From contig NZ_CP076538.1 in assembly GCF_018885265.1 (NCBI RefSeq), positions 4,562,001-4,626,000 of the forward strand: DNA of 64,000 bases, read 5' to 3'. Positions 1 to 64,000 of the stretch are shown here, in pieces (position 1 is the stretch's first letter; the number at the start of each line of letters is the position of its first letter). The notes beneath the pieces are model-generated. The model did no database searches. It was given only the letters and a program-made list of their open reading frames with translations, and had not been told where the DNA came from. The translations under genes and the position numbers were made by a program. Source of the stretch: Amycolatopsis aidingensis. GTDB lineage: Bacteria > Actinomycetota > Actinomycetes > Mycobacteriales > Pseudonocardiaceae.

Positions 1-147
1 GTTGCCATCGGCGTCGCGCACCACGACCACCGCCTCCGCGCCCTTGCCGGGCAGCCCGGCCTCGCGGATCGCCGTACCCGCCGTAGTCCCGGCCGGCACC
101 ACCACACGCGGGGTGGGTTCGGCTGCGGGTGACAACGGCTGAGACAC
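1..147 (-). CDS. thrS: Threonyl-tRNA synthetase, N-terminal fragment (runs off the window)
   Basis: The first 49 codons of a minus-strand gene whose remainder lies beyond the left edge. The translation contains [18 protein letters not shown] followed by [13 protein letters not shown], which matches the N-terminal TGS domain of actinobacterial threonyl-tRNA synthetase, the cytoplasmic enzyme that charges tRNA-Thr. The GTG start is chosen because GAAGGAG lies 6 nt upstream. The exopolysaccharide flippase gene ends about 100 bp upstream on the same strand, so read-through is possible. Identification rests on a short but characteristic N-terminus; no catalytic residues are visible here. Confidence 0.8.
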
Positions 148-250
148 GGTGGGCTCCTTCGGGTACGCGATCGACGAGTGGACAGTGTGATGCTAGCCGC
201 CCGCCCCGGCCGGGCTCGCCCCCGCCAAGGACGAGGTGGCCTGCCCCGGC

Positions 251-1549
251 TCACACCGGCGGGAACTGGATGGTGGCCTCCGGGTCCTGGCGCGGCGTCA
301 CCGGGTCCGACCGCCGGGTGGCCACGGCCAGCGCGCGCAGCCGCAGCACCGAGTACAGGCCGCCGGCGGCCATCAGCCAGGGTACGGCCGCCAGGGATGC
401 GCCGAGCGCAACGGCGGCACCGGCCAGCACCAGGCCGAGTACCGAGTCGACCAGCCGGGTCAGGAACACCGCCCGGGAACGTTTCCTGCTGACCACCTCG
501 GTGACGTAGGGCAGCCCCGCCGCCCACACGGCGAGGTAGGCCACCCAGCCGAGTACCAGCCACGGGGACACCGCGATCCCGGTCAGCAACCCGCCCAGTG
601 GCCCGGCGAAGGCCGCGGTGGCCAGCCCACCCGCGACCGTGACCCCGGTCAGCACGATGGCGGCCCTGGCGGCGACCTTCCCGCCGTCCACCCCGCCGGC
701 CCGCGCCCCCGCGGCGAAGCCGGAGAGCAGGAAGCTGCCCGCCCCGTTGATCACCACCTGCAACGGGGCCACCACCAGCCTGCCAGCCTCCAGCACGCCG
801 ACGGCTGTCACCGAGAGCAGGTTCGCCACCAGCACCCTCGCCGCCAGCAGCGCGGCCGGGCGCAGGGTGGCCTGTACCGCCCGCCAGCCCGCGAAGGACA
901 GCACGCCGCGCAATCCGGACCAGCCCGGTGCCAGCCCGCGCAGCTCGGCGCGGGGCAGCTGCCCGATCCCGGCCGCGATGGCGGTCACCGCCCCGACCGC
1001 CATCGCGGCGAACAGCATCGGCAGGGTCACCGCGCCCGCGGTGGCCGCCCACGCGCCAAGGGCGAGCGCGGTGCCGAACAGGTAGGCGAGGTCGTTACCG
1101 ACCAGCTTCCAGAACTCCAGCCGGGCCATCAGCAGCCTGCGGATCGTCTCCTCGACCAGCCAGAGCACCAGCATCCCGGCATACAGCAAAGCGGTGACCG
1201 GTTCGCCGTGCCGGATGACCAGTGCCGCACCCACCCCGATCGCGCAGGCCGCGGTCAGCCCGACCGCGGCGCTGCCAGCCAGCGCGGCGCGGGTCCGCGG
1301 CTCGCGCCGGTTCAGTACCGCCAGGCCGTCCCCGACGAACCCGGTGTACAGCGCCGAGGCGCTCACCAGCAACGCGAGGAACAGCGCGAAGGCACCGAAC
1401 TCCGCGATACCGAGTGCCCTGGCCGCGACCACCTGCAGCAGCAGGCTGGTGCCCGCGGTGATGCCCTGGCTGAGCACGGGCGCGCCCGCCTTGCCGAGCA
1501 AGCTACGCATCCGGCCCTGCCGGTCCCGCGGAGAGGCCATGGTCGCCAT
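251..1549 (-). CDS. Wzx-like polysaccharide flippase / polytopic membrane protein
   Basis: A 432-aa, strongly hydrophobic protein with a polysaccharide-biosynthesis (MOP/Wzx-type) pattern of about 12 predicted membrane segments. It begins MATMASPRDRQGRMRSLLGKAG and continues with alternating Ala/Leu/Val-rich helices. Known members translocate lipid-linked sugar repeat units across the cytoplasmic membrane. The ATG at 1549 lies 7 bp after the stop of the chain-length gene at 1557, suggesting co-transcription and probably translational coupling; an ATG three codons later is possible. The neighbouring polymerase, chain-length protein and glycosyltransferases support the flippase role. No substrate can be deduced. 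Confidence 0.7.
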   Translation of the reverse strand: MATMASPRDRQGRMRSLLGKAGAPVLSQGITAGTSLLLQVVAARALGIAEFGAFALFLALLVSASALYTGFVGDGLAVLNRREPRTRAALAGSAAVGLTAACAIGVGAALVIRHGEPVTALLYAGMLVLWLVEETIRRLLMARLEFWKLVGNDLAYLFGTALALGAWAATAGAVTLPMLFAAMAVGAVTAIAAGIGQLPRAELRGLAPGWSGLRGVLSFAGWRAVQATLRPAALLAARVLVANLLSVTAVGVLEAGRLVVAPLQVVINGAGSFLLSGFAAGARAGGVDGGKVAARAAIVLTGVTVAGGLATAAFAGPLGGLLTGIAVSPWLVLGWVAYLAVWAAGLPYVTEVVSRKRSRAVFLTRLVDSVLGLVLAGAAVALGASLAAVPWLMAAGGLYSVLRLRALAVATRRSDPVTPRQDPEATIQFPPV

Positions 1550-1556
1550 GGTCCGC

Positions 1557-3071
1557 TCAGGGGTAGCGCCTGCCGGGCCCGCCGAACACCTTGCGCCGCG
1601 GGGTGTCGGTACGAGGCCGGGCAAAGGTGAACAGGTACCCGTTGATGGTGCCACCGAGCAGGGTGATCTGATCGCGCAGCTTGCGCAGCGCACGGGTGTG
1701 CCGGTCCCTGGCGACCACCACCACGACTCCGTCGGACTCGCGTACCAGTGGGGTCACCTCGGGCGCGATCCCCGGCGAGGGCGCGTCGATCAGCACCAGG
1801 TCGTAGCCGCCGCGCATCCCGGAGACCGCCGTGCGCAGCAGGGTCGCCCGGAAATGGTCCAGGGTGGTCTCCTCGTACTGCCCGGCGGCTACCACCCACA
1901 GGCAGACGTGGTCACCGAGGTCGATCACCCGGGTGCAGTCGTCCAGCCTGCTGGCCCCGACGGCGATCGCGGTGAGTCCGAACCGCTCGTAGCGCAGGCC
2001 GAGCAGGTCGGAGAGGCCGTGTGAGCGGACCGCGGCGTCCACCACCAGTACCCGGGATCCGCTGCGCGCGGCCGCGGTGGCCATCTGCAGGATGGCGGTG
2101 GTGCTGCCGTCGCCCTGCCCGGCACCGGTGACCACCACGACCCCGCGGTCCACCGTGGTACGCAGCCCGGAGGCGGCGAACTGGTACGGCCACAGCGGCG
2201 GGCTGCCCACCTCGGACAGTGCCGCCAGCTCCGCGCCGGTCAGGGTCTCCACCTCGGCCAGCACCGGCTCCTCGACCACCCCGGCGAGGTCGTCGGCGTC
2301 CCGGACCCGCCGGTCCCGGTCGGCCCGCACCCAGGCCACCGTGGCCGCGAGCAGCAGCCCGAACACCAGGCCGATGGCGGCGTCCCGCGGCAGCGAGCCG
2401 CCATCGGGGTCGGCGACCGCCTTGTCCACGAAGGAGACACCGTCCCCGAACTGTTCTGCGGCGACCCGGACCTCGGTGACCTGCTTGTCCAGTTCGCTGA
2501 GCGACTGGCCTGCCGCCGAGGTGTTCGGGTCCGATGAGCGCTCGGTGGCCGTGCCGTCGGGCAGGGAGGCGACGATCGCCTCCCGCCGCGCGGCCAGCGT
2601 GTCCAGCATCTTGCGCGCGGCCGCCTGCACATCGGCGAGGGACTCGCGCTGGTAGGCACCGGCGACCGCGTCCGCGATGGCCGCCGAGTCCGCGTAGTCA
2701 CCGGTGTCCACCCGCACGATGATCGACTCGCCGTTCGCCGAGGCCTCCGCGGTGACCTGCTCGCGCAGCGTCTGCACCGACTCCGCGTTGCCCCGGCTCT
2801 CCGCCGCCGCGCTGAGCACCCGGTCGGACACCACGAACAGCGCGCGCTGGTTGACGTACCGGACGAAGGCCGACTCGCTGCCCGGCTCCACCCCCACCAG
2901 GCCGACCTTGTCCGGGGTCTTCAGCACGATCCTGGCCTGGGCGGTGCTGCGGTCGCCGAGGAGGAAGGCCACGCCGACACTGACAAGGAGGACCAGCGCC
3001 ACGATGCCGAGCGAGCTCCAGCGGTATCGCCAGAGGGCGTCGAGGATCTTCGGCGACGGCTGGGCGTCCAT
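1557..3071 (-). CDS. Wzz/BY-kinase-like chain-length protein with degenerate Walker A
   Basis: A 504-aa protein with the layout of actinobacterial exopolysaccharide co-polymerases. There is one membrane helix near residues 20-38, an extracytoplasmic coiled region, a second helix near 231-249, and a cytoplasmic CpsD/CapB-like P-loop domain. In the family this domain carries GxxGxGKST. Here the corresponding stretch at about 316-325 reads GAGQGDGSTT, so the catalytic Lys is replaced by Gly. Walker A' (VLVVDAAVR, about 341) and Walker B (YDLVLIDAPS, about 423) remain. The C-terminus has a single Tyr instead of a Tyr cluster. It probably still controls chain length but not by autophosphorylation. 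Start at ATG 3071, with AAGGA upstream; the flippase follows after 7 bp. Confidence 0.72.
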   Translation of the reverse strand: MDAQPSPKILDALWRYRWSSLGIVALVLLVSVGVAFLLGDRSTAQARIVLKTPDKVGLVGVEPGSESAFVRYVNQRALFVVSDRVLSAAAESRGNAESVQTLREQVTAEASANGESIIVRVDTGDYADSAAIADAVAGAYQRESLADVQAAARKMLDTLAARREAIVASLPDGTATERSSDPNTSAAGQSLSELDKQVTEVRVAAEQFGDGVSFVDKAVADPDGGSLPRDAAIGLVFGLLLAATVAWVRADRDRRVRDADDLAGVVEEPVLAEVETLTGAELAALSEVGSPPLWPYQFAASGLRTTVDRGVVVVTGAGQGDGSTTAILQMATAAARSGSRVLVVDAAVRSHGLSDLLGLRYERFGLTAIAVGASRLDDCTRVIDLGDHVCLWVVAAGQYEETTLDHFRATLLRTAVSGMRGGYDLVLIDAPSPGIAPEVTPLVRESDGVVVVVARDRHTRALRKLRDQITLLGGTINGYLFTFARPRTDTPRRKVFGGPGRRYP

Positions 3072-3341
3072 GCGTAGCGTGTCCGATCCTTGAACCGAGA
3101 GTGAAAACCTAACGTACCAGCAGGGATGGCCCGGGGAGCATACAACGGTTAGTGGAACACCCCCGCTCGGCATCCGGCGTGACCGAATCGCAGCCGAACA
3201 CCCGGTAAAGTGCTGATATATTCGGGGGCATCGCTAAACACCCCTTACCCCGCCGTAGCCAACTGTGAGTATGCCACCGAGAGTCGCATTGCCGGAGTCA
3301 TCCGGGTTACCACCGGCGCCCGTACGAATGACGGGCGCCGA

Positions 3342-4109
3342 ATGAGTGGTCCGCCGACCGGTAAGTCCGGTTTCGCCGCGACCCTGCGGCGGCTGCCGTC
3401 GGCGCAGAAGAGCGCTCAGGGCGCCCCGGCGTACTCCCGCTTCGTCAACCGCAGGGCGGGTGGTGTTCTCGCCGCCGCTGCCTACCAGCTCGGGCTGACA
3501 CCCAATGCCGTGACGGCGGTCAGCGCGGCGTTCACCTTCGCGGGGATCGCCGGGATCGCCCTGGTCGAACCGTCCGTGACCAGCGGATTACTGGTCTGTG
3601 CCGCCCTCGTGCTCGGCTACGCCCTGGACGCGGCGGACGGGCAGCTTGCCCGGTTGCGCGGCGGCGGCAGCGCCTCCGGCGAGTGGCTGGACCACATCGT
3701 GGACGCCGCGAAAATCTCGGCGCTGCATTTGGCGGTACTGCTTGCCTGGTACCGTTTCTTCGAGCTTCCGGAAAGCTACCTGCTGGTTCCGTTGGGTTTT
3801 CAGGTCGTCGCCGTCGTCCTGTTTTTCGGAATGACGCTGAACGACCAGTTGCGCAGGGTGAAGGGAGTACCACGGGCCGCCTCCGGAACGCCATCGACCA
3901 TCCGGTCGGTCCTTGTTGTTCCGACGGACTACGGTGTGTTGTGCCTGGCATTCCTGGTACTCGGTTTCCGCGATATATTCACGGTGGTCTACTGTTTGCT
4001 ATTTCTGGCCAACACCGCCTTCCTGGTCGCGGCCTTGCGCAAGTGGTTCCTGGACATGGCGAGGCTGGACACCGCGGGGCGGACGGCAGAGGGGACGGAT
4101 AACGGGTGA
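3342..4109 (+). CDS. CDP-alcohol phosphatidyltransferase family membrane enzyme
   Basis: A 255-aa integral membrane protein with a complete CDP-alcohol phosphotransferase signature: D96-x2-D99-G100-x2-A103-R104-x8-G113-x3-D117-x3-D121. The four Asp residues bind the metal ions that activate CDP-linked substrates. About six hydrophobic helices follow the usual pattern. It would transfer a phospho-alcohol from a CDP-alcohol to a lipid or glycan acceptor. The stop overlaps the start of a cytidylyltransferase (GTGA overlap at 4106-4109), which probably supplies the CDP-alcohol. The start at ATG 3342 is inferred from where similarity to a typical N-terminus begins; upstream in-frame codons up to 3210 are possible and no strong ribosome site decides it. 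Substrate unknown. Confidence 0.75.
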   Translation: MSGPPTGKSGFAATLRRLPSAQKSAQGAPAYSRFVNRRAGGVLAAAAYQLGLTPNAVTAVSAAFTFAGIAGIALVEPSVTSGLLVCAALVLGYALDAADGQLARLRGGGSASGEWLDHIVDAAKISALHLAVLLAWYRFFELPESYLLVPLGFQVVAVVLFFGMTLNDQLRRVKGVPRAASGTPSTIRSVLVVPTDYGVLCLAFLVLGFRDIFTVVYCLLFLANTAFLVAALRKWFLDMARLDTAGRTAEGTDNG

Positions 4110-4522
4110 CAGTGGTCGGCTATGCCCCCGGCGCCTACGACATGTTCCATATCGGGCACCTCAACATCCTGCGCCGGGCCAGCCAGGAGTGCGACCGCCT
4201 GGTCGCCGGGGTGGTCTCCGACGAGGTGGTGCTCAAGGCGAAGGGGAAACTCCCGATCATCCCGTTCGATGAGCGCCTCGAGATCGTCCGCAGCGTGCGC
4301 TTCGTGCACGAGGCGGTTCCGGACCTGCACCTGGACAAGTTCGACTCCTGGTTGCACATCGGGTTCGACGTGCTCTTCAAGGGGGATGACTGGCGCGGCA
4401 CCGAACGGGCGGAGCGGCTGGAGGCCGCGCTGGGCGAGGTCGGCGCCCGCGTCGTCTACTTCCCCTACACCATGCACACCTCCAGCACCGCCCTCCGCAA
4501 GCTGATCTCCGTCCCCTCCTGA
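4106..4522 (+). CDS. Glycerol-3-phosphate cytidylyltransferase-like nucleotidyltransferase (TagD type)
   Basis: A 138-aa protein, the usual size for small cytidylyltransferases. It has the nucleotide-binding HxGH motif as H15-I-G-H18 in AYDMFHIGHLN, the LFKGDDWRGT block typical of CTP:glycerol-3-phosphate or related cytidylyltransferases, and a C-terminal TSSTALR segment corresponding to the RTEGISTT motif. It would make a CDP-alcohol from CTP and an alcohol phosphate in the cytosol. The GTG start overlaps the preceding CDP-alcohol phosphotransferase stop, a sign of coupled translation. Which alcohol phosphate is used (glycerol, ethanolamine or another) cannot be read from sequence. It converges with the beta-propeller gene 8 bp downstream. 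Confidence 0.78.
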   Translation: MTVVGYAPGAYDMFHIGHLNILRRASQECDRLVAGVVSDEVVLKAKGKLPIIPFDERLEIVRSVRFVHEAVPDLHLDKFDSWLHIGFDVLFKGDDWRGTERAERLEAALGEVGARVVYFPYTMHTSSTALRKLISVPS

Positions 4523-4530
4523 CCTGCTGG

Positions 4531-6186
4531 CTACGGGAAGGTGGTCTGCGGGGAGCCGATGCGCTCCCCGTCGGCGTCGATCGCCCGGATGTAGTAGGTG
4601 CCGGAATCGTGGGCGGAGTCCAGGTAGCTCAGCCGCGGCAGATCCCATGGCCGGGACCGCTGGGTCACCGTGTGCACCGGCTCGCTCGTTCCGATCCGGA
4701 CGACCTCGTAGCGGATCTCCGAATTCTGCCCGTCCCAGGTGGTGGTCCAGCTGATCCGGGGCTTGCCGGTCGCCGGGTCCGCGGTGATCTCCGGGGCACG
4801 GAACGGGACCTGCGGGCCCTTGTGCACCGCCCCGGGCACCCCGCGCGCGGCGAACCGGGTCAGCCCCTGCTGCGCGACCCCGTTGACCTCGGTGAACTCC
4901 CCACCGACCACGACGTACCCGTTGCCGGCGTCGATGGCCCAGGTGCCGTTGCGCCACGGGCTGTCCGCCGGTCCGCCGTCGGTATGCGGGAACCAGGGCA
5001 GCAGTTCCGGAATCGGGTCCCCGCGCCGTACGTGGTTCACGTCCTCGGTAGCGGTGCCGACCGCCTCGGTGGTCCCGGCGGTCAGCCGGAAGTAGCGGAA
5101 GGGACTGCCGTTCTCCGGGATGGCATCGATGGCCGAGCAGTCGTGCGCATGCGTCGCGGAGTACAGCACACCCTCGCTGACGGCCAGCGCCTGGGTGTCC
5201 CCGTAGCAGCCGTCCCACCAGCGGGCGACGCCGTCGGCGATGCCGATCGCGGCCCGCCCCTCGAACCGGGCGTTCGTGGTGCCCCAGGAGTAGGCGCTGA
5301 GGTAGGCGGTGCCGCTGCCGTCGGTGACGATGTCGGTGACCACCTCACCCCCGTGCGGAACCCTGGCCTGCCACGGGACGTTCGCGCCGCTGCTGGCGTC
5401 CACGGCCATCATCGAGTCCCTGCGCACGCCGTTGACGTGGTCGAAGGCCCCGCCGATGAGCACCCGGCCCTGCTGCGGGGCGGCGAGCACGGCGTAGACC
5501 TCCCGGTCAGCCGATGGCGCCCAGGGCAGCAAGGTTCCGTCCAGGCCGAGCGCGGCCAGCCTGCCCCGGTCCACGCCGTTGACCTTCCTGAACCCGCCAC
5601 CCGCGTACACCGTGTCGGCGGTCACCGAGATGTCCCGCACCCGGCCGTGCATGGTGGGCCGGAAGTCCTGGTCCAGCTCGCGGGTGGCGGTGTCGAAGGC
5701 GGCGATGCGGGAGCGCCACCGGCCCTCGATCTTGTCGAAGTCCCCGCCGACGTAGACCGTACCGCCGTCCGGTGCGGCCTCGATCCCGAACACGGTGTCG
5801 CAGACGTACTGCGCGGGGCCGGTGTTCTTGCAGTACGGCCCCGGGTCGGTGCCTGAGGTGAAGGTGCTGCCGCTGACCTGCGGCGCCCACGGCAGCAGCT
5901 CGCCGGTGTGCAGGTCGAAGGCCAGCAGGTTGTGCCGGGCCACCTCGCCCGGCCCGCCGGGGGCGGCACCCGCGGGGCGGGCGGTGCTGAACTTGCCGCC
6001 CACGTACACCGTGTCGCCCACGATGGCCACGGCCAGCACAATTCCGTCGGTCTGCGGGGCCGGCATCGCGCCCGCGGTGACCGGGGTGGGCAGGGCCGGC
6101 ACGGCGGCGGCGGGCAGGGCGGTGGCCAGCGGGAGGACCACCAGTGCGGCGGCGCAGGCAGCTACCAGTCGTCGGACGCGGGACAT
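4531..6186 (-). CDS. Secreted beta-propeller protein with C-terminal Fn3-like region
   Basis: A 551-aa exported protein. The N-terminus MSRVRRLVAACAAALVVLPLA, ending in an AAAVPA-type site, is a clear Sec signal peptide. The mature part has repeats of the form GxTVYVGGxFxxVNGVxR (for example around 54, 132, 175, 220 and 400), typical of extracellular Kelch/delta-60-like propellers. After about residue 455 come an ITADPATGKPRISWTTTWDG stretch and a Fn3-like tail. Family members are cell-surface or secreted, mostly of unknown function. The ATG at 6186 is preceded by AGAAGGA. It sits 43 bp after a glycosyltransferase on the same strand, so a surface or matrix role is plausible. Confidence 0.65.
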   Translation of the reverse strand: MSRVRRLVAACAAALVVLPLATALPAAAVPALPTPVTAGAMPAPQTDGIVLAVAIVGDTVYVGGKFSTARPAGAAPGGPGEVARHNLLAFDLHTGELLPWAPQVSGSTFTSGTDPGPYCKNTGPAQYVCDTVFGIEAAPDGGTVYVGGDFDKIEGRWRSRIAAFDTATRELDQDFRPTMHGRVRDISVTADTVYAGGGFRKVNGVDRGRLAALGLDGTLLPWAPSADREVYAVLAAPQQGRVLIGGAFDHVNGVRRDSMMAVDASSGANVPWQARVPHGGEVVTDIVTDGSGTAYLSAYSWGTTNARFEGRAAIGIADGVARWWDGCYGDTQALAVSEGVLYSATHAHDCSAIDAIPENGSPFRYFRLTAGTTEAVGTATEDVNHVRRGDPIPELLPWFPHTDGGPADSPWRNGTWAIDAGNGYVVVGGEFTEVNGVAQQGLTRFAARGVPGAVHKGPQVPFRAPEITADPATGKPRISWTTTWDGQNSEIRYEVVRIGTSEPVHTVTQRSRPWDLPRLSYLDSAHDSGTYYIRAIDADGERIGSPQTTFP

Positions 6187-6229
6187 CGGATCCTTCTCTC
6201 GGTGGGGACCGGGTGGGGCGGGTTCCGGG

Positions 6230-7375
6230 TCAGGCCCGGCTGCGGAACAGGGCGGGGCTCCTGCTGCGGGCGCGGCCGCCTGGGCCGTACCCGAGGCGGA
6301 ACGCGAGTTCCTCGTACCTGGCCGCGACATCCTCCCACCGGTACCGGCCCAGCGAGTCGAGCTGTGCCCTGCCTCGCAGGATCGTCGCCGCCGGCTGGTT
6401 CTCGGCCTCCTCGTACAGCCCGGCGAGCCCGGCGGGGTCGCGGAAGTACCGGCCGAACTCGCCAAGCACCTCGCGGTTGAAGCCGACGTCGAAGGCGGAG
6501 GTGGCGGCCGCCGCGCCCATCGCGCGCAGCAGCGAGGGGTTGGTGCCGCCGACCGAGTGCCCGTGCACATAGGTCAGCGCGTTGCCGTAGAGCTGGTCCA
6601 GCTGGTGCTGGTCCCAGATCGCGCCGAGCAGCCGGACGTCGTGGGCCGCGGCCATCCGCCGGATCCGCGCGGTGTACTCGTCCGCGTAGGGCGCCGCGCC
6701 GACCACCACCAGCGGGTACCCGGCCGCGCTGCGCAGGTAGCCCTCGACCGCGAGGTCGACATGGTTCTCCGGTTCGAACCGGGAGACCACCAGGTGGTAG
6801 CGGTGTGGCCGCAGCCCGAGTTCGGTGACCCGGTCGGAGCCGACCTCCCCGAGCACCGGCGCGCCGTAGGCGATGTACTCGGTGTCCACTCCGAACCGTT
6901 CCCGGTAGTAGTCCTGGATGCCACGCGCGTCCGCGATCAGCGCGTCCGACCAGCGCACAGCGAGGGTCTCGGCGGCCCGGTAGTAGTGTTTTCCCGCACC
7001 GTTCCACTTGGCACGCTTCCACTCCAGACCGTCCACATGGGTCACGACCGGAACGCGGCTGGATCGCAACATCGGCAGCAACGGCGCATTCGCCGCATTG
7101 AAGACAAACGCGACATCCGGCCGCTCACTGACCGCGTGCACCATCGACAGCGCGGTGTGGCTCAGCGTCTCCAGGGTCTTCCGGCGCAGCGCGGGCAACC
7201 GGACCAGGCGCATCCCCCGGTACTCGGCGACGGCGTCACCCTCGGTGTGCGATCGGCAGTAGACGGTGACCTCGTGACCCCGTTCGGCGAGCCTGCGGCC
7301 CACCTCCTCCACACATGTCTCGAACCCGCCGTACCGCGCCGGCACGCCGCGCGTGCCGATCATCGAAATCCGCAT
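6230..7375 (-). CDS. GT4-family glycosyltransferase with DUF1972 N-domain
   Basis: A 381-aa GT-B glycosyltransferase. The N-terminus MRISMIGTRGVPARYGGFET is diagnostic of the DUF1972 subgroup (rhamnosyl- and other sugar-transferases of surface polysaccharides). The C-terminal half has the GT4 pattern, with YHLVVSRFEPENH and HSVGGTNPSLLRAMGAA forming the nucleotide-sugar pocket. It works at the inner face of the membrane, adding a sugar to the lipid-linked repeat unit. It is the first gene of a minus-strand pair with the beta-propeller and is divergent from the polymerase gene at 7687. Donor and acceptor are unknown. Confidence 0.8.
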   Translation of the reverse strand: MRISMIGTRGVPARYGGFETCVEEVGRRLAERGHEVTVYCRSHTEGDAVAEYRGMRLVRLPALRRKTLETLSHTALSMVHAVSERPDVAFVFNAANAPLLPMLRSSRVPVVTHVDGLEWKRAKWNGAGKHYYRAAETLAVRWSDALIADARGIQDYYRERFGVDTEYIAYGAPVLGEVGSDRVTELGLRPHRYHLVVSRFEPENHVDLAVEGYLRSAAGYPLVVVGAAPYADEYTARIRRMAAAHDVRLLGAIWDQHQLDQLYGNALTYVHGHSVGGTNPSLLRAMGAAAATSAFDVGFNREVLGEFGRYFRDPAGLAGLYEEAENQPAATILRGRAQLDSLGRYRWEDVAARYEELAFRLGYGPGGRARSRSPALFRSRA

Positions 7376-7686
7376 CCCTCACCGATCGACGTCCCACAGA
7401 ATCCGCGCCCTCAGCGCCCGTTCCCAAACGCGCGACACGACCGGCTCGGCGGGGCTCGGACCGGATCGTGTTCGTCCGGTCCGCAGGCAAGACGCCCCGC
7501 CTCACTGCTCGTGGGCTCCGCCGCGCGCGTTCTTCCACTCACCGCGGGCGGCTCGAGTCCAGTTCGGGACCAGGCTCTCAGGGAGTAATATCTGCCCGGA
7601 TCTTTTTCGTTACACCACTCGTAGCATCACCCTGCGACCAACCGGTGCCGCCATCAGGGTGAGCGAGAAGCGCCGAAGGGTGAAGG
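7376..7686. promoter_or_regulatory. Divergent intergenic region between glycosyltransferase and polymerase
   Basis: This 311-bp stretch separates the minus-strand glycosyltransferase from the plus-strand polymerase and must hold promoters for both. A comparatively AT-rich patch (taatat at about 7586, then tctttttcgtta) lies about 90 bp before the polymerase start and is the most promoter-like piece. I see no convincing open reading frame, tRNA or long inverted repeat in it. Confidence 0.4.
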
Positions 7687-8961
7687 GTGCTGAGCAAGCG
7701 TGGGGCGGCCGCGTCCGGCGGTGACCTGGCGGGCCCGCCGGGCAGGTCGGCCACGGGCGGATGGTGGCCCGTGGCGGCGGTACTCGCGCTGGTGCTGGGC
7801 AGCGACTACGAGTGGCGGCTGCGCGCCGACGACCAGACGGTCTCGGGCAACGCGGACCCGTTCGTGCTGCTGGAGATCGGGCTGTACGCGCTGGTCGGAT
7901 GCTTCCTGTTCCTCCGGTTCGCCCCTGCAACCCGGCTGCGCCGGGCCGAGCTGGCCGTCACCTTCCTCGGTTACGCCTACGCGATCGTGCTGGCCGGTTC
8001 GGCGCTGTACTCGCCCTACCCCGAGCTGGCGCTGGTCCGCGGCGCCCAGGTGGTGGTGCTGCTGGCGCTGAGCCGGTCGATCGCCCGGCATACCGGCCCC
8101 GGGGTCCCGCACCGGATCGCACATGCCTTCGCGGTCCTGATCAGCGGCTCGGTGATCTTCGGGGCGCTGGTGCCCTTTCCCCGGCTGCCCACCCAGCCGG
8201 ACCGGTTCACCTGGCTGTACGTGCACCCGGTGCAGGCGGGCGAGATGCTGGCGATCGCCGTGGTCGTGCTGTTCGGCTACGTGCTCACGCACGGCCTGGA
8301 ACGGGCGGGGCCGCGCTGGCCGTTGCCGCTCTACCTCGGACTGCTCGGGATCTGTGTCGCGGGGCTGATCGGCACCAAGACCCGGGGCGCGGTCGCGGGC
8401 GCCGTGGTGGGGGTGCTCGTGGTGCTGTGGACCCGCTGGCGCGGCCGCCGCAAGATCGAGGTGGGCCTGGTCTCCGCCGTCGCGCTCGCCGCGATCGCGC
8501 TGGTCGGCAGCTCGGCGATCGAATCCTTCTTCACCAGGGGCGAACCCGCCGAGCAGCTGTCCACATTGAACTCACGAACCGACCTGTGGGGACTCGCCTT
8601 CGAGTTCTTCGCCCAGCAGCCGCTGTACGGCTACGGCCTGAGCGCCTCGCGCGGCCTGTTCCTGGAGAGCATGGGGCTTGGCGGCGCGCACAACGCGCTG
8701 GTGAACCTTCTGGTGGACACCGGGCTGCTCGGGGCCGTGGTGTGGCTGGCGCTCCTGACCGTACTGGGGGTCACCGCGCTGCGGCTGTCCACCACCAGCC
8801 CGCACCTGCCCGTGGAGCGCACGCTCGTCCTCGCCGTGCTGCTGGGCATGGCGGCCAACTCGATGTTCACCGAAGGGCTCGGCGCCCCGGCCAATGTCGC
8901 CTGCACCTGGCTGTTCGTGCTGCTGGCCTGGGTGGAGATCGCGCGGAGGGAACCGGCGTGA
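7687..8961 (+). CDS. O-antigen polymerase/ligase-like membrane protein (Wzy/WaaL type)
   Basis: A 424-aa polytopic protein with about 11-12 hydrophobic helices and a large periplasm-side loop. The C-terminal part RTDLWGLAFEFFAQQPLYGYG, followed by GGAHNALVNLLVDTGLLG, is the Wzy_C/O-antigen-ligase signature; the His in HN.L is conserved in the family. It would polymerise exported repeat units or ligate polysaccharide to an acceptor. The GTG start at 7687 lies just downstream of GAAGG. Its stop overlaps the start of the next glycosyltransferase (GTGA at 8958-8961), so the two are co-translated. Confidence 0.78.
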   Translation: MLSKRGAAASGGDLAGPPGRSATGGWWPVAAVLALVLGSDYEWRLRADDQTVSGNADPFVLLEIGLYALVGCFLFLRFAPATRLRRAELAVTFLGYAYAIVLAGSALYSPYPELALVRGAQVVVLLALSRSIARHTGPGVPHRIAHAFAVLISGSVIFGALVPFPRLPTQPDRFTWLYVHPVQAGEMLAIAVVVLFGYVLTHGLERAGPRWPLPLYLGLLGICVAGLIGTKTRGAVAGAVVGVLVVLWTRWRGRRKIEVGLVSAVALAAIALVGSSAIESFFTRGEPAEQLSTLNSRTDLWGLAFEFFAQQPLYGYGLSASRGLFLESMGLGGAHNALVNLLVDTGLLGAVVWLALLTVLGVTALRLSTTSPHLPVERTLVLAVLLGMAANSMFTEGLGAPANVACTWLFVLLAWVEIARREPA

Positions 8962-10130
8962 CGACTCCGGCCACCCGCCGCAGGGCGCTGCTGGCGCATG
9001 CCTCCGCCGAGCTGTACGGCTCCGACCGGGTGTTCCTCGAGTCGGTTCGCGCGCTGGCCGAGGCCGGGTGGCAGGTCACGGTCACTCTGCCTGCGGCGGG
9101 CCCGCTGGAGGATGCGCTGCGCAGGGCGGGGGCGCGGGTGCTGCGGTGCCCTTCCCCCGTGCTGCGCAAGGCCGCGCTGCGCCCGGCCGGTCTCGCCAGG
9201 CTGCTGCTGGACACCGCGCGGGCGGTACCGCCGATGGTGCGCCTGCTGCGCGAGATCCGGCCGGAACTGGTCTACGTGAACACGGTCACCGTCCCGCTGT
9301 GGCTGCCGCTGGCCAGGCTGCTGGGTGCCGCGGTGGTGGCACATGTGCACGAGGCCGAGGAGGCGGTACCGGCACCGGTGCGGTTCGCGCTCGCCGCTCC
9401 CCTGCTCGCGGCGCACCGGGTGGTGGTGAACAGCCTGGCGACCGGCGCGGTGGTGGTCCGCGCCCTGCCGCGGCTGCGGGAACGCACCCGGCTGGTCTAC
9501 AACGGGGTTCCCGGGCCGCCGGCACGGCCGCCGTCCCCGCCGCGGCACGGGGAACCGGCGCGGGTCCTGCTGGTCGGCCGGATCTCCCCGCGCAAGGGCA
9601 CCGACACCGCGGTGCGAGCGCTCGCCCGGCTGCGGGAGCGGGGGCGTCCGGTGGAGCTGGAGGTGCTCGGTTCGGTGTTCCCGGGATACGAATGGTTCGA
9701 ACGGCGGGTGCGGGCCGAGGCAGAGCGGGCAGGCATCGCCGGATCGGTGCGGCTGGGCGGGTTCCGGGACGAGGTGTGGGAGGCATACCGGGCGGCGGAT
9801 GTGGCGATCGTGCCCTCCAGGGTGGAGCCATTCGGCAACACGGCCGTCGAGGCGCAACTGGCCGGAGTGCCGGTCGTCGTCACCGACGCGCAGGGGCTGC
9901 CGGAGACGGTCGAGGGCGGCCGGTGGGGCGCGGTGGTGCCCGCGGACGATCCGGACGCGCTGGCCGCGGCGATCGCCGCGGTGCTGGACGACCACCCGGC
10001 CGCGCTCGCGCGGGCCCGCGCCGCCAGGGAGGCCGCGCGGACCCGGTTCGGGCCCCGGCGGTACCGCGCCGAGATCCTCGCACTGGCCACCGAGGTGACC
10101 GGCGGAGCTCCCGGTAGGTCAGGCGATTGA
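8958..10130 (+). CDS. GT4-family glycosyltransferase
   Basis: A 390-aa GT-B enzyme. The N-terminal half begins RRALLAHASAELYGSDRVF, a known pattern for exopolysaccharide glycosyltransferases. The C-terminal half has VLLVGRISPRKGTDTAVRAL (donor-binding loop) and the EPFGNTAVEAQLAGVPVVVT block, in which the E-x7-E motif contacts the nucleotide sugar. It acts on the cytoplasmic face on the lipid-linked glycan. The GTG start overlaps the polymerase stop. It ends 8 bp before the convergent kynureninase gene. Specificity unknown. Confidence 0.82.
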   Translation: MTTPATRRRALLAHASAELYGSDRVFLESVRALAEAGWQVTVTLPAAGPLEDALRRAGARVLRCPSPVLRKAALRPAGLARLLLDTARAVPPMVRLLREIRPELVYVNTVTVPLWLPLARLLGAAVVAHVHEAEEAVPAPVRFALAAPLLAAHRVVVNSLATGAVVVRALPRLRERTRLVYNGVPGPPARPPSPPRHGEPARVLLVGRISPRKGTDTAVRALARLRERGRPVELEVLGSVFPGYEWFERRVRAEAERAGIAGSVRLGGFRDEVWEAYRAADVAIVPSRVEPFGNTAVEAQLAGVPVVVTDAQGLPETVEGGRWGAVVPADDPDALAAAIAAVLDDHPAALARARAAREAARTRFGPRRYRAEILALATEVTGGAPGRSGD

Positions 10131-10138
10131 GCGGTAAG

Positions 10139-11377
10139 TCAGCTGGTGGCGAGCCCGCGAAGGCGGTCCATGGCGTGCCACACCTCGGTGTAGCTGGTGG
10201 TGAGCGGGCTGAGCCCGATCCGGATTCCGTCCGGTCCGCGGAAGTCGATGAGCACCCCGTCCTCGATGAGCCTGCGGGCCAGCCGGTCCGCGTGGGGGTG
10301 CCGCAGCGTCACGTGCCCGGCACGCAGGTCGTCCTCCCTCGGCGAGGCGACCGCGCAGCCAAGGGGCGCGAGCCAGGCGTCCGCGAGGTCGATGACCCAC
10401 CGGCCCAGCGCGACGGCCTTGGCCCGCACGCGGAGGATCCCGGCCTCGGCCAGCAGCGCGACGCCTTCGGCGACCCCGACCATCCCGAGCACCGGCGGAG
10501 TGCCCGAAAGGGCCCTGCGGATGCCGGGGGCCGGGCGGTAGTGAGCTTCCATGCCGAAGGTGTCGGCCGCGCCCATCCAGCCGGTGATGGGCTGGCCGAA
10601 CTCGTGGTGGTGCCGGGAGCTGGCGTAGAGGAAGGCCGGCGCGCCGGGCCCCGCGTTGAGAAACTTGTAGCTGCATCCGACGGCGAAGTCGGCCCCGGCG
10701 GTGTCCAGCGCGACCGGAATCGAACCGACGCTGTGGCACAGGTCCCATACGACGAGCCCGCCGCGGTCGTGCACCAGCCCGGTGATCGCCGCCAGGTCGG
10801 CGATCGCGGCGGAACGGTAGTCCACATGCGACAGCACGACCACCGCGGTGCGCTCGCTCAGTACCGCGGCGACCTCGGCCGGTGCGACGCCGGACCACGG
10901 GTCCGACTCGATCCATCGCACCGTGAGCCCGAGCTCACCGGCGACGCTCTCCACGATGAACCGGTCGGTCGGGAAGTTCGAGGTGTCGGTGACCACCTCG
11001 TCCCGCCCTGGCCGCAGGCCGATCGCGGCACGCAGCACCTTGTAGAGGCACACGGAGGTGGAGTCGGCGACGATGACCTGGCCGGGCGCCGCGCCGAGCG
11101 CCACCGAGCCGAGCTCGTCGCCGAGCCGCTCGGGCAGCGTGAGCCAGCCTTCCTCCCAGGAGCGGATCAGCCGGGCGCCCCACTCCTGCCCGACGAGCTC
11201 CTGCAGCCGTTGCGCCGTGGACCGCAGAGGCCTGCCCAGCGAGTTGCCGTCGAGGTAGGCGACGACTCCGGGGTCGCCGATCGGGACGAACCGGTCCCGG
11301 AAGTGGGCGAGCTCGTCGGCGGCGTCAAGCCGGGCCGCCCGCTCGAGGCTGGTCCGCTCGGGACTCGTGTTCGTCAT
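10139..11377 (-). CDS. kynU: Kynureninase
   Basis: A 412-aa PLP-dependent fold-type I enzyme of normal length for kynureninase, which hydrolyses kynurenine or 3-hydroxykynurenine to (3-hydroxy)anthranilate and alanine. The Schiff-base lysine is K238 in CSYKFLNAGPGAP, the PLP-ring Asp is D212 in VVWDLCHSVG, and YLDGNSLGR near the N-terminus and GWMGAADTFGM are family hallmarks. No tryptophan dioxygenase or kynurenine formamidase lies nearby. The gene sits inside an exopolysaccharide locus, downstream of the priming transferase on the same strand (34-bp gap). It could supply anthranilate to a pathway elsewhere; a link to the polysaccharide is unproven. Confidence 0.9.
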   Translation of the reverse strand: MTNTSPERTSLERAARLDAADELAHFRDRFVPIGDPGVVAYLDGNSLGRPLRSTAQRLQELVGQEWGARLIRSWEEGWLTLPERLGDELGSVALGAAPGQVIVADSTSVCLYKVLRAAIGLRPGRDEVVTDTSNFPTDRFIVESVAGELGLTVRWIESDPWSGVAPAEVAAVLSERTAVVVLSHVDYRSAAIADLAAITGLVHDRGGLVVWDLCHSVGSIPVALDTAGADFAVGCSYKFLNAGPGAPAFLYASSRHHHEFGQPITGWMGAADTFGMEAHYRPAPGIRRALSGTPPVLGMVGVAEGVALLAEAGILRVRAKAVALGRWVIDLADAWLAPLGCAVASPREDDLRAGHVTLRHPHADRLARRLIEDGVLIDFRGPDGIRIGLSPLTTSYTEVWHAMDRLRGLATS

Positions 11378-11411
11378 CAGGGTCGCTGAATCTACCGCCG
11401 GCCCACCGCGC

Positions 11412-12962
11412 TCAGTAGGCGCCCTGGCCCACCACGACGGCCCGTACCGTCTTCCACAGGATCACCAGGTCCATCGCCAGCGACCAGTCCTCGACGTAGC
11501 GCAGGTCGAGCCGGACGCTCTCCGCCCAGGTGAGGTCGCTGCGGCCACTGACCTGCCACAGCCCGGTCAGCCCTGGTTTGACCAGCAACCGCCGGTTGGC
11601 GTCCACGGAGTACTCCTCGGTCTCCTCCGGAAGGGGTGGGCGCGGCCCCACCAGGGACATCCGTCCGGAAAGGACGTTGCACAACTGCGGAAGCTCGTCC
11701 AGGGAGTACCGCCGCAGCAGGGCCCCGATCCTGGTGACCCGTGGATCCTTGCGCAGCTTGAACAGCGGCCCCGCGGCTTCGTTGTCCGCCAGCAGGTCGC
11801 TCCGTACCCGGTCGGCGTCCACGACCATCGTGCGGAACTTGAGCATGGTGAAGGTGGCACCGTCCCTGCCGACCCTGCGCTGCCGGTAGATCACCGGCCC
11901 GCGGTCGCCGAGCTTGATCGCCAGCGCGATCAGCAGCAGCAGCGGGCTGAGCAGCCCCAGCAGCAGTGCGGAGCCCACCCGGTCGACGATCTCCTTGACC
12001 AGCCTGCGGCCTCCGGTGAACTGTGGTGCCGCCACCCGCACCAGCGGCATCCCGAACACGCCGGAGACGTTCAGCCGGGGACCGGCCACCTCCATCAGCA
12101 CCGGAGCGACCACCATCTCGGCCGAGGTGCTCTCCAGGTCCCAGGCCAGCCGCTGCAGCCTGCGCGGACTCCAGTACCGGTCGGCTGTGATCGCCACCAC
12201 CCGGTAGCCGCCCCGCTGCACGTGGTCGGCCAGTTCGTCCAGCCGCCCCACCACCGGGACCCCGCTCACGTCCCCCTGGTCCTGGGTGCCATCGGGGGTG
12301 CAGACGGCCTCCACCCGCCAGCCCATATGCGAGACCAGGCGGGTGCGCTCGATCAGTTCCCGCACCGTCTCCGGGTCACCGGCGGCCATCACCGGCAGCA
12401 GGCACCGCCCGCGCCTGCGGGCCAGGTGCAGCAGGCGACGCAACAGGTAACGCTGGGGCAGCAGCACGGCCGCCAGCGCGGGCATGACCAGGAAGACCCA
12501 GGGTTGTACCGACAGCGCACCGAACAGCAGCCCGGCCATGGCGACCATGACTCCAGCCGCGAACAAGCCCTTGCCCAGCCTGCGGAACTCCTCGGCTCCC
12601 TCTCCGAGCACCTGCTGGGTCCACGCGCGACTGGCGGGAAGGGCGAGCAGGACGGCGACGCCGACGCCGAGGCCGATCAGCAGATGGTCGGTGCGGTCGG
12701 CGGCCGCGTCGATGATCGCGGCACTCACCGCGACGACCAGCAAGGTGGCCAGCGCGTCCCCGCCGATCACCCAGCTGCGGTAACGACGTTCCCAGGCCAT
12801 CGTCGGTGGCCGGGTCGCGGTCCGGGAACGGGGTGTGCGCCCGCTTGTGGCGGACGTCACGGAACGCGCGGCGCGCGGGCTGGTGTGGAGATCCCCGGTG
12901 TGCAGATCAATGCGTGACGAGATGCCTTCGGCGGTGGATGACGAGCGCGCAGACTCGTCCAT
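11412..12962 (-). CDS. Exopolysaccharide polyprenyl glycosylphosphotransferase (WbaP/WcaJ type)
   Basis: A 516-aa priming enzyme that transfers a sugar-1-phosphate from a nucleotide sugar to polyprenyl phosphate, starting repeat-unit assembly. The N-terminal half has a Ser/Thr/Arg-rich head, four membrane helices (about 65-185) and a CoA_binding_3-like domain. The C-terminal bacterial sugar transferase domain (about 325-516) has IKLGDRGPVIYRQRRVG, FTMLKFRTM, LRRYSLDELPQL and MSLVGPRPPLP, and ends in the KPGLTGLWQVSGRS block. The ATG at 12962 is preceded by GGGAGG. The kynureninase follows on the same strand. Confidence 0.88.
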   Translation of the reverse strand: MDESARSSSTAEGISSRIDLHTGDLHTSPRAARSVTSATSGRTPRSRTATRPPTMAWERRYRSWVIGGDALATLLVVAVSAAIIDAAADRTDHLLIGLGVGVAVLLALPASRAWTQQVLGEGAEEFRRLGKGLFAAGVMVAMAGLLFGALSVQPWVFLVMPALAAVLLPQRYLLRRLLHLARRRGRCLLPVMAAGDPETVRELIERTRLVSHMGWRVEAVCTPDGTQDQGDVSGVPVVGRLDELADHVQRGGYRVVAITADRYWSPRRLQRLAWDLESTSAEMVVAPVLMEVAGPRLNVSGVFGMPLVRVAAPQFTGGRRLVKEIVDRVGSALLLGLLSPLLLLIALAIKLGDRGPVIYRQRRVGRDGATFTMLKFRTMVVDADRVRSDLLADNEAAGPLFKLRKDPRVTRIGALLRRYSLDELPQLCNVLSGRMSLVGPRPPLPEETEEYSVDANRRLLVKPGLTGLWQVSGRSDLTWAESVRLDLRYVEDWSLAMDLVILWKTVRAVVVGQGAY

Positions 12963-13397
12963 AGACCCTCCCGGTTGGCAGACAGCGGCTCCGCAGAGTA
13001 ACCAGGTGTGTTGCACATCGAGTAATCACTCCGGGCGACACACGACCTGGTATCGGCGGCTTCCGAATCGGCGTTACACCGCCACGAACGGGTTTTCATG
13101 AGGTGAGACGACGGGAAGATGAATGCTAACGATAACAAATTGATGACAACGAGTGATCATCGAAAGCAAACAACAGCTACCCAAAGTAGTCAGTAATTCC
13201 TGCGCAACGGGTCACCGGCACCCGCCACAGTGGACGATCCGCCGCGCCGGGCAGGTTGCGGCGCGGCCTCGACTGGGTAACGAGTGACGAGCCGTGTGGG
13301 TCACTCCGCCGTCATGACGGGAAGGACGGAACACCATGGGCGCCAAGGGTGTTGTACCGAAGTCCGGCGCATACCGGACCACACGACGAAAGGCATG
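12963..13397. promoter_or_regulatory. Intergenic region upstream of the priming transferase
   Basis: About 435 bp without a convincing gene. Positions 13120-13200 are much richer in A/T than the surroundings (gctaacgataacaaattg and nearby), which in GC-rich actinomycetes usually marks a promoter or protein-binding region. It probably contains the promoter of the minus-strand priming transferase at 12962. I found no tRNA or clear riboswitch fold. Confidence 0.35.
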
Positions 13398-13437
13398 ACA
13401 AAAACATAACGGCCCGCACTCGGTTCGAGTACGGGCC
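13398..13437 (-). terminator. Rho-independent terminator of tRNA-Val(CAC)
   Basis: Perfect stem GGCCCG-x-ACTCG pairing with CGAGT-x-CGGGCC around a three-base loop (13411-13437), followed on the minus strand by a T-rich tail (ttatgttttt). It lies 9 bp downstream of the tRNA 3' end. Confidence 0.8.
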
Positions 13438-13446
13438 GGATTCCGA

Positions 13447-13521
13447 TGGTGGGCGATACTGGGATCGAACCAGTGACCTCTTCGGTGTGAACGAAGCGCT
13501 CTCCCGCTGAGCTAATCGCCC
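13447..13521 (-). tRNA. tRNA-Val (anticodon CAC)
   Basis: Folds as a complete 75-nt tRNA. The acceptor stem GGGCGAT pairs with ATCGCCC, the D-arm is GCTC-AGCGGGA-GAGC, and the anticodon stem CTTCG/CGAAG has loop TTCACAC (anticodon CAC, reading GTG). The T-arm is ACTGG-TTCGATC-CCAGT, and discriminator A and CCA are genomically encoded. Its 3' half differs by one base from the tRNA-Val(GAC) 3' half that is repeated at the island boundaries. Confidence 0.97.
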
Positions 13522-13951
13522 CCTCGCGGTGTGAGAACAGACTGTACCGGACCGGTTTCGGCGGCCGGAGAGCGGGGTCCCTACAACGTTCGGAGGCCTG
13601 CAAACGGGTGGTTCCGCCGAGCACGGTCCGCGCATTGATCGGCACGCAGCGAAGAACACCGTGCTCGCGGGGTTTCCGGCTGGCGGAGGGGAGCTACGTC
13701 ACGTGCGGCATTCGCGGGACAGTGCTATCGCGCGGGCGCCGAACCGAGCAGTATGTAGGGCGTGGACGATCAGTGAGATCACACACCGGAGGGCGAGATG
13801 CCGGCGAGGCCGGGACGGCTGGATCGAATGGAGCAATACGAGACCCCGTACGGGTGATCTGCGGCGAAACGGCGAGCCGAAGACCCCCCAGCCACGTCTC
13901 ACCGTCGGAACTCGGCCAGACTGGCCGGAAGGGAGCAGAAGGGTTAGGACG
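13522..13951. promoter_or_regulatory. Upstream region of the ssgB-like gene
   Basis: About 430 bp between the minus-strand tRNA and the plus-strand sporulation gene. Open frames run through it, but codon usage and composition do not resemble a protein and none has a ribosome site. It must hold promoters for both flanking genes; no specific box can be assigned with confidence. Confidence 0.35.
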
Positions 13952-14377
13952 ATGCGAAACGATCACGTGACGCTCCGCTCGACGGCGGTGTTCGATCTGC
14001 TGGCGCCGCGAACCCCCGCGGTTCCGGTCAAAGTGGAGCTGCGCTATGACACCCGCGATCCGTACGCCGTGGTCGCCGCGTTCCGTACCGGCCGAGCAGG
14101 CTGGGTGGAATGGGTGTACGCACGTGACCTGCTCGCCGACGGCCTGCTCGCCGATGCCGGAGACGGCGACGTGCGGATCCGCCCCTCGGTCGAGGACCCC
14201 GAGTCGGTGCTGATCGAGCTCAACTCCCCCTCCGGGCACGCGATGTTCGAGGCCTCGGCACAGGAGCTCGCGGACTTCCTGGACCGTACCTATGACGTGG
14301 TACTACCGGGCAACGAGCACCTGTGGGTGGACGTGGACGACGCGCTGACCCACCTGATCCCCAACGATTTGAGCTGA
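13952..14377 (+). CDS. SsgA/SsgB-family sporulation and cell-division regulator
   Basis: A 141-aa protein of the actinomycete-specific SsgA-like (SALP) family, which positions FtsZ and septa during sporulation-type division. Visible family features are the N-terminal TLRSTAVFDLL, the VPVKVELRYDTRDPYAV core, GWVEWVYARDLLADGLL, and a C-terminal FLDRTYDVVLPGNEH. Length and the lack of extra domains fit SsgB best. The ATG at 13952 is chosen because the family similarity begins there and AAGGGTTAGGA lies just upstream; a longer frame upstream lacks a site. The gene precedes a tRNA cluster, as is common in related genomes. Confidence 0.88.
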   Translation: MRNDHVTLRSTAVFDLLAPRTPAVPVKVELRYDTRDPYAVVAAFRTGRAGWVEWVYARDLLADGLLADAGDGDVRIRPSVEDPESVLIELNSPSGHAMFEASAQELADFLDRTYDVVLPGNEHLWVDVDDALTHLIPNDLS

Positions 14378-14487
14378 TGACAACGGCCGGACACGCGGTG
14401 GCCACCCCCATGTGACCGCCCGATCCGCCGTCCGATAGAGTTCTACGCACACCACGACAACGAGTCAGCGACTCGGAGTCATGGAAT

Positions 14488-14560
14488 GCGGACGTAGCGC
14501 AGCTGGTAGCGCATCACCTTGCCAAGGTGAGGGTCGCGGGTTCGAGTCCCGTCGTCCGCT
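14488..14560 (+). tRNA. tRNA-Gly (anticodon GCC)
   Basis: A 73-nt cloverleaf. The acceptor GCGGACG pairs with CGTCCGC, the anticodon loop within ACCTTGCCAAGGT gives GCC, and the T-arm is GCGGG-TTCGAGT-CCCGT. CCA is not encoded. First of three tandem plus-strand tRNAs. Confidence 0.97.
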
Positions 14561-14631
14561 CGACTGCGGCGGCACCCCGCAGTTGGATCGGGTCTGGTGG
14601 GAAATGTCTCCGGCGCGGTCCATCGAAACAC

Positions 14632-14703
14632 GGCGGAGTGGCCGAGTGGTTCAGGCAAGGGCCTGCAAAGCCCTGTACGCGGGTTCGATTCCCGCCTCCG
14701 CCT
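14632..14703 (+). tRNA. tRNA-Cys (anticodon GCA)
   Basis: A 72-nt cloverleaf. The acceptor GGCGGAG pairs with CTCCGCC, the anticodon loop in GGGCCTGCAAAGCCC gives GCA, and the T-arm is GCGGG-TTCGATT-CCCGC. CCA is not encoded. It lies one base before the next tRNA. Confidence 0.97.
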
Positions 14704-14704
14704 C

Positions 14705-14779
14705 GCGCGATTAGCTCAGCGGGAGAGCGCTACCTTGACACGGTAGAGGTCACTGGTTCGATCCCAGTATCGCGCACCA
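14705..14779 (+). tRNA. tRNA-Val (anticodon GAC), island attachment site
   Basis: A 75-nt cloverleaf with encoded CCA. The acceptor GCGCGAT pairs with ATCGCGC, the anticodon stem TACC/GGTA has loop with anticodon GAC, and the T-arm is ACTGG-TTCGATC-CCAGT. From the anticodon loop (14735) onward the sequence is repeated at 30464 and 42963. This makes it the integration site of two tandem islands, with the left junction restoring a full tRNA. Confidence 0.97.
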
Positions 14780-14848
14780 CCTGTTTTCCCAGGTCAAACC
14801 CCCTCCGGTGATCACCATCAGCGGGGGTTTCGTCGTTGCTGGGAGCAC
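14735..14848 (+). repeat. att repeat copy 1 (tRNA-Val 3' half plus terminator)
   Basis: Runs from ttgacacggtagaggtcact in the tRNA to gttgctgggagcac after the terminator. It matches copies 2 (30464-30573) and 3 (42963-43076) except for a few changes just after CCA (acctgttttcc against atctgtttccc). Interpreted as the left attachment site of the tandem islands. Confidence 0.85.
14796..14830 (+). terminator. Terminator of the tRNA cluster, duplicated with the att repeat
   Basis: Inverted repeat AAACCCCC (14796-14803) and GGGGGTTT (14823-14830) after the tRNA-Val 3' end, forming an 8-bp stem. The same hairpin is carried in the repeats at about 30525-30559 and 43024-43058. Confidence 0.7.
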
Positions 14849-14849
14849 A

Positions 14850-15250
14850 ATTGGGAGCAGTTGATCTTGCCTTACTGTGTTCACCACATCTGTGTTCATC
14901 ACCCGGCCACCCTGAGCAGGGAGACCATCGGCCCAGCGGCGACCTAACGCGCCCAGCGTGGACTAGACCGCAGGGTGGGGTGATGTGTGAATAGAGGCCC
15001 AGGATAACGGGCACGCACGTTCGTGCAGGAGTACGCCCGGTATTCCGTCCTCGATTGGAGCCAGATGCGGCGGGTATGCCGCAGCTCACGACATGTGAGC
15101 ACCCGGCGCAGCACCTCCACCTACGACTTGATCCGCATCCGGCTCAAAGTCCGCAACGGGGTCTCGTCGAACCTCGCAAGGACCTGGTTACGCAAGTGCG
15201 ACCGGTCTTCGCCCAGTACCCTCGCACGCTGCCGATCGATCCATCCCACT
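14850..15250 (-). pseudogene. Decayed tyrosine recombinase (integrase) next to the tRNA att site
   Basis: On the minus strand, 15210-15100 translates to SHLRNQVLARFDETPLRTL, then RMRIKS followed by a stop. This resembles the core-binding domain of actinomycete tyrosine integrases. Further along, in another frame (about 14980), comes LGLYSHITP, the catalytic-tyrosine segment that normally reads TLDxYSHVTP. A third frame gives LGRRWADGLPAQGG and then reads into the tRNA repeat. The catalytic R-H-x-x-R region is missing, so an internal deletion plus frameshifts have destroyed it. An integrase facing the tRNA at the left junction is exactly what a tRNA-integrated element should have. The decay means the island cannot excise with its own enzyme. 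Confidence 0.6.
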
Positions 15251-15299
15251 GAGCGGTGGACCTAGACACCGGTTCATCTGCGCCCCTTCATGATGAGCT

Positions 15300-15805
15300 G
15301 CACCCGAAGCCGTTCCGGCGATGTTGGCCCTGCATCTTGCAGTGCTCGGCGTTCCACACGACGTCGCAGGGGCCTGATGACAGCAGTCCTGTGGCGCCTG
15401 CGCCGCTCACGAGCAGATTGGGGTGCTGGGCGCGGGCCACAGCTCCCACCGATTCGCCGCGCCGCGCGATGGCACCGGGTTGCTGGGCCAGCACCTTGGC
15501 GAGCCTGCTCATGATTTCCTCGATCGGTAGCCCAGATGGGTTCACGGCCAGCGGCTTGGGTTTCGGCGGCTTGTCCGCCCGCGCACGGTCCCTCGCGAGC
15601 TTGGCCGACTTCTCGCGGACCTGCTCCAGGTGCGCGGGCCAGTCCGGCCAGCCGGGCAGGGCCCTATCCCCGGCAAGAGCAGGCACGGCGTCTCATGCCA
15701 CGCCTTCGGGCGGAGGCACTCCGAGCACATGTCGGCGGATTCAGGCGGAGGAATCGCTTCCAAGTATTCGCGACGCTCGTTTCTCCCGCGACAGCTCGTC
15801 GCCAA
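15300..15805 (-). pseudogene. Frameshifted hypothetical gene with a CxxC-type N-terminus
   Basis: Two minus-strand frames join into one plausible protein. The first contains SADMCSECLRPKAWHETP (about 15740-15690), with a CxxC and a nearby His that could bind zinc. The second, from about 15655, continues PGWPDWPAHLEQVREKSAKL and NPSGLPIEEIMSRLAKVLAQ. The switch lies near 15655, in a C/G-rich run. I do not recognise the family. Its place just upstream of the integrase remnant suggests a mobile-element gene. The last part before 15300 may be unrelated sequence. Confidence 0.35.
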
Positions 15806-16221
15806 ACTGGCGCCGAGCCGCGGAGTAGGTGGTGTCCGGCAGCCTGGCCTTAAGGGGCGCTGCTACTACGACTGTGCCTGGGTGGAACATCCACAGCGCC
15901 GTCAATGAGTCGCGGCAACGGTGACTGCTGATGCGTCGCGACCGGCGCACTGGTGAGTTGGCGTTCTACCGCTGCTACGCGCCCCACCCCGGCCGACCTG
16001 CCCCTCCTTTGTCCGGATTGCTGGAAGGCGGCGGACGGTCGGGTAGTCCTTCCAGACCCCGAAGGGTCATACCAGGTTGGACGAGTACCAGGTTCGCGCC
16101 TGGAAGGCATCGTACCGGTGGAGCACCCTGGTCTTAGTGGCGCGTCTGTTCCTGGTCTTCGCCGCAGCGCGGCCGCGAGCCCAACCGGTGTCCGAGGGGC
16201 TGATTCCGTTGATGCTCAACT
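15800..16221 (+). pseudogene. IS701-like (DDE) transposase remnant
   Basis: Plus-strand pieces in different frames match the C-terminal part of IS701/IS4-type transposases. They are GLKGRCYYDCAWVEHP (about 15850), LLMRRDRRTGELAFYRCYAPHP (about 15925-15990) and LDEYQVRAWKASYRWSTLVL (about 16077-16135). The segment ends at LIPLML where the IS5-type element begins at 16222. Internal deletions and frameshifts remove any function. It appears that the IS5-type element inserted into or beside this older remnant. Confidence 0.55.
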
Positions 16222-17220
16222 AGGTGATCTCATCAACTTTCAGGTGAGTAGGCCGTGTTCGAAATGGGTGAGCACGAGGGCGGGTATGACGATGTGGCCG
16301 ATCTAGCTGGGGCTGGCGGTGGTGTGGTGGAGCACTCGCCAGCCGGCCGGTGAGGACGGCGAATCCACGTTCGCCGATGCAGCGCAGGCCGCGGAGCAGG
16401 GCGTTGTAGGTGCGGTTGTCGGCATGGGGCTCTTGGTCACCGGCGGGTTGTTTGTACGGGGTGTGCACGCCGATGCCCGCGCCTTCGTAGCCGCCGTCGG
16501 CGAGCGCGGGCAGGTCGAGTTGGGAGTAGGCCTAGTACAGGGCGCCGAGGACGTGCTCTCGGGCCGCGGTCAGGTCATGCACCGAGCCGGGTTCGACATC
16601 GGCCACCCATCGCGAGAGACCGTGTGGTCCGGAGAGTGCTTGGATGTTGCCGCCGGGCTCGTGGGCTTTCCCGGAGTACCAGCGGTCGATCTGTTTCCCT
16701 TTGACACTCAGGGTTTTCTCGCTACACCGGTCAGCGGAGAAGATCTTTCCGTCGAGGATCACGTAAGCTGGCCCGTCGGCTTTGGCCTTGGCCTTGGCGT
16801 CATGCAGATCCGGCGCTTGTTTGGCAAGCACATTGATGACCTCGTCGAGGTAGCGATATCCGGTGGCACGGGAAACTCCGTGGTCCCGCGCCAACGCAGT
16901 GACCTCGGCGTTCTGCCGAAACCAGTGCAACCCCAGCACCGCCTGCCGAAAGCAGGTCATCGCCCTGCTGTTCTTGCGAGTACCGCGTCGACGGCGTTCG
17001 GCATGTAGCAACCGGCTGACGTACTGGGCGAGTTCACGCGGCACGTCGAGCATGGCACGATGGGCAATCACGGAGAGCCCCTGACCTTGGACTTGATCTT
17101 CGCAAATCCAGTCCTGCCAGGAGGCTCCCCGCCCACGCCTCACAGGCTCCCACCAGCAACAGAGCCAACCATCCCAGCACCGCGCTCTTCACACCCGAGC
17201 CGATCTTGGTGAGATCACCT
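16222..17220. mobile_element. IS5-family-type insertion sequence, about 1.0 kb, inactive
   Basis: Bounded by 15-bp terminal inverted repeats: AGGTGATCTCATCAA at 16222-16236 and TTGGTGAGATCACCT at 17206-17220 (14 of 15 match when inverted). It contains one transposase gene on the minus strand that carries a premature stop and a frameshift. Flanks are a transposase remnant on the left and a truncated lipoprotein gene on the right. No unambiguous target duplication can be read. Confidence 0.75.
16240..17053 (-). pseudogene. IS5-type transposase, disrupted
   Basis: Starts MLDVPRELAQYVSRLLHAER, followed by a helix-turn-helix (ALARDHGVSRATGYRYLDEV) and the DDE domain opening AYVILDGKIFSADR, then SGKAHEPGGNIQAL and VADVEPGSVHDLTAAREH, all typical of the actinobacterial IS5-like transposase family. 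An in-frame amber codon at 16532-16534 interrupts it. The same frame then continues (VHTPYKQPAGD, RTYNALLRGLRCIGERGFAVL) until a frameshift near 16350; the intended end THFEHGLLT lies at 16240. Inactive unless suppressed. Confidence 0.75.
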
Positions 17221-17385
17221 CAATACCTGAAGCCGGCATCTTCCATGCACTGCTTGACCAGGATCTGCTCGGCGTGGCCGCACCTGCACCGTCTCGGCGG
17301 CGGTCAGCTCCCGCCCGTCGGCCTGCGGGGCGTCGGAGCGCCCCGCGATCGCGCAGGCGCTGACGACCGTGAACAGCCTGCTCAT
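17221..17385 (-). pseudogene. Truncated lipoprotein gene, 5' end only
   Basis: The minus strand from ATG 17385 reads MSRLFTVVSACAIAG, a hydrophobic signal-like head, then ELTAAETVQVRPRRADPGQA. GAGGGGA lies 10 nt before the ATG, so this was a real start. The reading is cut off where the IS5-type element begins at 17220. A frameshift probably lies near the end, because another frame gives a more protein-like continuation. Function unknown. Confidence 0.4.
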
Positions 17386-17500
17386 GTGCGTTGTCCCCTC
17401 GAGGAAGCTTCCGGGAGCGTGGTGTGTGCTGCCAGCGGAAGGCTTGTGACGTCGCTTCAGCCATGGTTCAGCGCGAGCTACAGCGGAGCACCAGCGCCGG

Positions 17501-18040
17501 TCAGAAGATCCGGTCGTAGGCGGACCAGTTGTTGCCGACCATGGTGGCGTCAGTGGTGAATCCGCCGCGACCGTTGCCCTTGAACAGGTACAGGTCGCGA
17601 TTCGACGCGTGCCGCGCCAACACATCCGCGCTACCGTCACCCGTGAAGTCACCAGGCGAGAAAATCACATCATAACCCGACCAGTTGTTACCCACCACGA
17701 CAGCGTCACCAACAAACCCACCACGACCATCACCCTTGAACAAATACAGATCGCGATTCGACGCATGCCGCGCCAACACATCCGGGTTGCCATCACCGCT
17801 GAAGTCCACGACTTCATCGACCTCATCGTCGCGCGCGCCGAGCGGTTCGGTGTATCCGACGATGTCGCCGTCGCTACGACTGTAGGACCTCTGGCTGATG
17901 CGGTCGCTGCTGTTTCCCTCGATGGTGTAGACGGTGCTGCTGTTGGCGGACTCCACCCGGTCAGGACATCGCCATCGCCGACGATCACCTTCCGGACCCC
18001 GGCCTTGTACCAGGCGTACTTGACGAAGGATCGGTCAGCG
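17501..18040 (-). pseudogene. Remnant of a CHAP hydrolase with FG-GAP-type repeats
   Basis: The minus strand first shows a CHAP-domain fragment (FVKYAWYKAGVRKVIVGDGD, 18040-17950). It then jumps across a deletion of about 150 bp to ANSSTVYTIEGNSSDRIS and the tail of the domain. Two FG-GAP/VCBS-like repeats follow: FSGDGNPDVLARHASNRDLY and FTGDGSADVLARHASNRDLY. The CHAP parts are nearly identical to the intact gene at 25111-26478, but the C-terminal half differs (FG-GAP here, tachylectin-like there). It lacks the signal peptide and catalytic Cys, so it is dead. It sits back to back with a decayed SARP gene, mirroring the intact pair at 25.1-29.6 kb. Confidence 0.7.
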
Positions 18041-18190
18041 TGGTGAACCGGGCGTGACCCGGATGTCCAGGTGCAAGCGGTTCTTGCTGGTCTTGGTCTC
18101 CGGCACGGTCTGAAACCACACCGTCGGCCGGTTGCCATGCGGATCGACGAGGTCGTGCGCGCCTTCGCGATATCACCCGGCAGTGCGGAC
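18041..18190 (-). pseudogene. Fragment of a VOC/glyoxalase-like protein
   Basis: The minus strand translates to VDPHGNRPTVWFQTVPETKT followed by SKNRLHLDIRVT, a signature of glyoxalase-like VOC proteins (metal- or ligand-binding stress or resistance proteins). Only about 50 codons remain, wedged between the CHAP remnant and the SARP remnant. No start or metal site is preserved. Confidence 0.55.
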
Positions 18191-19825
18191 GATTGCCGCT
18201 GGCCATCCGCATCGCCGGGGCACGCCTGGCGTCCCGCCGCCAGTGGTCGCTGTCCCGGCTGGCGAACCGCCTCACCGACGAGCAGCACCGGCTCGACGAC
18301 TTGACGGTCGGCGACCAGGAGGTGCGGGCCGGCATCAACCTCAGCCACGCGCTCCTGCCCGAGCGCACGCAGGTCGCGCTGCGCCGGTTCGGTCTGCTCG
18401 GCCTGCCGCACTTCTCGGCCTGGATCGCCGCCGCTCTGGAAACCGAGCTGGACGAAGCAGAACACCTGCTGGAGGACCTCGTCGACGTATCGCTCGTCGA
18501 GGTCGACCGGGTGGACCCCGTCGGCCTCGTCCGGTACCAGCTCCACGACCTCGTCCGCCTGTTCGCGCAGGAACGCGCCGTCCAGGAGGACCCGCCCAAG
18601 GAACGCGCCGCGGTGGTCGAACGCGTGCTCGGCGGCTGGATCTGGCTGGTCGAGCGGATCAACGAGACGGTGCCACCGGTCCAGCCGGCGATCCAGGCCA
18701 CCTTCCGACTGAGCCGGGCCGTCGACGACGAGATCGCCCGGCGGTCGTCACCCGGCCGAGCGACTGGTTCCGTGCCGAGGAGGAGGAGCTGACCGCGGCC
18801 GTCGAGCTGGCCGCGGCACAGGACCTGGACGACATCGCGGTCGAGCTCGCCACCGCCCTGTCGGGCAGCGTGTTCAACGGCCTCTACCGCGTGCTCGACG
18901 ACCCGTTCGGGCCGTGGCACCGCACGCACGACGCCGCGCTCACCGCCGCACGACGCAACGACAACGCGCTCGGCGAGGCCACCCTGCTCGCGGGGCTGGG
19001 CCAGCTGCACTACGAACTGGACGAATACCCCCGCTCCCGCGCCTACCTCAGCCAGGCGCTGTCGGTGTTCCGCACAGCGGGCGACGTCCGGGGCGAGGCC
19101 GCCACGCTCGCCGCACTCGGCGCGACCTGCCGCGAGCAGGGCTACCTGCCGGAGGCACTGCAGTTCCTCGACCGAGCCGCCCACATGTGGGCCGAACTCG
19201 AGGATCCCGGAGCCCTGGGCCACGTCCGGCGAGTGGCCAGCACGGTGCGCCTGGAGATGGGCGACTACCCCGCCACGCACGCCGACCTGACCGAGGCACG
19301 CGCGCTGTTCGCCGCGGCGAGGGGCTCACCCCGCGCAGCCTCTCGCTCTACCACCGCGCCCGCGGCGAGCGGGCACAGGCCGAGGATCTCGCCCGCGCCG
19401 CGCTCGCGATCTTCGAGCAGACCGAGGACCGGATCCTGGTGGCCTACGCCGAGCGTGCACTGGCCAAGGCGCTGCTCCGGCTCGGCGACTCGGCGGCGGC
19501 GCTACCGCAGGCGCAGCGAGCGTTGGAGGTCTGCCACGCCCTCGGCGACGCGTTCGGCCAGGCGGGCACCCTCTGCGTCGTCGGCGAGATCCACCTCGCC
19601 GACGGCCGGCTCCACCAAGCCCGCGACTGCCTGGCGGACGCGCTGCGCCGGTGGACCGACCTGCGCGGCGAGCTGTTCCCGGCACGCACCAAGCACACCC
19701 TCGCCAAGGTGCACCACGCGCTTGGCGACACGTGTGGCGCCGAGCGGTTGACCGCCGAGGCCGTCGACACGTTCCGCACCTACGGCGCGCGCGAGTACAC
19801 CGAACTCACGGGGCGTTCGCTGTAG
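18191..19825 (+). pseudogene. Decayed SARP (AfsR-like) regulator, C-terminal part
   Basis: Three plus-strand frames in succession match residues about 455-1000 of the intact SARP regulator at 26601. They are LPLAIRIAGARLASRRQWSL through the NB-ARC end (18195-18745), DWFRAEEEELTAAVELAAAQ onward (18760-19320), and SLSLYHRARGERAQAEDLAR to the stop (19340-19825). The DNA-binding, BTAD and P-loop domains are missing and at least two frameshifts (near 18750 and 19320) separate the pieces. It is an old duplicate of the intact gene. Confidence 0.85.
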
Positions 19826-19904
19826 GGCCGGCTACAGCGTTCCTGAAGCGCCGCGCGGCAACATGGCATCCCCATCGTATGTCCAGACCGGAGGAACCAA
19901 GCCC

Positions 19905-20564
19905 GTGTCGTCGTTCGTGCTGTTGTCCGATCCCCGCGTCGCCGCCCTGCCCGTCCGGGAATGCGGCGAGCCGTTGGTGGACCTGCGCGACACACAAGCC
20001 ATCCGCGTCGACCCGCGTCTCGCCGACGAACTGGGTGCCTACGCGCACGTGCGGCTCAGTGTCGTCGACCGGCTCGTCGCCGCGCAGTGCCAACTTCCAC
20101 GTGGGCTGCGCCTGCTGGTGATCGAAGGGTTCCGGCCATATGCCCTGCAGCAGCGGTACTTCGCGAGCTGCGTGACCCGAATCGGCCTGGCCAACCCGGA
20201 CTGGCCGAGCGAGCCCGTGCACATCGAGGCCGCGACCTACGTGGCGCCACCGGAAGTGGCACCACACGTCGCGGGTGGCGCCGTGGACCTGACGCTCTGC
20301 ACAGCGGACGGCGACGAGCTGCCGATGGGCACCGAGGTGAACGCCACCCCACCCGAGCACGGCGCCGAATGCTTCACCGCCTCCCCCGACATCGACACCG
20401 AGGCCAGGAAGAACCGAGACATGCTCATCGAGGCGATGACCACGACCGGTTTCGTGAACTATCCCAGCGAGTGGTGGCACTGGTCCTACGGGGACCGGTA
20501 CTGGGCGTTGGTCACCGGTCCCACCCACGCCCGCTACGGCCCAGCCACCCTGGACCAGGCCTAA
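19905..20564 (+). CDS. D-Ala-D-Ala dipeptidase (VanX/DdpX family)
   Basis: A 219-aa M15D zinc dipeptidase. The metal and catalytic residues are all present: H121 and D128 in APHVAGGAVDLTL, E189 and H192 in PSEWWHWSYGDRYW, and the substrate Arg R77 in EGFRPYALQQR. These correspond to VanX H116, D123, E181, H184 and R71. Known members hydrolyse D-Ala-D-Ala in vancomycin resistance or peptidoglycan-dipeptide recycling. GTG 19905 is preferred over ATG 19863 because GGAGGA lies 9-10 nt before it. No vanH, vanA or vanRS lies nearby, so recycling or self-protection are both open. Confidence 0.85.
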   Translation: MSSFVLLSDPRVAALPVRECGEPLVDLRDTQAIRVDPRLADELGAYAHVRLSVVDRLVAAQCQLPRGLRLLVIEGFRPYALQQRYFASCVTRIGLANPDWPSEPVHIEAATYVAPPEVAPHVAGGAVDLTLCTADGDELPMGTEVNATPPEHGAECFTASPDIDTEARKNRDMLIEAMTTTGFVNYPSEWWHWSYGDRYWALVTGPTHARYGPATLDQA

Positions 20565-20600
20565 CGGGGCGTGGTGTCGACAACGACGCGGTCGGCCGGC

Positions 20601-20914
20601 CGCCTGATCGGCATGCGCGCGAGCGGGGACGTGGTGCTGGCCGGCGTGCATGTCGCGGTCCCGGAGCGATCCCTGGTTGATCGGGCGGGGAAGGAGATCT
20701 TCACGACGTTGAGCGACGGGATCCGGAACAGCTGGACCGTGCTCTCCTCGACCCGGTACAGCTCGGCTATCACGCGCTCGTTCAGGAAGGACTCGTCCGC
20801 GGCGATCCGGTAGCCCTCGGCGTCGCGCATGAACAGCTCCATGGTGACCCAGAACGGACCCGCGTTCTTGGCGTGGACCTCGTGGGCGAGGTCCGCAAGG
20901 GTGGTCTCAGGCAT
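20601..20914 (-). pseudogene. DUF4387 protein, frameshifted
   Basis: From ATG 20914 the protein reads MPETTLADLAHEVHAKNAGP, then ESFLNERVIAELYRVEES, which matches DUF4387, a small partner of AtuA-like proteins. After KISFP the conserved ending continues in another frame (RPINQGSLRDRDMHAGQHH), so a frameshift lies near 20690. The start is 1 bp after the stop of the AtuA-like gene, the usual arrangement of this pair. Confidence 0.7.
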
Positions 20915-21967
20915 TCACGTTCTCCCCATCTCGGTGCGGAACAGGCTGGTCGGGTCGTCGCAGTCGACGACGTGGTTCAGCACGAACTCGTACGCCGCGC
21001 CGCTCGACCTCGGCCGGCGAGGACGCGAGGCTCGGCAGGTAGTCCATGGCCGGGGTCGGCAGGTGCAGCATCAGCGGGTTGGCGACCTTGGCGACGGCCG
21101 TCGCGGTCGCCTGGTCGGGTGCGTTGACAAGCAGCATCACGCCGACCTCTCGCGGCGGCCCGCTCTCGGGCTCGAGGTCGCCGAGCACCGCGTTGTGGCC
21201 GTACGGGCGGAGGTCGAAGGCGTACTCGTCGTCCGCCAGCCCCAGCGTCTGGCTCACCCGCTGCGTGATCATCGTGCACATCAGCTCCGCCCAGGCGTCG
21301 ATCTCGGCGAGGATGCGGGGGTCCCGGATCGCGGTGAACGACATGGTCTCGTAGCCGGTGACCCGGGCGCCTTCCAGCTTGATCGTGTACTGGTCGGCGA
21401 CGTGGAACCTCGACCCGGACGATCCGGTCGTCGACCGCGGCGTACCGCGCGTCCCGAACGTCGAGGGTGCCGTCGGGCTCCCGCATCTCGAACGGGTGCG
21501 CGGTCTCGTAGAGCATGTGGGCGGCGACCGACATCGGCGTGCACGACACCGCGCGGTCAAGCGGCTCGAAGGTGAAGCCGCCAGCGTCGACGGTGGCCAG
21601 GACTCCGCCCGCGCGCGGGTTGCTGGTGCACTGACCGCCGCACTCGACGATCTTGGCGGCGTGCCACGTCGGCCCGGCGGGCATCCCTTTCATCAGCGGG
21701 TAGGCGGCGGCCACCGCGGTATCGGTGGCACGGCCGGCGAGCACGACCTGGGCACCGGCGCGGAGTGCCGCGACGATCGGTCGTGGCCCATCGCGCCGAT
21801 GATGTGGGTGCAGCTCTCGAGGGGCTCGGCCCGCAGTTTGTCCCAACGGTGGCAGCGGGTAGATCCGGCCGGCGTCGAGGAACTCCCTTCAACTCGGCCG
21901 CGTTCTGCTCGCCGTAGATCCGCGCGACCTTCAGGTCCAGGCCCTCCTCCGCCATCACCTCGGCGCG
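20915..21967 (-). pseudogene. AtuA-like (DUF1446) acyclic terpene utilisation protein, multiply frameshifted
   Basis: Minus-strand fragments in all three frames align to AtuA/DUF1446 proteins: GLDLKVARIYGEQNAAELKG (near 21930), AALRAGAQVVLAGRATDTAV (about 21770), VECGGQCTSNPRAGG (about 21640), YTIKLEGARVTGYETMSFTA (about 21380), and YEFVLNHVVDCDDPTSLFRT at the C-terminus (about 20990-20925). At least three frameshifts separate them and the N-terminus is missing. Intact relatives act in degradation of acyclic terpenes or branched acids together with a DUF4387 partner, which here follows directly. Confidence 0.75.
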
Positions 21968-22143
21968 ACTTCGCACGGCGGCTGTCCTGGGCGGGCGTTC
22001 CGGTCGAGCTGCACATCTATCCAGGCGGCATCCACGGCGGTGAAAGCCTCGCGCCGGACGCCGAACTGAGCGGTTCGAGTCCGCGGCTACCGGCACGACG
22101 CGCCCTCCACCGGGCGCCCGGCGACGAGGATCCGCCCGGATGA
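21965..22143 (+). pseudogene. C-terminal fragment of an alpha/beta hydrolase (HSL/esterase type)
   Basis: The plus strand reads DFARRLSWAGVPVELHIYPG then HGGESLAPDAELS. This is the region around the catalytic His of hormone-sensitive-lipase-type esterases, where GVPVELHxYPGxxHG is characteristic. Only this piece of about 40 codons survives, abutting the opposite-strand AtuA remnant, so a deletion junction lies near 21965. Confidence 0.55.
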
Positions 22144-22154
22144 CACCGGGTCGG

Positions 22155-22983
22155 TCAGGTCAGCACTTCGCGGCCGCTCGTAGTCCGGACTCGACCGCGC
22201 CTTCCAGGTATCCGGTCCAGGTCCGGGTTGTTTCCGTGCCCGCCCAGTGGACCCGCCCCGCGGGGGTCGGCGGCGCGGTGAAGGTGGCGAGGGCGCCTAC
22301 CCGGGGAAGTGCCGAGTGGCCGCCGCCTACGTGCGGGTCCTCCTGCCATGCCTTCTCGTGCCAGTCCACGGGATGGTGAGCGGCGGCGCCCAGCGCGTGG
22401 GCGGCGGTGTCCAGCACGGTGGTCCTGCGGTCTTCCGGGGGCATCGCGGCGAGGGTGCGGGCGCGGTGTCCGGGGACGAGCACGGCCACGATGGCGTGGT
22501 CCGCGCGGATCGAGCCGCTCGGGGTGTCGACCAGGACGTGGTCGGGGTGCGGGTGATCGCGGTCGTCGGGCGGGCCAGGTGGACGTCGAGGTCGGCGGCC
22601 ATCCGTTCAACGAGCACCCGGCGCCTTCGGTGAGCAGCGACTCCTGTGCGCCGCCTTCGACTCCGAGCATCGATCGGAGCCCGCCCGAAGCCCGAACCAC
22701 CGCGGTGAACGCGTGCAGGGACACCTGGTCGACGTCGGCTGCGAGGGGTTGATGACCACTTCCAGCAGGGCGCGTGCCTTTCGGTGCGGGATCTTGGTCA
22801 GCCAGTCGGCGACTGTCGTAATGCCGCCCAAGTCCACCGCCGAGCCTCCGGCCGATCGGACGGTCTGGGCGCGACCGCCCACCCGGTCCGCCGCTTTCAG
22901 CACCGTGACGTCGACGTTCTTGCGGCGAACTCTTGGGCCGCGGTGAGCCCCGCGAAGCCTGCCCCTATGACGACCACGTTCAT
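22155..22983 (-). pseudogene. Flavin monoamine oxidase, decayed
   Basis: From ATG 22983 the protein begins MNVVVIGAGFAGLTAAQEFA, a perfect FAD-binding Rossmann motif. It is soon frameshifted, continuing as VTVLKAADRVGGRAQTVRS, then after a deletion KARALLEVVINPSQP, FTAVVRASGGLRSMLG and finally WAGTETTRTWTGYLEGAVES, the C-terminal FAD-contact motif of amine oxidases. Several frameshifts and a missing middle section inactivate it. It is divergent from the TetR gene at 23034 and starts inside the shared palindrome, so it was probably that regulator's target. Confidence 0.8.
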
Positions 22984-23013
22984 GCAACGATAGTTGTACA
23001 ACGTCTGTTGCAT
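22982..23013. promoter_or_regulatory. Palindromic operator between the amine oxidase and the TetR gene
   Basis: A 32-bp inverted repeat. The outer arms ATGCAAC and GTTGCAT flank a perfect inner palindrome GTTGTACAAC. It overlaps the ATG of the amine oxidase remnant and ends 20 bp before the TetR start. Position and symmetry are as expected for a TetR-family operator that represses both divergent genes. Confidence 0.65.
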
Positions 23014-23033
23014 TTAAAGGGTAGGCTGACCGC

Positions 23034-23672
23034 ATGCCCCGCCAGATCGATCACGCGGCCCGCCGTGAGGCCGTGAGCGACGCGGTCCTCGCCATCGCGG
23101 CCGACCACGGATTCACCGCCGTGACCATCCGTGCCGTCGCCGAACGGGTCGGTGCGTCCACCTCCGTGGTCACCCACTACGTGGCCGGCAGGGACGAGTT
23201 GCTCCGCCGTGCCGTGCGGCGGGAGATCGCCACGCGCAAGGCCCAGGCCGAGACGGCTGTCGCGGGCCTGTCCGGCGCTTCGGGCGTGCGCACCCTGGTG
23301 CGTTGGGCGGTCGCTGAGCTGGACGATCAGGTGCGCCGTTTCTGGCTGGCCCTGCTGACCACCCCCAGCGAGCCGGTGCTGCGAACCGAGTTGGACGAGT
23401 TCAACGCGTGGTGGGACGCACTCGTGCGCGGTTTCGTCGCCGAGTCCGGCGTCCCGGATCCCGACGTCGTCGCCGACACGTTGGACGTCGTCGTCGATGG
23501 CATGATCATCGCGAGGTTCGAGGAACCGGGACCGGTGGACACGTCCAGACGCGACCGAGTGCTCGATCGCGTCTGGACGGCGCTCGGTCTCCAGACGTCG
23601 GCGTCGGGGATGCAGGTGCCCGCCGGGTGGTGGCCCGGCGGGCATGGCCTGTCGTCCGGTCGTGGTCAGTGA
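23034..23672 (+). CDS. TetR-family transcriptional regulator
   Basis: A 212-aa protein. The N-terminal helix-turn-helix (about 10-55) reads AVSDAVLAIAADHGFTAVTI, then RAVAERVGASTSVVTHYVAG, typical of TetR/AcrR repressors. The C-terminal ligand-binding part (VRTLVRWAVAELDDQVRRFW, and a helix near VVADTLDVVVDGMIIARF) has no recognisable ligand class. It is divergent from the decayed amine oxidase, with a 32-bp palindrome between them. Its stop overlaps the 3' end of the convergent hydrolase by 7 bp. With the target gene broken, it may now act only on itself. Confidence 0.88.
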   Translation: MPRQIDHAARREAVSDAVLAIAADHGFTAVTIRAVAERVGASTSVVTHYVAGRDELLRRAVRREIATRKAQAETAVAGLSGASGVRTLVRWAVAELDDQVRRFWLALLTTPSEPVLRTELDEFNAWWDALVRGFVAESGVPDPDVVADTLDVVVDGMIIARFEEPGPVDTSRRDRVLDRVWTALGLQTSASGMQVPAGWWPGGHGLSSGRGQ

Positions 23673-25081
23673 ACGGAGTTGGGTTGGGCGGAGAGGAGGG
23701 TTTGGGTCCAGCCGCGTTCGTCGACGACGCCGTTGCCGGTCAGGTCCTTGCCGTTGCCGTCGTAAGGGTTGGCGTCGACGTAGCGGAACATGGACCCCTC
23801 AGGCCGGTGTCCGAAGTAGACACCACCACCCGGCGACAGCAGATGATCGAAGACCTGCCAAGTGGAGGAACGGAGCTCGTGACGCTTCCAGCTCCCCGGC
23901 CCGCTGATCTTGTAGGAGAGCAGAGCACCACCACTGGTCGTGCCGAGTAACCAGTCGGGGCCGGTGGCGGTAAGCGTCTTGAGCGTGAAACCACTCTCCT
24001 CGATGATCTTGTAATCGGTGATGTTGCCCGCACCCGGCTTCGTAGCGGTAATCGTGTAGCGGTGCAGCCTCCCCGAACCGGAAATACCGTAAAGGTGCCC
24101 ACTTCCGTCGTAGGCGAGGAGTCGGTGGGTCCAGCCGCCACCAAGGTGGACAGGACGTTCGTAGCGAAGCGACTCACGGTTGGTGATGACGTCCACCCGG
24201 TAGAGCTGACCACCCGTGGACGTGATCAGCAGCGTGTTGAAGTTCAACGTCGCCATCGCCACGGGCGTGAACCCGAGGGCGGCCGTAGAAACCCGCACAT
24301 TCCCACGATCACCAGTAGCAGCATCAATGGGCGTGTAGGTCAGACGACCGTCGTCCAACACCCCGTAGACCGACGCCGTGCCGGTGGGACCGCCGCCCCA
24401 CTGGCCGAAGTCGGTCGCGTGTGCCTCGTTGCGGTCGCAGTCCTCTCCGTCCACCTTGATGCCGTTCTTCACCTGCCGCAGCTCCGCACGGGAGTCCCAC
24501 CTGCCGTTGGACCAGGCATAGGTCTGCCAGCCCCAGGTGATCTTCCCGGCGTCGAACAGTCGGTCGATCGGCCCGTACCCGCCATAGGCCCCGGTACGAC
24601 CGCGGCCGATGACCGAGGCCACTCCGTCGAAGTAGGAGTTGATCGCGGCCTGCTGCCCGGAGCTGGCGTCGAAGTCGACGCTGAAGTAGATCGGCCGGGA
24701 CGCCGGCATGCCGCAGGCGATGGCCTGCCGGTGCGCCTCGGTGGCGTTGCTGACGCCCTTGGAGTACCCGTCGAGCGCCTCGTTCGCCCGGTACTCCCAG
24801 TTGCTGACGATGTCCAACCCGACCGCGCGCAACCTGTCCGCCTCGGACCTGGTCAGGTTCTTCCCGGTGTCGTCCCAGCTAAGGTAGCGGCACACGAACG
24901 TATACCCAGCCGCGACGATGGCACTCGGCCGCGGCCTCCCCCATGAGTAGTCGATGCCGAGGCGCACCGCGCTGGATGCGATGTCTGCCCCGGCCCTGCC
25001 GGGGAGGGCCAGTGCCGCCGCGCCGCCCAGTGCCGCCGCGCCGGCTCCGCGCATCAGTGTCCGACGAGAAAGGTGTCCCAT
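23666..25081 (-). CDS. Secreted DUF1906 (glycoside-hydrolase-like) protein with tachylectin-type C-domain
   Basis: A 471-aa exported protein. The head SRRTLMRGAGAAALGG is a twin-arginine-type signal. Residues about 30-225 form a DUF1906/Rv2525c-like TIM-barrel domain (VRLGIDYSWGRPRPSAIVAA, RPIYFSVDFDASSGQQ, GAYGGYG, WGWQTYAWS). These domains act on or bind the cell wall and resemble GH25 lysozymes. The remaining 240 residues, from GTASVYGVLDDGRLTYTPID, form a tachylectin-2-like sugar-binding propeller identical to the end of the next gene. ATG 25081 has GGAAGG upstream. It probably acts in peptidoglycan or glycan binding or turnover. Confidence 0.75.
   Translation of the reverse strand: MGHLSRRTLMRGAGAAALGGAAALALPGRAGADIASSAVRLGIDYSWGRPRPSAIVAAGYTFVCRYLSWDDTGKNLTRSEADRLRAVGLDIVSNWEYRANEALDGYSKGVSNATEAHRQAIACGMPASRPIYFSVDFDASSGQQAAINSYFDGVASVIGRGRTGAYGGYGPIDRLFDAGKITWGWQTYAWSNGRWDSRAELRQVKNGIKVDGEDCDRNEAHATDFGQWGGGPTGTASVYGVLDDGRLTYTPIDAATGDRGNVRVSTAALGFTPVAMATLNFNTLLITSTGGQLYRVDVITNRESLRYERPVHLGGGWTHRLLAYDGSGHLYGISGSGRLHRYTITATKPGAGNITDYKIIEESGFTLKTLTATGPDWLLGTTSGGALLSYKISGPGSWKRHELRSSTWQVFDHLLSPGGGVYFGHRPEGSMFRYVDANPYDGNGKDLTGNGVVDERGWTQTLLSAQPNSVH
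23673..24382. repeat. 710-bp direct repeat, copy 1
   Basis: Encodes the tachylectin-like domain of the DUF1906 gene. As far as I can compare, it is base-for-base identical to 25121-25830 (offset 1448). Identity breaks at acggag on one side and ccgtgcc on the other, almost exactly at the domain boundary. Confidence 0.85.
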
Positions 25082-25110
25082 GGCTGCCTTCCGTTCGCTC
25101 GCGCCGGAGG

Positions 25111-26478
25111 TCACGACGTGACGGAGTTGGGTTGGGCGGAGAGGAGGGTTTGGGTCCAGCCGCGTTCGTCGACGACGCCGTTGCCGGTCAGGTCCTTGCC
25201 GTTGCCGTCGTAAGGGTTGGCGTCGACGTAGCGGAACATGGACCCCTCAGGCCGGTGTCCGAAGTAGACACCACCACCCGGCGACAGCAGATGATCGAAG
25301 ACCTGCCAAGTGGAGGAACGGAGCTCGTGACGCTTCCAGCTCCCCGGCCCGCTGATCTTGTAGGAGAGCAGAGCACCACCACTGGTCGTGCCGAGTAACC
25401 AGTCGGGGCCGGTGGCGGTAAGCGTCTTGAGCGTGAAACCACTCTCCTCGATGATCTTGTAATCGGTGATGTTGCCCGCACCCGGCTTCGTAGCGGTAAT
25501 CGTGTAGCGGTGCAGCCTCCCCGAACCGGAAATACCGTAAAGGTGCCCACTTCCGTCGTAGGCGAGGAGTCGGTGGGTCCAGCCGCCACCAAGGTGGACA
25601 GGACGTTCGTAGCGAAGCGACTCACGGTTGGTGATGACGTCCACCCGGTAGAGCTGACCACCCGTGGACGTGATCAGCAGCGTGTTGAAGTTCAACGTCG
25701 CCATCGCCACGGGCGTGAACCCGAGGGCGGCCGTAGAAACCCGCACATTCCCACGATCACCAGTAGCAGCATCAATGGGCGTGTAGGTCAGACGACCGTC
25801 GTCCAACACCCCGTAGACCGACGCCGTGCCTGAGATGTCGCGCGCGCCGAGCGGTTCGGTGTATCCGACGATGTCGCCGTCGCTACGACTGTAGGACCTC
25901 TGGCTGATGCGGTCGCTGCTGTTTCCCTCGATGGTGTAGACGGTGCTGCTGTTGGCGGACTTCACCACGCCGACGTGGTCGATCGAGCCGTTGCCTTCCC
26001 AGTCGAAACTGATCGCGTCTCCCGGCTGGGGCGTGTACCCACTGCTACGGGCGTGCCACCCGCCGTAGGTCTGCCCGTACTCCTTGAACGACCTGGCCCA
26101 CCCGGTCAGGACATCGCCGTCGCCGACAATCACCTTCCGGACCCCGGCCTTGTACCAGGCGTACTTGACGAAGTCGGCGCACCAGTCGCTGTCGCGCCAC
26201 TGCACCCCGTGATGCGGACAGCCGCTGCTAGACTTCCAGTTGCGCATGAACCCGGTGTAGTAGTTGCAGCCGCTGCCCATGGGCCGCTCGACGTTACGCG
26301 TCGAGTTGTCGTACTCCCCCTGCGCGATCGACACGATCTCCGATCTGCTCGCCGCGGCCGCTTCTTGCGAAGCGATCGCACCCAACGTCGCGGTGAACGT
26401 GACCGCACCCACCACAGCGGCAGTCAGCATCGCACCGACCCTCAAGCCTCTTGTCCGAATTGTTCGAAGTCGACCCAC
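25111..26478 (-). CDS. Secreted CHAP-domain amidase/peptidase with tachylectin-type C-domain
   Basis: A 455-aa exported protein. A signal segment (LTAAVVGAVTFTATLGAIAS) precedes a CHAP cysteine hydrolase domain. The catalytic Cys lies in DSDWCADFVKYAW and the His in GSIDHVGVVKS, with an Asn/Asp-type third residue in IEGNSSD. The C-terminal 240 aa are identical to those of the preceding gene. CHAP enzymes cleave peptidoglycan cross-bridges or glycan-peptide bonds. GTG 26478 is chosen because AAGGGACGGG lies just upstream and it keeps the signal peptide; an ATG about 18 codons in is possible. Divergent from the SARP regulator, which may control it. Confidence 0.78.
   Translation of the reverse strand: MGRLRTIRTRGLRVGAMLTAAVVGAVTFTATLGAIASQEAAAASRSEIVSIAQGEYDNSTRNVERPMGSGCNYYTGFMRNWKSSSGCPHHGVQWRDSDWCADFVKYAWYKAGVRKVIVGDGDVLTGWARSFKEYGQTYGGWHARSSGYTPQPGDAISFDWEGNGSIDHVGVVKSANSSTVYTIEGNSSDRISQRSYSRSDGDIVGYTEPLGARDISGTASVYGVLDDGRLTYTPIDAATGDRGNVRVSTAALGFTPVAMATLNFNTLLITSTGGQLYRVDVITNRESLRYERPVHLGGGWTHRLLAYDGSGHLYGISGSGRLHRYTITATKPGAGNITDYKIIEESGFTLKTLTATGPDWLLGTTSGGALLSYKISGPGSWKRHELRSSTWQVFDHLLSPGGGVYFGHRPEGSMFRYVDANPYDGNGKDLTGNGVVDERGWTQTLLSAQPNSVTS
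25121..25830. repeat. 710-bp direct repeat, copy 2
   Basis: Encodes the same domain in the CHAP gene. It has the same sequence as 23673-24382, while the flanking N-terminal domains are unrelated. This indicates a very recent domain transfer, tandem duplication or gene conversion. Confidence 0.85.
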
Positions 26479-26600
26479 AATCCCGTCCCTTCGGTTAACC
26501 TTGGCCCGTCGTCGACACCCTCGACCAGGACGGTTCAACTTCGCTGTAGCCCGACTGCAACGGTGCCGCGGGCGAGAGCTCAGCCTCTCGGGGAGGGCGG

Positions 26601-29600
26601 ATGGAGTTTCGGCTGCTCGGACCGATGGAGGCGGTCGGCGCGACCGGGCCCGTCGCGCTGCGCGGGGTGAAGCCAAGGGCACTGCTCGCCGCGTTACTGC
26701 TCGAACGTGGCCGGACCGTCCCGGTCGACCGGCTGATCGAGGTGGTCTGGGGCGACGACCCGCCCCCCACCGCACGTGCCGTGCTGCAGACCTACGTCGC
26801 GACCCTGCGCCGGACGCTCAACGACGCGGGCCTGCCGCAGGTCATCGCCTCCGACCGGTACGGCTACCGTGCCGAGGTCCCCGACAACGCGGTGGACGCG
26901 CGGGTGTTCGAACGGCACGTGGAGCAGGGCAGGCTGGCCGCGCACCGCGGCGAACACGACGAGGCCGCACAGAGCTTCCGCGCTGGGCTCACCCTGTGGC
27001 GCGGGCCGGCGCTGGGCGACCTCGGGGAGTCGTTCCTGCGGGCCGAGGCCGCGCGGCTGGGCGAGCTACGGCTGACCGTGGTCGAGGAACGGATCGGCGC
27101 GGACCTGGCGGCGGGCCAGGGTCCGGGACTGCTCGCCGAGCTCACCGAGCTGGTCACCCTGCACCCGACCAGGGAGCGGCTGCGCGGCGGCCTGATGACC
27201 GCGCTGTATCGGGCGGGCCGCCAAGCCGACGCGCTGGAGGTGTACCAGCGCGGCCGGCAGGCCCTGCAGGACGAGCTGGGCATCGACCCCGGCCCGGAGC
27301 TGAGCCGGCTGCACGAGGCGATCCTGCGCGGCGACCCCGCCCTACTCCCGGCCGCGCCCCGCCCGGCACGGCAGCTACCCTCGCCGCCGGCCGACTTCAT
27401 CGGCAGGGACGCCGAGATCGCGGCCCTGTCCACCGCGCTGGTCCGACCGGACACGATGCCGATCGGCGTCATCTCCGGCGCGGGCGGCATGGGCAAGTCG
27501 ACTCTCGCGCATCGGGTGGCCCACGAGCTCGCCGACCACTTCCCCGACGGCCAGTATCACCTCGAGCTGCACGGCTCGACCGCGAGCCCGGCGGGCGCCG
27601 AGCAGCTGCTGGCTCGGCTCCTGCGCGACATCGACCCCCTGGCCGCCCAACCGCCCGGGTCGCTCGACGAATGGGTGGCCCGGTACCGGACACGGCTCGC
27701 GGGCACCCGCACACTGGTGGTGCTCGACGACGCCGCGACCGAGGCGCAGGTGCGGCCGCTGCTGCCCGGCAGCCCCGGCTGCGCGGTGATCGTCACCTCG
27801 CGGAACCGGCTCTCCGCGCTCGCCGGCGCGACGTTCACCGAACTCGGAGTGCTGCCCGAAGACGCCGCGACCGGCCTGCTGGCCCGGATCGCCGGTGCCG
27901 ACCGGGTGTCGGCCGAGTCGGCGGCGGCCACCGAGATCACCCGGCTGTGCGGACGGCTGCCGCTGGCCATCCGCGTCGCCGGCGCGCGGCTGGTGTCGCG
28001 CCGGCAGTGGTCGCTGGCCCGGCTGGTCGACCGGCTCGCCGACGAGAGGCACCGGCTGAACGAGCTGACGGTCGGTGACCAGCAGGTGGGAGCCAGCATC
28101 AACCTGAGCTACGCGCTCCTCCCCCGCCGCGCGCGGACCACACTGCGCCGGCTGGGCCTGCTCAGCCTGCCGTCCTTCAACGCCTGGGTCGCCGCCGCGG
28201 CGATGGCGGTCGGCCTGGACGAGGCGGAACGCGTACTGGAGGACCTGGTCGACGTCTCGCTCGTCGAGATCGAGGGCACCGACCCGGTCGGTCTCATCCG
28301 GTACCGCCTGCACGACCTCATCAGCCTGTTCGCGCTGGAACGTGCCATGGACGAGGAGCCGCCGGCGGATCGCGCGGCCGCGGTGGAGCGGGTGCTCGGC
28401 GGGTGGATCTGGCTGGTCGAGCGCATCAACGAGGACAGCACGCCGCACCTGCCGTCGGTCCAGGCCGAGTTCCGGCTGGGCCGTGCCGTCGACCAGGAGG
28501 TCGCCCGGCGGGTCGTGGCCCGGCCCTACGACTGGTTCCGCGCCGAGGAGGACGCGCTGATCGTGGCGATCGAGCGGGCCGCGGCCATGGGCCTGGACGG
28601 GGTGGCGGTGGAGCTCGCCGCCGCGCTGTCCGGCACCGCGTTCGGCGGCCACCACCGCGTCTTCGACAACCCGTTCGGATCCTGGCAGCGCACGCACGAC
28701 GCCGCGCTCACCGCCGCCCGCGGCAACGGCAACGTGCTGGGTGAGGCGGCGCTGCTGGCGGGGCTCGGCCAGCTCTACTACGAACTGGACGACTACCCCC
28801 GTTCCCGCGGTTACCTCAGCGACGCGCTGTCGGTGTTCCGGGCCGCCGGCGACGCCAGGGGCGAGGCCACTGCACTCGCAGCGCTCGGCGCCGCCTGCCG
28901 CGAACAGGGTTACCTGCCCGAGGCACTGCACTTCCTCGAACGGGCCAAGCAGCAGTGGGCGGGCCTGTCCGATCCGGGCGCGATGGGCCATGCCCGCCGC
29001 CTCGCCGGCACCGTGCGCCTGGAGATGGGTGACTACCCGGGGGCGCTGGACGATCTGACCGAGGCGCTGGCGCTGTTCACCGAGGCCGGTTCGCGTCGCG
29101 GTGAGGGCCTGGCACTGCGGAACCTGTCGCTGTACCACCGGGCCCGCGACGAGTGGACACGGGCGGCTGAGCTCGCCCGCGCGGCGCTCACGATCTTCGA
29201 ACAGACCGAGGACCGGCTGCTCGTCGCGTACTCCAAGCGCGCACTTGGCAAGGCGCTGCTGCGGCTCGGAGACCCCGTCGCGGCGGAGTCACTGGTGGCG
29301 GACGCGCTGGCGGTCGCCCGCGCGCTCGGTGACCCCTTCGGCCATGCCTGCGGCCTGTGGGTGATGGGCGAGGTACGTCTCGTGGACGGCCGCCTGTACC
29401 AGGCGCGGGACTGCCTCGAGGACTCGCTGCGGCGGTGGACCGACCTGCGTAGCGAGCTGTTCCGCGCGCGGACGGTGCACACCCTGGCGAAGATGCACCA
29501 GGCGCTTGGCGACGGACCCACCGCCCAGCGGTTGACCGCGGAAGCCATGGAAACCTTCCGCACCTACGGTGCCCGCGAGTACGCCGAGTCCTCCGGCGGG

Positions 29601-29603
29601 TGA
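26601..29603 (+). CDS. SARP-family (AfsR-like) multidomain transcriptional activator
   Basis: A 1000-aa regulator. An N-terminal OmpR-type winged helix (about 1-90, MEFRLLGPMEAVGATG then LLLERGRTVPVDRLIEVVWG) is followed by a BTAD domain (about 95-245). The NB-ARC ATPase (about 270-560) has Walker A GAGGMGKST near 293 and Walker B TLVVLDDAA. TPR-like helices (RSRGYLSDALSVFRAAGDAR and others) run to the C-terminus. Such proteins switch on secondary-metabolite or secreted-enzyme genes, activated by ATP and often by Ser/Thr phosphorylation. GGGAGGGCGG precedes the ATG. The divergent CHAP/DUF1906 pair is the obvious candidate target. Confidence 0.92.
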   Translation: MEFRLLGPMEAVGATGPVALRGVKPRALLAALLLERGRTVPVDRLIEVVWGDDPPPTARAVLQTYVATLRRTLNDAGLPQVIASDRYGYRAEVPDNAVDARVFERHVEQGRLAAHRGEHDEAAQSFRAGLTLWRGPALGDLGESFLRAEAARLGELRLTVVEERIGADLAAGQGPGLLAELTELVTLHPTRERLRGGLMTALYRAGRQADALEVYQRGRQALQDELGIDPGPELSRLHEAILRGDPALLPAAPRPARQLPSPPADFIGRDAEIAALSTALVRPDTMPIGVISGAGGMGKSTLAHRVAHELADHFPDGQYHLELHGSTASPAGAEQLLARLLRDIDPLAAQPPGSLDEWVARYRTRLAGTRTLVVLDDAATEAQVRPLLPGSPGCAVIVTSRNRLSALAGATFTELGVLPEDAATGLLARIAGADRVSAESAAATEITRLCGRLPLAIRVAGARLVSRRQWSLARLVDRLADERHRLNELTVGDQQVGASINLSYALLPRRARTTLRRLGLLSLPSFNAWVAAAAMAVGLDEAERVLEDLVDVSLVEIEGTDPVGLIRYRLHDLISLFALERAMDEEPPADRAAAVERVLGGWIWLVERINEDSTPHLPSVQAEFRLGRAVDQEVARRVVARPYDWFRAEEDALIVAIERAAAMGLDGVAVELAAALSGTAFGGHHRVFDNPFGSWQRTHDAALTAARGNGNVLGEAALLAGLGQLYYELDDYPRSRGYLSDALSVFRAAGDARGEATALAALGAACREQGYLPEALHFLERAKQQWAGLSDPGAMGHARRLAGTVRLEMGDYPGALDDLTEALALFTEAGSRRGEGLALRNLSLYHRARDEWTRAAELARAALTIFEQTEDRLLVAYSKRALGKALLRLGDPVAAESLVADALAVARALGDPFGHACGLWVMGEVRLVDGRLYQARDCLEDSLRRWTDLRSELFRARTVHTLAKMHQALGDGPTAQRLTAEAMETFRTYGAREYAESSGG

Positions 29604-29662
29604 GCGCGGCATCGCCCGGACCCCGGCCGAGCACGCGTACCTCGACCCGGCACGATGCCGTC

Positions 29663-30301
29663 GTGACCGACTGGACCGGCATGACCAAGCAGCTGCTCGA
29701 GGGTGTGCGCGACTGCGACCCGATCTACCGCCCGACGAACTTCTGGACGCCGGGCCTTGCGGGACATCCTCGCCGACCTCGAGCAACAGGGTCTGGAGGG
29801 GTTCAAGTCCTGGCCGACGGCCGGCTACTGGTTCTACCCGAGCTACCGCACTCCCCTGTCGCCCCGGAACTTCGAGAAGACCTTCAAGCTCGCGCTCAAG
29901 GAGAACCCGGCCCTGTCCAAGGTCTCGTGGATGCGCACCATGAACGGCTTCCACGAGGCACTGCGGTACTTCGACGCCGCGCGGCTGACCTGGGACCAGT
30001 CCCGCTGCCCGTTCGATCTGGAGGGCTTCGGCGAGAGCGCGGTCGGCCGGCCCGCTCGGCACTACGCGCTCACCGACGACGACTCGGTCCGGTGGGGCAG
30101 GCCGTACCTGAGCTACCTGCGGTGCCTCGCCGCGCTGTCCCGGCACGTCGACGAGCCGCCCCGGCACTTCCTCGAGATCGGCCCGTCACCTCCGACCGGA
30201 TCGTCGAGATGTTCGGCAGGCACGGGTACACCGTGTGCGGCCGCTATGGCAGGCCGCTCATCTACAGCGCAGGCGAACTGGCGGTGCTCAAACGGGCCTG
30301 A
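29663..30301 (+). pseudogene. Putative sugar O-methyltransferase, internally deleted
   Basis: From GTG 29663 (MTDWTGMTKQLLEGVRDCDP) the reading shifts frame near 29755. It continues as LADLEQQGLEGFKSWPTAGY, TMNGFHEALRYFDAARLTWD, HYALTDDDSVRWGRPYLSYL and PPRHFLEIG, and after a further frame change ends DRIVEMFGRHGYTVCGRYGR. This matches the putative sugar O-methyltransferase family. However, the SAM-binding core expected after FLEIG has been lost in a deletion that joins the motif straight to the C-terminus. Not functional. It is the last gene before the second att repeat. Confidence 0.65.
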
Positions 30302-30385
30302 CCCCCGCTGGCGACGGGCCGTCGGACGAATTCGGGCGACTGGGTGCGCGCGGGGAGGCATCATTGGTCGCGATGAGATCAGCAG

Positions 30386-30573
30386 AGTGAACGCGCATCA
30401 ACCGCAGCGCTCCGACCTGCTGGATCTCCATCTGCGCGGGTCAGGGCGAGGGCCATGACTACGTTGACACGGTAGAGGTCACTGGTTCGATCCCAGTATC
30501 GCGCACCATCTGTTTCCCCAGGTCAAACCCCCTCCGGTGATCACCATCAGCGGGGGTTTCGTCGTTGCTGGGA
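30386..30573 (+). repeat. att repeat copy 2 (junction between the two islands)
   Basis: Its first 78 bp (agtgaacgcgcatcaaccgc and on) match 42885-42962. From 30464 it carries the tRNA-Val(GAC) 3' half, the terminator hairpin and gttgctggga. Against copy 3 it shows one mismatch in 188 bp (g30485 against a42984). The 5' half of the tRNA is absent, so it is not a functional tRNA. Confidence 0.9.
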
Positions 30574-31045
30574 ATCGCGGCACGATCCCGCCGTCCCACA
30601 CCAGGGCCAGCGCCTTCTCCCGGCGCGCGGCGAATGGGGCCGCGCAGTAGGCGCCGAGCAGATGATTGGCCACGTGGGTGAAGCCGGCGTAGCCACCGCT
30701 TCCGCCCTGGACGTCCTGGCCCGCGAAGGTGTGCCGCTGCAGTGGTCCCGCATCGCCAGGACCTTCCACGTAGGGCGCGACAGCGAGTTCCACCGATCGC
30801 TCGCCGTCGCCGATGGAGACGGCGTGTGCGCCCCCTCGCGCGTACCGGCCGTCGACGAACTGGTCGACGTCACTCGGCGACAACCCATCACCAGCGAGGA
30901 TGTCCGTCACCTGCTGGAGGCTGCCGAGGGAACTGTAACGTTCTCCGCTTCCCAGCTTTTCGATTTCGACGCTGAATCGAAGACGGCCGTCCTCGACGAC
31001 CGCGACCGCACCGTCGTGCGATGCCTTGATTCCGCAGATAATCAC
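30574..31045 (-). pseudogene. Carbamoyltransferase (NodU/CmcH family), 3'-truncated at the att site
   Basis: From GTG 31045 (GGGGAG upstream) the protein reads VVIICGIKASHDGAVAVVED, then VEIEKLGSGERYSSLGSLQQ and LSPSDVDQFVDGRYARGG. This is the N-terminal Kae1-like domain of O-carbamoyltransferases, including the HDGA motif. After ALALVWDGGIVPRF the reading runs into the att repeat. Only about 150 of the usual 500-600 residues remain. The end coincides with the island junction, so the integration or a later exchange removed the rest. Intact relatives decorate antibiotics with carbamoyl groups, in keeping with the NRPS debris nearby. Confidence 0.75.
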
Positions 31046-31132
31046 GACAAGTCGTCTCCCCGTGTTGGGGGATGACATATCCTGAGTCGAAGTGTGAAGC
31101 GGCACCTCCCACGCGGCCGCGGATTTTCTCGC

Positions 31133-32389
31133 TTACCCGGCCGACTCGTCCGTAGCGCTTGCCAGCGCGCGGTTGTTCAGCATGGGATAGAACACCAATG
31201 TGACCAGGATGAGGAAAACACCACCGGCGACATACGGAAACTGGACGGCGAACGCGCTGGCAAGCACGCCGCCAAGTGCCGCGCCAACCGGCCCTCCAGC
31301 CATTACTACCAGTCTACTCGACGAAAGCACCCTCCCCAAGAGTTCACGAGGCACGATCTGCTGGCGCAATGTGTTCACCACGACCTTCTCCGCGGTCATC
31401 AGCGCACCGGTCAGCATCATCATCGCGGCCGCAACCCACGAATTGGCGACAAGTCCCAGCACCAGAACGGCCGCGCCCACGCCGGCTTTGGCCGTGAGCA
31501 GCACGGTGCCGGAGCCGAATCGCTTGCTGGCGACCGCGGCCGCCAGTCCCCCGGCCGTTGCGCCGACCGCGCTGGCCGTCAGCAACAAACCGAAACCGAA
31601 ATCCGGAAGTCCGAGGACCTCTTTGGCCAGCAGCACGAGCATGGCGAACTGAGCGGTGGCCACGACGTTGCCGAGGCAGGAAACCATGGCCAGCGCCCGC
31701 AGCGTCCGGTTCCCGAACAACCACCGAATGCCCTCGACGATTTCGCTCCGCACGCTCGGGCGCGAAGCGTCGGACGTCTCCTTCGTCTTGGCATCCGTCC
31801 GGATCGAGAGGATCAACAGGCCGCTGGCGGCGAACGAGAGAGCGTTGCCGGCGAACGGCAGGAAGTTCCACACACCGAACAAGGCGGAACCGAGCGGAGG
31901 CCCCACGAAGTCCTCACCGTTGATGTCCGCCGCGGCGATCCGCCCGTTCGCCGTTGCCAGGTTCCGCGGATCCCGCGACACGAAATCGGGAATGGCCGAC
32001 TGGGCGGCGAGGTCGAAGAAGACCTGGCCGATGCCCAGCAGGAACGCCGCGAGCACCAGCCACACCAGGTTCACCTGCGCAGTCAGGATCAGCACCGCGA
32101 GAGCGACCAGGACGGCGAATCGGCCCAGGTCAGCCCACACCATCAGCCGCCGGCGGTCCAGCCGGTCCACCACGACACCGGCGTGCAGCGAGAGCAGCAC
32201 CCAGGGAATCTCGGCGGCCATGACGACGAAGCTCAACGCCATCGGGCTGCTGCTGCTCTGCAGCGCCAGCAGGGGCAACGCGGCGACGTGCATGCCGGTG
32301 CCGATGGCCGACACAAGCGTGGCGCCGAAGAGTCTGTGGAAGCGACCTCCCAGTCTCACCTTGGCGTCGTCAGACTCCTTCGTGGGCAC
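31133..32389 (-). CDS. MFS exporter (MFS_3 type)
   Basis: A 418-aa, 12-helix major facilitator. It starts MPTKESDDAKVRLGGRFHRL and has the typical loop 2-3 signature VDRLDRRRLMVWADLGR, repeated in degenerate form as ASKRFGSGTVLLTAKAG in the second half. MFS_3 proteins such as EntS export siderophores and peptides. It lies between the truncated carbamoyltransferase and the NRPS remnant, all on the minus strand, so it probably once exported the product of that cluster. The ATG at 32389 has an unremarkable upstream region (gaagtgcc). Confidence 0.82.
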   Translation of the reverse strand: MPTKESDDAKVRLGGRFHRLFGATLVSAIGTGMHVAALPLLALQSSSSPMALSFVVMAAEIPWVLLSLHAGVVVDRLDRRRLMVWADLGRFAVLVALAVLILTAQVNLVWLVLAAFLLGIGQVFFDLAAQSAIPDFVSRDPRNLATANGRIAAADINGEDFVGPPLGSALFGVWNFLPFAGNALSFAASGLLILSIRTDAKTKETSDASRPSVRSEIVEGIRWLFGNRTLRALAMVSCLGNVVATAQFAMLVLLAKEVLGLPDFGFGLLLTASAVGATAGGLAAAVASKRFGSGTVLLTAKAGVGAAVLVLGLVANSWVAAAMMMLTGALMTAEKVVVNTLRQQIVPRELLGRVLSSSRLVVMAGGPVGAALGGVLASAFAVQFPYVAGGVFLILVTLVFYPMLNNRALASATDESAG

Positions 32390-32448
32390 TTCGAGAAGTC
32401 CTCCGGTTAGACGTTCACAGCAAAATACTCCAGCGCTGACTAACGCGT

Positions 32449-34062
32449 CTAATCGTACCGCGCGAACACGTCCAAGACGATTTTCCGATGCTCAAAACAG
32501 GTTCCACGTTCATCATCTCCTCGTGCTGACAGTCGATCGAGTAGGTCGCCACTCCTCCCTGGGCGAGGTGAGCCCACCACGGTCGCGAACGATCTGCGGC
32601 GTCCTGAGATCCCGCAGCCTCGACGCTGACGACTTTTCCACCGAATGCCCGCGACTCGTGGGCACCGAGAGGCCGAACGCAGTGATCGGTCATCGCCGAC
32701 AGTTTGGCCACGTTGCCTTCGGGTAGATCGTCCAATATTCCTCCGGCGGCACAGCGAATCGATTGTTCGATCAGCGAAAGAACGTCCTCCGGAAGATCTT
32801 TTGCGGTTTCCTCGTTCCCGAGCTCGACGGGAGGAGCGTCGAAAAGGATGAGAACCGGGACTTCCTCGCCGAGATCCTCGAGTGCTACTGCCATCTCTTG
32901 GGAAACGACGCCACCGAAGGACCATCCAGCTAATAAATGGGGGGCCATGCGGTTATGGCTACAATCCGTGGACCGGATGCTTCTTCGGGATGTACGGCAG
33001 TAGACGTGAGTAACACCAGCTCAGTCCACCGGCCGGGTGGACGAAAAATACTGGAGTGCCGTCTCCTGCTGTCTTAGTGGTAGCACCGTGGCAAGCGAAT
33101 CAGACTGGGCAGCATCAAGCCGTACCGCCAAGTCTGCGACGGTGGGCGCTTCGAACAGTGTCCTGACCGCCACTTCAGCACTCAACGTCGAGCGAATCTG
33201 ACTCACCAGGCGAACAGCCAGCAAAAGAATGCCCACCCAGATCGAAAAGGTTATCGTCAATCCCTATACTACTTACATCCAAGACCTCAGCAAACAACTC
33301 ACACAGTATCTCCTCGCGAGCATTTCTGCGGACCCCACGACAGGACCGAACCACCGAAATCCGGAGCAGGCAACGCCCACCTATCCAAATTTCATTTGAG
33401 GTCAGCGACAACGCGCCCATTATCACCACCGCGGCAGGCACCATATAACCTGGCAGTACCCCGCTTACAAAACGACGCACCTCGACCGGATCGACATCAC
33501 CCACCACGTACGCAACTAAGCGCTTGTTGCCGAGCCGGTCCTCGCGTGCAACCACCGCAGCGTGGGCCACGCCCGGACATCGCGCCAACGCCGGCTCAAC
33601 CTCACCCTCCTCGATACGGAAACCCCGGATCTTCACCTTATCGGCACGACCCACATACTCCAGCTCACCGGTTCGGTTCCACCGCACCAAATCCCCGGTC
33701 CGGTACAACCGGCCACCACCGAACGGGTTCGCCACAAAGCGGGCCGCCGTCAACCCACTTCGACCCCAGTATCCCTGCGCCACCCCGAGGCCACCGAGGT
33801 ACAACTCCCCACAACGCCAACCGGCATAAGCGCGAGTCGTTAATCCAGCACAAAGGACGCCGCTGACGGCAGTGGGCCACCGATCGGGCTCACCCCGCCG
33901 GTCGTGTCGGCCGCGGTCAACTCCCGGAACGACGGGTGCACCGTACCCTCGGTGATCCCATACATGTTGATCAGCCGAGGCCGCCCGGCGAACGCCTCGA
34001 ACGCCGCTAGCATCCTGGCAGAGCTGCTTTGGGTTGGTGAGAGGATTCGACAGAACGATCAT
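32449..34062 (-). pseudogene. NRPS remnant: adenylation C-part, carrier protein, thioesterase
   Basis: Minus-strand pieces in several frames give the end of an NRPS. The adenylation part has [17 protein letters not shown] (about 33950), [28 protein letters not shown] (A7) and [19 protein letters not shown] (A8). The A10 Lys motif is degraded to LTSNEIW. A carrier-protein site [11 protein letters not shown] (about 33260) is frameshifted, then [17 protein letters not shown] follows. A thioesterase with nucleophile motif GWSFGG (about 32930) and a late His motif CQHEEMM ends in a shifted frame KIVLDVFARYD at 32449. The condensation and most of the adenylation domain are absent. No activity is possible. 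Confidence 0.8.
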
Positions 34063-34697
34063 CTGGAGCTCCTCGCAACAGCAGGTAACAATGCCGATCT
34101 ACACGAAGCCACGTTGGCAGTCACGGTTACGGTGGTGATACTGATCGGAACGTTGATCTGCTGGACAACCGGTGTCCAGACGTCGACACGGAGGGCGGGC
34201 GTTTCGTTCGAGAGGATCGGGCGCAGCGGGCGCCATCCTCGCTGCAGTCGCGTGCCTACTTTCCTTCCACCAGCCGGTCATCGGGAACATGGCCAAGGCC
34301 GCGCTGGACAAGGCCGGCGCGTTGCCGATCCAGATGTCCGAGCCCAACGCCCCGGTGCACGCTGGCGATCAGGGTTGAAGAAACCACTCGCCGGTGTCGT
34401 TTGCTGGACGTGGCTCGCTGCTCGCCTTCATTCTCGTTGATCCGCTTCTGAACTCTGCGTTCGACTCCGTAGCCCGACGCGAATCGCAGCAAGCTGCCTG
34501 ATGTTAGGCGACGTGCGGTGGATCTCCGATGGGCGGCGTGGCCATCGCGTGCGACTGCTGGTGCGCCGAGCGGTCTGGTCTGGTTGTTTGCTCCGTTTGG
34601 GTGGACGTTGTCGAGGCAGGTTGGCACCGGTAGGAGCGCGGTTAGCGTGGCGGTCTGGGGCGAGGTGGCCGTGCTGGTCAAAGGGAGGGTTGTCGGT
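34063..34697. other. Degenerate spacer between the NRPS remnant and the regulator
   Basis: About 630 bp with no gene I can support. A short plus-strand stretch with hydrophobic character (TLAVTVTVVILIGTLICWTT at about 34110-34170, then in another frame AILAAVACLLSF) could be a broken membrane protein. No family match, start or ribosome site backs it. The last 150 bp are the presumed promoter of the regulator. Confidence 0.3.
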
Positions 34698-36975
34698 GTG
34701 GTGTTCGCCCAGGAGTTGAGCCGGTTGTTGGCTGGGTCGGGGTGGACGGCGGCGTTTCTGGCCGACGAGGCGAAGGTGTCCCGATCGTATTTGAGCAAAT
34801 TGCTGCGGGGAACGCAGTCGCCGAGCGCGGCAGTGGCGCGCGCGTTGGACGCGGCGCTGGGGGCGGGTGGTGCGCTGGCGATGTTGCGGGAGGTGTCCGA
34901 GGTGCCGCGGCCGGCGCAGTTGCCGGCGGCTCCGCTGCGCTGGGTGGGACGCACCGCCGAGTTCGCCCGGATGGACGCCGCACTCGAACAGAGCCAGGAG
35001 GCGCGAGCACCGGTGGTGGTGTCGGTCGATGGACCGCCGGGTGTGGGTAAGACGGGGCTGGCGTTGACCTGGGCGCAGAGTGTTGCCGCGCGGTTTCCGG
35101 ACGGCCAGCTGTATGTGGATCTGTGCGGGTATTCGCCGGGTGGGCGGGCGACGCCACCGGGGGAGGTGCTAGAAGGGTTCCTGGTGGCGTTGGGGTTGCC
35201 GGCCGGTCAGGTGCCGCCGCGGTGGGAGCAGCGGGCGGCGGCGTTTCGCACCCTGGTCCGCGGGCGGCGGTTGGTGGTGGTGCTGGACAACGCGGCGGAC
35301 GCCGACCAGGTGGAGCCGTTGCTGCCGGGTAGCGAGGGCTGCGGGTGTGTTGTGGTGGTGACTAGTCGCAGCACGTTGGCTGGGCTGGCGGTGCGGCACG
35401 ACGCGGTCGGGATCGCGCTGGACCCGCTGCCGTTGGACGAGGCGACGGCCCTGGCGGAGGCCCTCGTGGGGAGCGATCGGGCGTGGGCCGAACCTGCGGC
35501 CCTGCGGCGGGTGGTGGCGGGGTGTGATCGGTTGCCGTTGGCGGTGCGGATCGCTGGGCAGCGGATCGCCGGGCAGCGCGGTGCGACGATCGCGGAGCTG
35601 GTCGAGGGGTGGAGCGACGAGGCGGCTCGGCTGGACACGCTGACCGCGGATGCCACGACCGGTGTGCGGGCAGCGTTGTCGTGGTCGTATCGGGCGCTGC
35701 CCGATCCTGCGGCGCGGATGTTCCGGCTGGTGGGGCTGGTGGGTCCGCATCGGGGCCGGACGATCGGGGGCGAGGCCGCCGCGGCGCTGGCGGGTGTGGA
35801 TCCGGGGCGGGCGCGTCGGTTGCTGGCGGTGGTGGCGGGGACACATCTGATCGAGGAAGGTGACCGGCCGGGCCGGTTCTACCTGCACGACTTGCTGCGC
35901 GCCTACGCGGTGGAACGCTGCACTGCCGAGGACACGGCGCAGGCGCGCGAGGCGGCGGTGGGGCGGGTGTGTGCGTGGTATCTGCATACCGCGGTGCGGG
36001 CCTGCCGGGCGCTGGCGCCGTCCCGGTTCAGCCCGCTGCGGCCGGTGCCGCTGCCGGAGGGGGCCGAGCCGCTGGGCTTCACTGACGACGCGGCCGCGAT
36101 GCGGTGGCTGGACACCGAGTTGGCCGCGATACCGGCGGTGGTCGAGCTCGCCCGGCGGTCGGGGTGGCGGGAGGCGGCGTGGCAGCTGCCGGTGGCGTTG
36201 TTCGACTATTTCCAGATTCGCAAGCCGTGGCATGTGTGGGTGCGCACGCACGAGGCGGCCGAGCAGGCCGCGGCCGAGGTGGGTGATCGGGCGGCGTTGG
36301 GGTGGGTGTTGACCAATCTGGCCGAGGCGTGGCGAGGGCAGCGGGCGTTCGCCCGCAGCGGCGAGTTGTATGAGAAGGCGATCGCGTTGCGCCGGGCCGG
36401 TGAGGGGGTGCATGGGTTGGCGTGGGCGCTGGGAGGCGCGGCGTTTCTGGAGGTCGACCGCGGACAAGCCGCGGCCGAGGACGGCGACCGGGCGGAGGCC
36501 GAGCGGTGTTTCGCCGTGGCGGGAGAGCGGGCGCGGGAGGCGGCGGGGCTGTTCGAGCAGGTCGGTGATGTGGAAGGCCAGGCGGTGATGCGGGCGACGT
36601 TGGGCGACATCGACCGCGCCCAGGGTCGCCTGGAGCATGCGGCCGCGGGGTTGCGCCGGGCGTTGGAGCTGCTCGGCGAGGTGGGTCACGACTATGCCCG
36701 GGCGATGGCCGAGGCACGGCTGGCCGCGGTGGAGGCCGCCCGCGGCCGGCGGGCGAGGCCGACGTGTTGCTGGGCCGAGCCGGTGACCGGTTCCGGGCGT
36801 TGCGGGAACGGTGGCACCTGGCCGAGGTGCTGACCCGCCACGGTGATCTCCACCGGACGAGGGGCGTCCGGGACGGGCGCGCGCGTGCTGGGCGGAGGCG
36901 CTGCGGCTTTATGCGGAGGTCGATGACACCGCCGCGGCGGGGGTGCGGACCCGGCTCGAGGCCGTGGGCGCGTGA
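34698..36975 (+). pseudogene. XRE-HTH/NB-ARC/TPR regulator, C-terminus frameshifted
   Basis: From GTG 34698 (AAGGGAGGG 8 nt upstream) the protein has an XRE helix-turn-helix (FAQELSRLLAGSGWTAAFLA, EAKVSRSYLSKLLRG). An NB-ARC ATPase follows (Walker A GPPGVGKT near 111; Walker B RLVVVLDNAA; GxP motif CDRLPLAVRIAG), then TPR-like helices to about residue 680. Near 36747 the frame changes (DVLLGRAGDRFRALRERWHL continues in another frame) and again near 36890 (ALRLYAEVDDTAAAGVRTRL, stop at 36975). Two late frameshifts could be sequencing errors or decay. The DNA-binding and ATPase parts are intact, so a shortened protein may still work. Confidence 0.75.
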
Positions 36976-36977
36976 CC

Positions 36978-37983
36978 CTACCCGGCCTCATCAGCGCCGG
37001 AGCCAGCGGTGAGGTCATGGCGCAGCCGGTGCAGGGCGGTGGCGGTGTCAGCACGCAGAATGACCTGGACCGGGGGCGGGGCGGGTAGCTCGGCCCGAAC
37101 GGGTGCTCGCGCCGGTCGATTTTGGTGGCGCCCCGGATGGCGGGTGGCCCGTCGAGGCAGGTTACTTGCAGCTCGTCGGTGGTGGTGGCCAGCTTCGGGT
37201 GCACGGCGATCGCGGCCGCGACGGGGTCGTGCAGCAGGCAGCCCGGCCGGCCGAGGTGCTGGGTGTGGAAGGTGACGTAGTGCTGCATCCACCCGGCCAG
37301 CTGCCGCGCCGCCGCGTGGGGACCGGCGGCCAGGGTCGCCAGCCAGTCCTGGTCGACCCAGGCGTGCCGGGTGACGTCCATCGGCACGACGGTGAGCGGG
37401 AAACCACTGCGCAGCACGAACTCGGCGGCAGCGGGGTCGTGGTAGGCGTTGGCGTCGGCCTCCGGGCCGATGTTGCCGGCCACGCCGATCACGCCGCCCA
37501 TCCACACCACCCGCCGCACCAGGGTCGGCAGCCGGGGCTCCAGATGCAGCGCCAGGGCCAGGTTGGTCAGCGGGCCCAGCTCGAGCACGGTCAACTCGCC
37601 GGGGTGGGCGTGGGCGAGCCGGACCAGCTGTTCAGCGGCATGCTCGGACACCACAGGCACGTCGGCGTCGGGCTCGGCGTGCCCGCCCAGCCCGTCCGGG
37701 CCGTGCACGAAGGTGCCGGCGAGCTCCGGGTCCGGTTCCCGCCCCCGAGCTCGAGGTCCGCGCCGACCGCGACCGGCACCGTGGCCACGCCCGCGGCAGC
37801 CAGGATCCGCACGGCGTTCGCCGCACCCACCGTGGCCGGGACATTGCCGTGCACCGAGCCGACCGCGACCAGCTCCACACTCGGCTGGCGGGCCAGCCAC
37901 AGCAGCGCGGCGGCATCGTCCACCCCGGGGTCGCAGTGCACGACCATTCGCACCCGCCCGGCGGGTACTTCGTCCCCAGTCAT
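36978..37983 (-). pseudogene. Inosine-uridine nucleoside hydrolase-like gene, frameshifted
   Basis: From ATG 37983, after a short leader, the metal-binding motif reads VHCDPGVDDAAAL. The family has DxDxxxDD, so the first Asp is His here. After a frameshift in a C/G run near 37745 it continues FVHGPDGLGG, LTVLELGPLTNLALALHL, WMGGVIGVAGNIGPEADANA and YHDPAAAEFVLRSG, all hallmark blocks. A second frameshift near 37090 precedes ATALHRLRHDL at the end. Members hydrolyse nucleosides to ribose and base. Back to back with the MFS gene at 38125. Confidence 0.75.
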
Positions 37984-38124
37984 CCGTCCTCCACATCGAG
38001 CCGCCGCCGCGGATGGTCCGCCGATCACGCTAGCGACCGCCCGCCCCGGGCCGGGTTTCCTGATTCTGGAAACCCGCAGTGCTGGCCCCACCACCTGTCA
38101 CTGTCCATAGTTGGGTAATCACCG

Positions 38125-39348
38125 ATGGGTATTCCAGGGGATCGGGAGTTTCGAGCACTGTGGCTGGCTTCGGCGCAGTCGATCGTGGGCGACCAACTCG
38201 CGCGGGTCGCGTTGTCGGTGCTGGTCTACCAGCGCACCGGCTCGCCGGTGGCCACCGCGGCCACCTACGCGTTGACGATGCTGCCCGCCCTGGTCAGTGG
38301 CATGCTGCTGGCCGGTCTGGCCGACCGGTTCCCGCGGCGGGCGGTGATGGTCGGCTGCGACCTGCTCCGCGCGATCGTGGTGGCGGGCATGGCCGTGCCT
38401 GGGGTGCCGCTGCCCGTGGTGGCCGGGCTGTTGGTCGTGGCGCAGCTGGCCGAGGCGCCGTTCGCCGCCGCCCAGGGAGCGACCCTGCCGCTGGTCCTGC
38501 CCGGCGAGGCCTACGAGCGCGGCCAGCGGCTCATGCTCGTGACACACCAAGCCGGCCTGCTGGCCGGGTTCGCTGGCGGCGGTGTGCTGGTCGGGCTGCT
38601 GGGCACACACCTCTCACTCGCCGCGAACGCCGCCACCTTCCTGATCTCCGCGGTACTCGTCCGGCTCGCGGTGCGCGCCCGCCCCACTGCGGCGGAGGAC
38701 ACCGGCGACCCGCCGGTGGGGTTGCGCGCGCAGGTCACCGGTGGGGCACACCTGATCTGGTCCGATCGGCGGCTGCGCGTCCTGGTCGGCCTGGGCTGGC
38801 TGGCCGGGTTCAGCGTGACACCGGAAGGCCTGGCCGCGCCGTTCGCCGACGAGGCCGGGGCCGGCGCGGCGGCGGTGGGATGGCTGCTTGCGGCCGACCC
38901 GGCCGGGATGATGCTCGGCGCGTTCCTGCTCGGCCGACTGTCCACCCGGTGGCGGCTGCGGCTGCTCGGCGTGCTGACCGTGGGCACCAGCCTGCCGCTG
39001 GTGGCCTACCTGTCCTCGCCGCCGCTGGCCGTGGCGCTGGTGCTGCTGGCCGCCTCCGGACTGTGCTCGGCCTACCAGATCACCGCGGGAGCGACCTTCG
39101 TCCGCCTGGTTCCCGACACCCGGCGCGGGCAGGCGCTGGGTCTGGCCCGTTCCGGGATGGTCGCCGCGCAGGGCCTCGGCGTCACCGCCGGCGGGCTGCT
39201 GGCCGGCTGGCTCGGCAGCGCCAGCGCGGCGATCGCCTGCGCGGGGGCCGCGGGAACACTGGTCGCGCTCGCCGCGGCCACCGCGTGGTCACGCATCGGC
39301 GCCGACCGGATGGCCACCACCCTGGCCACCCACACCCGGCACCGGTAG
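38125..39348 (+). CDS. MFS transporter
   Basis: A 407-aa, 12-helix major facilitator. The N-terminus DREFRALWLASAQSIVGDQL and the loop motif LAGLADRFPRRAVMVGCDLL are characteristic of the MFS_1/MFS_3 drug-export-like group. The second half has LLGRLSTRWRLRLLGVLTVG and LVPDTRRGQALGLARSGM. It is intact, unlike its divergent nucleoside hydrolase neighbour (141-bp gap). Its stop is 5 bp from the first of two tiny minus-strand peptide genes, so an export partnership is possible but unproven. Substrate unknown. Confidence 0.82.
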   Translation: MGIPGDREFRALWLASAQSIVGDQLARVALSVLVYQRTGSPVATAATYALTMLPALVSGMLLAGLADRFPRRAVMVGCDLLRAIVVAGMAVPGVPLPVVAGLLVVAQLAEAPFAAAQGATLPLVLPGEAYERGQRLMLVTHQAGLLAGFAGGGVLVGLLGTHLSLAANAATFLISAVLVRLAVRARPTAAEDTGDPPVGLRAQVTGGAHLIWSDRRLRVLVGLGWLAGFSVTPEGLAAPFADEAGAGAAAVGWLLAADPAGMMLGAFLLGRLSTRWRLRLLGVLTVGTSLPLVAYLSSPPLAVALVLLAASGLCSAYQITAGATFVRLVPDTRRGQALGLARSGMVAAQGLGVTAGGLLAGWLGSASAAIACAGAAGTLVALAAATAWSRIGADRMATTLATHTRHR

Positions 39349-39353
39349 AAACC

Positions 39354-39389
39354 TCACCAGATCTTGTCTCGCCAGATCTTGTCCGCCAC
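39354..39389 (-). CDS. Miniature peptide gene, 11 aa, MADKIWRDKIW
   Basis: The minus strand has GGGAGG, nine bases, then GTG and eleven codons giving MADKIWRDKIW before TGA. The ribosome site and spacing are the same as in the second miniature gene 54 bp upstream (39444-39464). The peptide holds the DKIW unit twice, as if the shorter gene had been internally duplicated. I know of no described family with this sequence. It could be a signalling or precursor peptide, or the DNA could instead be a set of AGATCTTGTC binding sites. Too short for statistics, so confidence is limited. Confidence 0.4.
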   Translation of the reverse strand: MADKIWRDKIW

Positions 39390-39443
39390 GACTGCTCACC
39401 TCCCACCCACGCGATCGGCACACCAACCCGCTCGACTCGCCGG

Positions 39444-39464
39444 TCACCAGATCTTGTCGCGCAT
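39444..39464 (-). CDS. Miniature peptide gene, 6 aa, MRDKIW
   Basis: The minus strand has GGGAGG, nine bases (TGACCGGTG), then ATG and the codons for MRDKIW followed directly by TGA. The layout copies that of the 11-aa gene downstream: the same ribosome site, the same nine-base spacing and the same DKIW-stop ending. The codons for DKIW are identical (gacaagatctgg) in all three units, so DNA-level selection cannot be separated from peptide-level selection here. Confidence 0.4.
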   Translation of the reverse strand: MRDKIW

Positions 39465-39636
39465 CACCGGTCACCTCCCATCACCACCACAACCCGCCCA
39501 AGCGGGCACGCTCATCGTCCCCCGCCCACACGAGCCCGCCGGAACTGCGCGACCGATCAGCAACCAGCCCAGCTAGATCACCCATCGCACGGCCACCCGC
39601 ACGCGACGAAATCACCACAGGTCACCAAGGGGCAGC

Positions 39637-40941
39637 ATGACCAGCGACGAACCACACAGACCCGCCACCGCCCGAAGAGTTCGCGAATGGAAACTGTGGC
39701 ACCTGCCCACGGCCGCGTGGATCTACGTCCTCGCCGTCGACCTGATCGCCGGCGCCGTGGCGCTGGCCGCCATCCTCGGCACCCCGGTGCCCGCCGACCG
39801 GTGGACCGTCGCAGCCGTGCTCGCAGTGAGCGCGCTGGCCCATCTGCACCTCAGCCACGCCATCGAACGCATCCGACGCGACCGCAGCCACACCCCGCAC
39901 GTCGACCTCTGCAGCCTGTGGACCTTCGCCGGCGCGCTCCTGCTGCCCCCACCACCGGCGATCGCGCTGGTCGTGGCGATCTACACCCACCGGTGGTGGC
40001 TCGTCGGCCGCCGCGACCCCAGCCGGCCGCCCCACCGCGGTGTGTTCACCATCGCCATGATGACCCTCACCACCCTGGCGGTCACCACCCTCAGCCACGC
40101 CACCGGCCTGGCCGACCAGCTGCACAACCACACCATCAGCTGGGCCGGCCTCGTCGTCCTCCTGCTCGCCCTGGCCACCCAGTGGGCCACCAACACCCTG
40201 CTCGTCGGCGCCGTCATCACCCTCGCGATCCGCCCCCATCGCCGCCGCGACGCCCTCGGCAGCGCAGCCGACAACCTGCTCGAACTCGCCCAACTGGCCC
40301 TCGGCGCGTTCCTCGCCGTCGCCGCCGCCCACGCCCCCGCCCTGGCCGTGCTCATGGTCATCCCCGCCGTCACCCTGCACCGCGTCGTCCTGCTCCACCA
40401 GTTCGAAATCGCCGCCCGCACCGACCTCAAAACCGGGCTACTCAACGCCGTCACCTGGCAACACCAAGCCGACATCGCCCTCATGCGCACCCGCATGCAA
40501 CCCGGCGGACGCCTCGCCCTGTTCATGATCGACATCGATCACTTCAGCGATATCAACAACCACCACGGACACCAAACCGGCGACGCCATCCTCACCCGAG
40601 TCACCCGCCTACTCGCCCGCTCCGTCCGCCGCACCGACACCATCGGCCGCTTCGGCGGCGACGAATTCACCGTCCTGCTCCCCGACACCGACCAAGCCGA
40701 AGCCCTCGCCATCGCCGAACGGATCCACCACCACATCCGCGGCATCACCCTCGACGACGGCACCACCATCACCCTCTCCCTCGGCATCGCCCTCTACCCC
40801 GACACCAACGCCCACGACATCGACACCCTCCTCGCCAACGCCGACACCGCCCTCTATGCCGCCAAACACGCCGGCCGCAACCGCACCCACCTCGCCACCA
40901 GCGAACCCACGCAACCCACCTCCCCAACCCACACGGAGTAA
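39637..40941 (+). CDS. Membrane-anchored diguanylate cyclase (GGDEF)
   Basis: A 434-aa protein. About six to seven membrane helices (residues 25-260, a MASE-like sensor module) are followed by a GGDEF domain with the intact active motif FGGDEF near 338-343 and the substrate-binding DIDHFSDINNHHGHQTGD. It should make cyclic di-GMP from two GTP at the membrane. No EAL domain is present and no RxxD inhibitory site stands out. AAGGGG precedes ATG 39637. In filamentous actinomycetes c-di-GMP controls the BldD developmental switch, so an island-borne cyclase could influence host development (inference). Confidence 0.9.
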   Translation: MTSDEPHRPATARRVREWKLWHLPTAAWIYVLAVDLIAGAVALAAILGTPVPADRWTVAAVLAVSALAHLHLSHAIERIRRDRSHTPHVDLCSLWTFAGALLLPPPPAIALVVAIYTHRWWLVGRRDPSRPPHRGVFTIAMMTLTTLAVTTLSHATGLADQLHNHTISWAGLVVLLLALATQWATNTLLVGAVITLAIRPHRRRDALGSAADNLLELAQLALGAFLAVAAAHAPALAVLMVIPAVTLHRVVLLHQFEIAARTDLKTGLLNAVTWQHQADIALMRTRMQPGGRLALFMIDIDHFSDINNHHGHQTGDAILTRVTRLLARSVRRTDTIGRFGGDEFTVLLPDTDQAEALAIAERIHHHIRGITLDDGTTITLSLGIALYPDTNAHDIDTLLANADTALYAAKHAGRNRTHLATSEPTQPTSPTHTE

Positions 40942-41189
40942 CCCACGCCCACTCGGCGACATGCCCAGGCCACGACGTTCTTCCGTACCAGCACCGCTGA
41001 CCTTCACTCGATGCGAGCGTGTCCAAGCTGATCCGCGTTCTATGACGTAGTGGGGTCACAGCGGGCCACGAAAGGCTGAGACAGTCCGGCTGCTCGGCCG
41101 GGCGATCTCGACAGCAGCGCCCCTGAGAGCGGGTGTCACGCCTACTGACGCGCGCCTGGCGCCGGCGGGCCGCGTCTTCTTTAGAATGA

Positions 41190-41560
41190 GCTGAAAGTGC
41201 GGACGCAACACCGGCTACCTCGCCCGTGAGATGCGCCGCGCCGAGCGGCACAGGGACGCGATGCCGGAACTGGAGAGCAGCCGCGGCGAGCGGCTGGTCC
41301 TGCGTCCGTTGACCTGGAAGAACCTGAAGGAGCGGGCCGCGGATCTGCGTCGCCAGTTCGGGCTCCTCGGCAGCTTCGTGCCGACAGAGTCCCAGCCGAC
41401 CCAGGTCTTCAACTTCTGGCGTGGCCTCGCCGAGGCCCGCAGGATCCTCGTCTTCCAGACGACGAAGATCGCGCTCGAGACGTTCCGCGACCTGTCCATC
41501 TACCACGACCCACTGCCGGTCATCCTTCCTGAGGCCCGAGCCCTCCGTTATGCGGCGTCG
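41190..41560 (+). pseudogene. ImmA/IrrE-like protein remnant
   Basis: The plus strand reads RLVLRPLTWKNLKERAADLR, then FNFWRGLAEARRILVFQTTK and LETFRDLSIYHDPLPVIL. This resembles the part of XRE-ImmA proteins just before the HExxH metallopeptidase motif. The motif itself and all that follows are missing, and the sequence after VILPEAR is not protein-like. The helix-turn-helix end is also absent. ImmA proteins relieve phage-like repressors in mobile elements, which fits an island. The 240 bp upstream (40942-41189) show nothing I can name. Confidence 0.45.
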
Positions 41561-41759
41561 ACAACCTATGCCGCGTCGACGCCCGGTCGCGCCGATGCTG
41601 ACATGGCCACCGCGGCTCGATGGTGGCTACGGGTTGCCCAGGCATACTCACCTCGTCCATCGTCGCCGAGGTGCTCGCCAACATAATCCGCGCAAGTGGT
41701 CACTCTACGAGGACGCCATTGCGGGCATCCGCAACGGCGAAGGAAGGAACGATATCCCC

Positions 41760-42734
41760 ATGAAGGTCCTGGTAGTGGGCGGAACCGGCTTCATCGGACA
41801 CCACATCGTCCGTGAGTTGCTGGCACACGAGCACGATGTCACGGTCCTGGCCCGCACTCCATCCACGAACCTGCCGGCCGCGGTGACCATCCACACCGGC
41901 GACCTCAACGACCTGTCCGAGGGCAGACTTGAGGCGATCGTTGCCGACCACAAGGGCATCGTCGTCGCATCGGCCGCCGCGGTATACGCACCACGCGACG
42001 CCGATATCACGATGTTCTTCCACAACACCAACGTCGCCCCGGTCGCCAGGCTGCTGGCCGCCGGGCGCCGCGCGCACTGCGACCGCGCCGTGATACTCGG
42101 CAGCTTCTACGCCACCCTACAGCGCGAACACCCCGCGCTCCGCCTCGCCGAACTCAGCCCCTACATTGCGAGCAGAATCGACCAAGCCACACACGCCCGC
42201 GACGCAGCCGGCCCAGAAATCTCCGTGGCCGTCCTCGAACTCCCCTACGTCGCGGGCACAACTCCAGGCCGGCAGTCACCTCTCGAACCTCTCCTGCACA
42301 GCATGACCATCGGCAACATCGGACTGTTGACCTACCCTGGCACCACAGCCGTCGTTACCGTCACACAAGCCGCACAGGCCGCCCTCGCGGCGCTGGACCG
42401 TCGCGCCGACGGCAACTACCCCATCGTCACCACGAACCTTCCGTGGGCGGGCCTGCTTACCCGCCTCGCATCCGCGACAGGCCACGCTCCCAAACGTGTC
42501 TGGAGACTCCACCCCCGAGCCGTCAAGCTAATGATCCGCATGGAAGATCTCCGCCAACGCCGACGAGGGCTCAGCATCGGTTTCGACCCAACGCAATGGA
42601 GCAATCTGCACACCAACGCCATGGTCCTCAACCCCGACGTCGCCCGCACCGAACTGGGCATCAACCCCGACGACCTCGACCTGGCCCTCAGCCACGCCGC
42701 GCCGACATCACAAGCCACCACGGAGCTAAGCTGA
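41760..42734 (+). CDS. NAD(P)-dependent epimerase/dehydratase-like SDR
   Basis: A 324-aa extended short-chain dehydrogenase. The N-terminus MKVLVVGGTGFIGHHIVREL is a textbook Rossmann GxxGxxG site. The usual catalytic YxxxK is not evident: the expected region reads LSPYIASRIDQATHARDA, with Tyr followed by no Lys at the right distance. It may therefore be an atypical, NmrA-like or non-catalytic member. GGAAGGA lies 12 nt before ATG 41760. It is the last gene before the third att repeat. Substrate and pathway cannot be deduced. Confidence 0.7.
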   Translation: MKVLVVGGTGFIGHHIVRELLAHEHDVTVLARTPSTNLPAAVTIHTGDLNDLSEGRLEAIVADHKGIVVASAAAVYAPRDADITMFFHNTNVAPVARLLAAGRRAHCDRAVILGSFYATLQREHPALRLAELSPYIASRIDQATHARDAAGPEISVAVLELPYVAGTTPGRQSPLEPLLHSMTIGNIGLLTYPGTTAVVTVTQAAQAALAALDRRADGNYPIVTTNLPWAGLLTRLASATGHAPKRVWRLHPRAVKLMIRMEDLRQRRRGLSIGFDPTQWSNLHTNAMVLNPDVARTELGINPDDLDLALSHAAPTSQATTELS

Positions 42735-42884
42735 CCGTGCTCCCCAAGCATTCGATGCGACCAGTCTGGTGTGTTCCGGGCTGACTGCGCCAAACGGTCG
42801 AGGTATCTGAACCCCGATACCCGTGGGAGCACGAGATGGGAGGAACCTGCGAGGATCGACCTGCACTGAACCGCGCCGGAAGGC

Positions 42885-43076
42885 AGTGAACGCGCATCAA
42901 CCGCAGCGCTCCGACCTGCTGGATCTCCATCTGCGCGGGTCAGGGCGAGGGCCATGACTACGTTGACACGGTAGAGGTCACTGATTCGATCCCAGTATCG
43001 CGCACCATCTGTTTCCCCAGGTCAAACCCCCTCCGGTGATCACCATCAGCGGGGGTTTCGTCGTTGCTGGGAGCAC
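42885..43076 (+). repeat. att repeat copy 3 (right end of the tandem islands)
   Basis: Carries the same 78-bp arm as copy 2, then from 42963 the tRNA-Val 3' half, terminator hairpin and gttgctgggagcac. The last four bases gcac are shared with copy 1 but not copy 2, as expected if host sequence resumes here. The T-arm has one change (a42984 for g). Not a functional tRNA. Confidence 0.9.
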
Positions 43077-43096
43077 GAATGGGGGCGTGAGCCCTT

Positions 43097-43228
43097 TCAC
43101 CAACAGCGCGATCCCGGGGTTTCGTCACGACGTGACCACACCACGACCGGCACTTCGCCCAGATAGGAACGGCTAGACCACATCGGACAGTTGCCTTTGC
43201 AGACACCGCATGTCTTCTTGCGGCTCAT
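43097..43228 (-). CDS. Small Cys-rich protein, 43 aa, coupled to the PucR gene
   Basis: The minus strand from ATG 43228 encodes MSRKKTCGVCKGNCPMWSS followed by RSYLGEVPVVVWSRRD and ends at TGA 43097. The ATG overlaps the stop of the PucR regulator (ATGA), a classic coupling. CxxC-x3-C could bind zinc or an iron-sulfur cluster, or be a redox motif. It ends about 20 bp from att copy 3. I do not recognise a family. The overlap and Cys spacing favour a real gene, but its size keeps confidence low. Confidence 0.35.
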   Translation of the reverse strand: MSRKKTCGVCKGNCPMWSSRSYLGEVPVVVWSRRDETPGSRCW

Positions 43229-44463
43229 GGTTGTTCCGGGATGTGGTGATCGGCGGGCGGGTGCTCGGTGAGGGCGCTGGCGATCGTGGCGGCGGTGAGG
43301 ATCCGGGCGCCATGCGGCGTGGTGGGGTCGTGGCCGGTGAGGGTACGAATGCGGTGCAGGCGGTAGTTGAGGGTGTTGCGATGTATGTGCAGAGCCGCGG
43401 CGGCTTCGGCGCGTTGGTGGTTGCTGTCGATGAGGGCGCGCAGCGCGTCGAGCAGGTGCTGGTGTCGGTTGAGCGGCCGTAACAGCTCGGCGAGGCAGTC
43501 GCGGGCCGGGCCTGGTTGGGCGACTTGGTACTCGATGGCGAGATCGGTCAGCCAGTACCCGGCGGGCGGGCGGCGCAGGGTGCCCGCGAGGTGGAGCAGT
43601 TCGGTGGCCAGCCGGTGGGCGTGCGGAATGGTGGCGTGGCTGGTGGCCAGTGCGATACCGGCACGGCACCGGGCGCCTGCGGCGGAGTCGATACGCCGGA
43701 GCACGCGTTCGGCGGCAGCCCGCTGCTGCGGCTCCTGCTGGTCGGGGGCAACGGGCAGGAGGAACACTCCGCCGTCGCGGTCGAAGGTGGCCAGTACGGG
43801 TTCGGTGTCCAGCGCGGCCTGCAGTCGGCGGAAGCGGCTGGTCGCCGCGCGGGTGTCGGTGGACTGGCTGGGTTCGGGAATGTCCACGGTGAGCACGAGG
43901 TACCGCTCGGCCAGCCGGTGGCCGGCCCGTTCGGCGGCGCGCTGGGCGGGGCGTCCGGCGAGCAGGGCCGCGGCCAGCGAGTAACGGCCTTCGCGCTGCG
44001 CCCATTCCTCGTGCTGCTGCTCGGCGTGGTAGGCCTGCGCGATGCGGGGCAGCAGGTCGGCGAGAAGGCCGAAGATGCGGCCGACCAACGGCACCAGGTC
44101 CCGGTCCAGCGCATCGGGTTCACCAGGTTCGCCTTGTTGCTCGTCGGAAGTGGTGGCGATGCGCCAGAGTTCCCTGGCGGCCAGCGGGTAGATGCGCAGT
44201 ACGGCGTCGAGTGGCAGGCCGTCGCGGACGCGTTCGGCCGCCCAGCTGATCGGACCGGCGAGTTCGGCCTCGGTGAGGCCGCGATCCTCGACGACGGCGG
44301 TGAGGAACAGGTCGATCACCGCGCGGACGTTCGCGACCAGGTCCCGCTCCAGAACCGGACCCGGCAGCCGCTGGTAGGCGGGAATCTCCTGCACGCACCG
44401 GGCGGTCACCGCGGCGGCGGCGTCCCGGCCGTGACCGGTAAGGGCCTCGACGACTCGGATCAT
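43225..44463 (-). CDS. PucR-family transcriptional regulator
   Basis: A 412-aa protein with the C-terminal PucR helix-turn-helix (LLDALRALIDSNHQRAEAAA, then LHIHRNTLNYRLHRIRTLTG) and a GGDEF-like central region, the usual layout of actinomycete PucR/CdaR regulators. The N-terminal part (VQEIPAYQRLPGPVLERDLV) matches the RsbRD-like helical domain often found in this group. ATG 44463 is preceded by GGGAGG. Divergent from the secreted lipase gene (145-bp gap), its likely target. The signal it senses is unknown. Confidence 0.88.
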   Translation of the reverse strand: MIRVVEALTGHGRDAAAAVTARCVQEIPAYQRLPGPVLERDLVANVRAVIDLFLTAVVEDRGLTEAELAGPISWAAERVRDGLPLDAVLRIYPLAARELWRIATTSDEQQGEPGEPDALDRDLVPLVGRIFGLLADLLPRIAQAYHAEQQHEEWAQREGRYSLAAALLAGRPAQRAAERAGHRLAERYLVLTVDIPEPSQSTDTRAATSRFRRLQAALDTEPVLATFDRDGGVFLLPVAPDQQEPQQRAAAERVLRRIDSAAGARCRAGIALATSHATIPHAHRLATELLHLAGTLRRPPAGYWLTDLAIEYQVAQPGPARDCLAELLRPLNRHQHLLDALRALIDSNHQRAEAAAALHIHRNTLNYRLHRIRTLTGHDPTTPHGARILTAATIASALTEHPPADHHIPEQP

Positions 44464-44608
44464 CCGAACCTCCCGACGGTTTGTTTCGGCGCACAAACCT
44501 GCGCGGCAATGTCTGCGCATCATGCCAGCAGACAGCGCCCAGCGCACCGGAGATGCTGTTCCGGACAACCTGCTTCGCGCCGGGACGCGGCCTGAGGAAA
44601 GGAACGTC

Positions 44609-45856
44609 ATGACCAGGTTCACATCGGTGCTGTGTGGCGTCCTGACGGCGCTGTTGCTGTGCGCCTCGGTGCCCGGTGCGGTGTCCGCGGCCCCCACCGG
44701 CACCCAGCAGGTCCCGCTGCCAAGGGACGATCCGTTCTACGTCCCCCCGGCCGGATTCGAGTCCAGCCCGAACGGGACGGTGCTGCGGTCGCGCCAGGTC
44801 ACCGCCGTGGCCTTTGTCCTGCCGGTGCCTGCCAGCACCTACCAGGTGCTGTACAAGTCGGTGGACAGCCACGATCGGCCGGTGGCCGAGGCAGCAACGG
44901 TGCTGGTTCCCAAGGGCGCGTGGCGTGGGCAGGGCCCACGGCCGCTGCTTTCCTACCAGATCGCGGTGGACTCGCTGTCCACCCGGTGCCAGCCGTCCTA
45001 CACGCTGCGGGCTGGCTTGTTCGGCTCACCGACCGGAGTCGGCACCTACGAGTTCACCCTCTCACTGGGCGCCCTGCTCAAGGGCTACGCCGTGGTTTAC
45101 TCCGACTACCAGGGTCCACGCTCCGAGTTCGCGGCCGGGCCGCAGGCCGCGCACGCCGTCCTCGACGGGATCCGCGCCGTGCAGCACTATGCCCCCGCGG
45201 GCCTCGACCCCCAGGGCCCGGTCGGGTTGTGGGGCTACTCCGGCGGCGGCCTGGCCACCACCTGGGCTGCCGAACAGCAAGCCTCCTACGCTCCCGAGCT
45301 CAACGTGGTGGGCGCCGCGGCCGGGGGTGTCCCGGCCGACCTCGAAGCCATGCTGAAGTACAACGACGGCGGTCTCGGCGCAGGCCTGGGACTGCTCGGG
45401 GTGATGGGCCTCGACCGTGCCTTCCCCGAAGCCGGTGTCCAAGCCCTGCTGAACGACCGCGGCCGTAAGCTGTTCGCGGACAACGCCGAGGCCTGCACCC
45501 TCGACGTCGCGCTGTTCCACCCCTTCGACCGGCTGGCCAACTACACAACCGTTGCCAAGCCAGCGGACTCCGCACCCGCGCGGTACCTCTACCGGGTCAA
45601 CAACACCGGTAAGGCGACTCCGGACTTTCCCGTCTACAACTACCACGGCACCGTCGACGAGTTCGTTCCGCTCGCGCCGGTGGACACCCTGGTAGCCGGT
45701 TACTGCGCGGACGGTGGAACCGTGGCCGTGTCCCGGATCCCACTCGCCGGACACATCACCGGCGAGATCGTCGGTGCCGGTGACGCACTCGGATTCCTCA
45801 CCGACACCTTCAACGGCAAGCCGACCCGCAACGACTGCGCGAAGCAGTTCCGCTGA
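44609..45856 (+). CDS. Secreted lipase (LIP family)
   Basis: A 415-aa exported serine hydrolase. The signal peptide TSVLCGVLTALLLCASVPGA ends in AVSAAP. The catalytic Ser lies in LWGYSGGGLA, the Asp in YHGTVDEFVPL and the His in LAGHITGE, the order and spacing of Candida-lipase-A-like actinobacterial LIP proteins. These cleave triacylglycerols or other esters outside the cell. ATG 44609 is preceded by GAGGAAAGG. It forms an operon with the beta-helix gene 13 bp downstream and is divergent from the PucR regulator. Confidence 0.85.
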   Translation: MTRFTSVLCGVLTALLLCASVPGAVSAAPTGTQQVPLPRDDPFYVPPAGFESSPNGTVLRSRQVTAVAFVLPVPASTYQVLYKSVDSHDRPVAEAATVLVPKGAWRGQGPRPLLSYQIAVDSLSTRCQPSYTLRAGLFGSPTGVGTYEFTLSLGALLKGYAVVYSDYQGPRSEFAAGPQAAHAVLDGIRAVQHYAPAGLDPQGPVGLWGYSGGGLATTWAAEQQASYAPELNVVGAAAGGVPADLEAMLKYNDGGLGAGLGLLGVMGLDRAFPEAGVQALLNDRGRKLFADNAEACTLDVALFHPFDRLANYTTVAKPADSAPARYLYRVNNTGKATPDFPVYNYHGTVDEFVPLAPVDTLVAGYCADGGTVAVSRIPLAGHITGEIVGAGDALGFLTDTFNGKPTRNDCAKQFR

Positions 45857-45869
45857 GGCAGGAGGAACG

Positions 45870-46901
45870 ATGGCCACGCGAAGGTTGCCGGTGATACTGG
45901 CCGCCTGCCTGATGGGGATGATCTTGCCGGTGGCCGCGCAGGCGGCTCCGGCGCAAAGGTCCGGTGACGTGACGTACACGGTGGACAGTACGGCGGACGC
46001 GCCGGACTCCGACCGCGGTGACGGGCAATGCCGGAGCACGGAGGGCAGGTGCACACTGCGGGCGGCGATCATGGAAGCGAACGCGGGCCGGGGTGCGACG
46101 ATCGTGGTTCCCGCGGGTCACTACCTGCTGACCGTCCCGCCGCCGCTGCTGCCACTGGGCCCGTTCCCGGACCCGGCCACGGGGGATCTGAACATCCTCC
46201 GGCCGACCACGATCATCGGGGCCGGGATGGGCCGGACCGTGATCGACGCGGGTGGTATCGACCGGGTCCTCTACAACGGTGCCAACAGCACGATTCGCGA
46301 CCTGACCGTCACCGGCGGGGTGACCAAAGAGCGCGAACTGGTTTTCATCACCGGAGGCGGCGGGATCTTGAACGTGTCCCGGCTGCGACTGCAGCGGGTG
46401 GAAGTGACCGGGAACAAGGCGGACTACGGCGGCGGTATCTTCAACATTCCGCTGTCCGACCTGACGATCTCGGACAGTGTGGTGCACGGGAACTCGGCGG
46501 GCGAGGCAGGCGGGATCCGGTTCGACTGGACGGGCAAGGTGGTCAACACGAAGATCACCGGTAACGAGGCGATCAACCCGCACTGGATCACCCATCCGGC
46601 ATCGCTTGGCGGCCGCGGCGGCGGCATCGACCTGCGCGGCCCGGGACCGCTGACCATCACCGGCTCCACGATCATCGGAAACCGCGCCACCGACGGAGGA
46701 TCGGGGCTCAACGCGGCACCGGCCTATCTGGACTCACTGGTGCCCCCGGACACCGGATTCCCGCTGAGCGTCGTGATCCTGAAGAACTCCACAATCGAGG
46801 AGAATCTGGAGTCGGCCAACTGCACCCGGGCCTTCGCCGCGTTCCTCACCGACGGTGGACGGCTGGATCGGACCTGCCACAACGACCCGCCACGATCCTA
46901 G
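45870..46901 (+). CDS. Secreted right-handed beta-helix protein
   Basis: A 343-aa exported protein. The signal peptide LPVILAACLMGMILPVAAQA is followed by a CSLREA-like opening (YTVDSTADAPDSDRGDGQCR, TLRAAIMEANA). Repeated rungs such as DLTVTGGVTK, VEVTGNKADYGGGIFN and STIIGNRATDGGSGLN then build a pectate-lyase-like beta-helix. Such proteins bind or cleave polysaccharides or act as adhesins; no catalytic residues are evident. GGAGGAACG precedes ATG 45870. Its pairing with a lipase suggests joint secretion under PucR control. Confidence 0.72.
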   Translation: MATRRLPVILAACLMGMILPVAAQAAPAQRSGDVTYTVDSTADAPDSDRGDGQCRSTEGRCTLRAAIMEANAGRGATIVVPAGHYLLTVPPPLLPLGPFPDPATGDLNILRPTTIIGAGMGRTVIDAGGIDRVLYNGANSTIRDLTVTGGVTKERELVFITGGGGILNVSRLRLQRVEVTGNKADYGGGIFNIPLSDLTISDSVVHGNSAGEAGGIRFDWTGKVVNTKITGNEAINPHWITHPASLGGRGGGIDLRGPGPLTITGSTIIGNRATDGGSGLNAAPAYLDSLVPPDTGFPLSVVILKNSTIEENLESANCTRAFAAFLTDGGRLDRTCHNDPPRS

Positions 46902-46935
46902 TGCCAGAAACCCGGAACTCGTGTCGTCGGTGTCG

Positions 46936-47371
46936 CTACTCGGGCGCGGCGCCGGACCGAGGTGGAAGGTGCAGGCCGACCAGCTCGACCAGATGGCGGT
47001 GAACCTCCTCCAGCGGGCGGACGGTACGCGTGCTGAGCGCGAGGATCACCGCGCCTTCGACAGCGCTGATCGTGAGTGTGGCCAGTGACCGTGCGGCGCC
47101 GGACTCGACCCCGGAGTCGGCGAGCGTGGTGGCAATGAGGTCGTGCCACTCGGTGAAGGCCTCGGCTGCCACGACGGGGCAGCCGGCCGTGAAGTCGGTT
47201 GTGGTCAGGGTCTCCTGCCACATCCGGACGAATGACTCCAGCGCATGGAGCGGGTCCCCGACCTCGGTCGCGGCGGCGATGGCTGCGGTGAGGACCTGGC
47301 CCGCGACCCGAGTGGACTCCTCGACGAGCTGCTGCTTACCCCCTGGGAAATGCTGGTAGATCGACTCATTC
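46936..47371 (-). pseudogene. TetR-family regulator lacking its DNA-binding start
   Basis: The minus strand from 47371 reads ESIYQHFPGGKQQLVEESTR, the last helix of a TetR helix-turn-helix, then AGQVLTAAIAAATEVGDPLH and the ligand domain through FTAGCPVVAAEAFTEW to the stop at 46936. Two in-frame stops (TAG TAG) immediately precede ESIYQ, and the first 30-40 residues that hold most of the DNA-binding domain are missing. It faces away from the CrtI-like gene, the usual position for a regulator, but it is a remnant. Confidence 0.7.
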
Positions 47372-47429
47372 TACTACTCCTCGGTAACTGTTACTCATCG
47401 TCACACTTGCCGTCGTCCAGCGAGGAACC

Positions 47430-49094
47430 ATGATGATGCCATCGAGCACACGTGCCGGGCAGGACGCCGGCTTCGACGCGATCGTGGTCGGCGCGGGCAT
47501 CGGCGGGATGGTCAGCGCGGCCTACCTGGCCGCGGCGGGTAAACGCACCCTGCTACTCGAGGCCTACAACGTCATCGGTGGTTACACGCACGCGTTCCGC
47601 CGGGCCGGCAAGTGGGAGTTCGACGTCGGCGTGCACTACCTAGGTGACTGCGGTCCAGGCGGGGCGATCCCGACGATCCTGCGGGGAGTGGGGCTGGACC
47701 GTAAGGTCGAGTTCCTGCCGTTGGACCCCGCGGGCTTCGACACCATCGTCTTCCCGGACCTGACCGTGCGGATCCCGGTCGGCTGGGACAACTACCTGGA
47801 CAACCTGTGTGCCGCGTTCCCCGCCGAACGGCAACGGATTCGCAAGGTCGTCGGCATCCTGCGCCGGATCGGCGGCAGCATCGACCACAGTCGCACCCCG
47901 GCGTCGCTGGGCGGCCAGGCCGCGTTCGTGCGGCGGGCCGGGTTCGCCACACGATGGGCGATGCTGCCACTGACGACGTTGCTGGACACATACCGGCTCA
48001 GCCCGCGGCTCAAGGCGGCGATGCCGGCGCAGTACGGCACCTATGCCAGCCCGCCGCACCGCACGCCGGTGGCGGTGCACGCGTTCATGCTGCAGAACTT
48101 CCTCAGCGACGGGGCCTGGTTCCCACGGGGTGGCGGGCAGGTCCTCTCCGCCCGCCTCGGCGAGGTCATCGTCGCGAACGGCGGACAGATCCGCACCCGA
48201 TCCACGGTCCGGCGGATCCGCACCGAGCACGGCGCCGCGACCGGGGGTCGAGCTGGCGGACGGCACCCGGTTCGACGCACCCATCGTGGTGTCCAACGCC
48301 GACCTGAAGCGGACCTATCTCGACCTGGTCGGCCGCGAGCACCTCAGGCGCCGCACGATCCGGCGGGTGGAGCGGTTCCGGATGTCGCAGCCGTTCTTCA
48401 ACTGCTACCTCGGCGTGGACGTCGACCTCGGCCAGTGGATACCGAACACCAACTTCTACTCGGTGCCCACCGCCGAAGACGTCACCTCGCTGTTCAAGGA
48501 CCTCGCTGAGAACAGGGGCGGCTACACTCTCGACGAACGCATCGAGCAGGCCCGGCGGCTGCCCGCCTATGTCAGCGTCACCACCGTCAAGGACCCCGGC
48601 AACCCGCATGCCGCCCCGCCCGGTTCGTCGGTACTCGAGGTGATGACCCTGGTCCCGGACGAGCCCGGGGCATGGGGCCTCGACCGCTGGCCCGAGCCGG
48701 GCGACAACGGCTACCAGGACGATCCCGGCTACCGGCGCATCAAGGAAGCCTTCACCGAGATCATGATCCGCAGGGTCAGCGAGGTCATTCCCGGCATCGA
48801 GAACCACATTGTCTGGCGAGAAGCGGCCACGCCGCTGACCCAGCACCGCCACACCCGGGCCAGCGGCGGCACCCCCTACGGCCTCGAGCTGTCGATCGGC
48901 CAGTTCGGTCCGCTGCGCCCAGGTGTGCGCACCGAGATCGCCGGCCTGTACCTGTGCGGCGCCTCCACCGCCTGGGGTCCCGCCGTCGAAGGCGCGATGC
49001 TCTCCGGCCTGCACGCCGCCGGGGCCGCCCTCGGCCGCGACCTGGACGCCGAGATCCGCGCAGGCACGATCTACGGCAGGCCACCGGCCGGCCC
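47430..49094 (+). pseudogene. CrtI/retinol-saturase-like FAD oxidoreductase, frameshifted
   Basis: From ATG 47430 the protein opens FDAIVVGAGIGGMVSAAYLA, a perfect dinucleotide-binding motif, then NVIGGYTHAFRRAGKWEFDV and GVHYLGD, typical of the phytoene-desaturase/all-trans-retinol 13,14-reductase family. In the G-run at 48243-48247 one extra G shifts the frame. The other frame continues VELADGTRFDAPIVVSNADL to LYLCGASTAWGPAVEGAMLS, the C-terminal FAD motif. A single-base homopolymer difference could be a sequencing error. The natural end is lost in the join to the flavin oxidoreductase near 49095. Confidence 0.75.
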
Positions 49095-49319
49095 GGCGGA
49101 TCCACCCGGCTGGACCGCCAGCTCGGCGAGCCGGGCAACGTCGTCGTCGAGGACAAACGCGACCTCGCCGCACTGACCCGCTGGGCCGCGGCCTGCCACG
49201 ACGGCGGCACCCCGATCTGGATGCAGATCAACCACCCCGGACGTCAGGCCAACGCCCTTGCCGGCCGCAGGCGGCCCGTCGCACCCGGCGCCATCGCGGC
49301 GAAGGTGCCCCCGTTACCG

Positions 49320-49541
49320 TTTTCGTGGCTCTTGATCAAGGGCCCTGGTCGCCAGGCCGGGCATGACTGAGTCCCCCAGTCGAAGGCATGATCCGGGGGG
49401 TGGTGTCACCCGGCTTGGTGGCACCGGTGGACCGCTGATAGAGACACGGCCGCCCGTGGGGTAGGTCTCGTCGTAACGTGGCTGCCGGCCGTTGGTGCTC
49501 GATCGGCGACCAGGACGGTGACGATACGAAAGACCTGGTGG
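49320..49541 (+). ncRNA. Candidate bridge RNA region of the IS110 element
   Basis: Non-coding left end upstream of the transposase. IS110-family elements are known to transcribe a structured bridge RNA from this position that pairs with target and donor DNA. Here GGTGTCACC and GGTGGCACC (about 49400-49426) can form a stem around a six-base loop, and other short inverted repeats are visible. I have not folded it or matched its loops to the flanks, so this is a position-based candidate. Confidence 0.35.
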
Positions 49542-50756
49542 ATGGACAACACTTCGGCCGGCTACGGCGTGTTCCTCGGCTTGGACGTGGGCAAAGGCGA
49601 GCACCACGCCATCGGCCTCGACCCCACCGGCAAACGGCTGCACGACGCGCCACTGCCCAACAACGAGCCCAAGCTGCGGGAAGTCTTCGACCGTCTCGCC
49701 GAACACGGACGCCTGCTCGTAGTGGTCGACCAGCCCGCCACGATCGGCGCGCTGCCGGTCGCGGTCGCCCGTGCGTGCGGCCACCAGGTGGCCTACCTGC
49801 CCGGCCTGGCCATGCGCCGCATCGCCGACCTCTACCCCGGCAACGCCAAGACCGACGCCCGCGACGCCTACGTCATCGCCGACGCTGCCCGCACCCTGCC
49901 GCACACCCTGCGCCAAGTCGACGTCGGAGACGACACCCTCGCCGAACTCGACGTGCTGGTCGGCTACGACGATGACCTCACCGCAGAGGCGACCCGGCTG
50001 TCCAACCGCATCCGCGGCCTGCTCACCGGCATCCACCCCGCCCTCGAACGCGTCCTCGGCCCCCGCATCACGCATGCGGCGGTGCTGGAGATCCTGTCGC
50101 GCTGCGGCGGCCCGGCCGGCATCCGCCAGGCTGGGCGCCGCAAGCTCACCGCCATGGCGGCCAAGCACGCGCCGCGTATGGGCACCAAGCTGGTCGAGAA
50201 CATCCTCACCGCACTGCAGGAGCAGACCGTGACCGTTCCCGGCACCACCGCGGCCGACACCGTTCTGCCCCGCCTGGCCGACAGCCTGAAAACCGTGCTG
50301 GCGCAACGGAAACAGGTCGCGTCCGAGGTGGAGGAGATCCTCGATGCGCACCCTCTTGCCGGGGTCCTGACATCGATGCCCGGCATCGGGGTCAGGACCG
50401 CCGCCCGCATCCTCCTCGAGATCGGCGACGCCTCCGCCTTCGCCAGCTCCGGCCACCTCGCCGCCTACGCCGGGATCGCACCGGTCACCCACCGCTCCGG
50501 CAGCTCGATCAAGGGCGAACACCCCGCCCGCACCGGCAACCGCAAACTCAAACGCGCCTTCTTCCTCGCCGCCTTCGCCGCCCTGTCCGACCCCACCAGC
50601 AGGGCCTACTACCAACGAAAACGCGACGAAGGCAAGAAACACAACGCCGCCCTCATCTGCCTCGCACGCCGCCGCTGCGACGTGCTCTACGCCATGCTCC
50701 GCAACCACACCTACTACCGGCATCCCCAACCGGACTCCACGCCCGCTGCGGCTTGA
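49542..50756 (+). CDS. IS110-family DEDD transposase
   Basis: About 404 aa from ATG 49542. The N-terminal RuvC-like DEDD domain has VFLGLDVGKGEHHAIGL, LVVVDQPATIGALPVAVARA and NAKTDARDAYVIADAA (acidic residues). The C-terminal Transposase_20 domain has LTSMPGIGVRTAARILLEIG and HRSGSSIKGEHPARTGNRKL with the catalytic-type Ser. It appears complete, so the element may still be mobile. An upstream start at 49518 is possible. Confidence 0.92.
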   Translation: MDNTSAGYGVFLGLDVGKGEHHAIGLDPTGKRLHDAPLPNNEPKLREVFDRLAEHGRLLVVVDQPATIGALPVAVARACGHQVAYLPGLAMRRIADLYPGNAKTDARDAYVIADAARTLPHTLRQVDVGDDTLAELDVLVGYDDDLTAEATRLSNRIRGLLTGIHPALERVLGPRITHAAVLEILSRCGGPAGIRQAGRRKLTAMAAKHAPRMGTKLVENILTALQEQTVTVPGTTAADTVLPRLADSLKTVLAQRKQVASEVEEILDAHPLAGVLTSMPGIGVRTAARILLEIGDASAFASSGHLAAYAGIAPVTHRSGSSIKGEHPARTGNRKLKRAFFLAAFAALSDPTSRAYYQRKRDEGKKHNAALICLARRRCDVLYAMLRNHTYYRHPQPDSTPAAA

Positions 50757-51836
50757 CAACCACATAGAGACACCCCCCGGGGGGCTCAGCGGCGCCGAGA
50801 TCGAGGACCTCGTCGACCGCTTCGCCACCACCGCCGCGATCGCCGAGACGGCGGGCTTCGACGGCATCCAGATCCACGCCGCCCATGGCTACCTCATCGC
50901 CCAGTTCCTGTCCCCGCTGGCCAACCAGCGCACCGACGACTGGGGCGGCGACTCCACCCGGCGGCTCCGGTTCCTGCTGGAGGTCGTGCGCCGCATCCGG
51001 GCCACCGTCGGCCCCGGCTTCGCCGTCGGCATCAAACTCAACTCCGCCGACTTCCAGCGCGGTGGATTCTCCGAAGCCGAGTCCCGCGACGTCGTGGCCC
51101 GCCTCGCACAGGAGGGCCTCGACCTCATCGAGATCAGCGGCGGCAGCTACGAAGCACCCGCCATGATGGGCACCGCCCGCTCGGCCGGCACCCTGGCCCG
51201 CGAGGCCTACTTCCTCGACTACGCCCAGACCGTGCGCCACCTCGCCCGCGACGTGCCGCTGGCCGTCACCGGCGGCTTCCGCTCGCACACCGCCATGGCC
51301 ACCGCCATCGCCCACCGTACCTGTGACCTCATCGGACTCGGCCGGCCCACCTGCACGACCCCGGACGCCGCGAACGTCCTCTTTCAACCCCACCAGACCC
51401 GGTTGCCCGTTCGTACCGTGCGCCTCGGTCTCCGCCGCACCCTCGGACTCGTCGCCGACCTCAAGACCCTCGACGGGGCGCTGGACCTGCAATGGCACAC
51501 CGACCAACTGCATCGCCTCGCGGGCGGCGCCGAACCCGACCCCAACCGGCCACGATGGAGAACCCTGCTGGCCATGCTCAACCGCAACGGGCTCGCCGCC
51601 TTCCGTCGCCAGCGCCAGTAGCGCCGGTCGCCAGTACTCGCGAGGGTTTCGTCCTCCATCCCGCCAAGATCTCCCTGCTTGTCGTCACGGCCGCATCTGG
51701 GGTTTCACTGACCGTCGGCACCCGAGGCGGTAGCATCATCAGGGCCAGTCGGCTGAGCCGCAGGACCTGACGTCGATGCCAGGACGTGGTTGCCGCCATC
51801 GACCGAATCGCTGCCCTGCTATTGGGAGGTAGCTTG

Positions 51837-52247
51837 ATGAACACCCCGTCCGCACAATCCGTCCCGCGGCCGCTGGACGCCGACGACCCGGTCCGGGAGG
51901 CAGTGCTCCAGGCCGCCACCGCACCGCTCGGTGCGGCGTTCGGCGATCGTGTCCGGGTGGAGGTGGTACAGCTGAACCGGATCGGGCCCTGGGTGTTCCT
52001 GCAAGGGCGGATGCGCGGTGCCGACGGCGGTCGCCCGAGTTACGCAGGTACCGGCTACGAGGCGCGCCAGGCCGACGGCGCCATGTCCGACGTCTACGCT
52101 GCCCTGCTCCGGAAGGCCGACAACGCGGGCGCCGACCATGACGCGCGGTCCTGGCGCTTGTCCGACCACGCCATCGGCCCCACGGACGTCACCTGGCTGA
52201 CGTGGCCGGACGAGCACGAGGCACCGCCCGCGTTGTTCGGGTTCTGA
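51837..52247 (+). CDS. Hypothetical protein, 136 aa
   Basis: Starts at ATG 51837 with GGGAGG seven bases upstream, so the start is well supported. It has no signal peptide or membrane helix. The core VEVVQLNRIGPWVFLQGRMR, then GTGYEARQADGAMSDVYAAL, suggests a small soluble alpha/beta fold. The C-terminus is WLTWPDEHEAPPALFGF. I do not recognise a family. It ends 15 bp before the convergent type VII effector-like gene; whether they are linked is unknown. The 215 bp upstream hold no gene I can see. Confidence 0.65.
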   Translation: MNTPSAQSVPRPLDADDPVREAVLQAATAPLGAAFGDRVRVEVVQLNRIGPWVFLQGRMRGADGGRPSYAGTGYEARQADGAMSDVYAALLRKADNAGADHDARSWRLSDHAIGPTDVTWLTWPDEHEAPPALFGF

Positions 52248-52262
52248 TTACCGCGAACGGCC

Positions 52263-53468
52263 TCAGACCGGCGGGGTGAGGACCTTGACGAGACCGCCGC
52301 CGCCACCCATGCTGATCTGCTGCGAGCCGTCCGGGTTGATGTTGTTCGAGCCGATGAACTGACCGTCGCCTGCATACAGCACGACGTGCCCGCCGCCGTT
52401 CGAGACCACCACATCACCGGGTTTCGCCTCGGACAACGGCACCGACCTCCAGCCGTCCGCCTCGAGGTTGGCCGCCAGACCCGCGACCGAGGCGCTGGCC
52501 TGGCTCTTGTCGATCAGGCCGGCTGCCTCCAGGCAACCGGAAACGAAGTTCGCGCAGTTGACGTCGTTCGGCACCCATGACTGCATCGCGGGCAGCTCAC
52601 CGCTGCTCTTCAGATCCCCGGCATTGCGGCCGAGGAACTGTTCGGCGATCTTGGCGGGGTTGTCGCCCCTGGCATCGATCGGCTTGGCGGGCCTCCCGTC
52701 CCCAGGAACCCCGGCGACGACACCACCACCGGAATCCCCGCCGCCCCCACTCCCGCCGCCACCGACAACGGGAGCCGGGCGGCCCGTGGTATCGATGGGG
52801 GCGGCGGCGGAACTCGGTGTCGTGGCCTGGCTGGTGTCCGCGGGCAGCAGTTCCAGGAAACCGCCCTCGATTTCCATGCCGAGGGGCTCGAGGAGGTCGT
52901 CGATCTGCTTTTCGGCGGTGTCCAGCGCCTGCTCGATCTCCTCCTTCTTCCCGTTGGCATCTCTCTCGTTGAGCTGCCGAAGCCGTTCGATTTCGGACGC
53001 GGCGGCCTCGATCTCGTTCTCGTCGTCGGAGCTGTTCTTCCGCCGCCGGGCGGCACCGATCAGTGCACGATTGTCCGCATCGTTTTCATTGGCTTCCTGG
53101 GCAAGCTGTACGACCTTTTTCTTGACGTTCTCCAGAATCTCCGACACGCGCTGGAGGATGTTCTTGGCCGCCTCGGCCTTGTCACTGACCTTGTAGCTGG
53201 CCTTGCCGAGCTGTTCGAGGTGGTCGGCGACGGCTTCGGCGTCTTTGCCGTCCCATTCGCGCAGCACATCGTCGCGGAAGGCCCTGAGATCGTCGCCGAG
53301 GTCATTGGCACTGGTGGCGGCACCACCGACCTTCACCGCCTGGTCGTTGACCGCGCTCGCGTCGAGCTTTTCCGCCTGTTGAGCATGTTTGTCGATGGCG
53401 TCCATCGAGCTCGGACGGTCACGCGCGGGGTCGTCGAGCGCGCCCAATTGCTGTCCTGCAGTGGTCAT
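52263..53468 (-). CDS. Type VII secretion-type WXG100/cysteine-peptidase (CHAP-like) protein
   Basis: A 401-aa protein. The N-terminal 130 residues are helical with a central EWDG turn (about 71-74), like WXG100 substrates of ESX systems. A charged coiled coil (about 145-195) and a Gly/Pro-rich linker (about 215-265) follow. The C-terminal domain has DVNCANFVSGCLEAAGL (C305) and GHVVLYAGDGQFIGS (H361) with an Asn-rich third site, a CHAP/NlpC-P60-like cysteine hydrolase. It is probably exported by a type VII system and cleaves peptidoglycan or a peptide. It follows an EspC-like gene by 36 bp. Confidence 0.75.
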   Translation of the reverse strand: MTTAGQQLGALDDPARDRPSSMDAIDKHAQQAEKLDASAVNDQAVKVGGAATSANDLGDDLRAFRDDVLREWDGKDAEAVADHLEQLGKASYKVSDKAEAAKNILQRVSEILENVKKKVVQLAQEANENDADNRALIGAARRRKNSSDDENEIEAAASEIERLRQLNERDANGKKEEIEQALDTAEKQIDDLLEPLGMEIEGGFLELLPADTSQATTPSSAAAPIDTTGRPAPVVGGGGSGGGGDSGGGVVAGVPGDGRPAKPIDARGDNPAKIAEQFLGRNAGDLKSSGELPAMQSWVPNDVNCANFVSGCLEAAGLIDKSQASASVAGLAANLEADGWRSVPLSEAKPGDVVVSNGGGHVVLYAGDGQFIGSNNINPDGSQQISMGGGGGLVKVLTPPV

Positions 53469-53504
53469 CGATAGATCCCTGGTTCCCGTCCTCGGCCGGT
53501 TCGA

Positions 53505-53819
53505 TCACGCACGTTCGGGGTTGCGCCCGCCGAGGGTGTGCACGGCTCCGTCCTCGTCGTCCCGCATCCGCTCGGCAGCGTAGGCCAACGCCTGGGACGC
53601 GGCGTCGACGAGCTTCGCGGCGGCACCCAGCTCGCTGTTCACATTGCTGTAGAACCCCTGCACCGTCCTGCCCGCACTGGCCGCGTTGCTCAGCTCGCCG
53701 AAGGCACCGCCAGGATCGCCATCACCCAGCTCCGTTCCTGCCTTACCGTAGCCACCCTTGAGCTCGCCGACCTTCTTGGCCAGCGCGGCAATCTGATCCG
53801 GGTCGAATCGGCGGCTCAT
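53505..53819 (-). CDS. EspC-like type VII secretion substrate, 104 aa
   Basis: A 104-aa, Ala-rich helical protein (FDPDQIAALAKKVGELKGGY, FGELSNAASAGRTVQGFYSN, LVDAASQALAYAAERMRDDE). Its size and helix-turn-helix outline match the EspC-like (PF10824) family of ESX-associated small proteins. It has no signal peptide, as expected for a substrate exported as a folded pair. The likely partner is the WXG100-peptidase encoded 36 bp downstream. GGAGGGATC lies before ATG 53819. No ESX machinery genes are in the window. Confidence 0.7.
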   Translation of the reverse strand: MSRRFDPDQIAALAKKVGELKGGYGKAGTELGDGDPGGAFGELSNAASAGRTVQGFYSNVNSELGAAAKLVDAASQALAYAAERMRDDEDGAVHTLGGRNPERA

Positions 53820-53936
53820 AGGTGATCCCTCCGGTGTCGGCGCGCGCCCGTCCGCACGCTTGCTCTTACCGTACAGTCTATGAGTTCACACCTACGTGTG
53901 CGCGCGTTTCCCCAAACGCGACAACGAAGCGAGTGA

Positions 53937-55148
53937 TTACGGAGCGTAACTAGTCGGCGACGGTCGGTCGGCCGGAGCGAGTTCGGGCAGCGTCAGGGCC
54001 GAGTGGGCCGGCCGTGGTGTCGTGGGTGGCATGGTGACGAGGTCACGCAGCATGGCGTTGCGTTGCTCCAGCGCCCTGGCCGTGGTGGGGAAGAGTGCTG
54101 CTCCACCATTGTCGACCAGTGCCTGGTTCATGGCTACGAACTCCCGGGTGCCGCGTTCGTAGGCGGCGAAGGCCGCCGTGTGGTCCCGGTTCGTGGTCAG
54201 GGCGTCGGCGAGCATGTAGGCGCCCACCAGCGCGAGGCTGGAGCCTTGTCCGGTGAGGAACGAGGGTGCGGATGCGGCGTCGCCGACGAGCCCGACGCGG
54301 CCGCTGGACCAGTGGGGCAGGCGGATCTGGCCCGCCGTGTCGAAGAACAGGTCATCCGCCTCGCGCATGGCGTCGACCATGCCGGGGACCTCCCATCCGG
54401 CGCCCGCGAAGGTCGCGGCGACCAGGTCCCGTTGGGCGTCGGGGTTCCGGAGGGCACCGAGGGGTGGTTCCGGTTGGTGAAAGGTCAGGAAGGCGTGCAG
54501 TTCGTCGTTGTTGCCGACGGCGTAGAGGGCCGCGGCTTTGCCGGGGGTGTTCCACATCATGAGCTCGTGCGAGAGCCCGAAGGTGTTGGGCATGGTGAAT
54601 ATGGCGAAGCAGTAGCCGAGGTAGCGGTGGAACTGTTCCTCGGGGCCGAACAGCAGTTCCCTGGTCGGTGAGTGCATACCATCGGCGCCGACCACCAGGT
54701 CGAACGTGCGCCGTTGCCCACTGTGGAGAGTGACGTCGACCCCGCGTCCGGACTGGTCCATGGTGTCGATGGAGTCGTCGAACAGGAATTCCACGTCGTC
54801 GCGAACTTTTCCGTGGAGGAGCGCGGCCAGATCGCCACGACGTACCTCGAGGTCCTGTCCCTCGACACCGCCGGCAACGGCGCTCGGGTCGACCGCGGCG
54901 ACAGTGCTGCCGTCGGCGTTGAGGAAAGTACAGCGACGCGAGCCGACATGCGCGTCCTGTAGCTGGGGCAGTATCCCCATGCGCCGGACCACCTCTATCG
55001 CGGTGCCGCGGACGTCGATCGGGTAACCACCGTCGCGCGGAGCGCCTGCCTTCTCCACCACGGTGACCGCGAATCCGGACCGGTGCAGCCAGTACGCCAG
55101 CGCGGGTCCGGCGATGCTGGCCCCGGAGATCAGAACTCGAGATGTCAT
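53937..55148 (-). CDS. FAD-dependent monooxygenase (PHBH type)
   Basis: A 403-aa flavoprotein. The Rossmann motif is GASIAGPALAYWL at the N-terminus, a DG motif region reads LVVGADGMHSPTRE, and the GD motif reads VGLVGDAASAPSFLTGQGSS. Length and motifs match the p-hydroxybenzoate-hydroxylase group (TetX-, RdmE- or OxyS-like). It would hydroxylate an aromatic or polyketide substrate or inactivate a drug, using NAD(P)H. ATG 55148 overlaps the stop of the exporter gene (ATGA). This pairing is typical of resistance or tailoring cassettes. Confidence 0.88.
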   Translation of the reverse strand: MTSRVLISGASIAGPALAYWLHRSGFAVTVVEKAGAPRDGGYPIDVRGTAIEVVRRMGILPQLQDAHVGSRRCTFLNADGSTVAAVDPSAVAGGVEGQDLEVRRGDLAALLHGKVRDDVEFLFDDSIDTMDQSGRGVDVTLHSGQRRTFDLVVGADGMHSPTRELLFGPEEQFHRYLGYCFAIFTMPNTFGLSHELMMWNTPGKAAALYAVGNNDELHAFLTFHQPEPPLGALRNPDAQRDLVAATFAGAGWEVPGMVDAMREADDLFFDTAGQIRLPHWSSGRVGLVGDAASAPSFLTGQGSSLALVGAYMLADALTTNRDHTAAFAAYERGTREFVAMNQALVDNGGAALFPTTARALEQRNAMLRDLVTMPPTTPRPAHSALTLPELAPADRPSPTSYAP

Positions 55149-56539
55149 GCCTTGGTTCCTTTCTTGGTGATGCGGACGACGAGCAGTGCCAATGCGGCGA
55201 CGAGGCCGGCGACGGCGAAGCCTGTGACGAAGGCCGATTCGGTCGGCTGGCCCGTCATCGGGTCGGTCCCTGCAGCGAGGATCGCGCCGCCGACCTGGAC
55301 GCCAACGGCCACACCGATCACGCGGGTCACCACGAGCAGGCTGGTCGCGATGCCGGTGTTCCCGGTCTCGACAGCGGTGGCGGTGCTGGCAAGCAACGCC
55401 GTGGTGATGACCCCCGCGGCGAACGCGGTCAGCACCTTCGCGAGGACGAGCTGCCATGCGGCGGTGTGTATCGACGTCAGCGCGATCATCGTGGCCGCCG
55501 CGACCACGGTGCCCACGATGACCACGGCACGCGGGCCGAACCGCCGGGCCGCGATCCCGCCGACCGAATCGCTGACCGCCCCGGCGATGGCACCGGGCAA
55601 AAGAAACAGCCCGATGTCGGTGGTGCTGACCCCGAAGCCGTAGCCGTCGGCCGATACCGAGAACAGGTACGGGAGCAGGAAGATGACCATCCCGAAACTG
55701 GTGGTGATGACGAAGGTCAGCACGCACGAACTCCACATCGCGGGCTTTGCCAGCATGCGTAGATCGACCATCGGCGAGGCTGCGCGGCGCTCGACGACGA
55801 CCCATCCGGTCGCCAGGGCGGCCACGACCACCGCAATGGCACCGACCACGACCGGCGGCAGGTCGCCGCTCGTCACCGTCACGAGCCCGAGCATGAACGC
55901 GAGCAACGTGCCGCTCAGCAGAATCACACCGGGCCAGTCGATCCTGCTGTCCGACTGGATCGGCGGATCATGCGGCATCAGCCTGATCACGGCCAACGTC
56001 ATCGCGATGATCGCGATCGTCGGTAGCGCGAACATCCAATGCCAGGACAGTCCTTCCGCGATCGGCCCGGCAATCAACGTTCCCACCATGCCGCCGCCCG
56101 TGAACAGCGCCACGACCACCCCGATCGCCACCTGTGACTCGCCTGCAGGGAGGTGCTTGCGCACCAGGATGAAGGAGAGGGGCAGCGCACCCACCATCAC
56201 GCCCTGCAACACCTGCCCGAGCAACAACACCGGCAGGTTCGGCGCCAGACCCGCCAGCAGTCCACCGGCCGAGACCACAGCCATCAGCCGGACCAGCACC
56301 CGCTTTCCGCCATAGCGGTCGCCGAGCTTGCCTGCGACGGGTGTGACGACCGCGCCGGTGATGAGTAACGTGTTGGCGATCAATGCCCCTTCGGCAGGAC
56401 TGACCCCCAGCTCACGTTGCAGCAGCGGGAGCGCGGGCTCCACCACCGACTGCAGGGTGCCGAGGGCGAGGGCCAAGACGCCGAGGGCACCGATCGACAG
56501 CCTCCCGATGCGGACCGGGGAAACCACAGCTTCGGACAT
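55145..56539 (-). CDS. MFS drug exporter (DHA2 family, 14 helices)
   Basis: A 464-aa protein with 14 predicted membrane helices. The loop motif GKLGDRYGGKRVLVRLMAVV and motif C-like VVALFTGGGMVGTLIAGPIA are hallmarks of DHA2 drug/H+ antiporters. ATG 56539 is preceded by AAAGGACG. The FAD monooxygenase overlaps its stop, so both are made from one transcript. It probably exports or protects against the monooxygenase product or substrate. The region upstream (56540-56737) holds no gene I recognise and should contain the promoter. Confidence 0.88.
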   Translation of the reverse strand: MSEAVVSPVRIGRLSIGALGVLALALGTLQSVVEPALPLLQRELGVSPAEGALIANTLLITGAVVTPVAGKLGDRYGGKRVLVRLMAVVSAGGLLAGLAPNLPVLLLGQVLQGVMVGALPLSFILVRKHLPAGESQVAIGVVVALFTGGGMVGTLIAGPIAEGLSWHWMFALPTIAIIAMTLAVIRLMPHDPPIQSDSRIDWPGVILLSGTLLAFMLGLVTVTSGDLPPVVVGAIAVVVAALATGWVVVERRAASPMVDLRMLAKPAMWSSCVLTFVITTSFGMVIFLLPYLFSVSADGYGFGVSTTDIGLFLLPGAIAGAVSDSVGGIAARRFGPRAVVIVGTVVAAATMIALTSIHTAAWQLVLAKVLTAFAAGVITTALLASTATAVETGNTGIATSLLVVTRVIGVAVGVQVGGAILAAGTDPMTGQPTESAFVTGFAVAGLVAALALLVVRITKKGTKA

Positions 56540-56737
56540 GGACGTCCTTTTCTCGTTGGGTGCGAGCAAGTACGTGGACCTGATCGAGGTGTGCGCCCGC
56601 GCTCTCCCGGCGCACACCTCGAGAGGGAATACAGATCGCGCTGGTCCGCCGGAGGTACGGCGAAGTCGCTGCCAGGCCGGGTCTGTTGTGGTCCGGCTGC
56701 GGTGAGCGCCATGCCAGCAGCCTGGCTTGTGCGGTGA

Positions 56738-57103
56738 TCCGCCGAAATCCAGCACACTCCAGAGGTCCCACTGGTGCTGGCCCTACTACCCCAGGGCTGA
56801 GACCCCGAGCCGGTCCAGGCGGCGATCACCCGTGGTCAGGCCCGGTTCGTCGAGCACGATCTCGAGGCCGACTACTGTCTGGTCGCACTTGACGAGAATC
56901 CGGAGGACGCGATCGTCGCGGCGCTGCGCAGCAACGACTACGGCTGTGTTGTGATCGGTGGCGGTATCCGCACGCACGAGCCGTTGCTCGAACTGTTCGA
57001 GAAGGTGATCAACCTGGTCCGGCTGCACACACCCCTGGCAGCCATCGCCTTCAACCGTAGCCCCGATGACTGCGCCGAGGCCGCCTTGCGGTGGTTGCAC
57101 TAA
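56738..57103 (+). pseudogene. Hypothetical conserved protein with an internal stop
   Basis: In one plus-strand frame there is VPLVLALLPQG, then a TGA at 56798-56800. After it, the same frame continues DPEPVQAAITRGQARFVEHD, DYGCVVIGGGIRTHEPLLEL and INLVRLHTPLAAIAFNRSPD, and ends at TAA 57101. The second part is clearly protein-like and resembles an actinobacterial protein family of unknown function. The start and first codons are unclear and the stop breaks it. Probably a small pseudogene. Confidence 0.45.
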
Positions 57104-57144
57104 CCGGGTAGTCCGCCGTTCCCGCGGACGCCATCGCGGGCATC

Positions 57145-59379
57145 ATGCACATCATGGATCGAAGGGATGGCGGGTTCGGCGGCGAACTGCGGCGCGGACG
57201 GGAGGCGGCCGGGTACTCACAGGCGGCGTTCGCCCGGCTCATCCACTACAGCAAGGGCTACCTCAGCAAGGTGGAGACCGGCAGGGCCGCGGGCAACCGG
57301 CAGTTCGCCGAGGCCTGCGACCGGGTGCTCCAGGCGGAGGGCGCGCTGGCCGCGCTGATGCCGGAGAAACCGGACCGCCGGTCCCGCCGCGCCACGGTCA
57401 CCCCGCTGGTGGGCCTGCCGCCGTCGACCCTGCATTTCACCGGCCGGACGTACGAGCTCGCGGCCGCCGTGTCCGTCCTGAGCGGCGAACGCGCGGAAGG
57501 AACCTGCGTCCTGAGTGGAATGGCTGGTGTGGGCAAGACCGCCCTCGCGCTGCGCGCAGCCTGGGAATCCGCGGAGTCCTTTCCGGATGGCTGCCTCTTC
57601 CTCGACCTCGGTGACCATGCCGCCGACGGCGTGACGGCCGGCGCGGAGGACGTTCTCGATCCGTTGCTGCGGATGCTCGGCGTGCCCGGCGAGCGGATTC
57701 CCTCCCATCCCGACGGGCGCGCCAACCTGTATCGCGGCTGGCTACGGGGCCGGAGCTGCCTGCTCGTGCTGGACAACGCGATCAGCGCGGCCCAGGTCGG
57801 ACCGGTGCTGCCCACCGAACCGAGGTGCCGAGTGATCATCACCAGCCGAAACCGGCTCAACGCGCTCGACGACGCGGTACATGTACCCATGGACGTGCTG
57901 CCCATGGCCGAGGCGGTGACCCTGTTCCGCGCGGTCGGTGGGGACCACGCGGCGGCCGCCAGGGGCGACCTGGTCGAACGGATCGTGGCGAGCTGCGGCG
58001 GGCTGCCGCTGGCGATCCGCATCGCCGCGGCCCGCTTCCGGACGGATCCGGCATCGTCGCTGGACGACTTCGCGCAGCGGTTCGCCGACGAGACCGCGCG
58101 GCTCGGCGTGCTGAATGACGGGGACCGTAGCGTGGCGGCGGCGTTCAGCCTTTCGGTCGGGGCGCTGCCGCCGGAGCAGCTGCGGGTGTTCGCGCTGCTT
58201 GCCATGCATCCGGGCAGGGAGGTCGAGATCCACGACGTCGCGGCCCTGGCCGACCTGGAACCGGCTCAGGCGCAGGCGCTCGTCGACCGGCTCGACGACG
58301 CCCATCTGGTCGCCCGTGGCCACGTCGACCACGTGTCCATGCACGACCTGCTCCGGGACTTCGCCAGATCCACGATCCTGCCGGCCACCGATCCCGCAGA
58401 GCAGGACGCCGCCGTGCGCCGGCTGCTCGACCACAGCCTCCTGCTCGCCAGGTCCGCCGACGAACTGCTCGCACCCCACCGCTATCGCATGCCCATCGAC
58501 CCCGGGCACCTGCCTGCCGGGTCGCGGAGTTTTCCGGACCGGGCCAGCGCGCTCGCCTGGACCGACCGCGAGTGGCCCAGCCTGGTCGGCCTGTGCCGTC
58601 TCGCCGCCGCCCGTGGTTTCCACGGCCGGTGCTGGCAACTGGCTTTCCTGCTACGGGACTTCTTCTTCCACGCCAAACTCTGGGACCCGTGGATCGAAAC
58701 CCACCGGCTCGCGGTGACCTCGGCGCGGGCCGAGGGCGACGACCGGGCGCTGGCCATGACCCTGAACAACCTCGGTATCGCATATGTCGACCGCGGCGAC
58801 CTGTCCGTGGCCATCGGCTACTACGAGGAAGCACTGGAACTGTTCGGCGAACTCGGCGACGAGCACGGCCACACCAACACGATGTCGAACCTCGCGTGGG
58901 CCGCGCTCTACACAGGCGACCATGAACGCGCGTTGCATGGGCTCGAGGACGCCCTCACCGCGTACCGGAGGATGGGCAACTCCCGCAATGCCGCGATCGC
59001 CCTCCGCGGGGTCGCGCTGGTGGAGACCGAACTCGGCCACTATGCCGACGCGGTGGAACACGCCGAGCTTTCGTACACCGAGTTCGTCGCGCTGGGGTCG
59101 AGCCTGGATACGACCATGTCGGTCAACTGTGTGGCGTGGGCGCTGTTCCGATCCGGCGACCATGATGCCGCGGCCGCCCACTACGAGCGTGCCGCCGAGC
59201 TCGGCGAGGAGTGCGGCAGCCGGTACGAGACCGCGCGGGCCTTGACCGGCCTCGGCAACGTCCATGCGGCATCCGGCCGTCCGGATGCGGCCCGCCGGTG
59301 CTGGGAACGGGCGGACGACCTGCGCGACGTGCTCGATCCGCGCATGGTCGGCGAGGCCCGGGTCCGCGCGTCCTGGTGA
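57145..59379 (+). CDS. XRE-HTH/NB-ARC/TPR transcriptional regulator
   Basis: A 744-aa STAND regulator. The helix-turn-helix (about 12-60) reads ELRRGREAAGYSQAAFARLI, YSKGYLSKVETGRA. The NB-ARC ATPase (about 95-340) has Walker A GMAGVGKT near 127, Walker B SCLLVLDNA and a GLPLAIRIAA motif. The C-terminal half has TPR-like repeats (ALAMTLNNLGIAYVDRGDLS, TMSNLAWAALYTGDHERALH). It probably uses ATP and an unknown ligand to switch DNA binding. Intact, unlike the similar gene at 34698. An ATG three codons later is possible. Convergent with the STAND NTPase gene. Confidence 0.9.
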   Translation: MHIMDRRDGGFGGELRRGREAAGYSQAAFARLIHYSKGYLSKVETGRAAGNRQFAEACDRVLQAEGALAALMPEKPDRRSRRATVTPLVGLPPSTLHFTGRTYELAAAVSVLSGERAEGTCVLSGMAGVGKTALALRAAWESAESFPDGCLFLDLGDHAADGVTAGAEDVLDPLLRMLGVPGERIPSHPDGRANLYRGWLRGRSCLLVLDNAISAAQVGPVLPTEPRCRVIITSRNRLNALDDAVHVPMDVLPMAEAVTLFRAVGGDHAAAARGDLVERIVASCGGLPLAIRIAAARFRTDPASSLDDFAQRFADETARLGVLNDGDRSVAAAFSLSVGALPPEQLRVFALLAMHPGREVEIHDVAALADLEPAQAQALVDRLDDAHLVARGHVDHVSMHDLLRDFARSTILPATDPAEQDAAVRRLLDHSLLLARSADELLAPHRYRMPIDPGHLPAGSRSFPDRASALAWTDREWPSLVGLCRLAAARGFHGRCWQLAFLLRDFFFHAKLWDPWIETHRLAVTSARAEGDDRALAMTLNNLGIAYVDRGDLSVAIGYYEEALELFGELGDEHGHTNTMSNLAWAALYTGDHERALHGLEDALTAYRRMGNSRNAAIALRGVALVETELGHYADAVEHAELSYTEFVALGSSLDTTMSVNCVAWALFRSGDHDAAAAHYERAAELGEECGSRYETARALTGLGNVHAASGRPDAARRCWERADDLRDVLDPRMVGEARVRASW

Positions 59380-59402
59380 CCGCGGGCAGGCCGCGGCCGA
59401 CA

Positions 59403-62015
59403 TCAGGGGTTCGTCGCGACCGCGCCATCGGGAGTGAGGCCATGTTCGAGCAGGGCCTGCCCGTCCGGGACGCGACCCGCACGGGCGAGCGCGAGCAGCC
59501 ACTGCGCAGCGGCGCCGTCCCCCGCCGCGGTGCGCTCCCGAAGCTCGGTGACGCACCCGTGGTCGGCCAGCACGCGGGCCAGCCGCTCGCGAGCCGGGTA
59601 GTCGCCGCGTTCGGCGTACTCGCGCAGTGCGGCAAGGGCGGCGGTGATCTCACCCCGCTCCAGCAGGGCGTCGACCAGTATCTGCCGGGCGTAGCGCGGT
59701 TCTTCGTCGGCCAGTGCGCGCAGCTTGGTCAGGTTGCCCGACCTCGCCAGTTGCCTCGGCAACCAGTCCCGCATCCAATGCCGGTTCCTGCGGACGAGCG
59801 TGAGCGCCTCGGCCCAGCGATCGGCCTCGGCCAGCCGATCGGCCAAGGCACGTACAACATTATGTGAGGCGTCGGCGCCGTCGGTGCCCACGTACTCGGT
59901 GAGCATGGTGATCGCGCGTTCGGTATAGCCGTGCGAGGCAAGGGTGTCGGCAAGTGCGACCAGTTCCGCCTCGAAGGGGGTCATACTCCGATCCCAGGCG
60001 GGCCGCTCGACCTGCTGCGGCTCCGAGCCGTGCCGGTGCAGCAACTGCACCGCCTTGTCCACCTCCCCGCGCCCGATCAGCAGCTCGAACGGCCGCGCGT
60101 CCAGAGCGGGCCTGGACATCATGTCCGAAAGGTAGCGGTTCACCGCGTCCTCGTCACCTTGGTCGCACTCCCGCTCGGCGAGCAGGAGTGCGGCAGTGGG
60201 GCTGTCGGCAGCGGCAAGTTCATGGAGGCGTTGCAGGTTGCCGCTGGCCGCGAGCTGGTGCGCCAGCCACTGCTCCGCCCACTCGTCGGTCAGCCATGGC
60301 CCAGCCCGCCCACCGAGGGCCTTCCGGACGACCGTGAGTGCCTCGGGCCACCGGTCGTTTTCTGCAAGCACTGTGGCTAGTACTTCGCCGAAGCGTTCGG
60401 CGAGCACCAACTGCTCACCGCGGATGGCTTGGTCCTCCTGCCCCACCTCTGCATATCGCCGGTTCGCGACTCGCCGAACAAGATCGGCGGCCGTATCCGG
60501 CCCCTTCGCCCTGGCCAGCATTCGGACCCAATCGACCACCGAGGGAGCACGGAGGTCGTCGCCGAAGGAGTCGATCAGGGCCCGCACCAGATGCTCGGCC
60601 TCCGCATACCTACCCTGCTCCCCCAGTTGCCGCACAGTGGTGTCGAAAAGGCCGGACTGGACCTCTTCCGGCAGTGGCCGCGGAATGGTGCGGACGACCT
60701 CCATCGCCAGCTCCACCCTGCCGTAGCCGGCCAGAGTGGCCACCATGCGATGCTGAGTCCCCGTGGCCATCGCCTCAATGGCCTGGCCACACAACCGGTC
60801 GCCATACCGGAAAACCAAGCGCCGATAGGCACTTTCGGCCAGCCGTGCGCGATCCTCGGGGTCCAGGGCGTGCTCCGCGCACGCCTGCCACAGGGTGGCA
60901 GGCACGACAGCGTCACGCCGGGTCCTCCTGCCGTGCTGATCCAAGTAGTCGTGCGGCTCGTAGGCATCAGCAGGCCCGGGGCCGGCTTCCCGCCGACGCG
61001 GGACCAAAGCGGTGATCCCGTGCGCGGCTTGACCGGCAGCACGGGCCAAGCCCTCGGCGAACCAGTCGTCTGGAGTATCGACGAGGTCCTCGGCACCGAG
61101 ATAGCCGGGTGCGGCATCGCCCAGCAGGGCACGGGACACCGGGACCTGATGGCCGAGCCGCCGCGCATCCAAAGCTGCGGTCACAATGGCGGCGGCGTAG
61201 CGATCCCGCGGGGTCTCCGGATGTTCGTGGCGTTCAACCAGGGCGGGCCCTCCGGCGATGGTCTGGATGACCCGGCGGTCCGGCGAGGCCGACACCGCCG
61301 CGGCCAACCGAGGATCGGCCGTGCGATCGGCACCAACCAGCGCGATCTGCTCAGGGCTGAACCGATCAGCCACCCGCACCCGCCGCACACCGTGCTGCAG
61401 CAATGCCCGGACCTGGGAACGTCCGTCGAGGCCATCCGGTGCGCCGGTAAACTCGTCCCAGTACCGCGGCCACAGCGTGCCCAGCACGACCACTGGCTTC
61501 GGCCGAATGAGCAGTTCCCGCAGGTGGGCCGCGACCTGTTCACCGTGCGGGCCAGACAAGTGGTTCTGCGACTCGTTCAGCCAGATCACCGTTCGCGAGG
61601 CGACTCCGCCGCCCAGCAACGCAAGTAACTCGTCCGCCGTGCGCGGATACACCAGCGGCCATTCCCGCAACACCTCGTGTCGGTGCACCGCCTCGTAGAG
61701 GGCGCGAGTCTTCCCCGTCGAGGACTCACCGGTGATCACAAGCATCTGGGCGCCATCCAGCTCAGCCAGGTACTCATCGATGCGGTCGTCATGCTCACGA
61801 CGCAGATACCCTGGCAGCTCGGGCAGATCCCCGCCGACCACGATCGCCCGGTGCACATCCAGCTGAAGCGGGCCCCACCGACTAATCGGGCGAGCGGTGA
61901 GCGACCCGACCGGATTGGCACCGTGCAGGTGGACGCCACCACCGATCGCCCCAGCCTGGATGACGACGTTCGCCGAGGCACGACTCTCGTTGTGCACGTC
62001 ACCGGATGAACCCAC
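59403..62015 (-). CDS. Large STAND-type NTPase with N-terminal amyloid-like motif
   Basis: An 870-aa protein. Residues about 15-31 read ANVVIQAGAIGGGVHLH, a short glycine-flanked motif of the kind seen at the ends of bacterial NLR-like proteins and compared with RHIM/BASS amyloid signalling motifs. A P-loop NTPase follows: Walker A GESSTGKT at 96-103, Walker B-like TVIWLNESQNHL near 142. From about 370 on, degenerate helical repeats (TPR/HEAT-like: LARSGNLTKLRALADEEPRY and similar) reach the end. GTG 62015 lacks a ribosome site, so it may be leaderless. A role in signalling or phage defence is inference. Confidence 0.6.
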   Translation of the reverse strand: MGSSGDVHNESRASANVVIQAGAIGGGVHLHGANPVGSLTARPISRWGPLQLDVHRAIVVGGDLPELPGYLRREHDDRIDEYLAELDGAQMLVITGESSTGKTRALYEAVHRHEVLREWPLVYPRTADELLALLGGGVASRTVIWLNESQNHLSGPHGEQVAAHLRELLIRPKPVVVLGTLWPRYWDEFTGAPDGLDGRSQVRALLQHGVRRVRVADRFSPEQIALVGADRTADPRLAAAVSASPDRRVIQTIAGGPALVERHEHPETPRDRYAAAIVTAALDARRLGHQVPVSRALLGDAAPGYLGAEDLVDTPDDWFAEGLARAAGQAAHGITALVPRRREAGPGPADAYEPHDYLDQHGRRTRRDAVVPATLWQACAEHALDPEDRARLAESAYRRLVFRYGDRLCGQAIEAMATGTQHRMVATLAGYGRVELAMEVVRTIPRPLPEEVQSGLFDTTVRQLGEQGRYAEAEHLVRALIDSFGDDLRAPSVVDWVRMLARAKGPDTAADLVRRVANRRYAEVGQEDQAIRGEQLVLAERFGEVLATVLAENDRWPEALTVVRKALGGRAGPWLTDEWAEQWLAHQLAASGNLQRLHELAAADSPTAALLLAERECDQGDEDAVNRYLSDMMSRPALDARPFELLIGRGEVDKAVQLLHRHGSEPQQVERPAWDRSMTPFEAELVALADTLASHGYTERAITMLTEYVGTDGADASHNVVRALADRLAEADRWAEALTLVRRNRHWMRDWLPRQLARSGNLTKLRALADEEPRYARQILVDALLERGEITAALAALREYAERGDYPARERLARVLADHGCVTELRERTAAGDGAAAQWLLALARAGRVPDGQALLEHGLTPDGAVATNP

Positions 62016-62158
62016 GCGAACACTCTAGGCACCACGACACCGGTCACGCAGCGATATCACTGACCTACCGCAGCCGGAAGCGCCGAAAGGAAATCTGTGC
62101 TGACATACTCCTGCGGGGAGTGGATCTGCCGCGGCGCGAACGGACAGGGAGGCGGATA

Positions 62159-62983
62159 GTGCCGGAGGACAGCTCACCAGGGGAGGACATCGGACGGACC
62201 GGGGAGATCGCCGACGACTATGCCCGCGGCTACGCGCTGTTGCAGCGGCTCGGCGGCACCGAGCGGCCCGCGGTGCTCGACCTCTTCTCCGACTTCGCCG
62301 AGGACTTCGGCCGGCAGTCCGTCGCCTTCGTCTACGGGCAGCTCTATCACCGCCCCGGGCTGAGCCTGCCGCAGCGGCAGCTGGCCACCATCGGCATCCT
62401 GGCCACCCTCGGTTATGCCCAGGCGCAGCTGAAGTTCCACCTCGGCGCGGCACTGCGGGTGGGCTGCTCCCGGCAGCAGCTCGTGGAAGCCGTGCTCCAG
62501 GTGGCCTCCTTCGCGGGCTTTCCGGCGACGATCAACGCGCTCGGCGTCGTCAAGGAGCTGTTCGATGAGCTGCCACCCGCTCCCCGGCCCACACCGGAAC
62601 CCGCGCCCATGGAAGGGGACCGCTACCAGCGCGGACTCGAGGCGATGCGCCGCATCGACGGCGAGGCCGGGGAAAGGGTGGCGGCGAGCCTGGCGGAGCT
62701 GGCACCCGACCTGGTCCGCTATCTGATCGAGTTCACCTTCGGTGAGGTCTACTGCAGGCCGGGGCTCGACCTGCGGGAACGGGAGATCGTCACGGTCGCC
62801 GCGTGCACCGCGCTCGGCACGGCGGCGCCCCAGCTGAAGGTGCATGTACACGGGCTGCTCAACGTCGGCGGCACCCGGCAGGAGGCACTGGAGACGATCC
62901 TGCACACGGCAGCCTATGTCGGCTTCCCGGCAGCGCTGAACGGCATCTCCGTGGCCCGCGCCGCCTTCGCCGAGCGGGACTGA
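62159..62983 (+). CDS. Tandem carboxymuconolactone decarboxylase/AhpD-like protein
   Basis: A 274-aa soluble protein made of two repeats of the CMD fold (about 30-135 and 160-274). Each has a helical core (FVYGQLYHRPGLSLPQRQLA / FTFGEVYCRPGLDLREREIV) and a following TLGYAQAQLKFHLGAALRVG / ALGTAAPQLKVHVHGLLNVG block. AhpD-type CxxC is not present, so it is more like the muconolactone or uncharacterised group. GTG 62159 is chosen because GGGAGGCGG lies just before it. Function unknown; it may act in aromatic degradation or redox stress. Confidence 0.75.
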   Translation: MPEDSSPGEDIGRTGEIADDYARGYALLQRLGGTERPAVLDLFSDFAEDFGRQSVAFVYGQLYHRPGLSLPQRQLATIGILATLGYAQAQLKFHLGAALRVGCSRQQLVEAVLQVASFAGFPATINALGVVKELFDELPPAPRPTPEPAPMEGDRYQRGLEAMRRIDGEAGERVAASLAELAPDLVRYLIEFTFGEVYCRPGLDLREREIVTVAACTALGTAAPQLKVHVHGLLNVGGTRQEALETILHTAAYVGFPAALNGISVARAAFAERD

Positions 62984-63104
62984 CCGTCCGCCAGCCTGCT
63001 CGGAGAGCCCACGGGAGGCAGGGTTTAGCCCGTATCATCCAGGTGCAACGATTCAGTCGCCGGGCAGCAGGCTGTCCCGATGGCGAACAGGGGGTGAGCA
63101 CCGG

Positions 63105-63758
63105 GTGCCGTCGAGTGCCATCACGGTAGCGGTGATCGATGATCATCCGGTGGTCCTGGCCGGTATCCGGTCCTGGTACGCGCAGGCGCGGCCGCCGATC
63201 GAGGTGGTCGCCAGCGGCGAGGACGTCTCGGCGGCCCGCACCGAATCCGGTTCCGCCGCCGATGTGGTGGTCGTCGACCTGTACCTCTCCGGCGGAGTGC
63301 CGGGTTATCGCATGATCAGGCAGCTGGTGGACGAGGGCAGGCGGGTCATCGTCTACACCATGGTCGACAGCCAGGAGGCCGCCCTGACCTGCCTGGATCT
63401 CGGGGCACTCAGCTATCTCACCAAGGCCGAGGGGGAGCCGCACCTGGTAGCCGCCACGCAGGCGGCCGCACAGGGCCTTCCGTACACCCCGCCCGCGCTG
63501 GCCGGGGCGATCGGCACGGACACCCGGCCGAGCAGGCCCACCCTGGCCCCGCGGGAGGCCGACGTGCTGGTGGAGTGGTTCCAGTGCGAGTCGAAGGGCA
63601 TGGTCGCCGAGAAACTGGGACTCTCGGTTCGTACCGTCAACTCCTACCTCGACCGGGTACGCATCAAGTACGCCAATGTGGGCCGCCCGGCCAGCACCAA
63701 GGCCACCCTCGTCGCCAGGGCGATTCAGGACGGGCTGATCGGGCTGGACGAGCTGTGA
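63105..63758 (+). CDS. LuxR-type two-component response regulator
   Basis: A 217-aa protein. The receiver domain starts ITVAVIDDHPVVLAGIRSWY (acidic pair DD) and has the phospho-acceptor Asp in DVVVVDLYLSG and a conserved Lys in YLTKAEG. The C-terminal helix-turn-helix (about 145-205) reads TLAPREADVLVEWFQCESKG, MVAEKLGLSVRTVNSYLDRV. It should respond to a sensor kinase and control transcription. GTG 63105 has AGGGGGTGAG upstream. Its end overlaps a partial convergent gene by 34 bp that may encode the kinase. Confidence 0.88.
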   Translation: MPSSAITVAVIDDHPVVLAGIRSWYAQARPPIEVVASGEDVSAARTESGSAADVVVVDLYLSGGVPGYRMIRQLVDEGRRVIVYTMVDSQEAALTCLDLGALSYLTKAEGEPHLVAATQAAAQGLPYTPPALAGAIGTDTRPSRPTLAPREADVLVEWFQCESKGMVAEKLGLSVRTVNSYLDRVRIKYANVGRPASTKATLVARAIQDGLIGLDEL

Positions 63759-64000
63759 ACCGCACAGCTCGCCTCCACCCAGAACCGGGTGTCGTCGGCG
63801 AGGGTGTGCAGGCGGACCTCCGGGTGCGCGGGCCGGGGCGGTTCGGCCCCTGGCCGGTCGGTCACCACACTCACCCGTACCCGGTCGCCGTACAGCAGGG
63901 TGACCCGTGCCGCGTGCCGGGTGGTGGCCAGCGCCGCGAGGATCGGGTCGGTCAGGGCCCTGCGCACCTCCACCGGCAGCGGACGCCCCTGCCCCCGCAC
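63725..64000 (-). CDS. Partial protein, possibly a sensor-kinase C-terminus (runs off the window)
   Basis: The last 91 codons of a minus-strand gene cut by the right edge. LPVEVRRALTDPILAALATT, then RHAARVTLLYGDRVRVSVVT, resembles the start of a histidine-kinase-type ATPase domain (N box region), but no G boxes are seen and the rest ends WVEASCAVHSSSSPISPS. Convergent overlap with a response regulator supports a kinase, but the match is weak. It could equally be an unrelated actinobacterial protein. Confidence 0.4.
   Translation of the reverse strand: MRGQGRPLPVEVRRALTDPILAALATTRHAARVTLLYGDRVRVSVVTDRPGAEPPRPAHPEVRLHTLADDTRFWVEASCAVHSSSSPISPS

Follow-up and report, generated by a model that had tools for sequence, protein, structure and literature searches.

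Repeat copies at the 3' end of tRNA-Val(GAC)

The window (the whole 64,000-nucleotide stretch of DNA analysed here) contains an intact tRNA-Val(GAC) gene at 14705–14779 on the plus strand, located with ARAGORN; it is the end member of a tRNA-Gly/Cys/Val group and the presumed target gene of integration. Three plus-strand copies of its 3' half were found. Copy 1 (14735–14858), attL-like, comprises the tRNA 3' half, CCA, the terminator, and ~14 bp more in common with copy 3; copy 2 (30464–30573) is the middle attachment-site copy, with a right edge that is cut relative to copies 1 and 3; and copy 3 (42963–43086) is attR-like. The original prediction, that the tRNA 3' half and terminator occur three times, at 14735, 30464, and 42963, was exact to the base, and the repeat finder returned the expected spacings of 15.7 and 12.5 kb.

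Base-by-base comparison from these starting points gave 2 mismatches in 110 positions for copies 1 and 2, 7 in 125 for copies 1 and 3, and 1 in 110 for copies 2 and 3. Local alignments revealed 97.4% identity between 14730–14844 and 30459–30573, and 94.6% between 14730–14858 and 42958–43086. Copies 2 and 3 are each preceded on the left by the same 78 bp (30386–30463, plus strand, for copy 2), which copy 1 lacks; the repeat finder paired 30386–30573 with 42885–43072 over 188 nt at 99%, with 14657–14844 in register at 71%. The predicted common arm and single mismatch in 188 bp were thus borne out by both approaches. The full left arm of copy 3 extends over 42824–42962 (plus strand), as defined by homology with the relative G091. 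Because the likeness of copies 1 and 3 runs ~14 bp past the right end of copy 2, and the arm of copy 3 reaches farther left, copy 2 is the truncated one.

A search of the 7.66-Mb genome with 14735–14860 (E up to 0.001) yielded four matches: the neighbouring tRNA-Val(CAC) and the three window copies, the latter each at E 6e-49 or lower. When at most 3 mismatches were allowed, a 41-base pattern recovered the three window copies only. With genome matches confined to these places, the repeat is neither a chance similarity nor dispersed. Comparison of the repeat with plasmids and phages returned tRNA-core matches only.

Two features of copy 2 stand out. Its agreement with copy 3 in all but one of 188 bp, together with abrupt ends on both sides, would be odd if two independent elements, with cargo both unrelated and eroded, were involved. 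Copies 1 and 2 differ at two positions of their common 110 bp, and at each of them copy 2 matches copy 3 and the sequence flanking the intact tRNA in the relative G047, although a simple accretion model expects the right half of copy 2 to come from an element. Neither base is diagnostic: on C5, the G091 copy carries those of copy 1.

A conserved arm motif

The left arm of copies 2 and 3 contains GACCTGC at -50 and GGTCA at -25 relative to the core. The motif pair, at fixed spacing, was present in 13 of 17 truncated tRNA-Val(GAC) copies from 14 genomes, including window copies 2 and 3, and in none of seven intact-tRNA controls. Arm and core of copy 3 align with an attR-like copy in G091 at 79% over 201 bp. 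This conservation supports the proposal that copies 2 and 3 stem from one integrase family. The shared motif would fit two elements of the same integration specificity, but copy 2 could also be a later derivative of copy 3. As a pattern, GACCTGC at -50 with GGTC[AG] at -24 or -25 could serve as a probe for integrase-less islands that integrase-based searches miss.

Gene content of the two islands

Island 1 (14859–30385, ~15.5 kb) carries an IS5-type transposase remnant, an FG-GAP fragment, a TPR protein, and an M15 peptidase; DUF4387 and AtuA-like genes, an amine-oxidase fragment, and a TetR regulator; two tachylectin-domain proteins, one glycoside-hydrolase-like, one CHAP; and a large BTAD/NB-ARC/TPR regulator. 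Island 2 (30574–42884, ~12.3 kb) carries a truncated carbamoyltransferase, an MFS exporter, thioesterase and NRPS end pieces, an NB-ARC/HTH regulator, a nucleoside hydrolase, an MFS protein, a GGDEF protein, and an epimerase.

The carbamoyltransferase, NodU-type, is represented by its N-terminal ~177 residues (30574–31105, minus strand; Pfam Carbam_trans_N). Residues 23–178 cover profile positions 3–157 of 556, and the similarity breaks off at copy 2's right edge; a search of solved structures with the fragment gave nothing at 0.001. Cargo had been expected to be cut on both sides of the middle copy. This holds on the right, where the carbamoyltransferase ends, whereas the reading frame on the left has no family match.

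Island ORFs were selected by length and codon GC, and 33 were scanned with Pfam. Neither island yielded an integrase, and the scan detected none of the replication, TraB/FtsK, or T4SS genes that would mark an AICE or ICE and no capsid, tail, or terminase genes of a prophage. PADLOC, applied to nine island proteins, gave generic TPR matches only; PHROGs, applied to 10 ORFs only, gave transposition, regulator, and unknown matches; and NCBIfam on 10 frames gave, in the NB-ARC/HTH protein, a single weak TrbA match that lay below the cut-off (20 of 96 bits). Across the genome, PF00589 was detected at 15 places, none of them in the window. When the integrases of relatives were compared with the window by tblastn, no integrase or credible relic emerged. 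The queries included the longest open stretches per locus in any frame, several of them plainly not integrase, which makes that part of the comparison little informative; the sole strong match (E 4e-53) paired an MFS transporter with an MFS transporter whose query had been chosen by position. Nor was the local integrase family found in the genome itself, where the only match was a weak one of 30 aa outside the window; the same query has matches in all eight chosen relatives.

Integrases beside tRNA-Val(GAC) in relatives

We surveyed 77 loci, viewing up to ~10 kb of each. An alignment of SsgA proved usable as a marker, with the best 80 of 96 retained. At 28 of the 77 loci (25/48 in Amycolatopsis, 3/29 in other genera), tRNA-Val(GAC) adjoins a homologue, usually broken, of a single tyrosine integrase, two of them in one piece of at least 430 aa; at the other 49, the tRNA lacks such a neighbour. 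The intact integrase of G006 is 98% identical to that of the A. orientalis locus L187. In G006, G001, L184, G095, and G089, integrase relics immediately follow a second or inner copy, and in G091, tRNA-Val is located on a contig other than that of the attR-like copy and is followed by a broken tyrosine integrase. Up to four copies were seen on one contig. An SsgA-like gene left of the tRNA is kept in all nine relatives compared.

Tyrosine integrases of actinophages (VWB, mu1/6, RP3, and several Gordonia phages) are homologues of this integrase, with 24–28% identity among the 15 matches listed; the RP3 record is unannotated at that place. The phage enzymes differ in this low identity, and the window itself has no integrase that we could find. 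Searched as an exact string, 24 bases of the arm had no match in viral contigs.

The right flank and the variable slot

G047, the closest relative found, has the same tRNA and, from 43223, the same right flank (~95%). The common flank (43223–51632) holds a PucR-type regulator, a lipase, and subsequent genes; it aligns in five pieces, four at 94–96% and one at 84%, and 49311–50770 is missing in G047. Between tRNA and flank, G047 carries an unrelated 49.4-kb insert that begins with an integrase relic. The same site therefore holds differing content between common flanks, as seen in this one relative. G047 shows no match to window positions 43077–43222 and no recognisable right-hand copy of the repeat.

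The original prediction proposed looking for an empty site in which the tRNA runs directly into the sequence after 43076. The tRNA and the flank from 43223 are present in G047, but the direct junction was nowhere seen, neither in G047 and nine relatives (13.7 to ~133 kb of downstream DNA compared in each) nor at the 77 loci within ~10 kb. The sequence of the genome to 120 kb past the window gave scattered paralogue-level matches with the nine relatives, including one adjacent pair at 44–50% in G004. Because this other synteny is at paralogue level, the boundary of the right core is known through G047 only. A 744-aa regulator at 57145 was dropped as a synteny marker for its many paralogues, and the PucR protein gave 45 pattern matches in genome contigs, with no confirmed relative among them.

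Probable tandem accretion and its alternatives

Direct repeats of the tRNA 3' end surround foreign DNA at this locus, as expected of a tRNA-targeted integrated element. The description of the islands as integrated elements agrees with the tRNA 3'-end sites and the variable slot, but no intact mobile element and no integrase was found. The best explanation, which we consider likely, is that two decayed, integrase-less islands accreted in tandem behind tRNA-Val(GAC). This tRNA would be an integration hot spot in the genus, where a phage-type tyrosine integrase may recombine the tRNA 3' half with an attP composed of the same 3' half and a left arm. The two spaced arm sites, GACCTGC at -50 and GGTCA/G at -24 or -25, are candidate binding sites of that past integrase. 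Integration would restore the tRNA on the left and leave a 3' fragment on the right, and two separate arrivals, one presumably after the other, could have stacked elements at 14.8–30.4 and 30.5–42.9 kb. Deletions would then have removed the integrase and the remaining mobility genes from both, so that only cargo persisted between the copies of the attachment site. The retained att sites and absent integration genes correspond to a CIME, in which such genes were presumably once present.

A variant of the tandem reading, included in the probability given to it and in itself rather unlikely, holds that recombination subsequently homogenised copies 2 and 3. It would suit both the tandem layout and the near-identity beside eroded cargo, while two near-identical att modules that had arrived recently would look the same. 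If the copies were homogenised, their identity is uninformative on the age of the islands.

Alternatively, a single 28-kb island might be present, with copy 2 a 188-bp copy of copy 3 produced by gene conversion or a small duplication. The lone mismatch and abrupt ends, the agreement of copy 2 with copy 3 rather than copy 1 at both differing positions, and the position of its right end within the carbamoyltransferase gene are consistent with this. We nevertheless find it improbable, given the integrase relics that follow second or inner copies in relatives; moreover, duplication does not usually yield a copy that spans arm to terminator with no wider homology. A dispersed element or chance similarity unrelated to integration is practically negligible in view of the restricted genome matches, the lack of the 24-base arm stretch in viral contigs, and the tRNA 3'-end geometry with its conserved arm.

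Comparison with known systems

Tandem accretion resembles what the review PMC5704250, in its passages on decayed elements and CIMEs at tRNA genes (citing ICESt1-related elements), describes: integration genes are missing, attL/attR-like tRNA 3' ends flank the DNA, and a middle site separates tandem units. Unlike the CIMEs of those passages, no functional neighbour element or transfer genes were seen here, and the middle copy is truncated. The sections of PMC3218068 on tandem actinomycete ICEs in Frankia and S. avermitilis likewise place two elements behind one tRNA, and direct repeats past the tRNA 3' end accompany one Frankia element, as here; those ICEs differ in encoding integrases and are defined by recombination, replication, and transfer genes. 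In a further known system, one tRNA bears one to three elements depending on the strain, with identical direct repeats, remnants, and often pseudogenised cargo, as observed here; the tRNA differs, and the scanned island ORFs contain no transfer, replication, or integrase genes.

Since elements also land at this tRNA in related species, the locus of this Amycolatopsis-type soil bacterium adds an instance to a known class of events, with no new mechanism. Tentatively, and with somewhat less than even confidence, we suggest that tRNA-Val(GAC) in Amycolatopsis acts as an accretion ratchet, in which one integrase family of fixed arm architecture repeatedly delivers elements to this tRNA, integrases mostly decay in place, arms and cores persist, and arrivals stack. 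If so, the tRNA would mark the border of conserved and species-specific chromosome. To the tRNA hot spots known in antibiotic-producing actinomycetes, the locus adds an accretion site at tRNA-Val(GAC) that its arm motif makes recognisable, and with the many broken integrases beside this tRNA in relatives, the rate of decay at a single site could be measured across a genus.

Repeat Copies of tRNA-Val(GAC)

The tRNA-Val(GAC) gene (14705–14779) is the final gene of a tRNA-Gly/Cys/Val group, and its 3' half with the terminator occurs three times as originally noted, at 14735 (copy 1), 30464 (copy 2), and 42963 (copy 3). Direct comparison also confirmed that copies 2 and 3 share 78 bp to the left of the core; together they form a single 188-bp repeat with one mismatch, in which this left arm is identical, and copy 1 is without it. 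A search of the whole genome (7.66 Mb, one contig; E up to 0.001) revealed the three copies and the adjacent tRNA-Val(CAC).

The original prediction, two tandem elements of one integrase family, stands as the simplest account of these data when combined with mobility-gene loss. The two elements would have integrated one behind the other, giving island 1 (14859–30385, ~15.5 kb) and island 2 (30574–42884, ~12.3 kb), and both would then have lost their mobility genes. Set against this is a real rival, a later copying or homogenisation event, since copies 2 and 3 are near-identical though the adjoining cargo is eroded, and at the two positions where copies 1 and 2 differ in their common 110 bp, copy 2 agrees with copy 3 and not with copy 1. 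The likeness between copies 1 and 3 runs to 14858 and 43086, respectively, beyond the right end of copy 2. The integrase family found beside this tRNA in relatives, represented by that of the relative G006, gave no match in the genome at E 0.001, compared with matches in all eight chosen relatives for the same query; PF00589 was found at 15 places in the genome, none of them inside the window.

Comparison with Relatives

The SsgA-like gene left of the tRNA was kept in position in all nine fetched relatives, and none of them showed the window's gene order right of the tRNA (13.7 to ~133 kb of downstream DNA per relative). The closest relative found, G047, is 98% identical across 113 bp around the tRNA and 88% over the 3.4 kb leading up to it. 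There the tRNA is followed by 49.4 kb unlike the islands, except for one 36-bp match, starting with a C-terminal integrase relic of 97 residues. Beyond this insert, 43223–51632 reappears as five aligned pieces (four at 94–96%, one at 84%), from which 49311–50770 is absent. The shared tRNA side and right flank, enclosing a different insert, indicate that 14.8–43.2 kb is a variable slot, holding 28.5 kb here and 49.4 kb in G047. The G047 arrangement does not prove an empty site; 43077–43222 has no counterpart there, and no second att copy was detected at up to 3 mismatches.

Attachment-Site Arm Motif

The arm and core of copy 3 matched an attR-like copy in the relative G091 (79% over 201 bp) out to 42824, an extension indicating that copy 3 carries the long arm and copy 2 keeps just its inner 78 bp. 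The comparison covered 17 truncated copies drawn from 14 genomes, namely 11 among 20 fetched stretches, copies 2 and 3, and the copies in G091, G001, G006, and G008. The 20 stretches were chosen by eye among the matches listed, as copies with another copy on the same contig and strand; the other nine comprised seven intact tRNA-Cys/Val pairs, used as controls, and two complete tRNA-Val genes without tRNA-Cys (L262 in G089 and L267 in G095), excluded from the count. GACCTGC exactly at −50 from the core together with GGTC[AG] at −24 or −25 was present in 13 of the 17, several of which come from close species and hence are not independent. The misses were G001, G008 (GACCTGC at −17), and two copies in G063, one of which reads GGCCTGC with GGTC at −25. 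Neither motif occurred in the seven controls, which are weak because on the left they consist of conserved tRNA sequence. ARAGORN calls a tRNA-Val in two truncated copies all the same (L258 and L263).

Arrays of tRNA-Val(GAC) 3'-end copies were also observed in G089 (C1:3247538–3537235, four across ~290 kb) and G095 (C10:246181–335880, three across ~90 kb), each with an extra complete tRNA-Val whose 5' flank differs.

Integrases at tRNA-Val in Relatives

Around the SsgA-like gene, 80 of 96 loci were kept, 78 with the tRNA and 77 with at least 1.6 kb downstream of it. A homologue of the G006 integrase lay within 2.5 kb of the tRNA in 28 of these 77 loci (25/48 in Amycolatopsis and 3/29 in other genera, sorted by locus titles), and none was beside the tRNA in the remaining 49. 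Two homologues, at L187 and L209, are single pieces of at least 430 aa, and at L248 the match spans 406 aa at 33%; all others are broken up or represent only a portion of the protein. Some breaks may be false ones stemming from draft assemblies. The G006 protein scored 24.1 bits against Pfam Phage_integrase, below the cut-off of 27.1, and has homologues in 195 phage records, the 15 listed being 24–28% identical and mostly annotated as integrases. Integrase relics lie directly after the second or inner copy in G006, G001, L184, G095, and G089, a placement that points to tandem accretion by this integrase family elsewhere in the genus.

This kind of event is already known. Tandem integration with decay is termed accretion of decayed elements or CIMEs (cis-mobilizable elements) in PMC5704250, and two further papers describe AICEs and DAICEs that have accreted in Streptomyces (PMC9513070) and tandem AICEs in Frankia (PMC3218068). 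The A. orientalis genome paper, in its retrieved sections, describes core/non-core structure and not the tRNA-Val(GAC) site (PMC4048454). Among the open-access papers listed on Amycolatopsis tRNA-linked islands or integrative plasmids, no title or abstract start was about tRNA-Val(GAC). Within the open-access literature searched, neither this site nor the arm motif nor the widespread decay of integrases has been described.

Island Cargo

Island 1 carries an IS5-type transposase remnant, an FG-GAP fragment, TPR, M15 peptidase, DUF4387/AtuA-like, TetR, and tachylectin-domain proteins, and a large BTAD/NB-ARC regulator. In island 2, a minus-strand group made up of an NRPS end piece, a piece of a thioesterase, an MFS exporter, and a carbamoyltransferase is followed by genes for a regulator, a nucleoside hydrolase, an MFS protein, a GGDEF protein, and an epimerase. 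The predicted cutting of cargo at the middle copy holds on the right, where the carbamoyltransferase, matching NodU positions 3–157 of 556, runs up to the right boundary of copy 2 and ends there; to the left, the frame at 29703–30458 had no family match.

Within island 1, a TPR-containing stretch occurs twice, 9.8 kb apart (18168–19803 and 27932–29587; 78% over 1.66 kb), and the left copy appears to duplicate part of the large BTAD/NB-ARC regulator. Two adjoining tachylectin-domain genes share 710 bp at 100% identity (23673–24382 and 25121–25830), which indicates a very recent duplication or conversion. The FG-GAP remnant region (17828–18028) and a CHAP/tachylectin gene (25837–26173) share 130 and 76 bp at 97–99%. 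On the minus strand, at 20564–21846, the DUF4387 gene adjoins the AtuA-like gene, whose match covers only part of the family profile. Right of the islands and past the window, at 80.7–108.4 and 130.3–160.6 kb in window coordinates, lie minus-strand frames of 1280–3762 aa, possibly large biosynthetic gene clusters.
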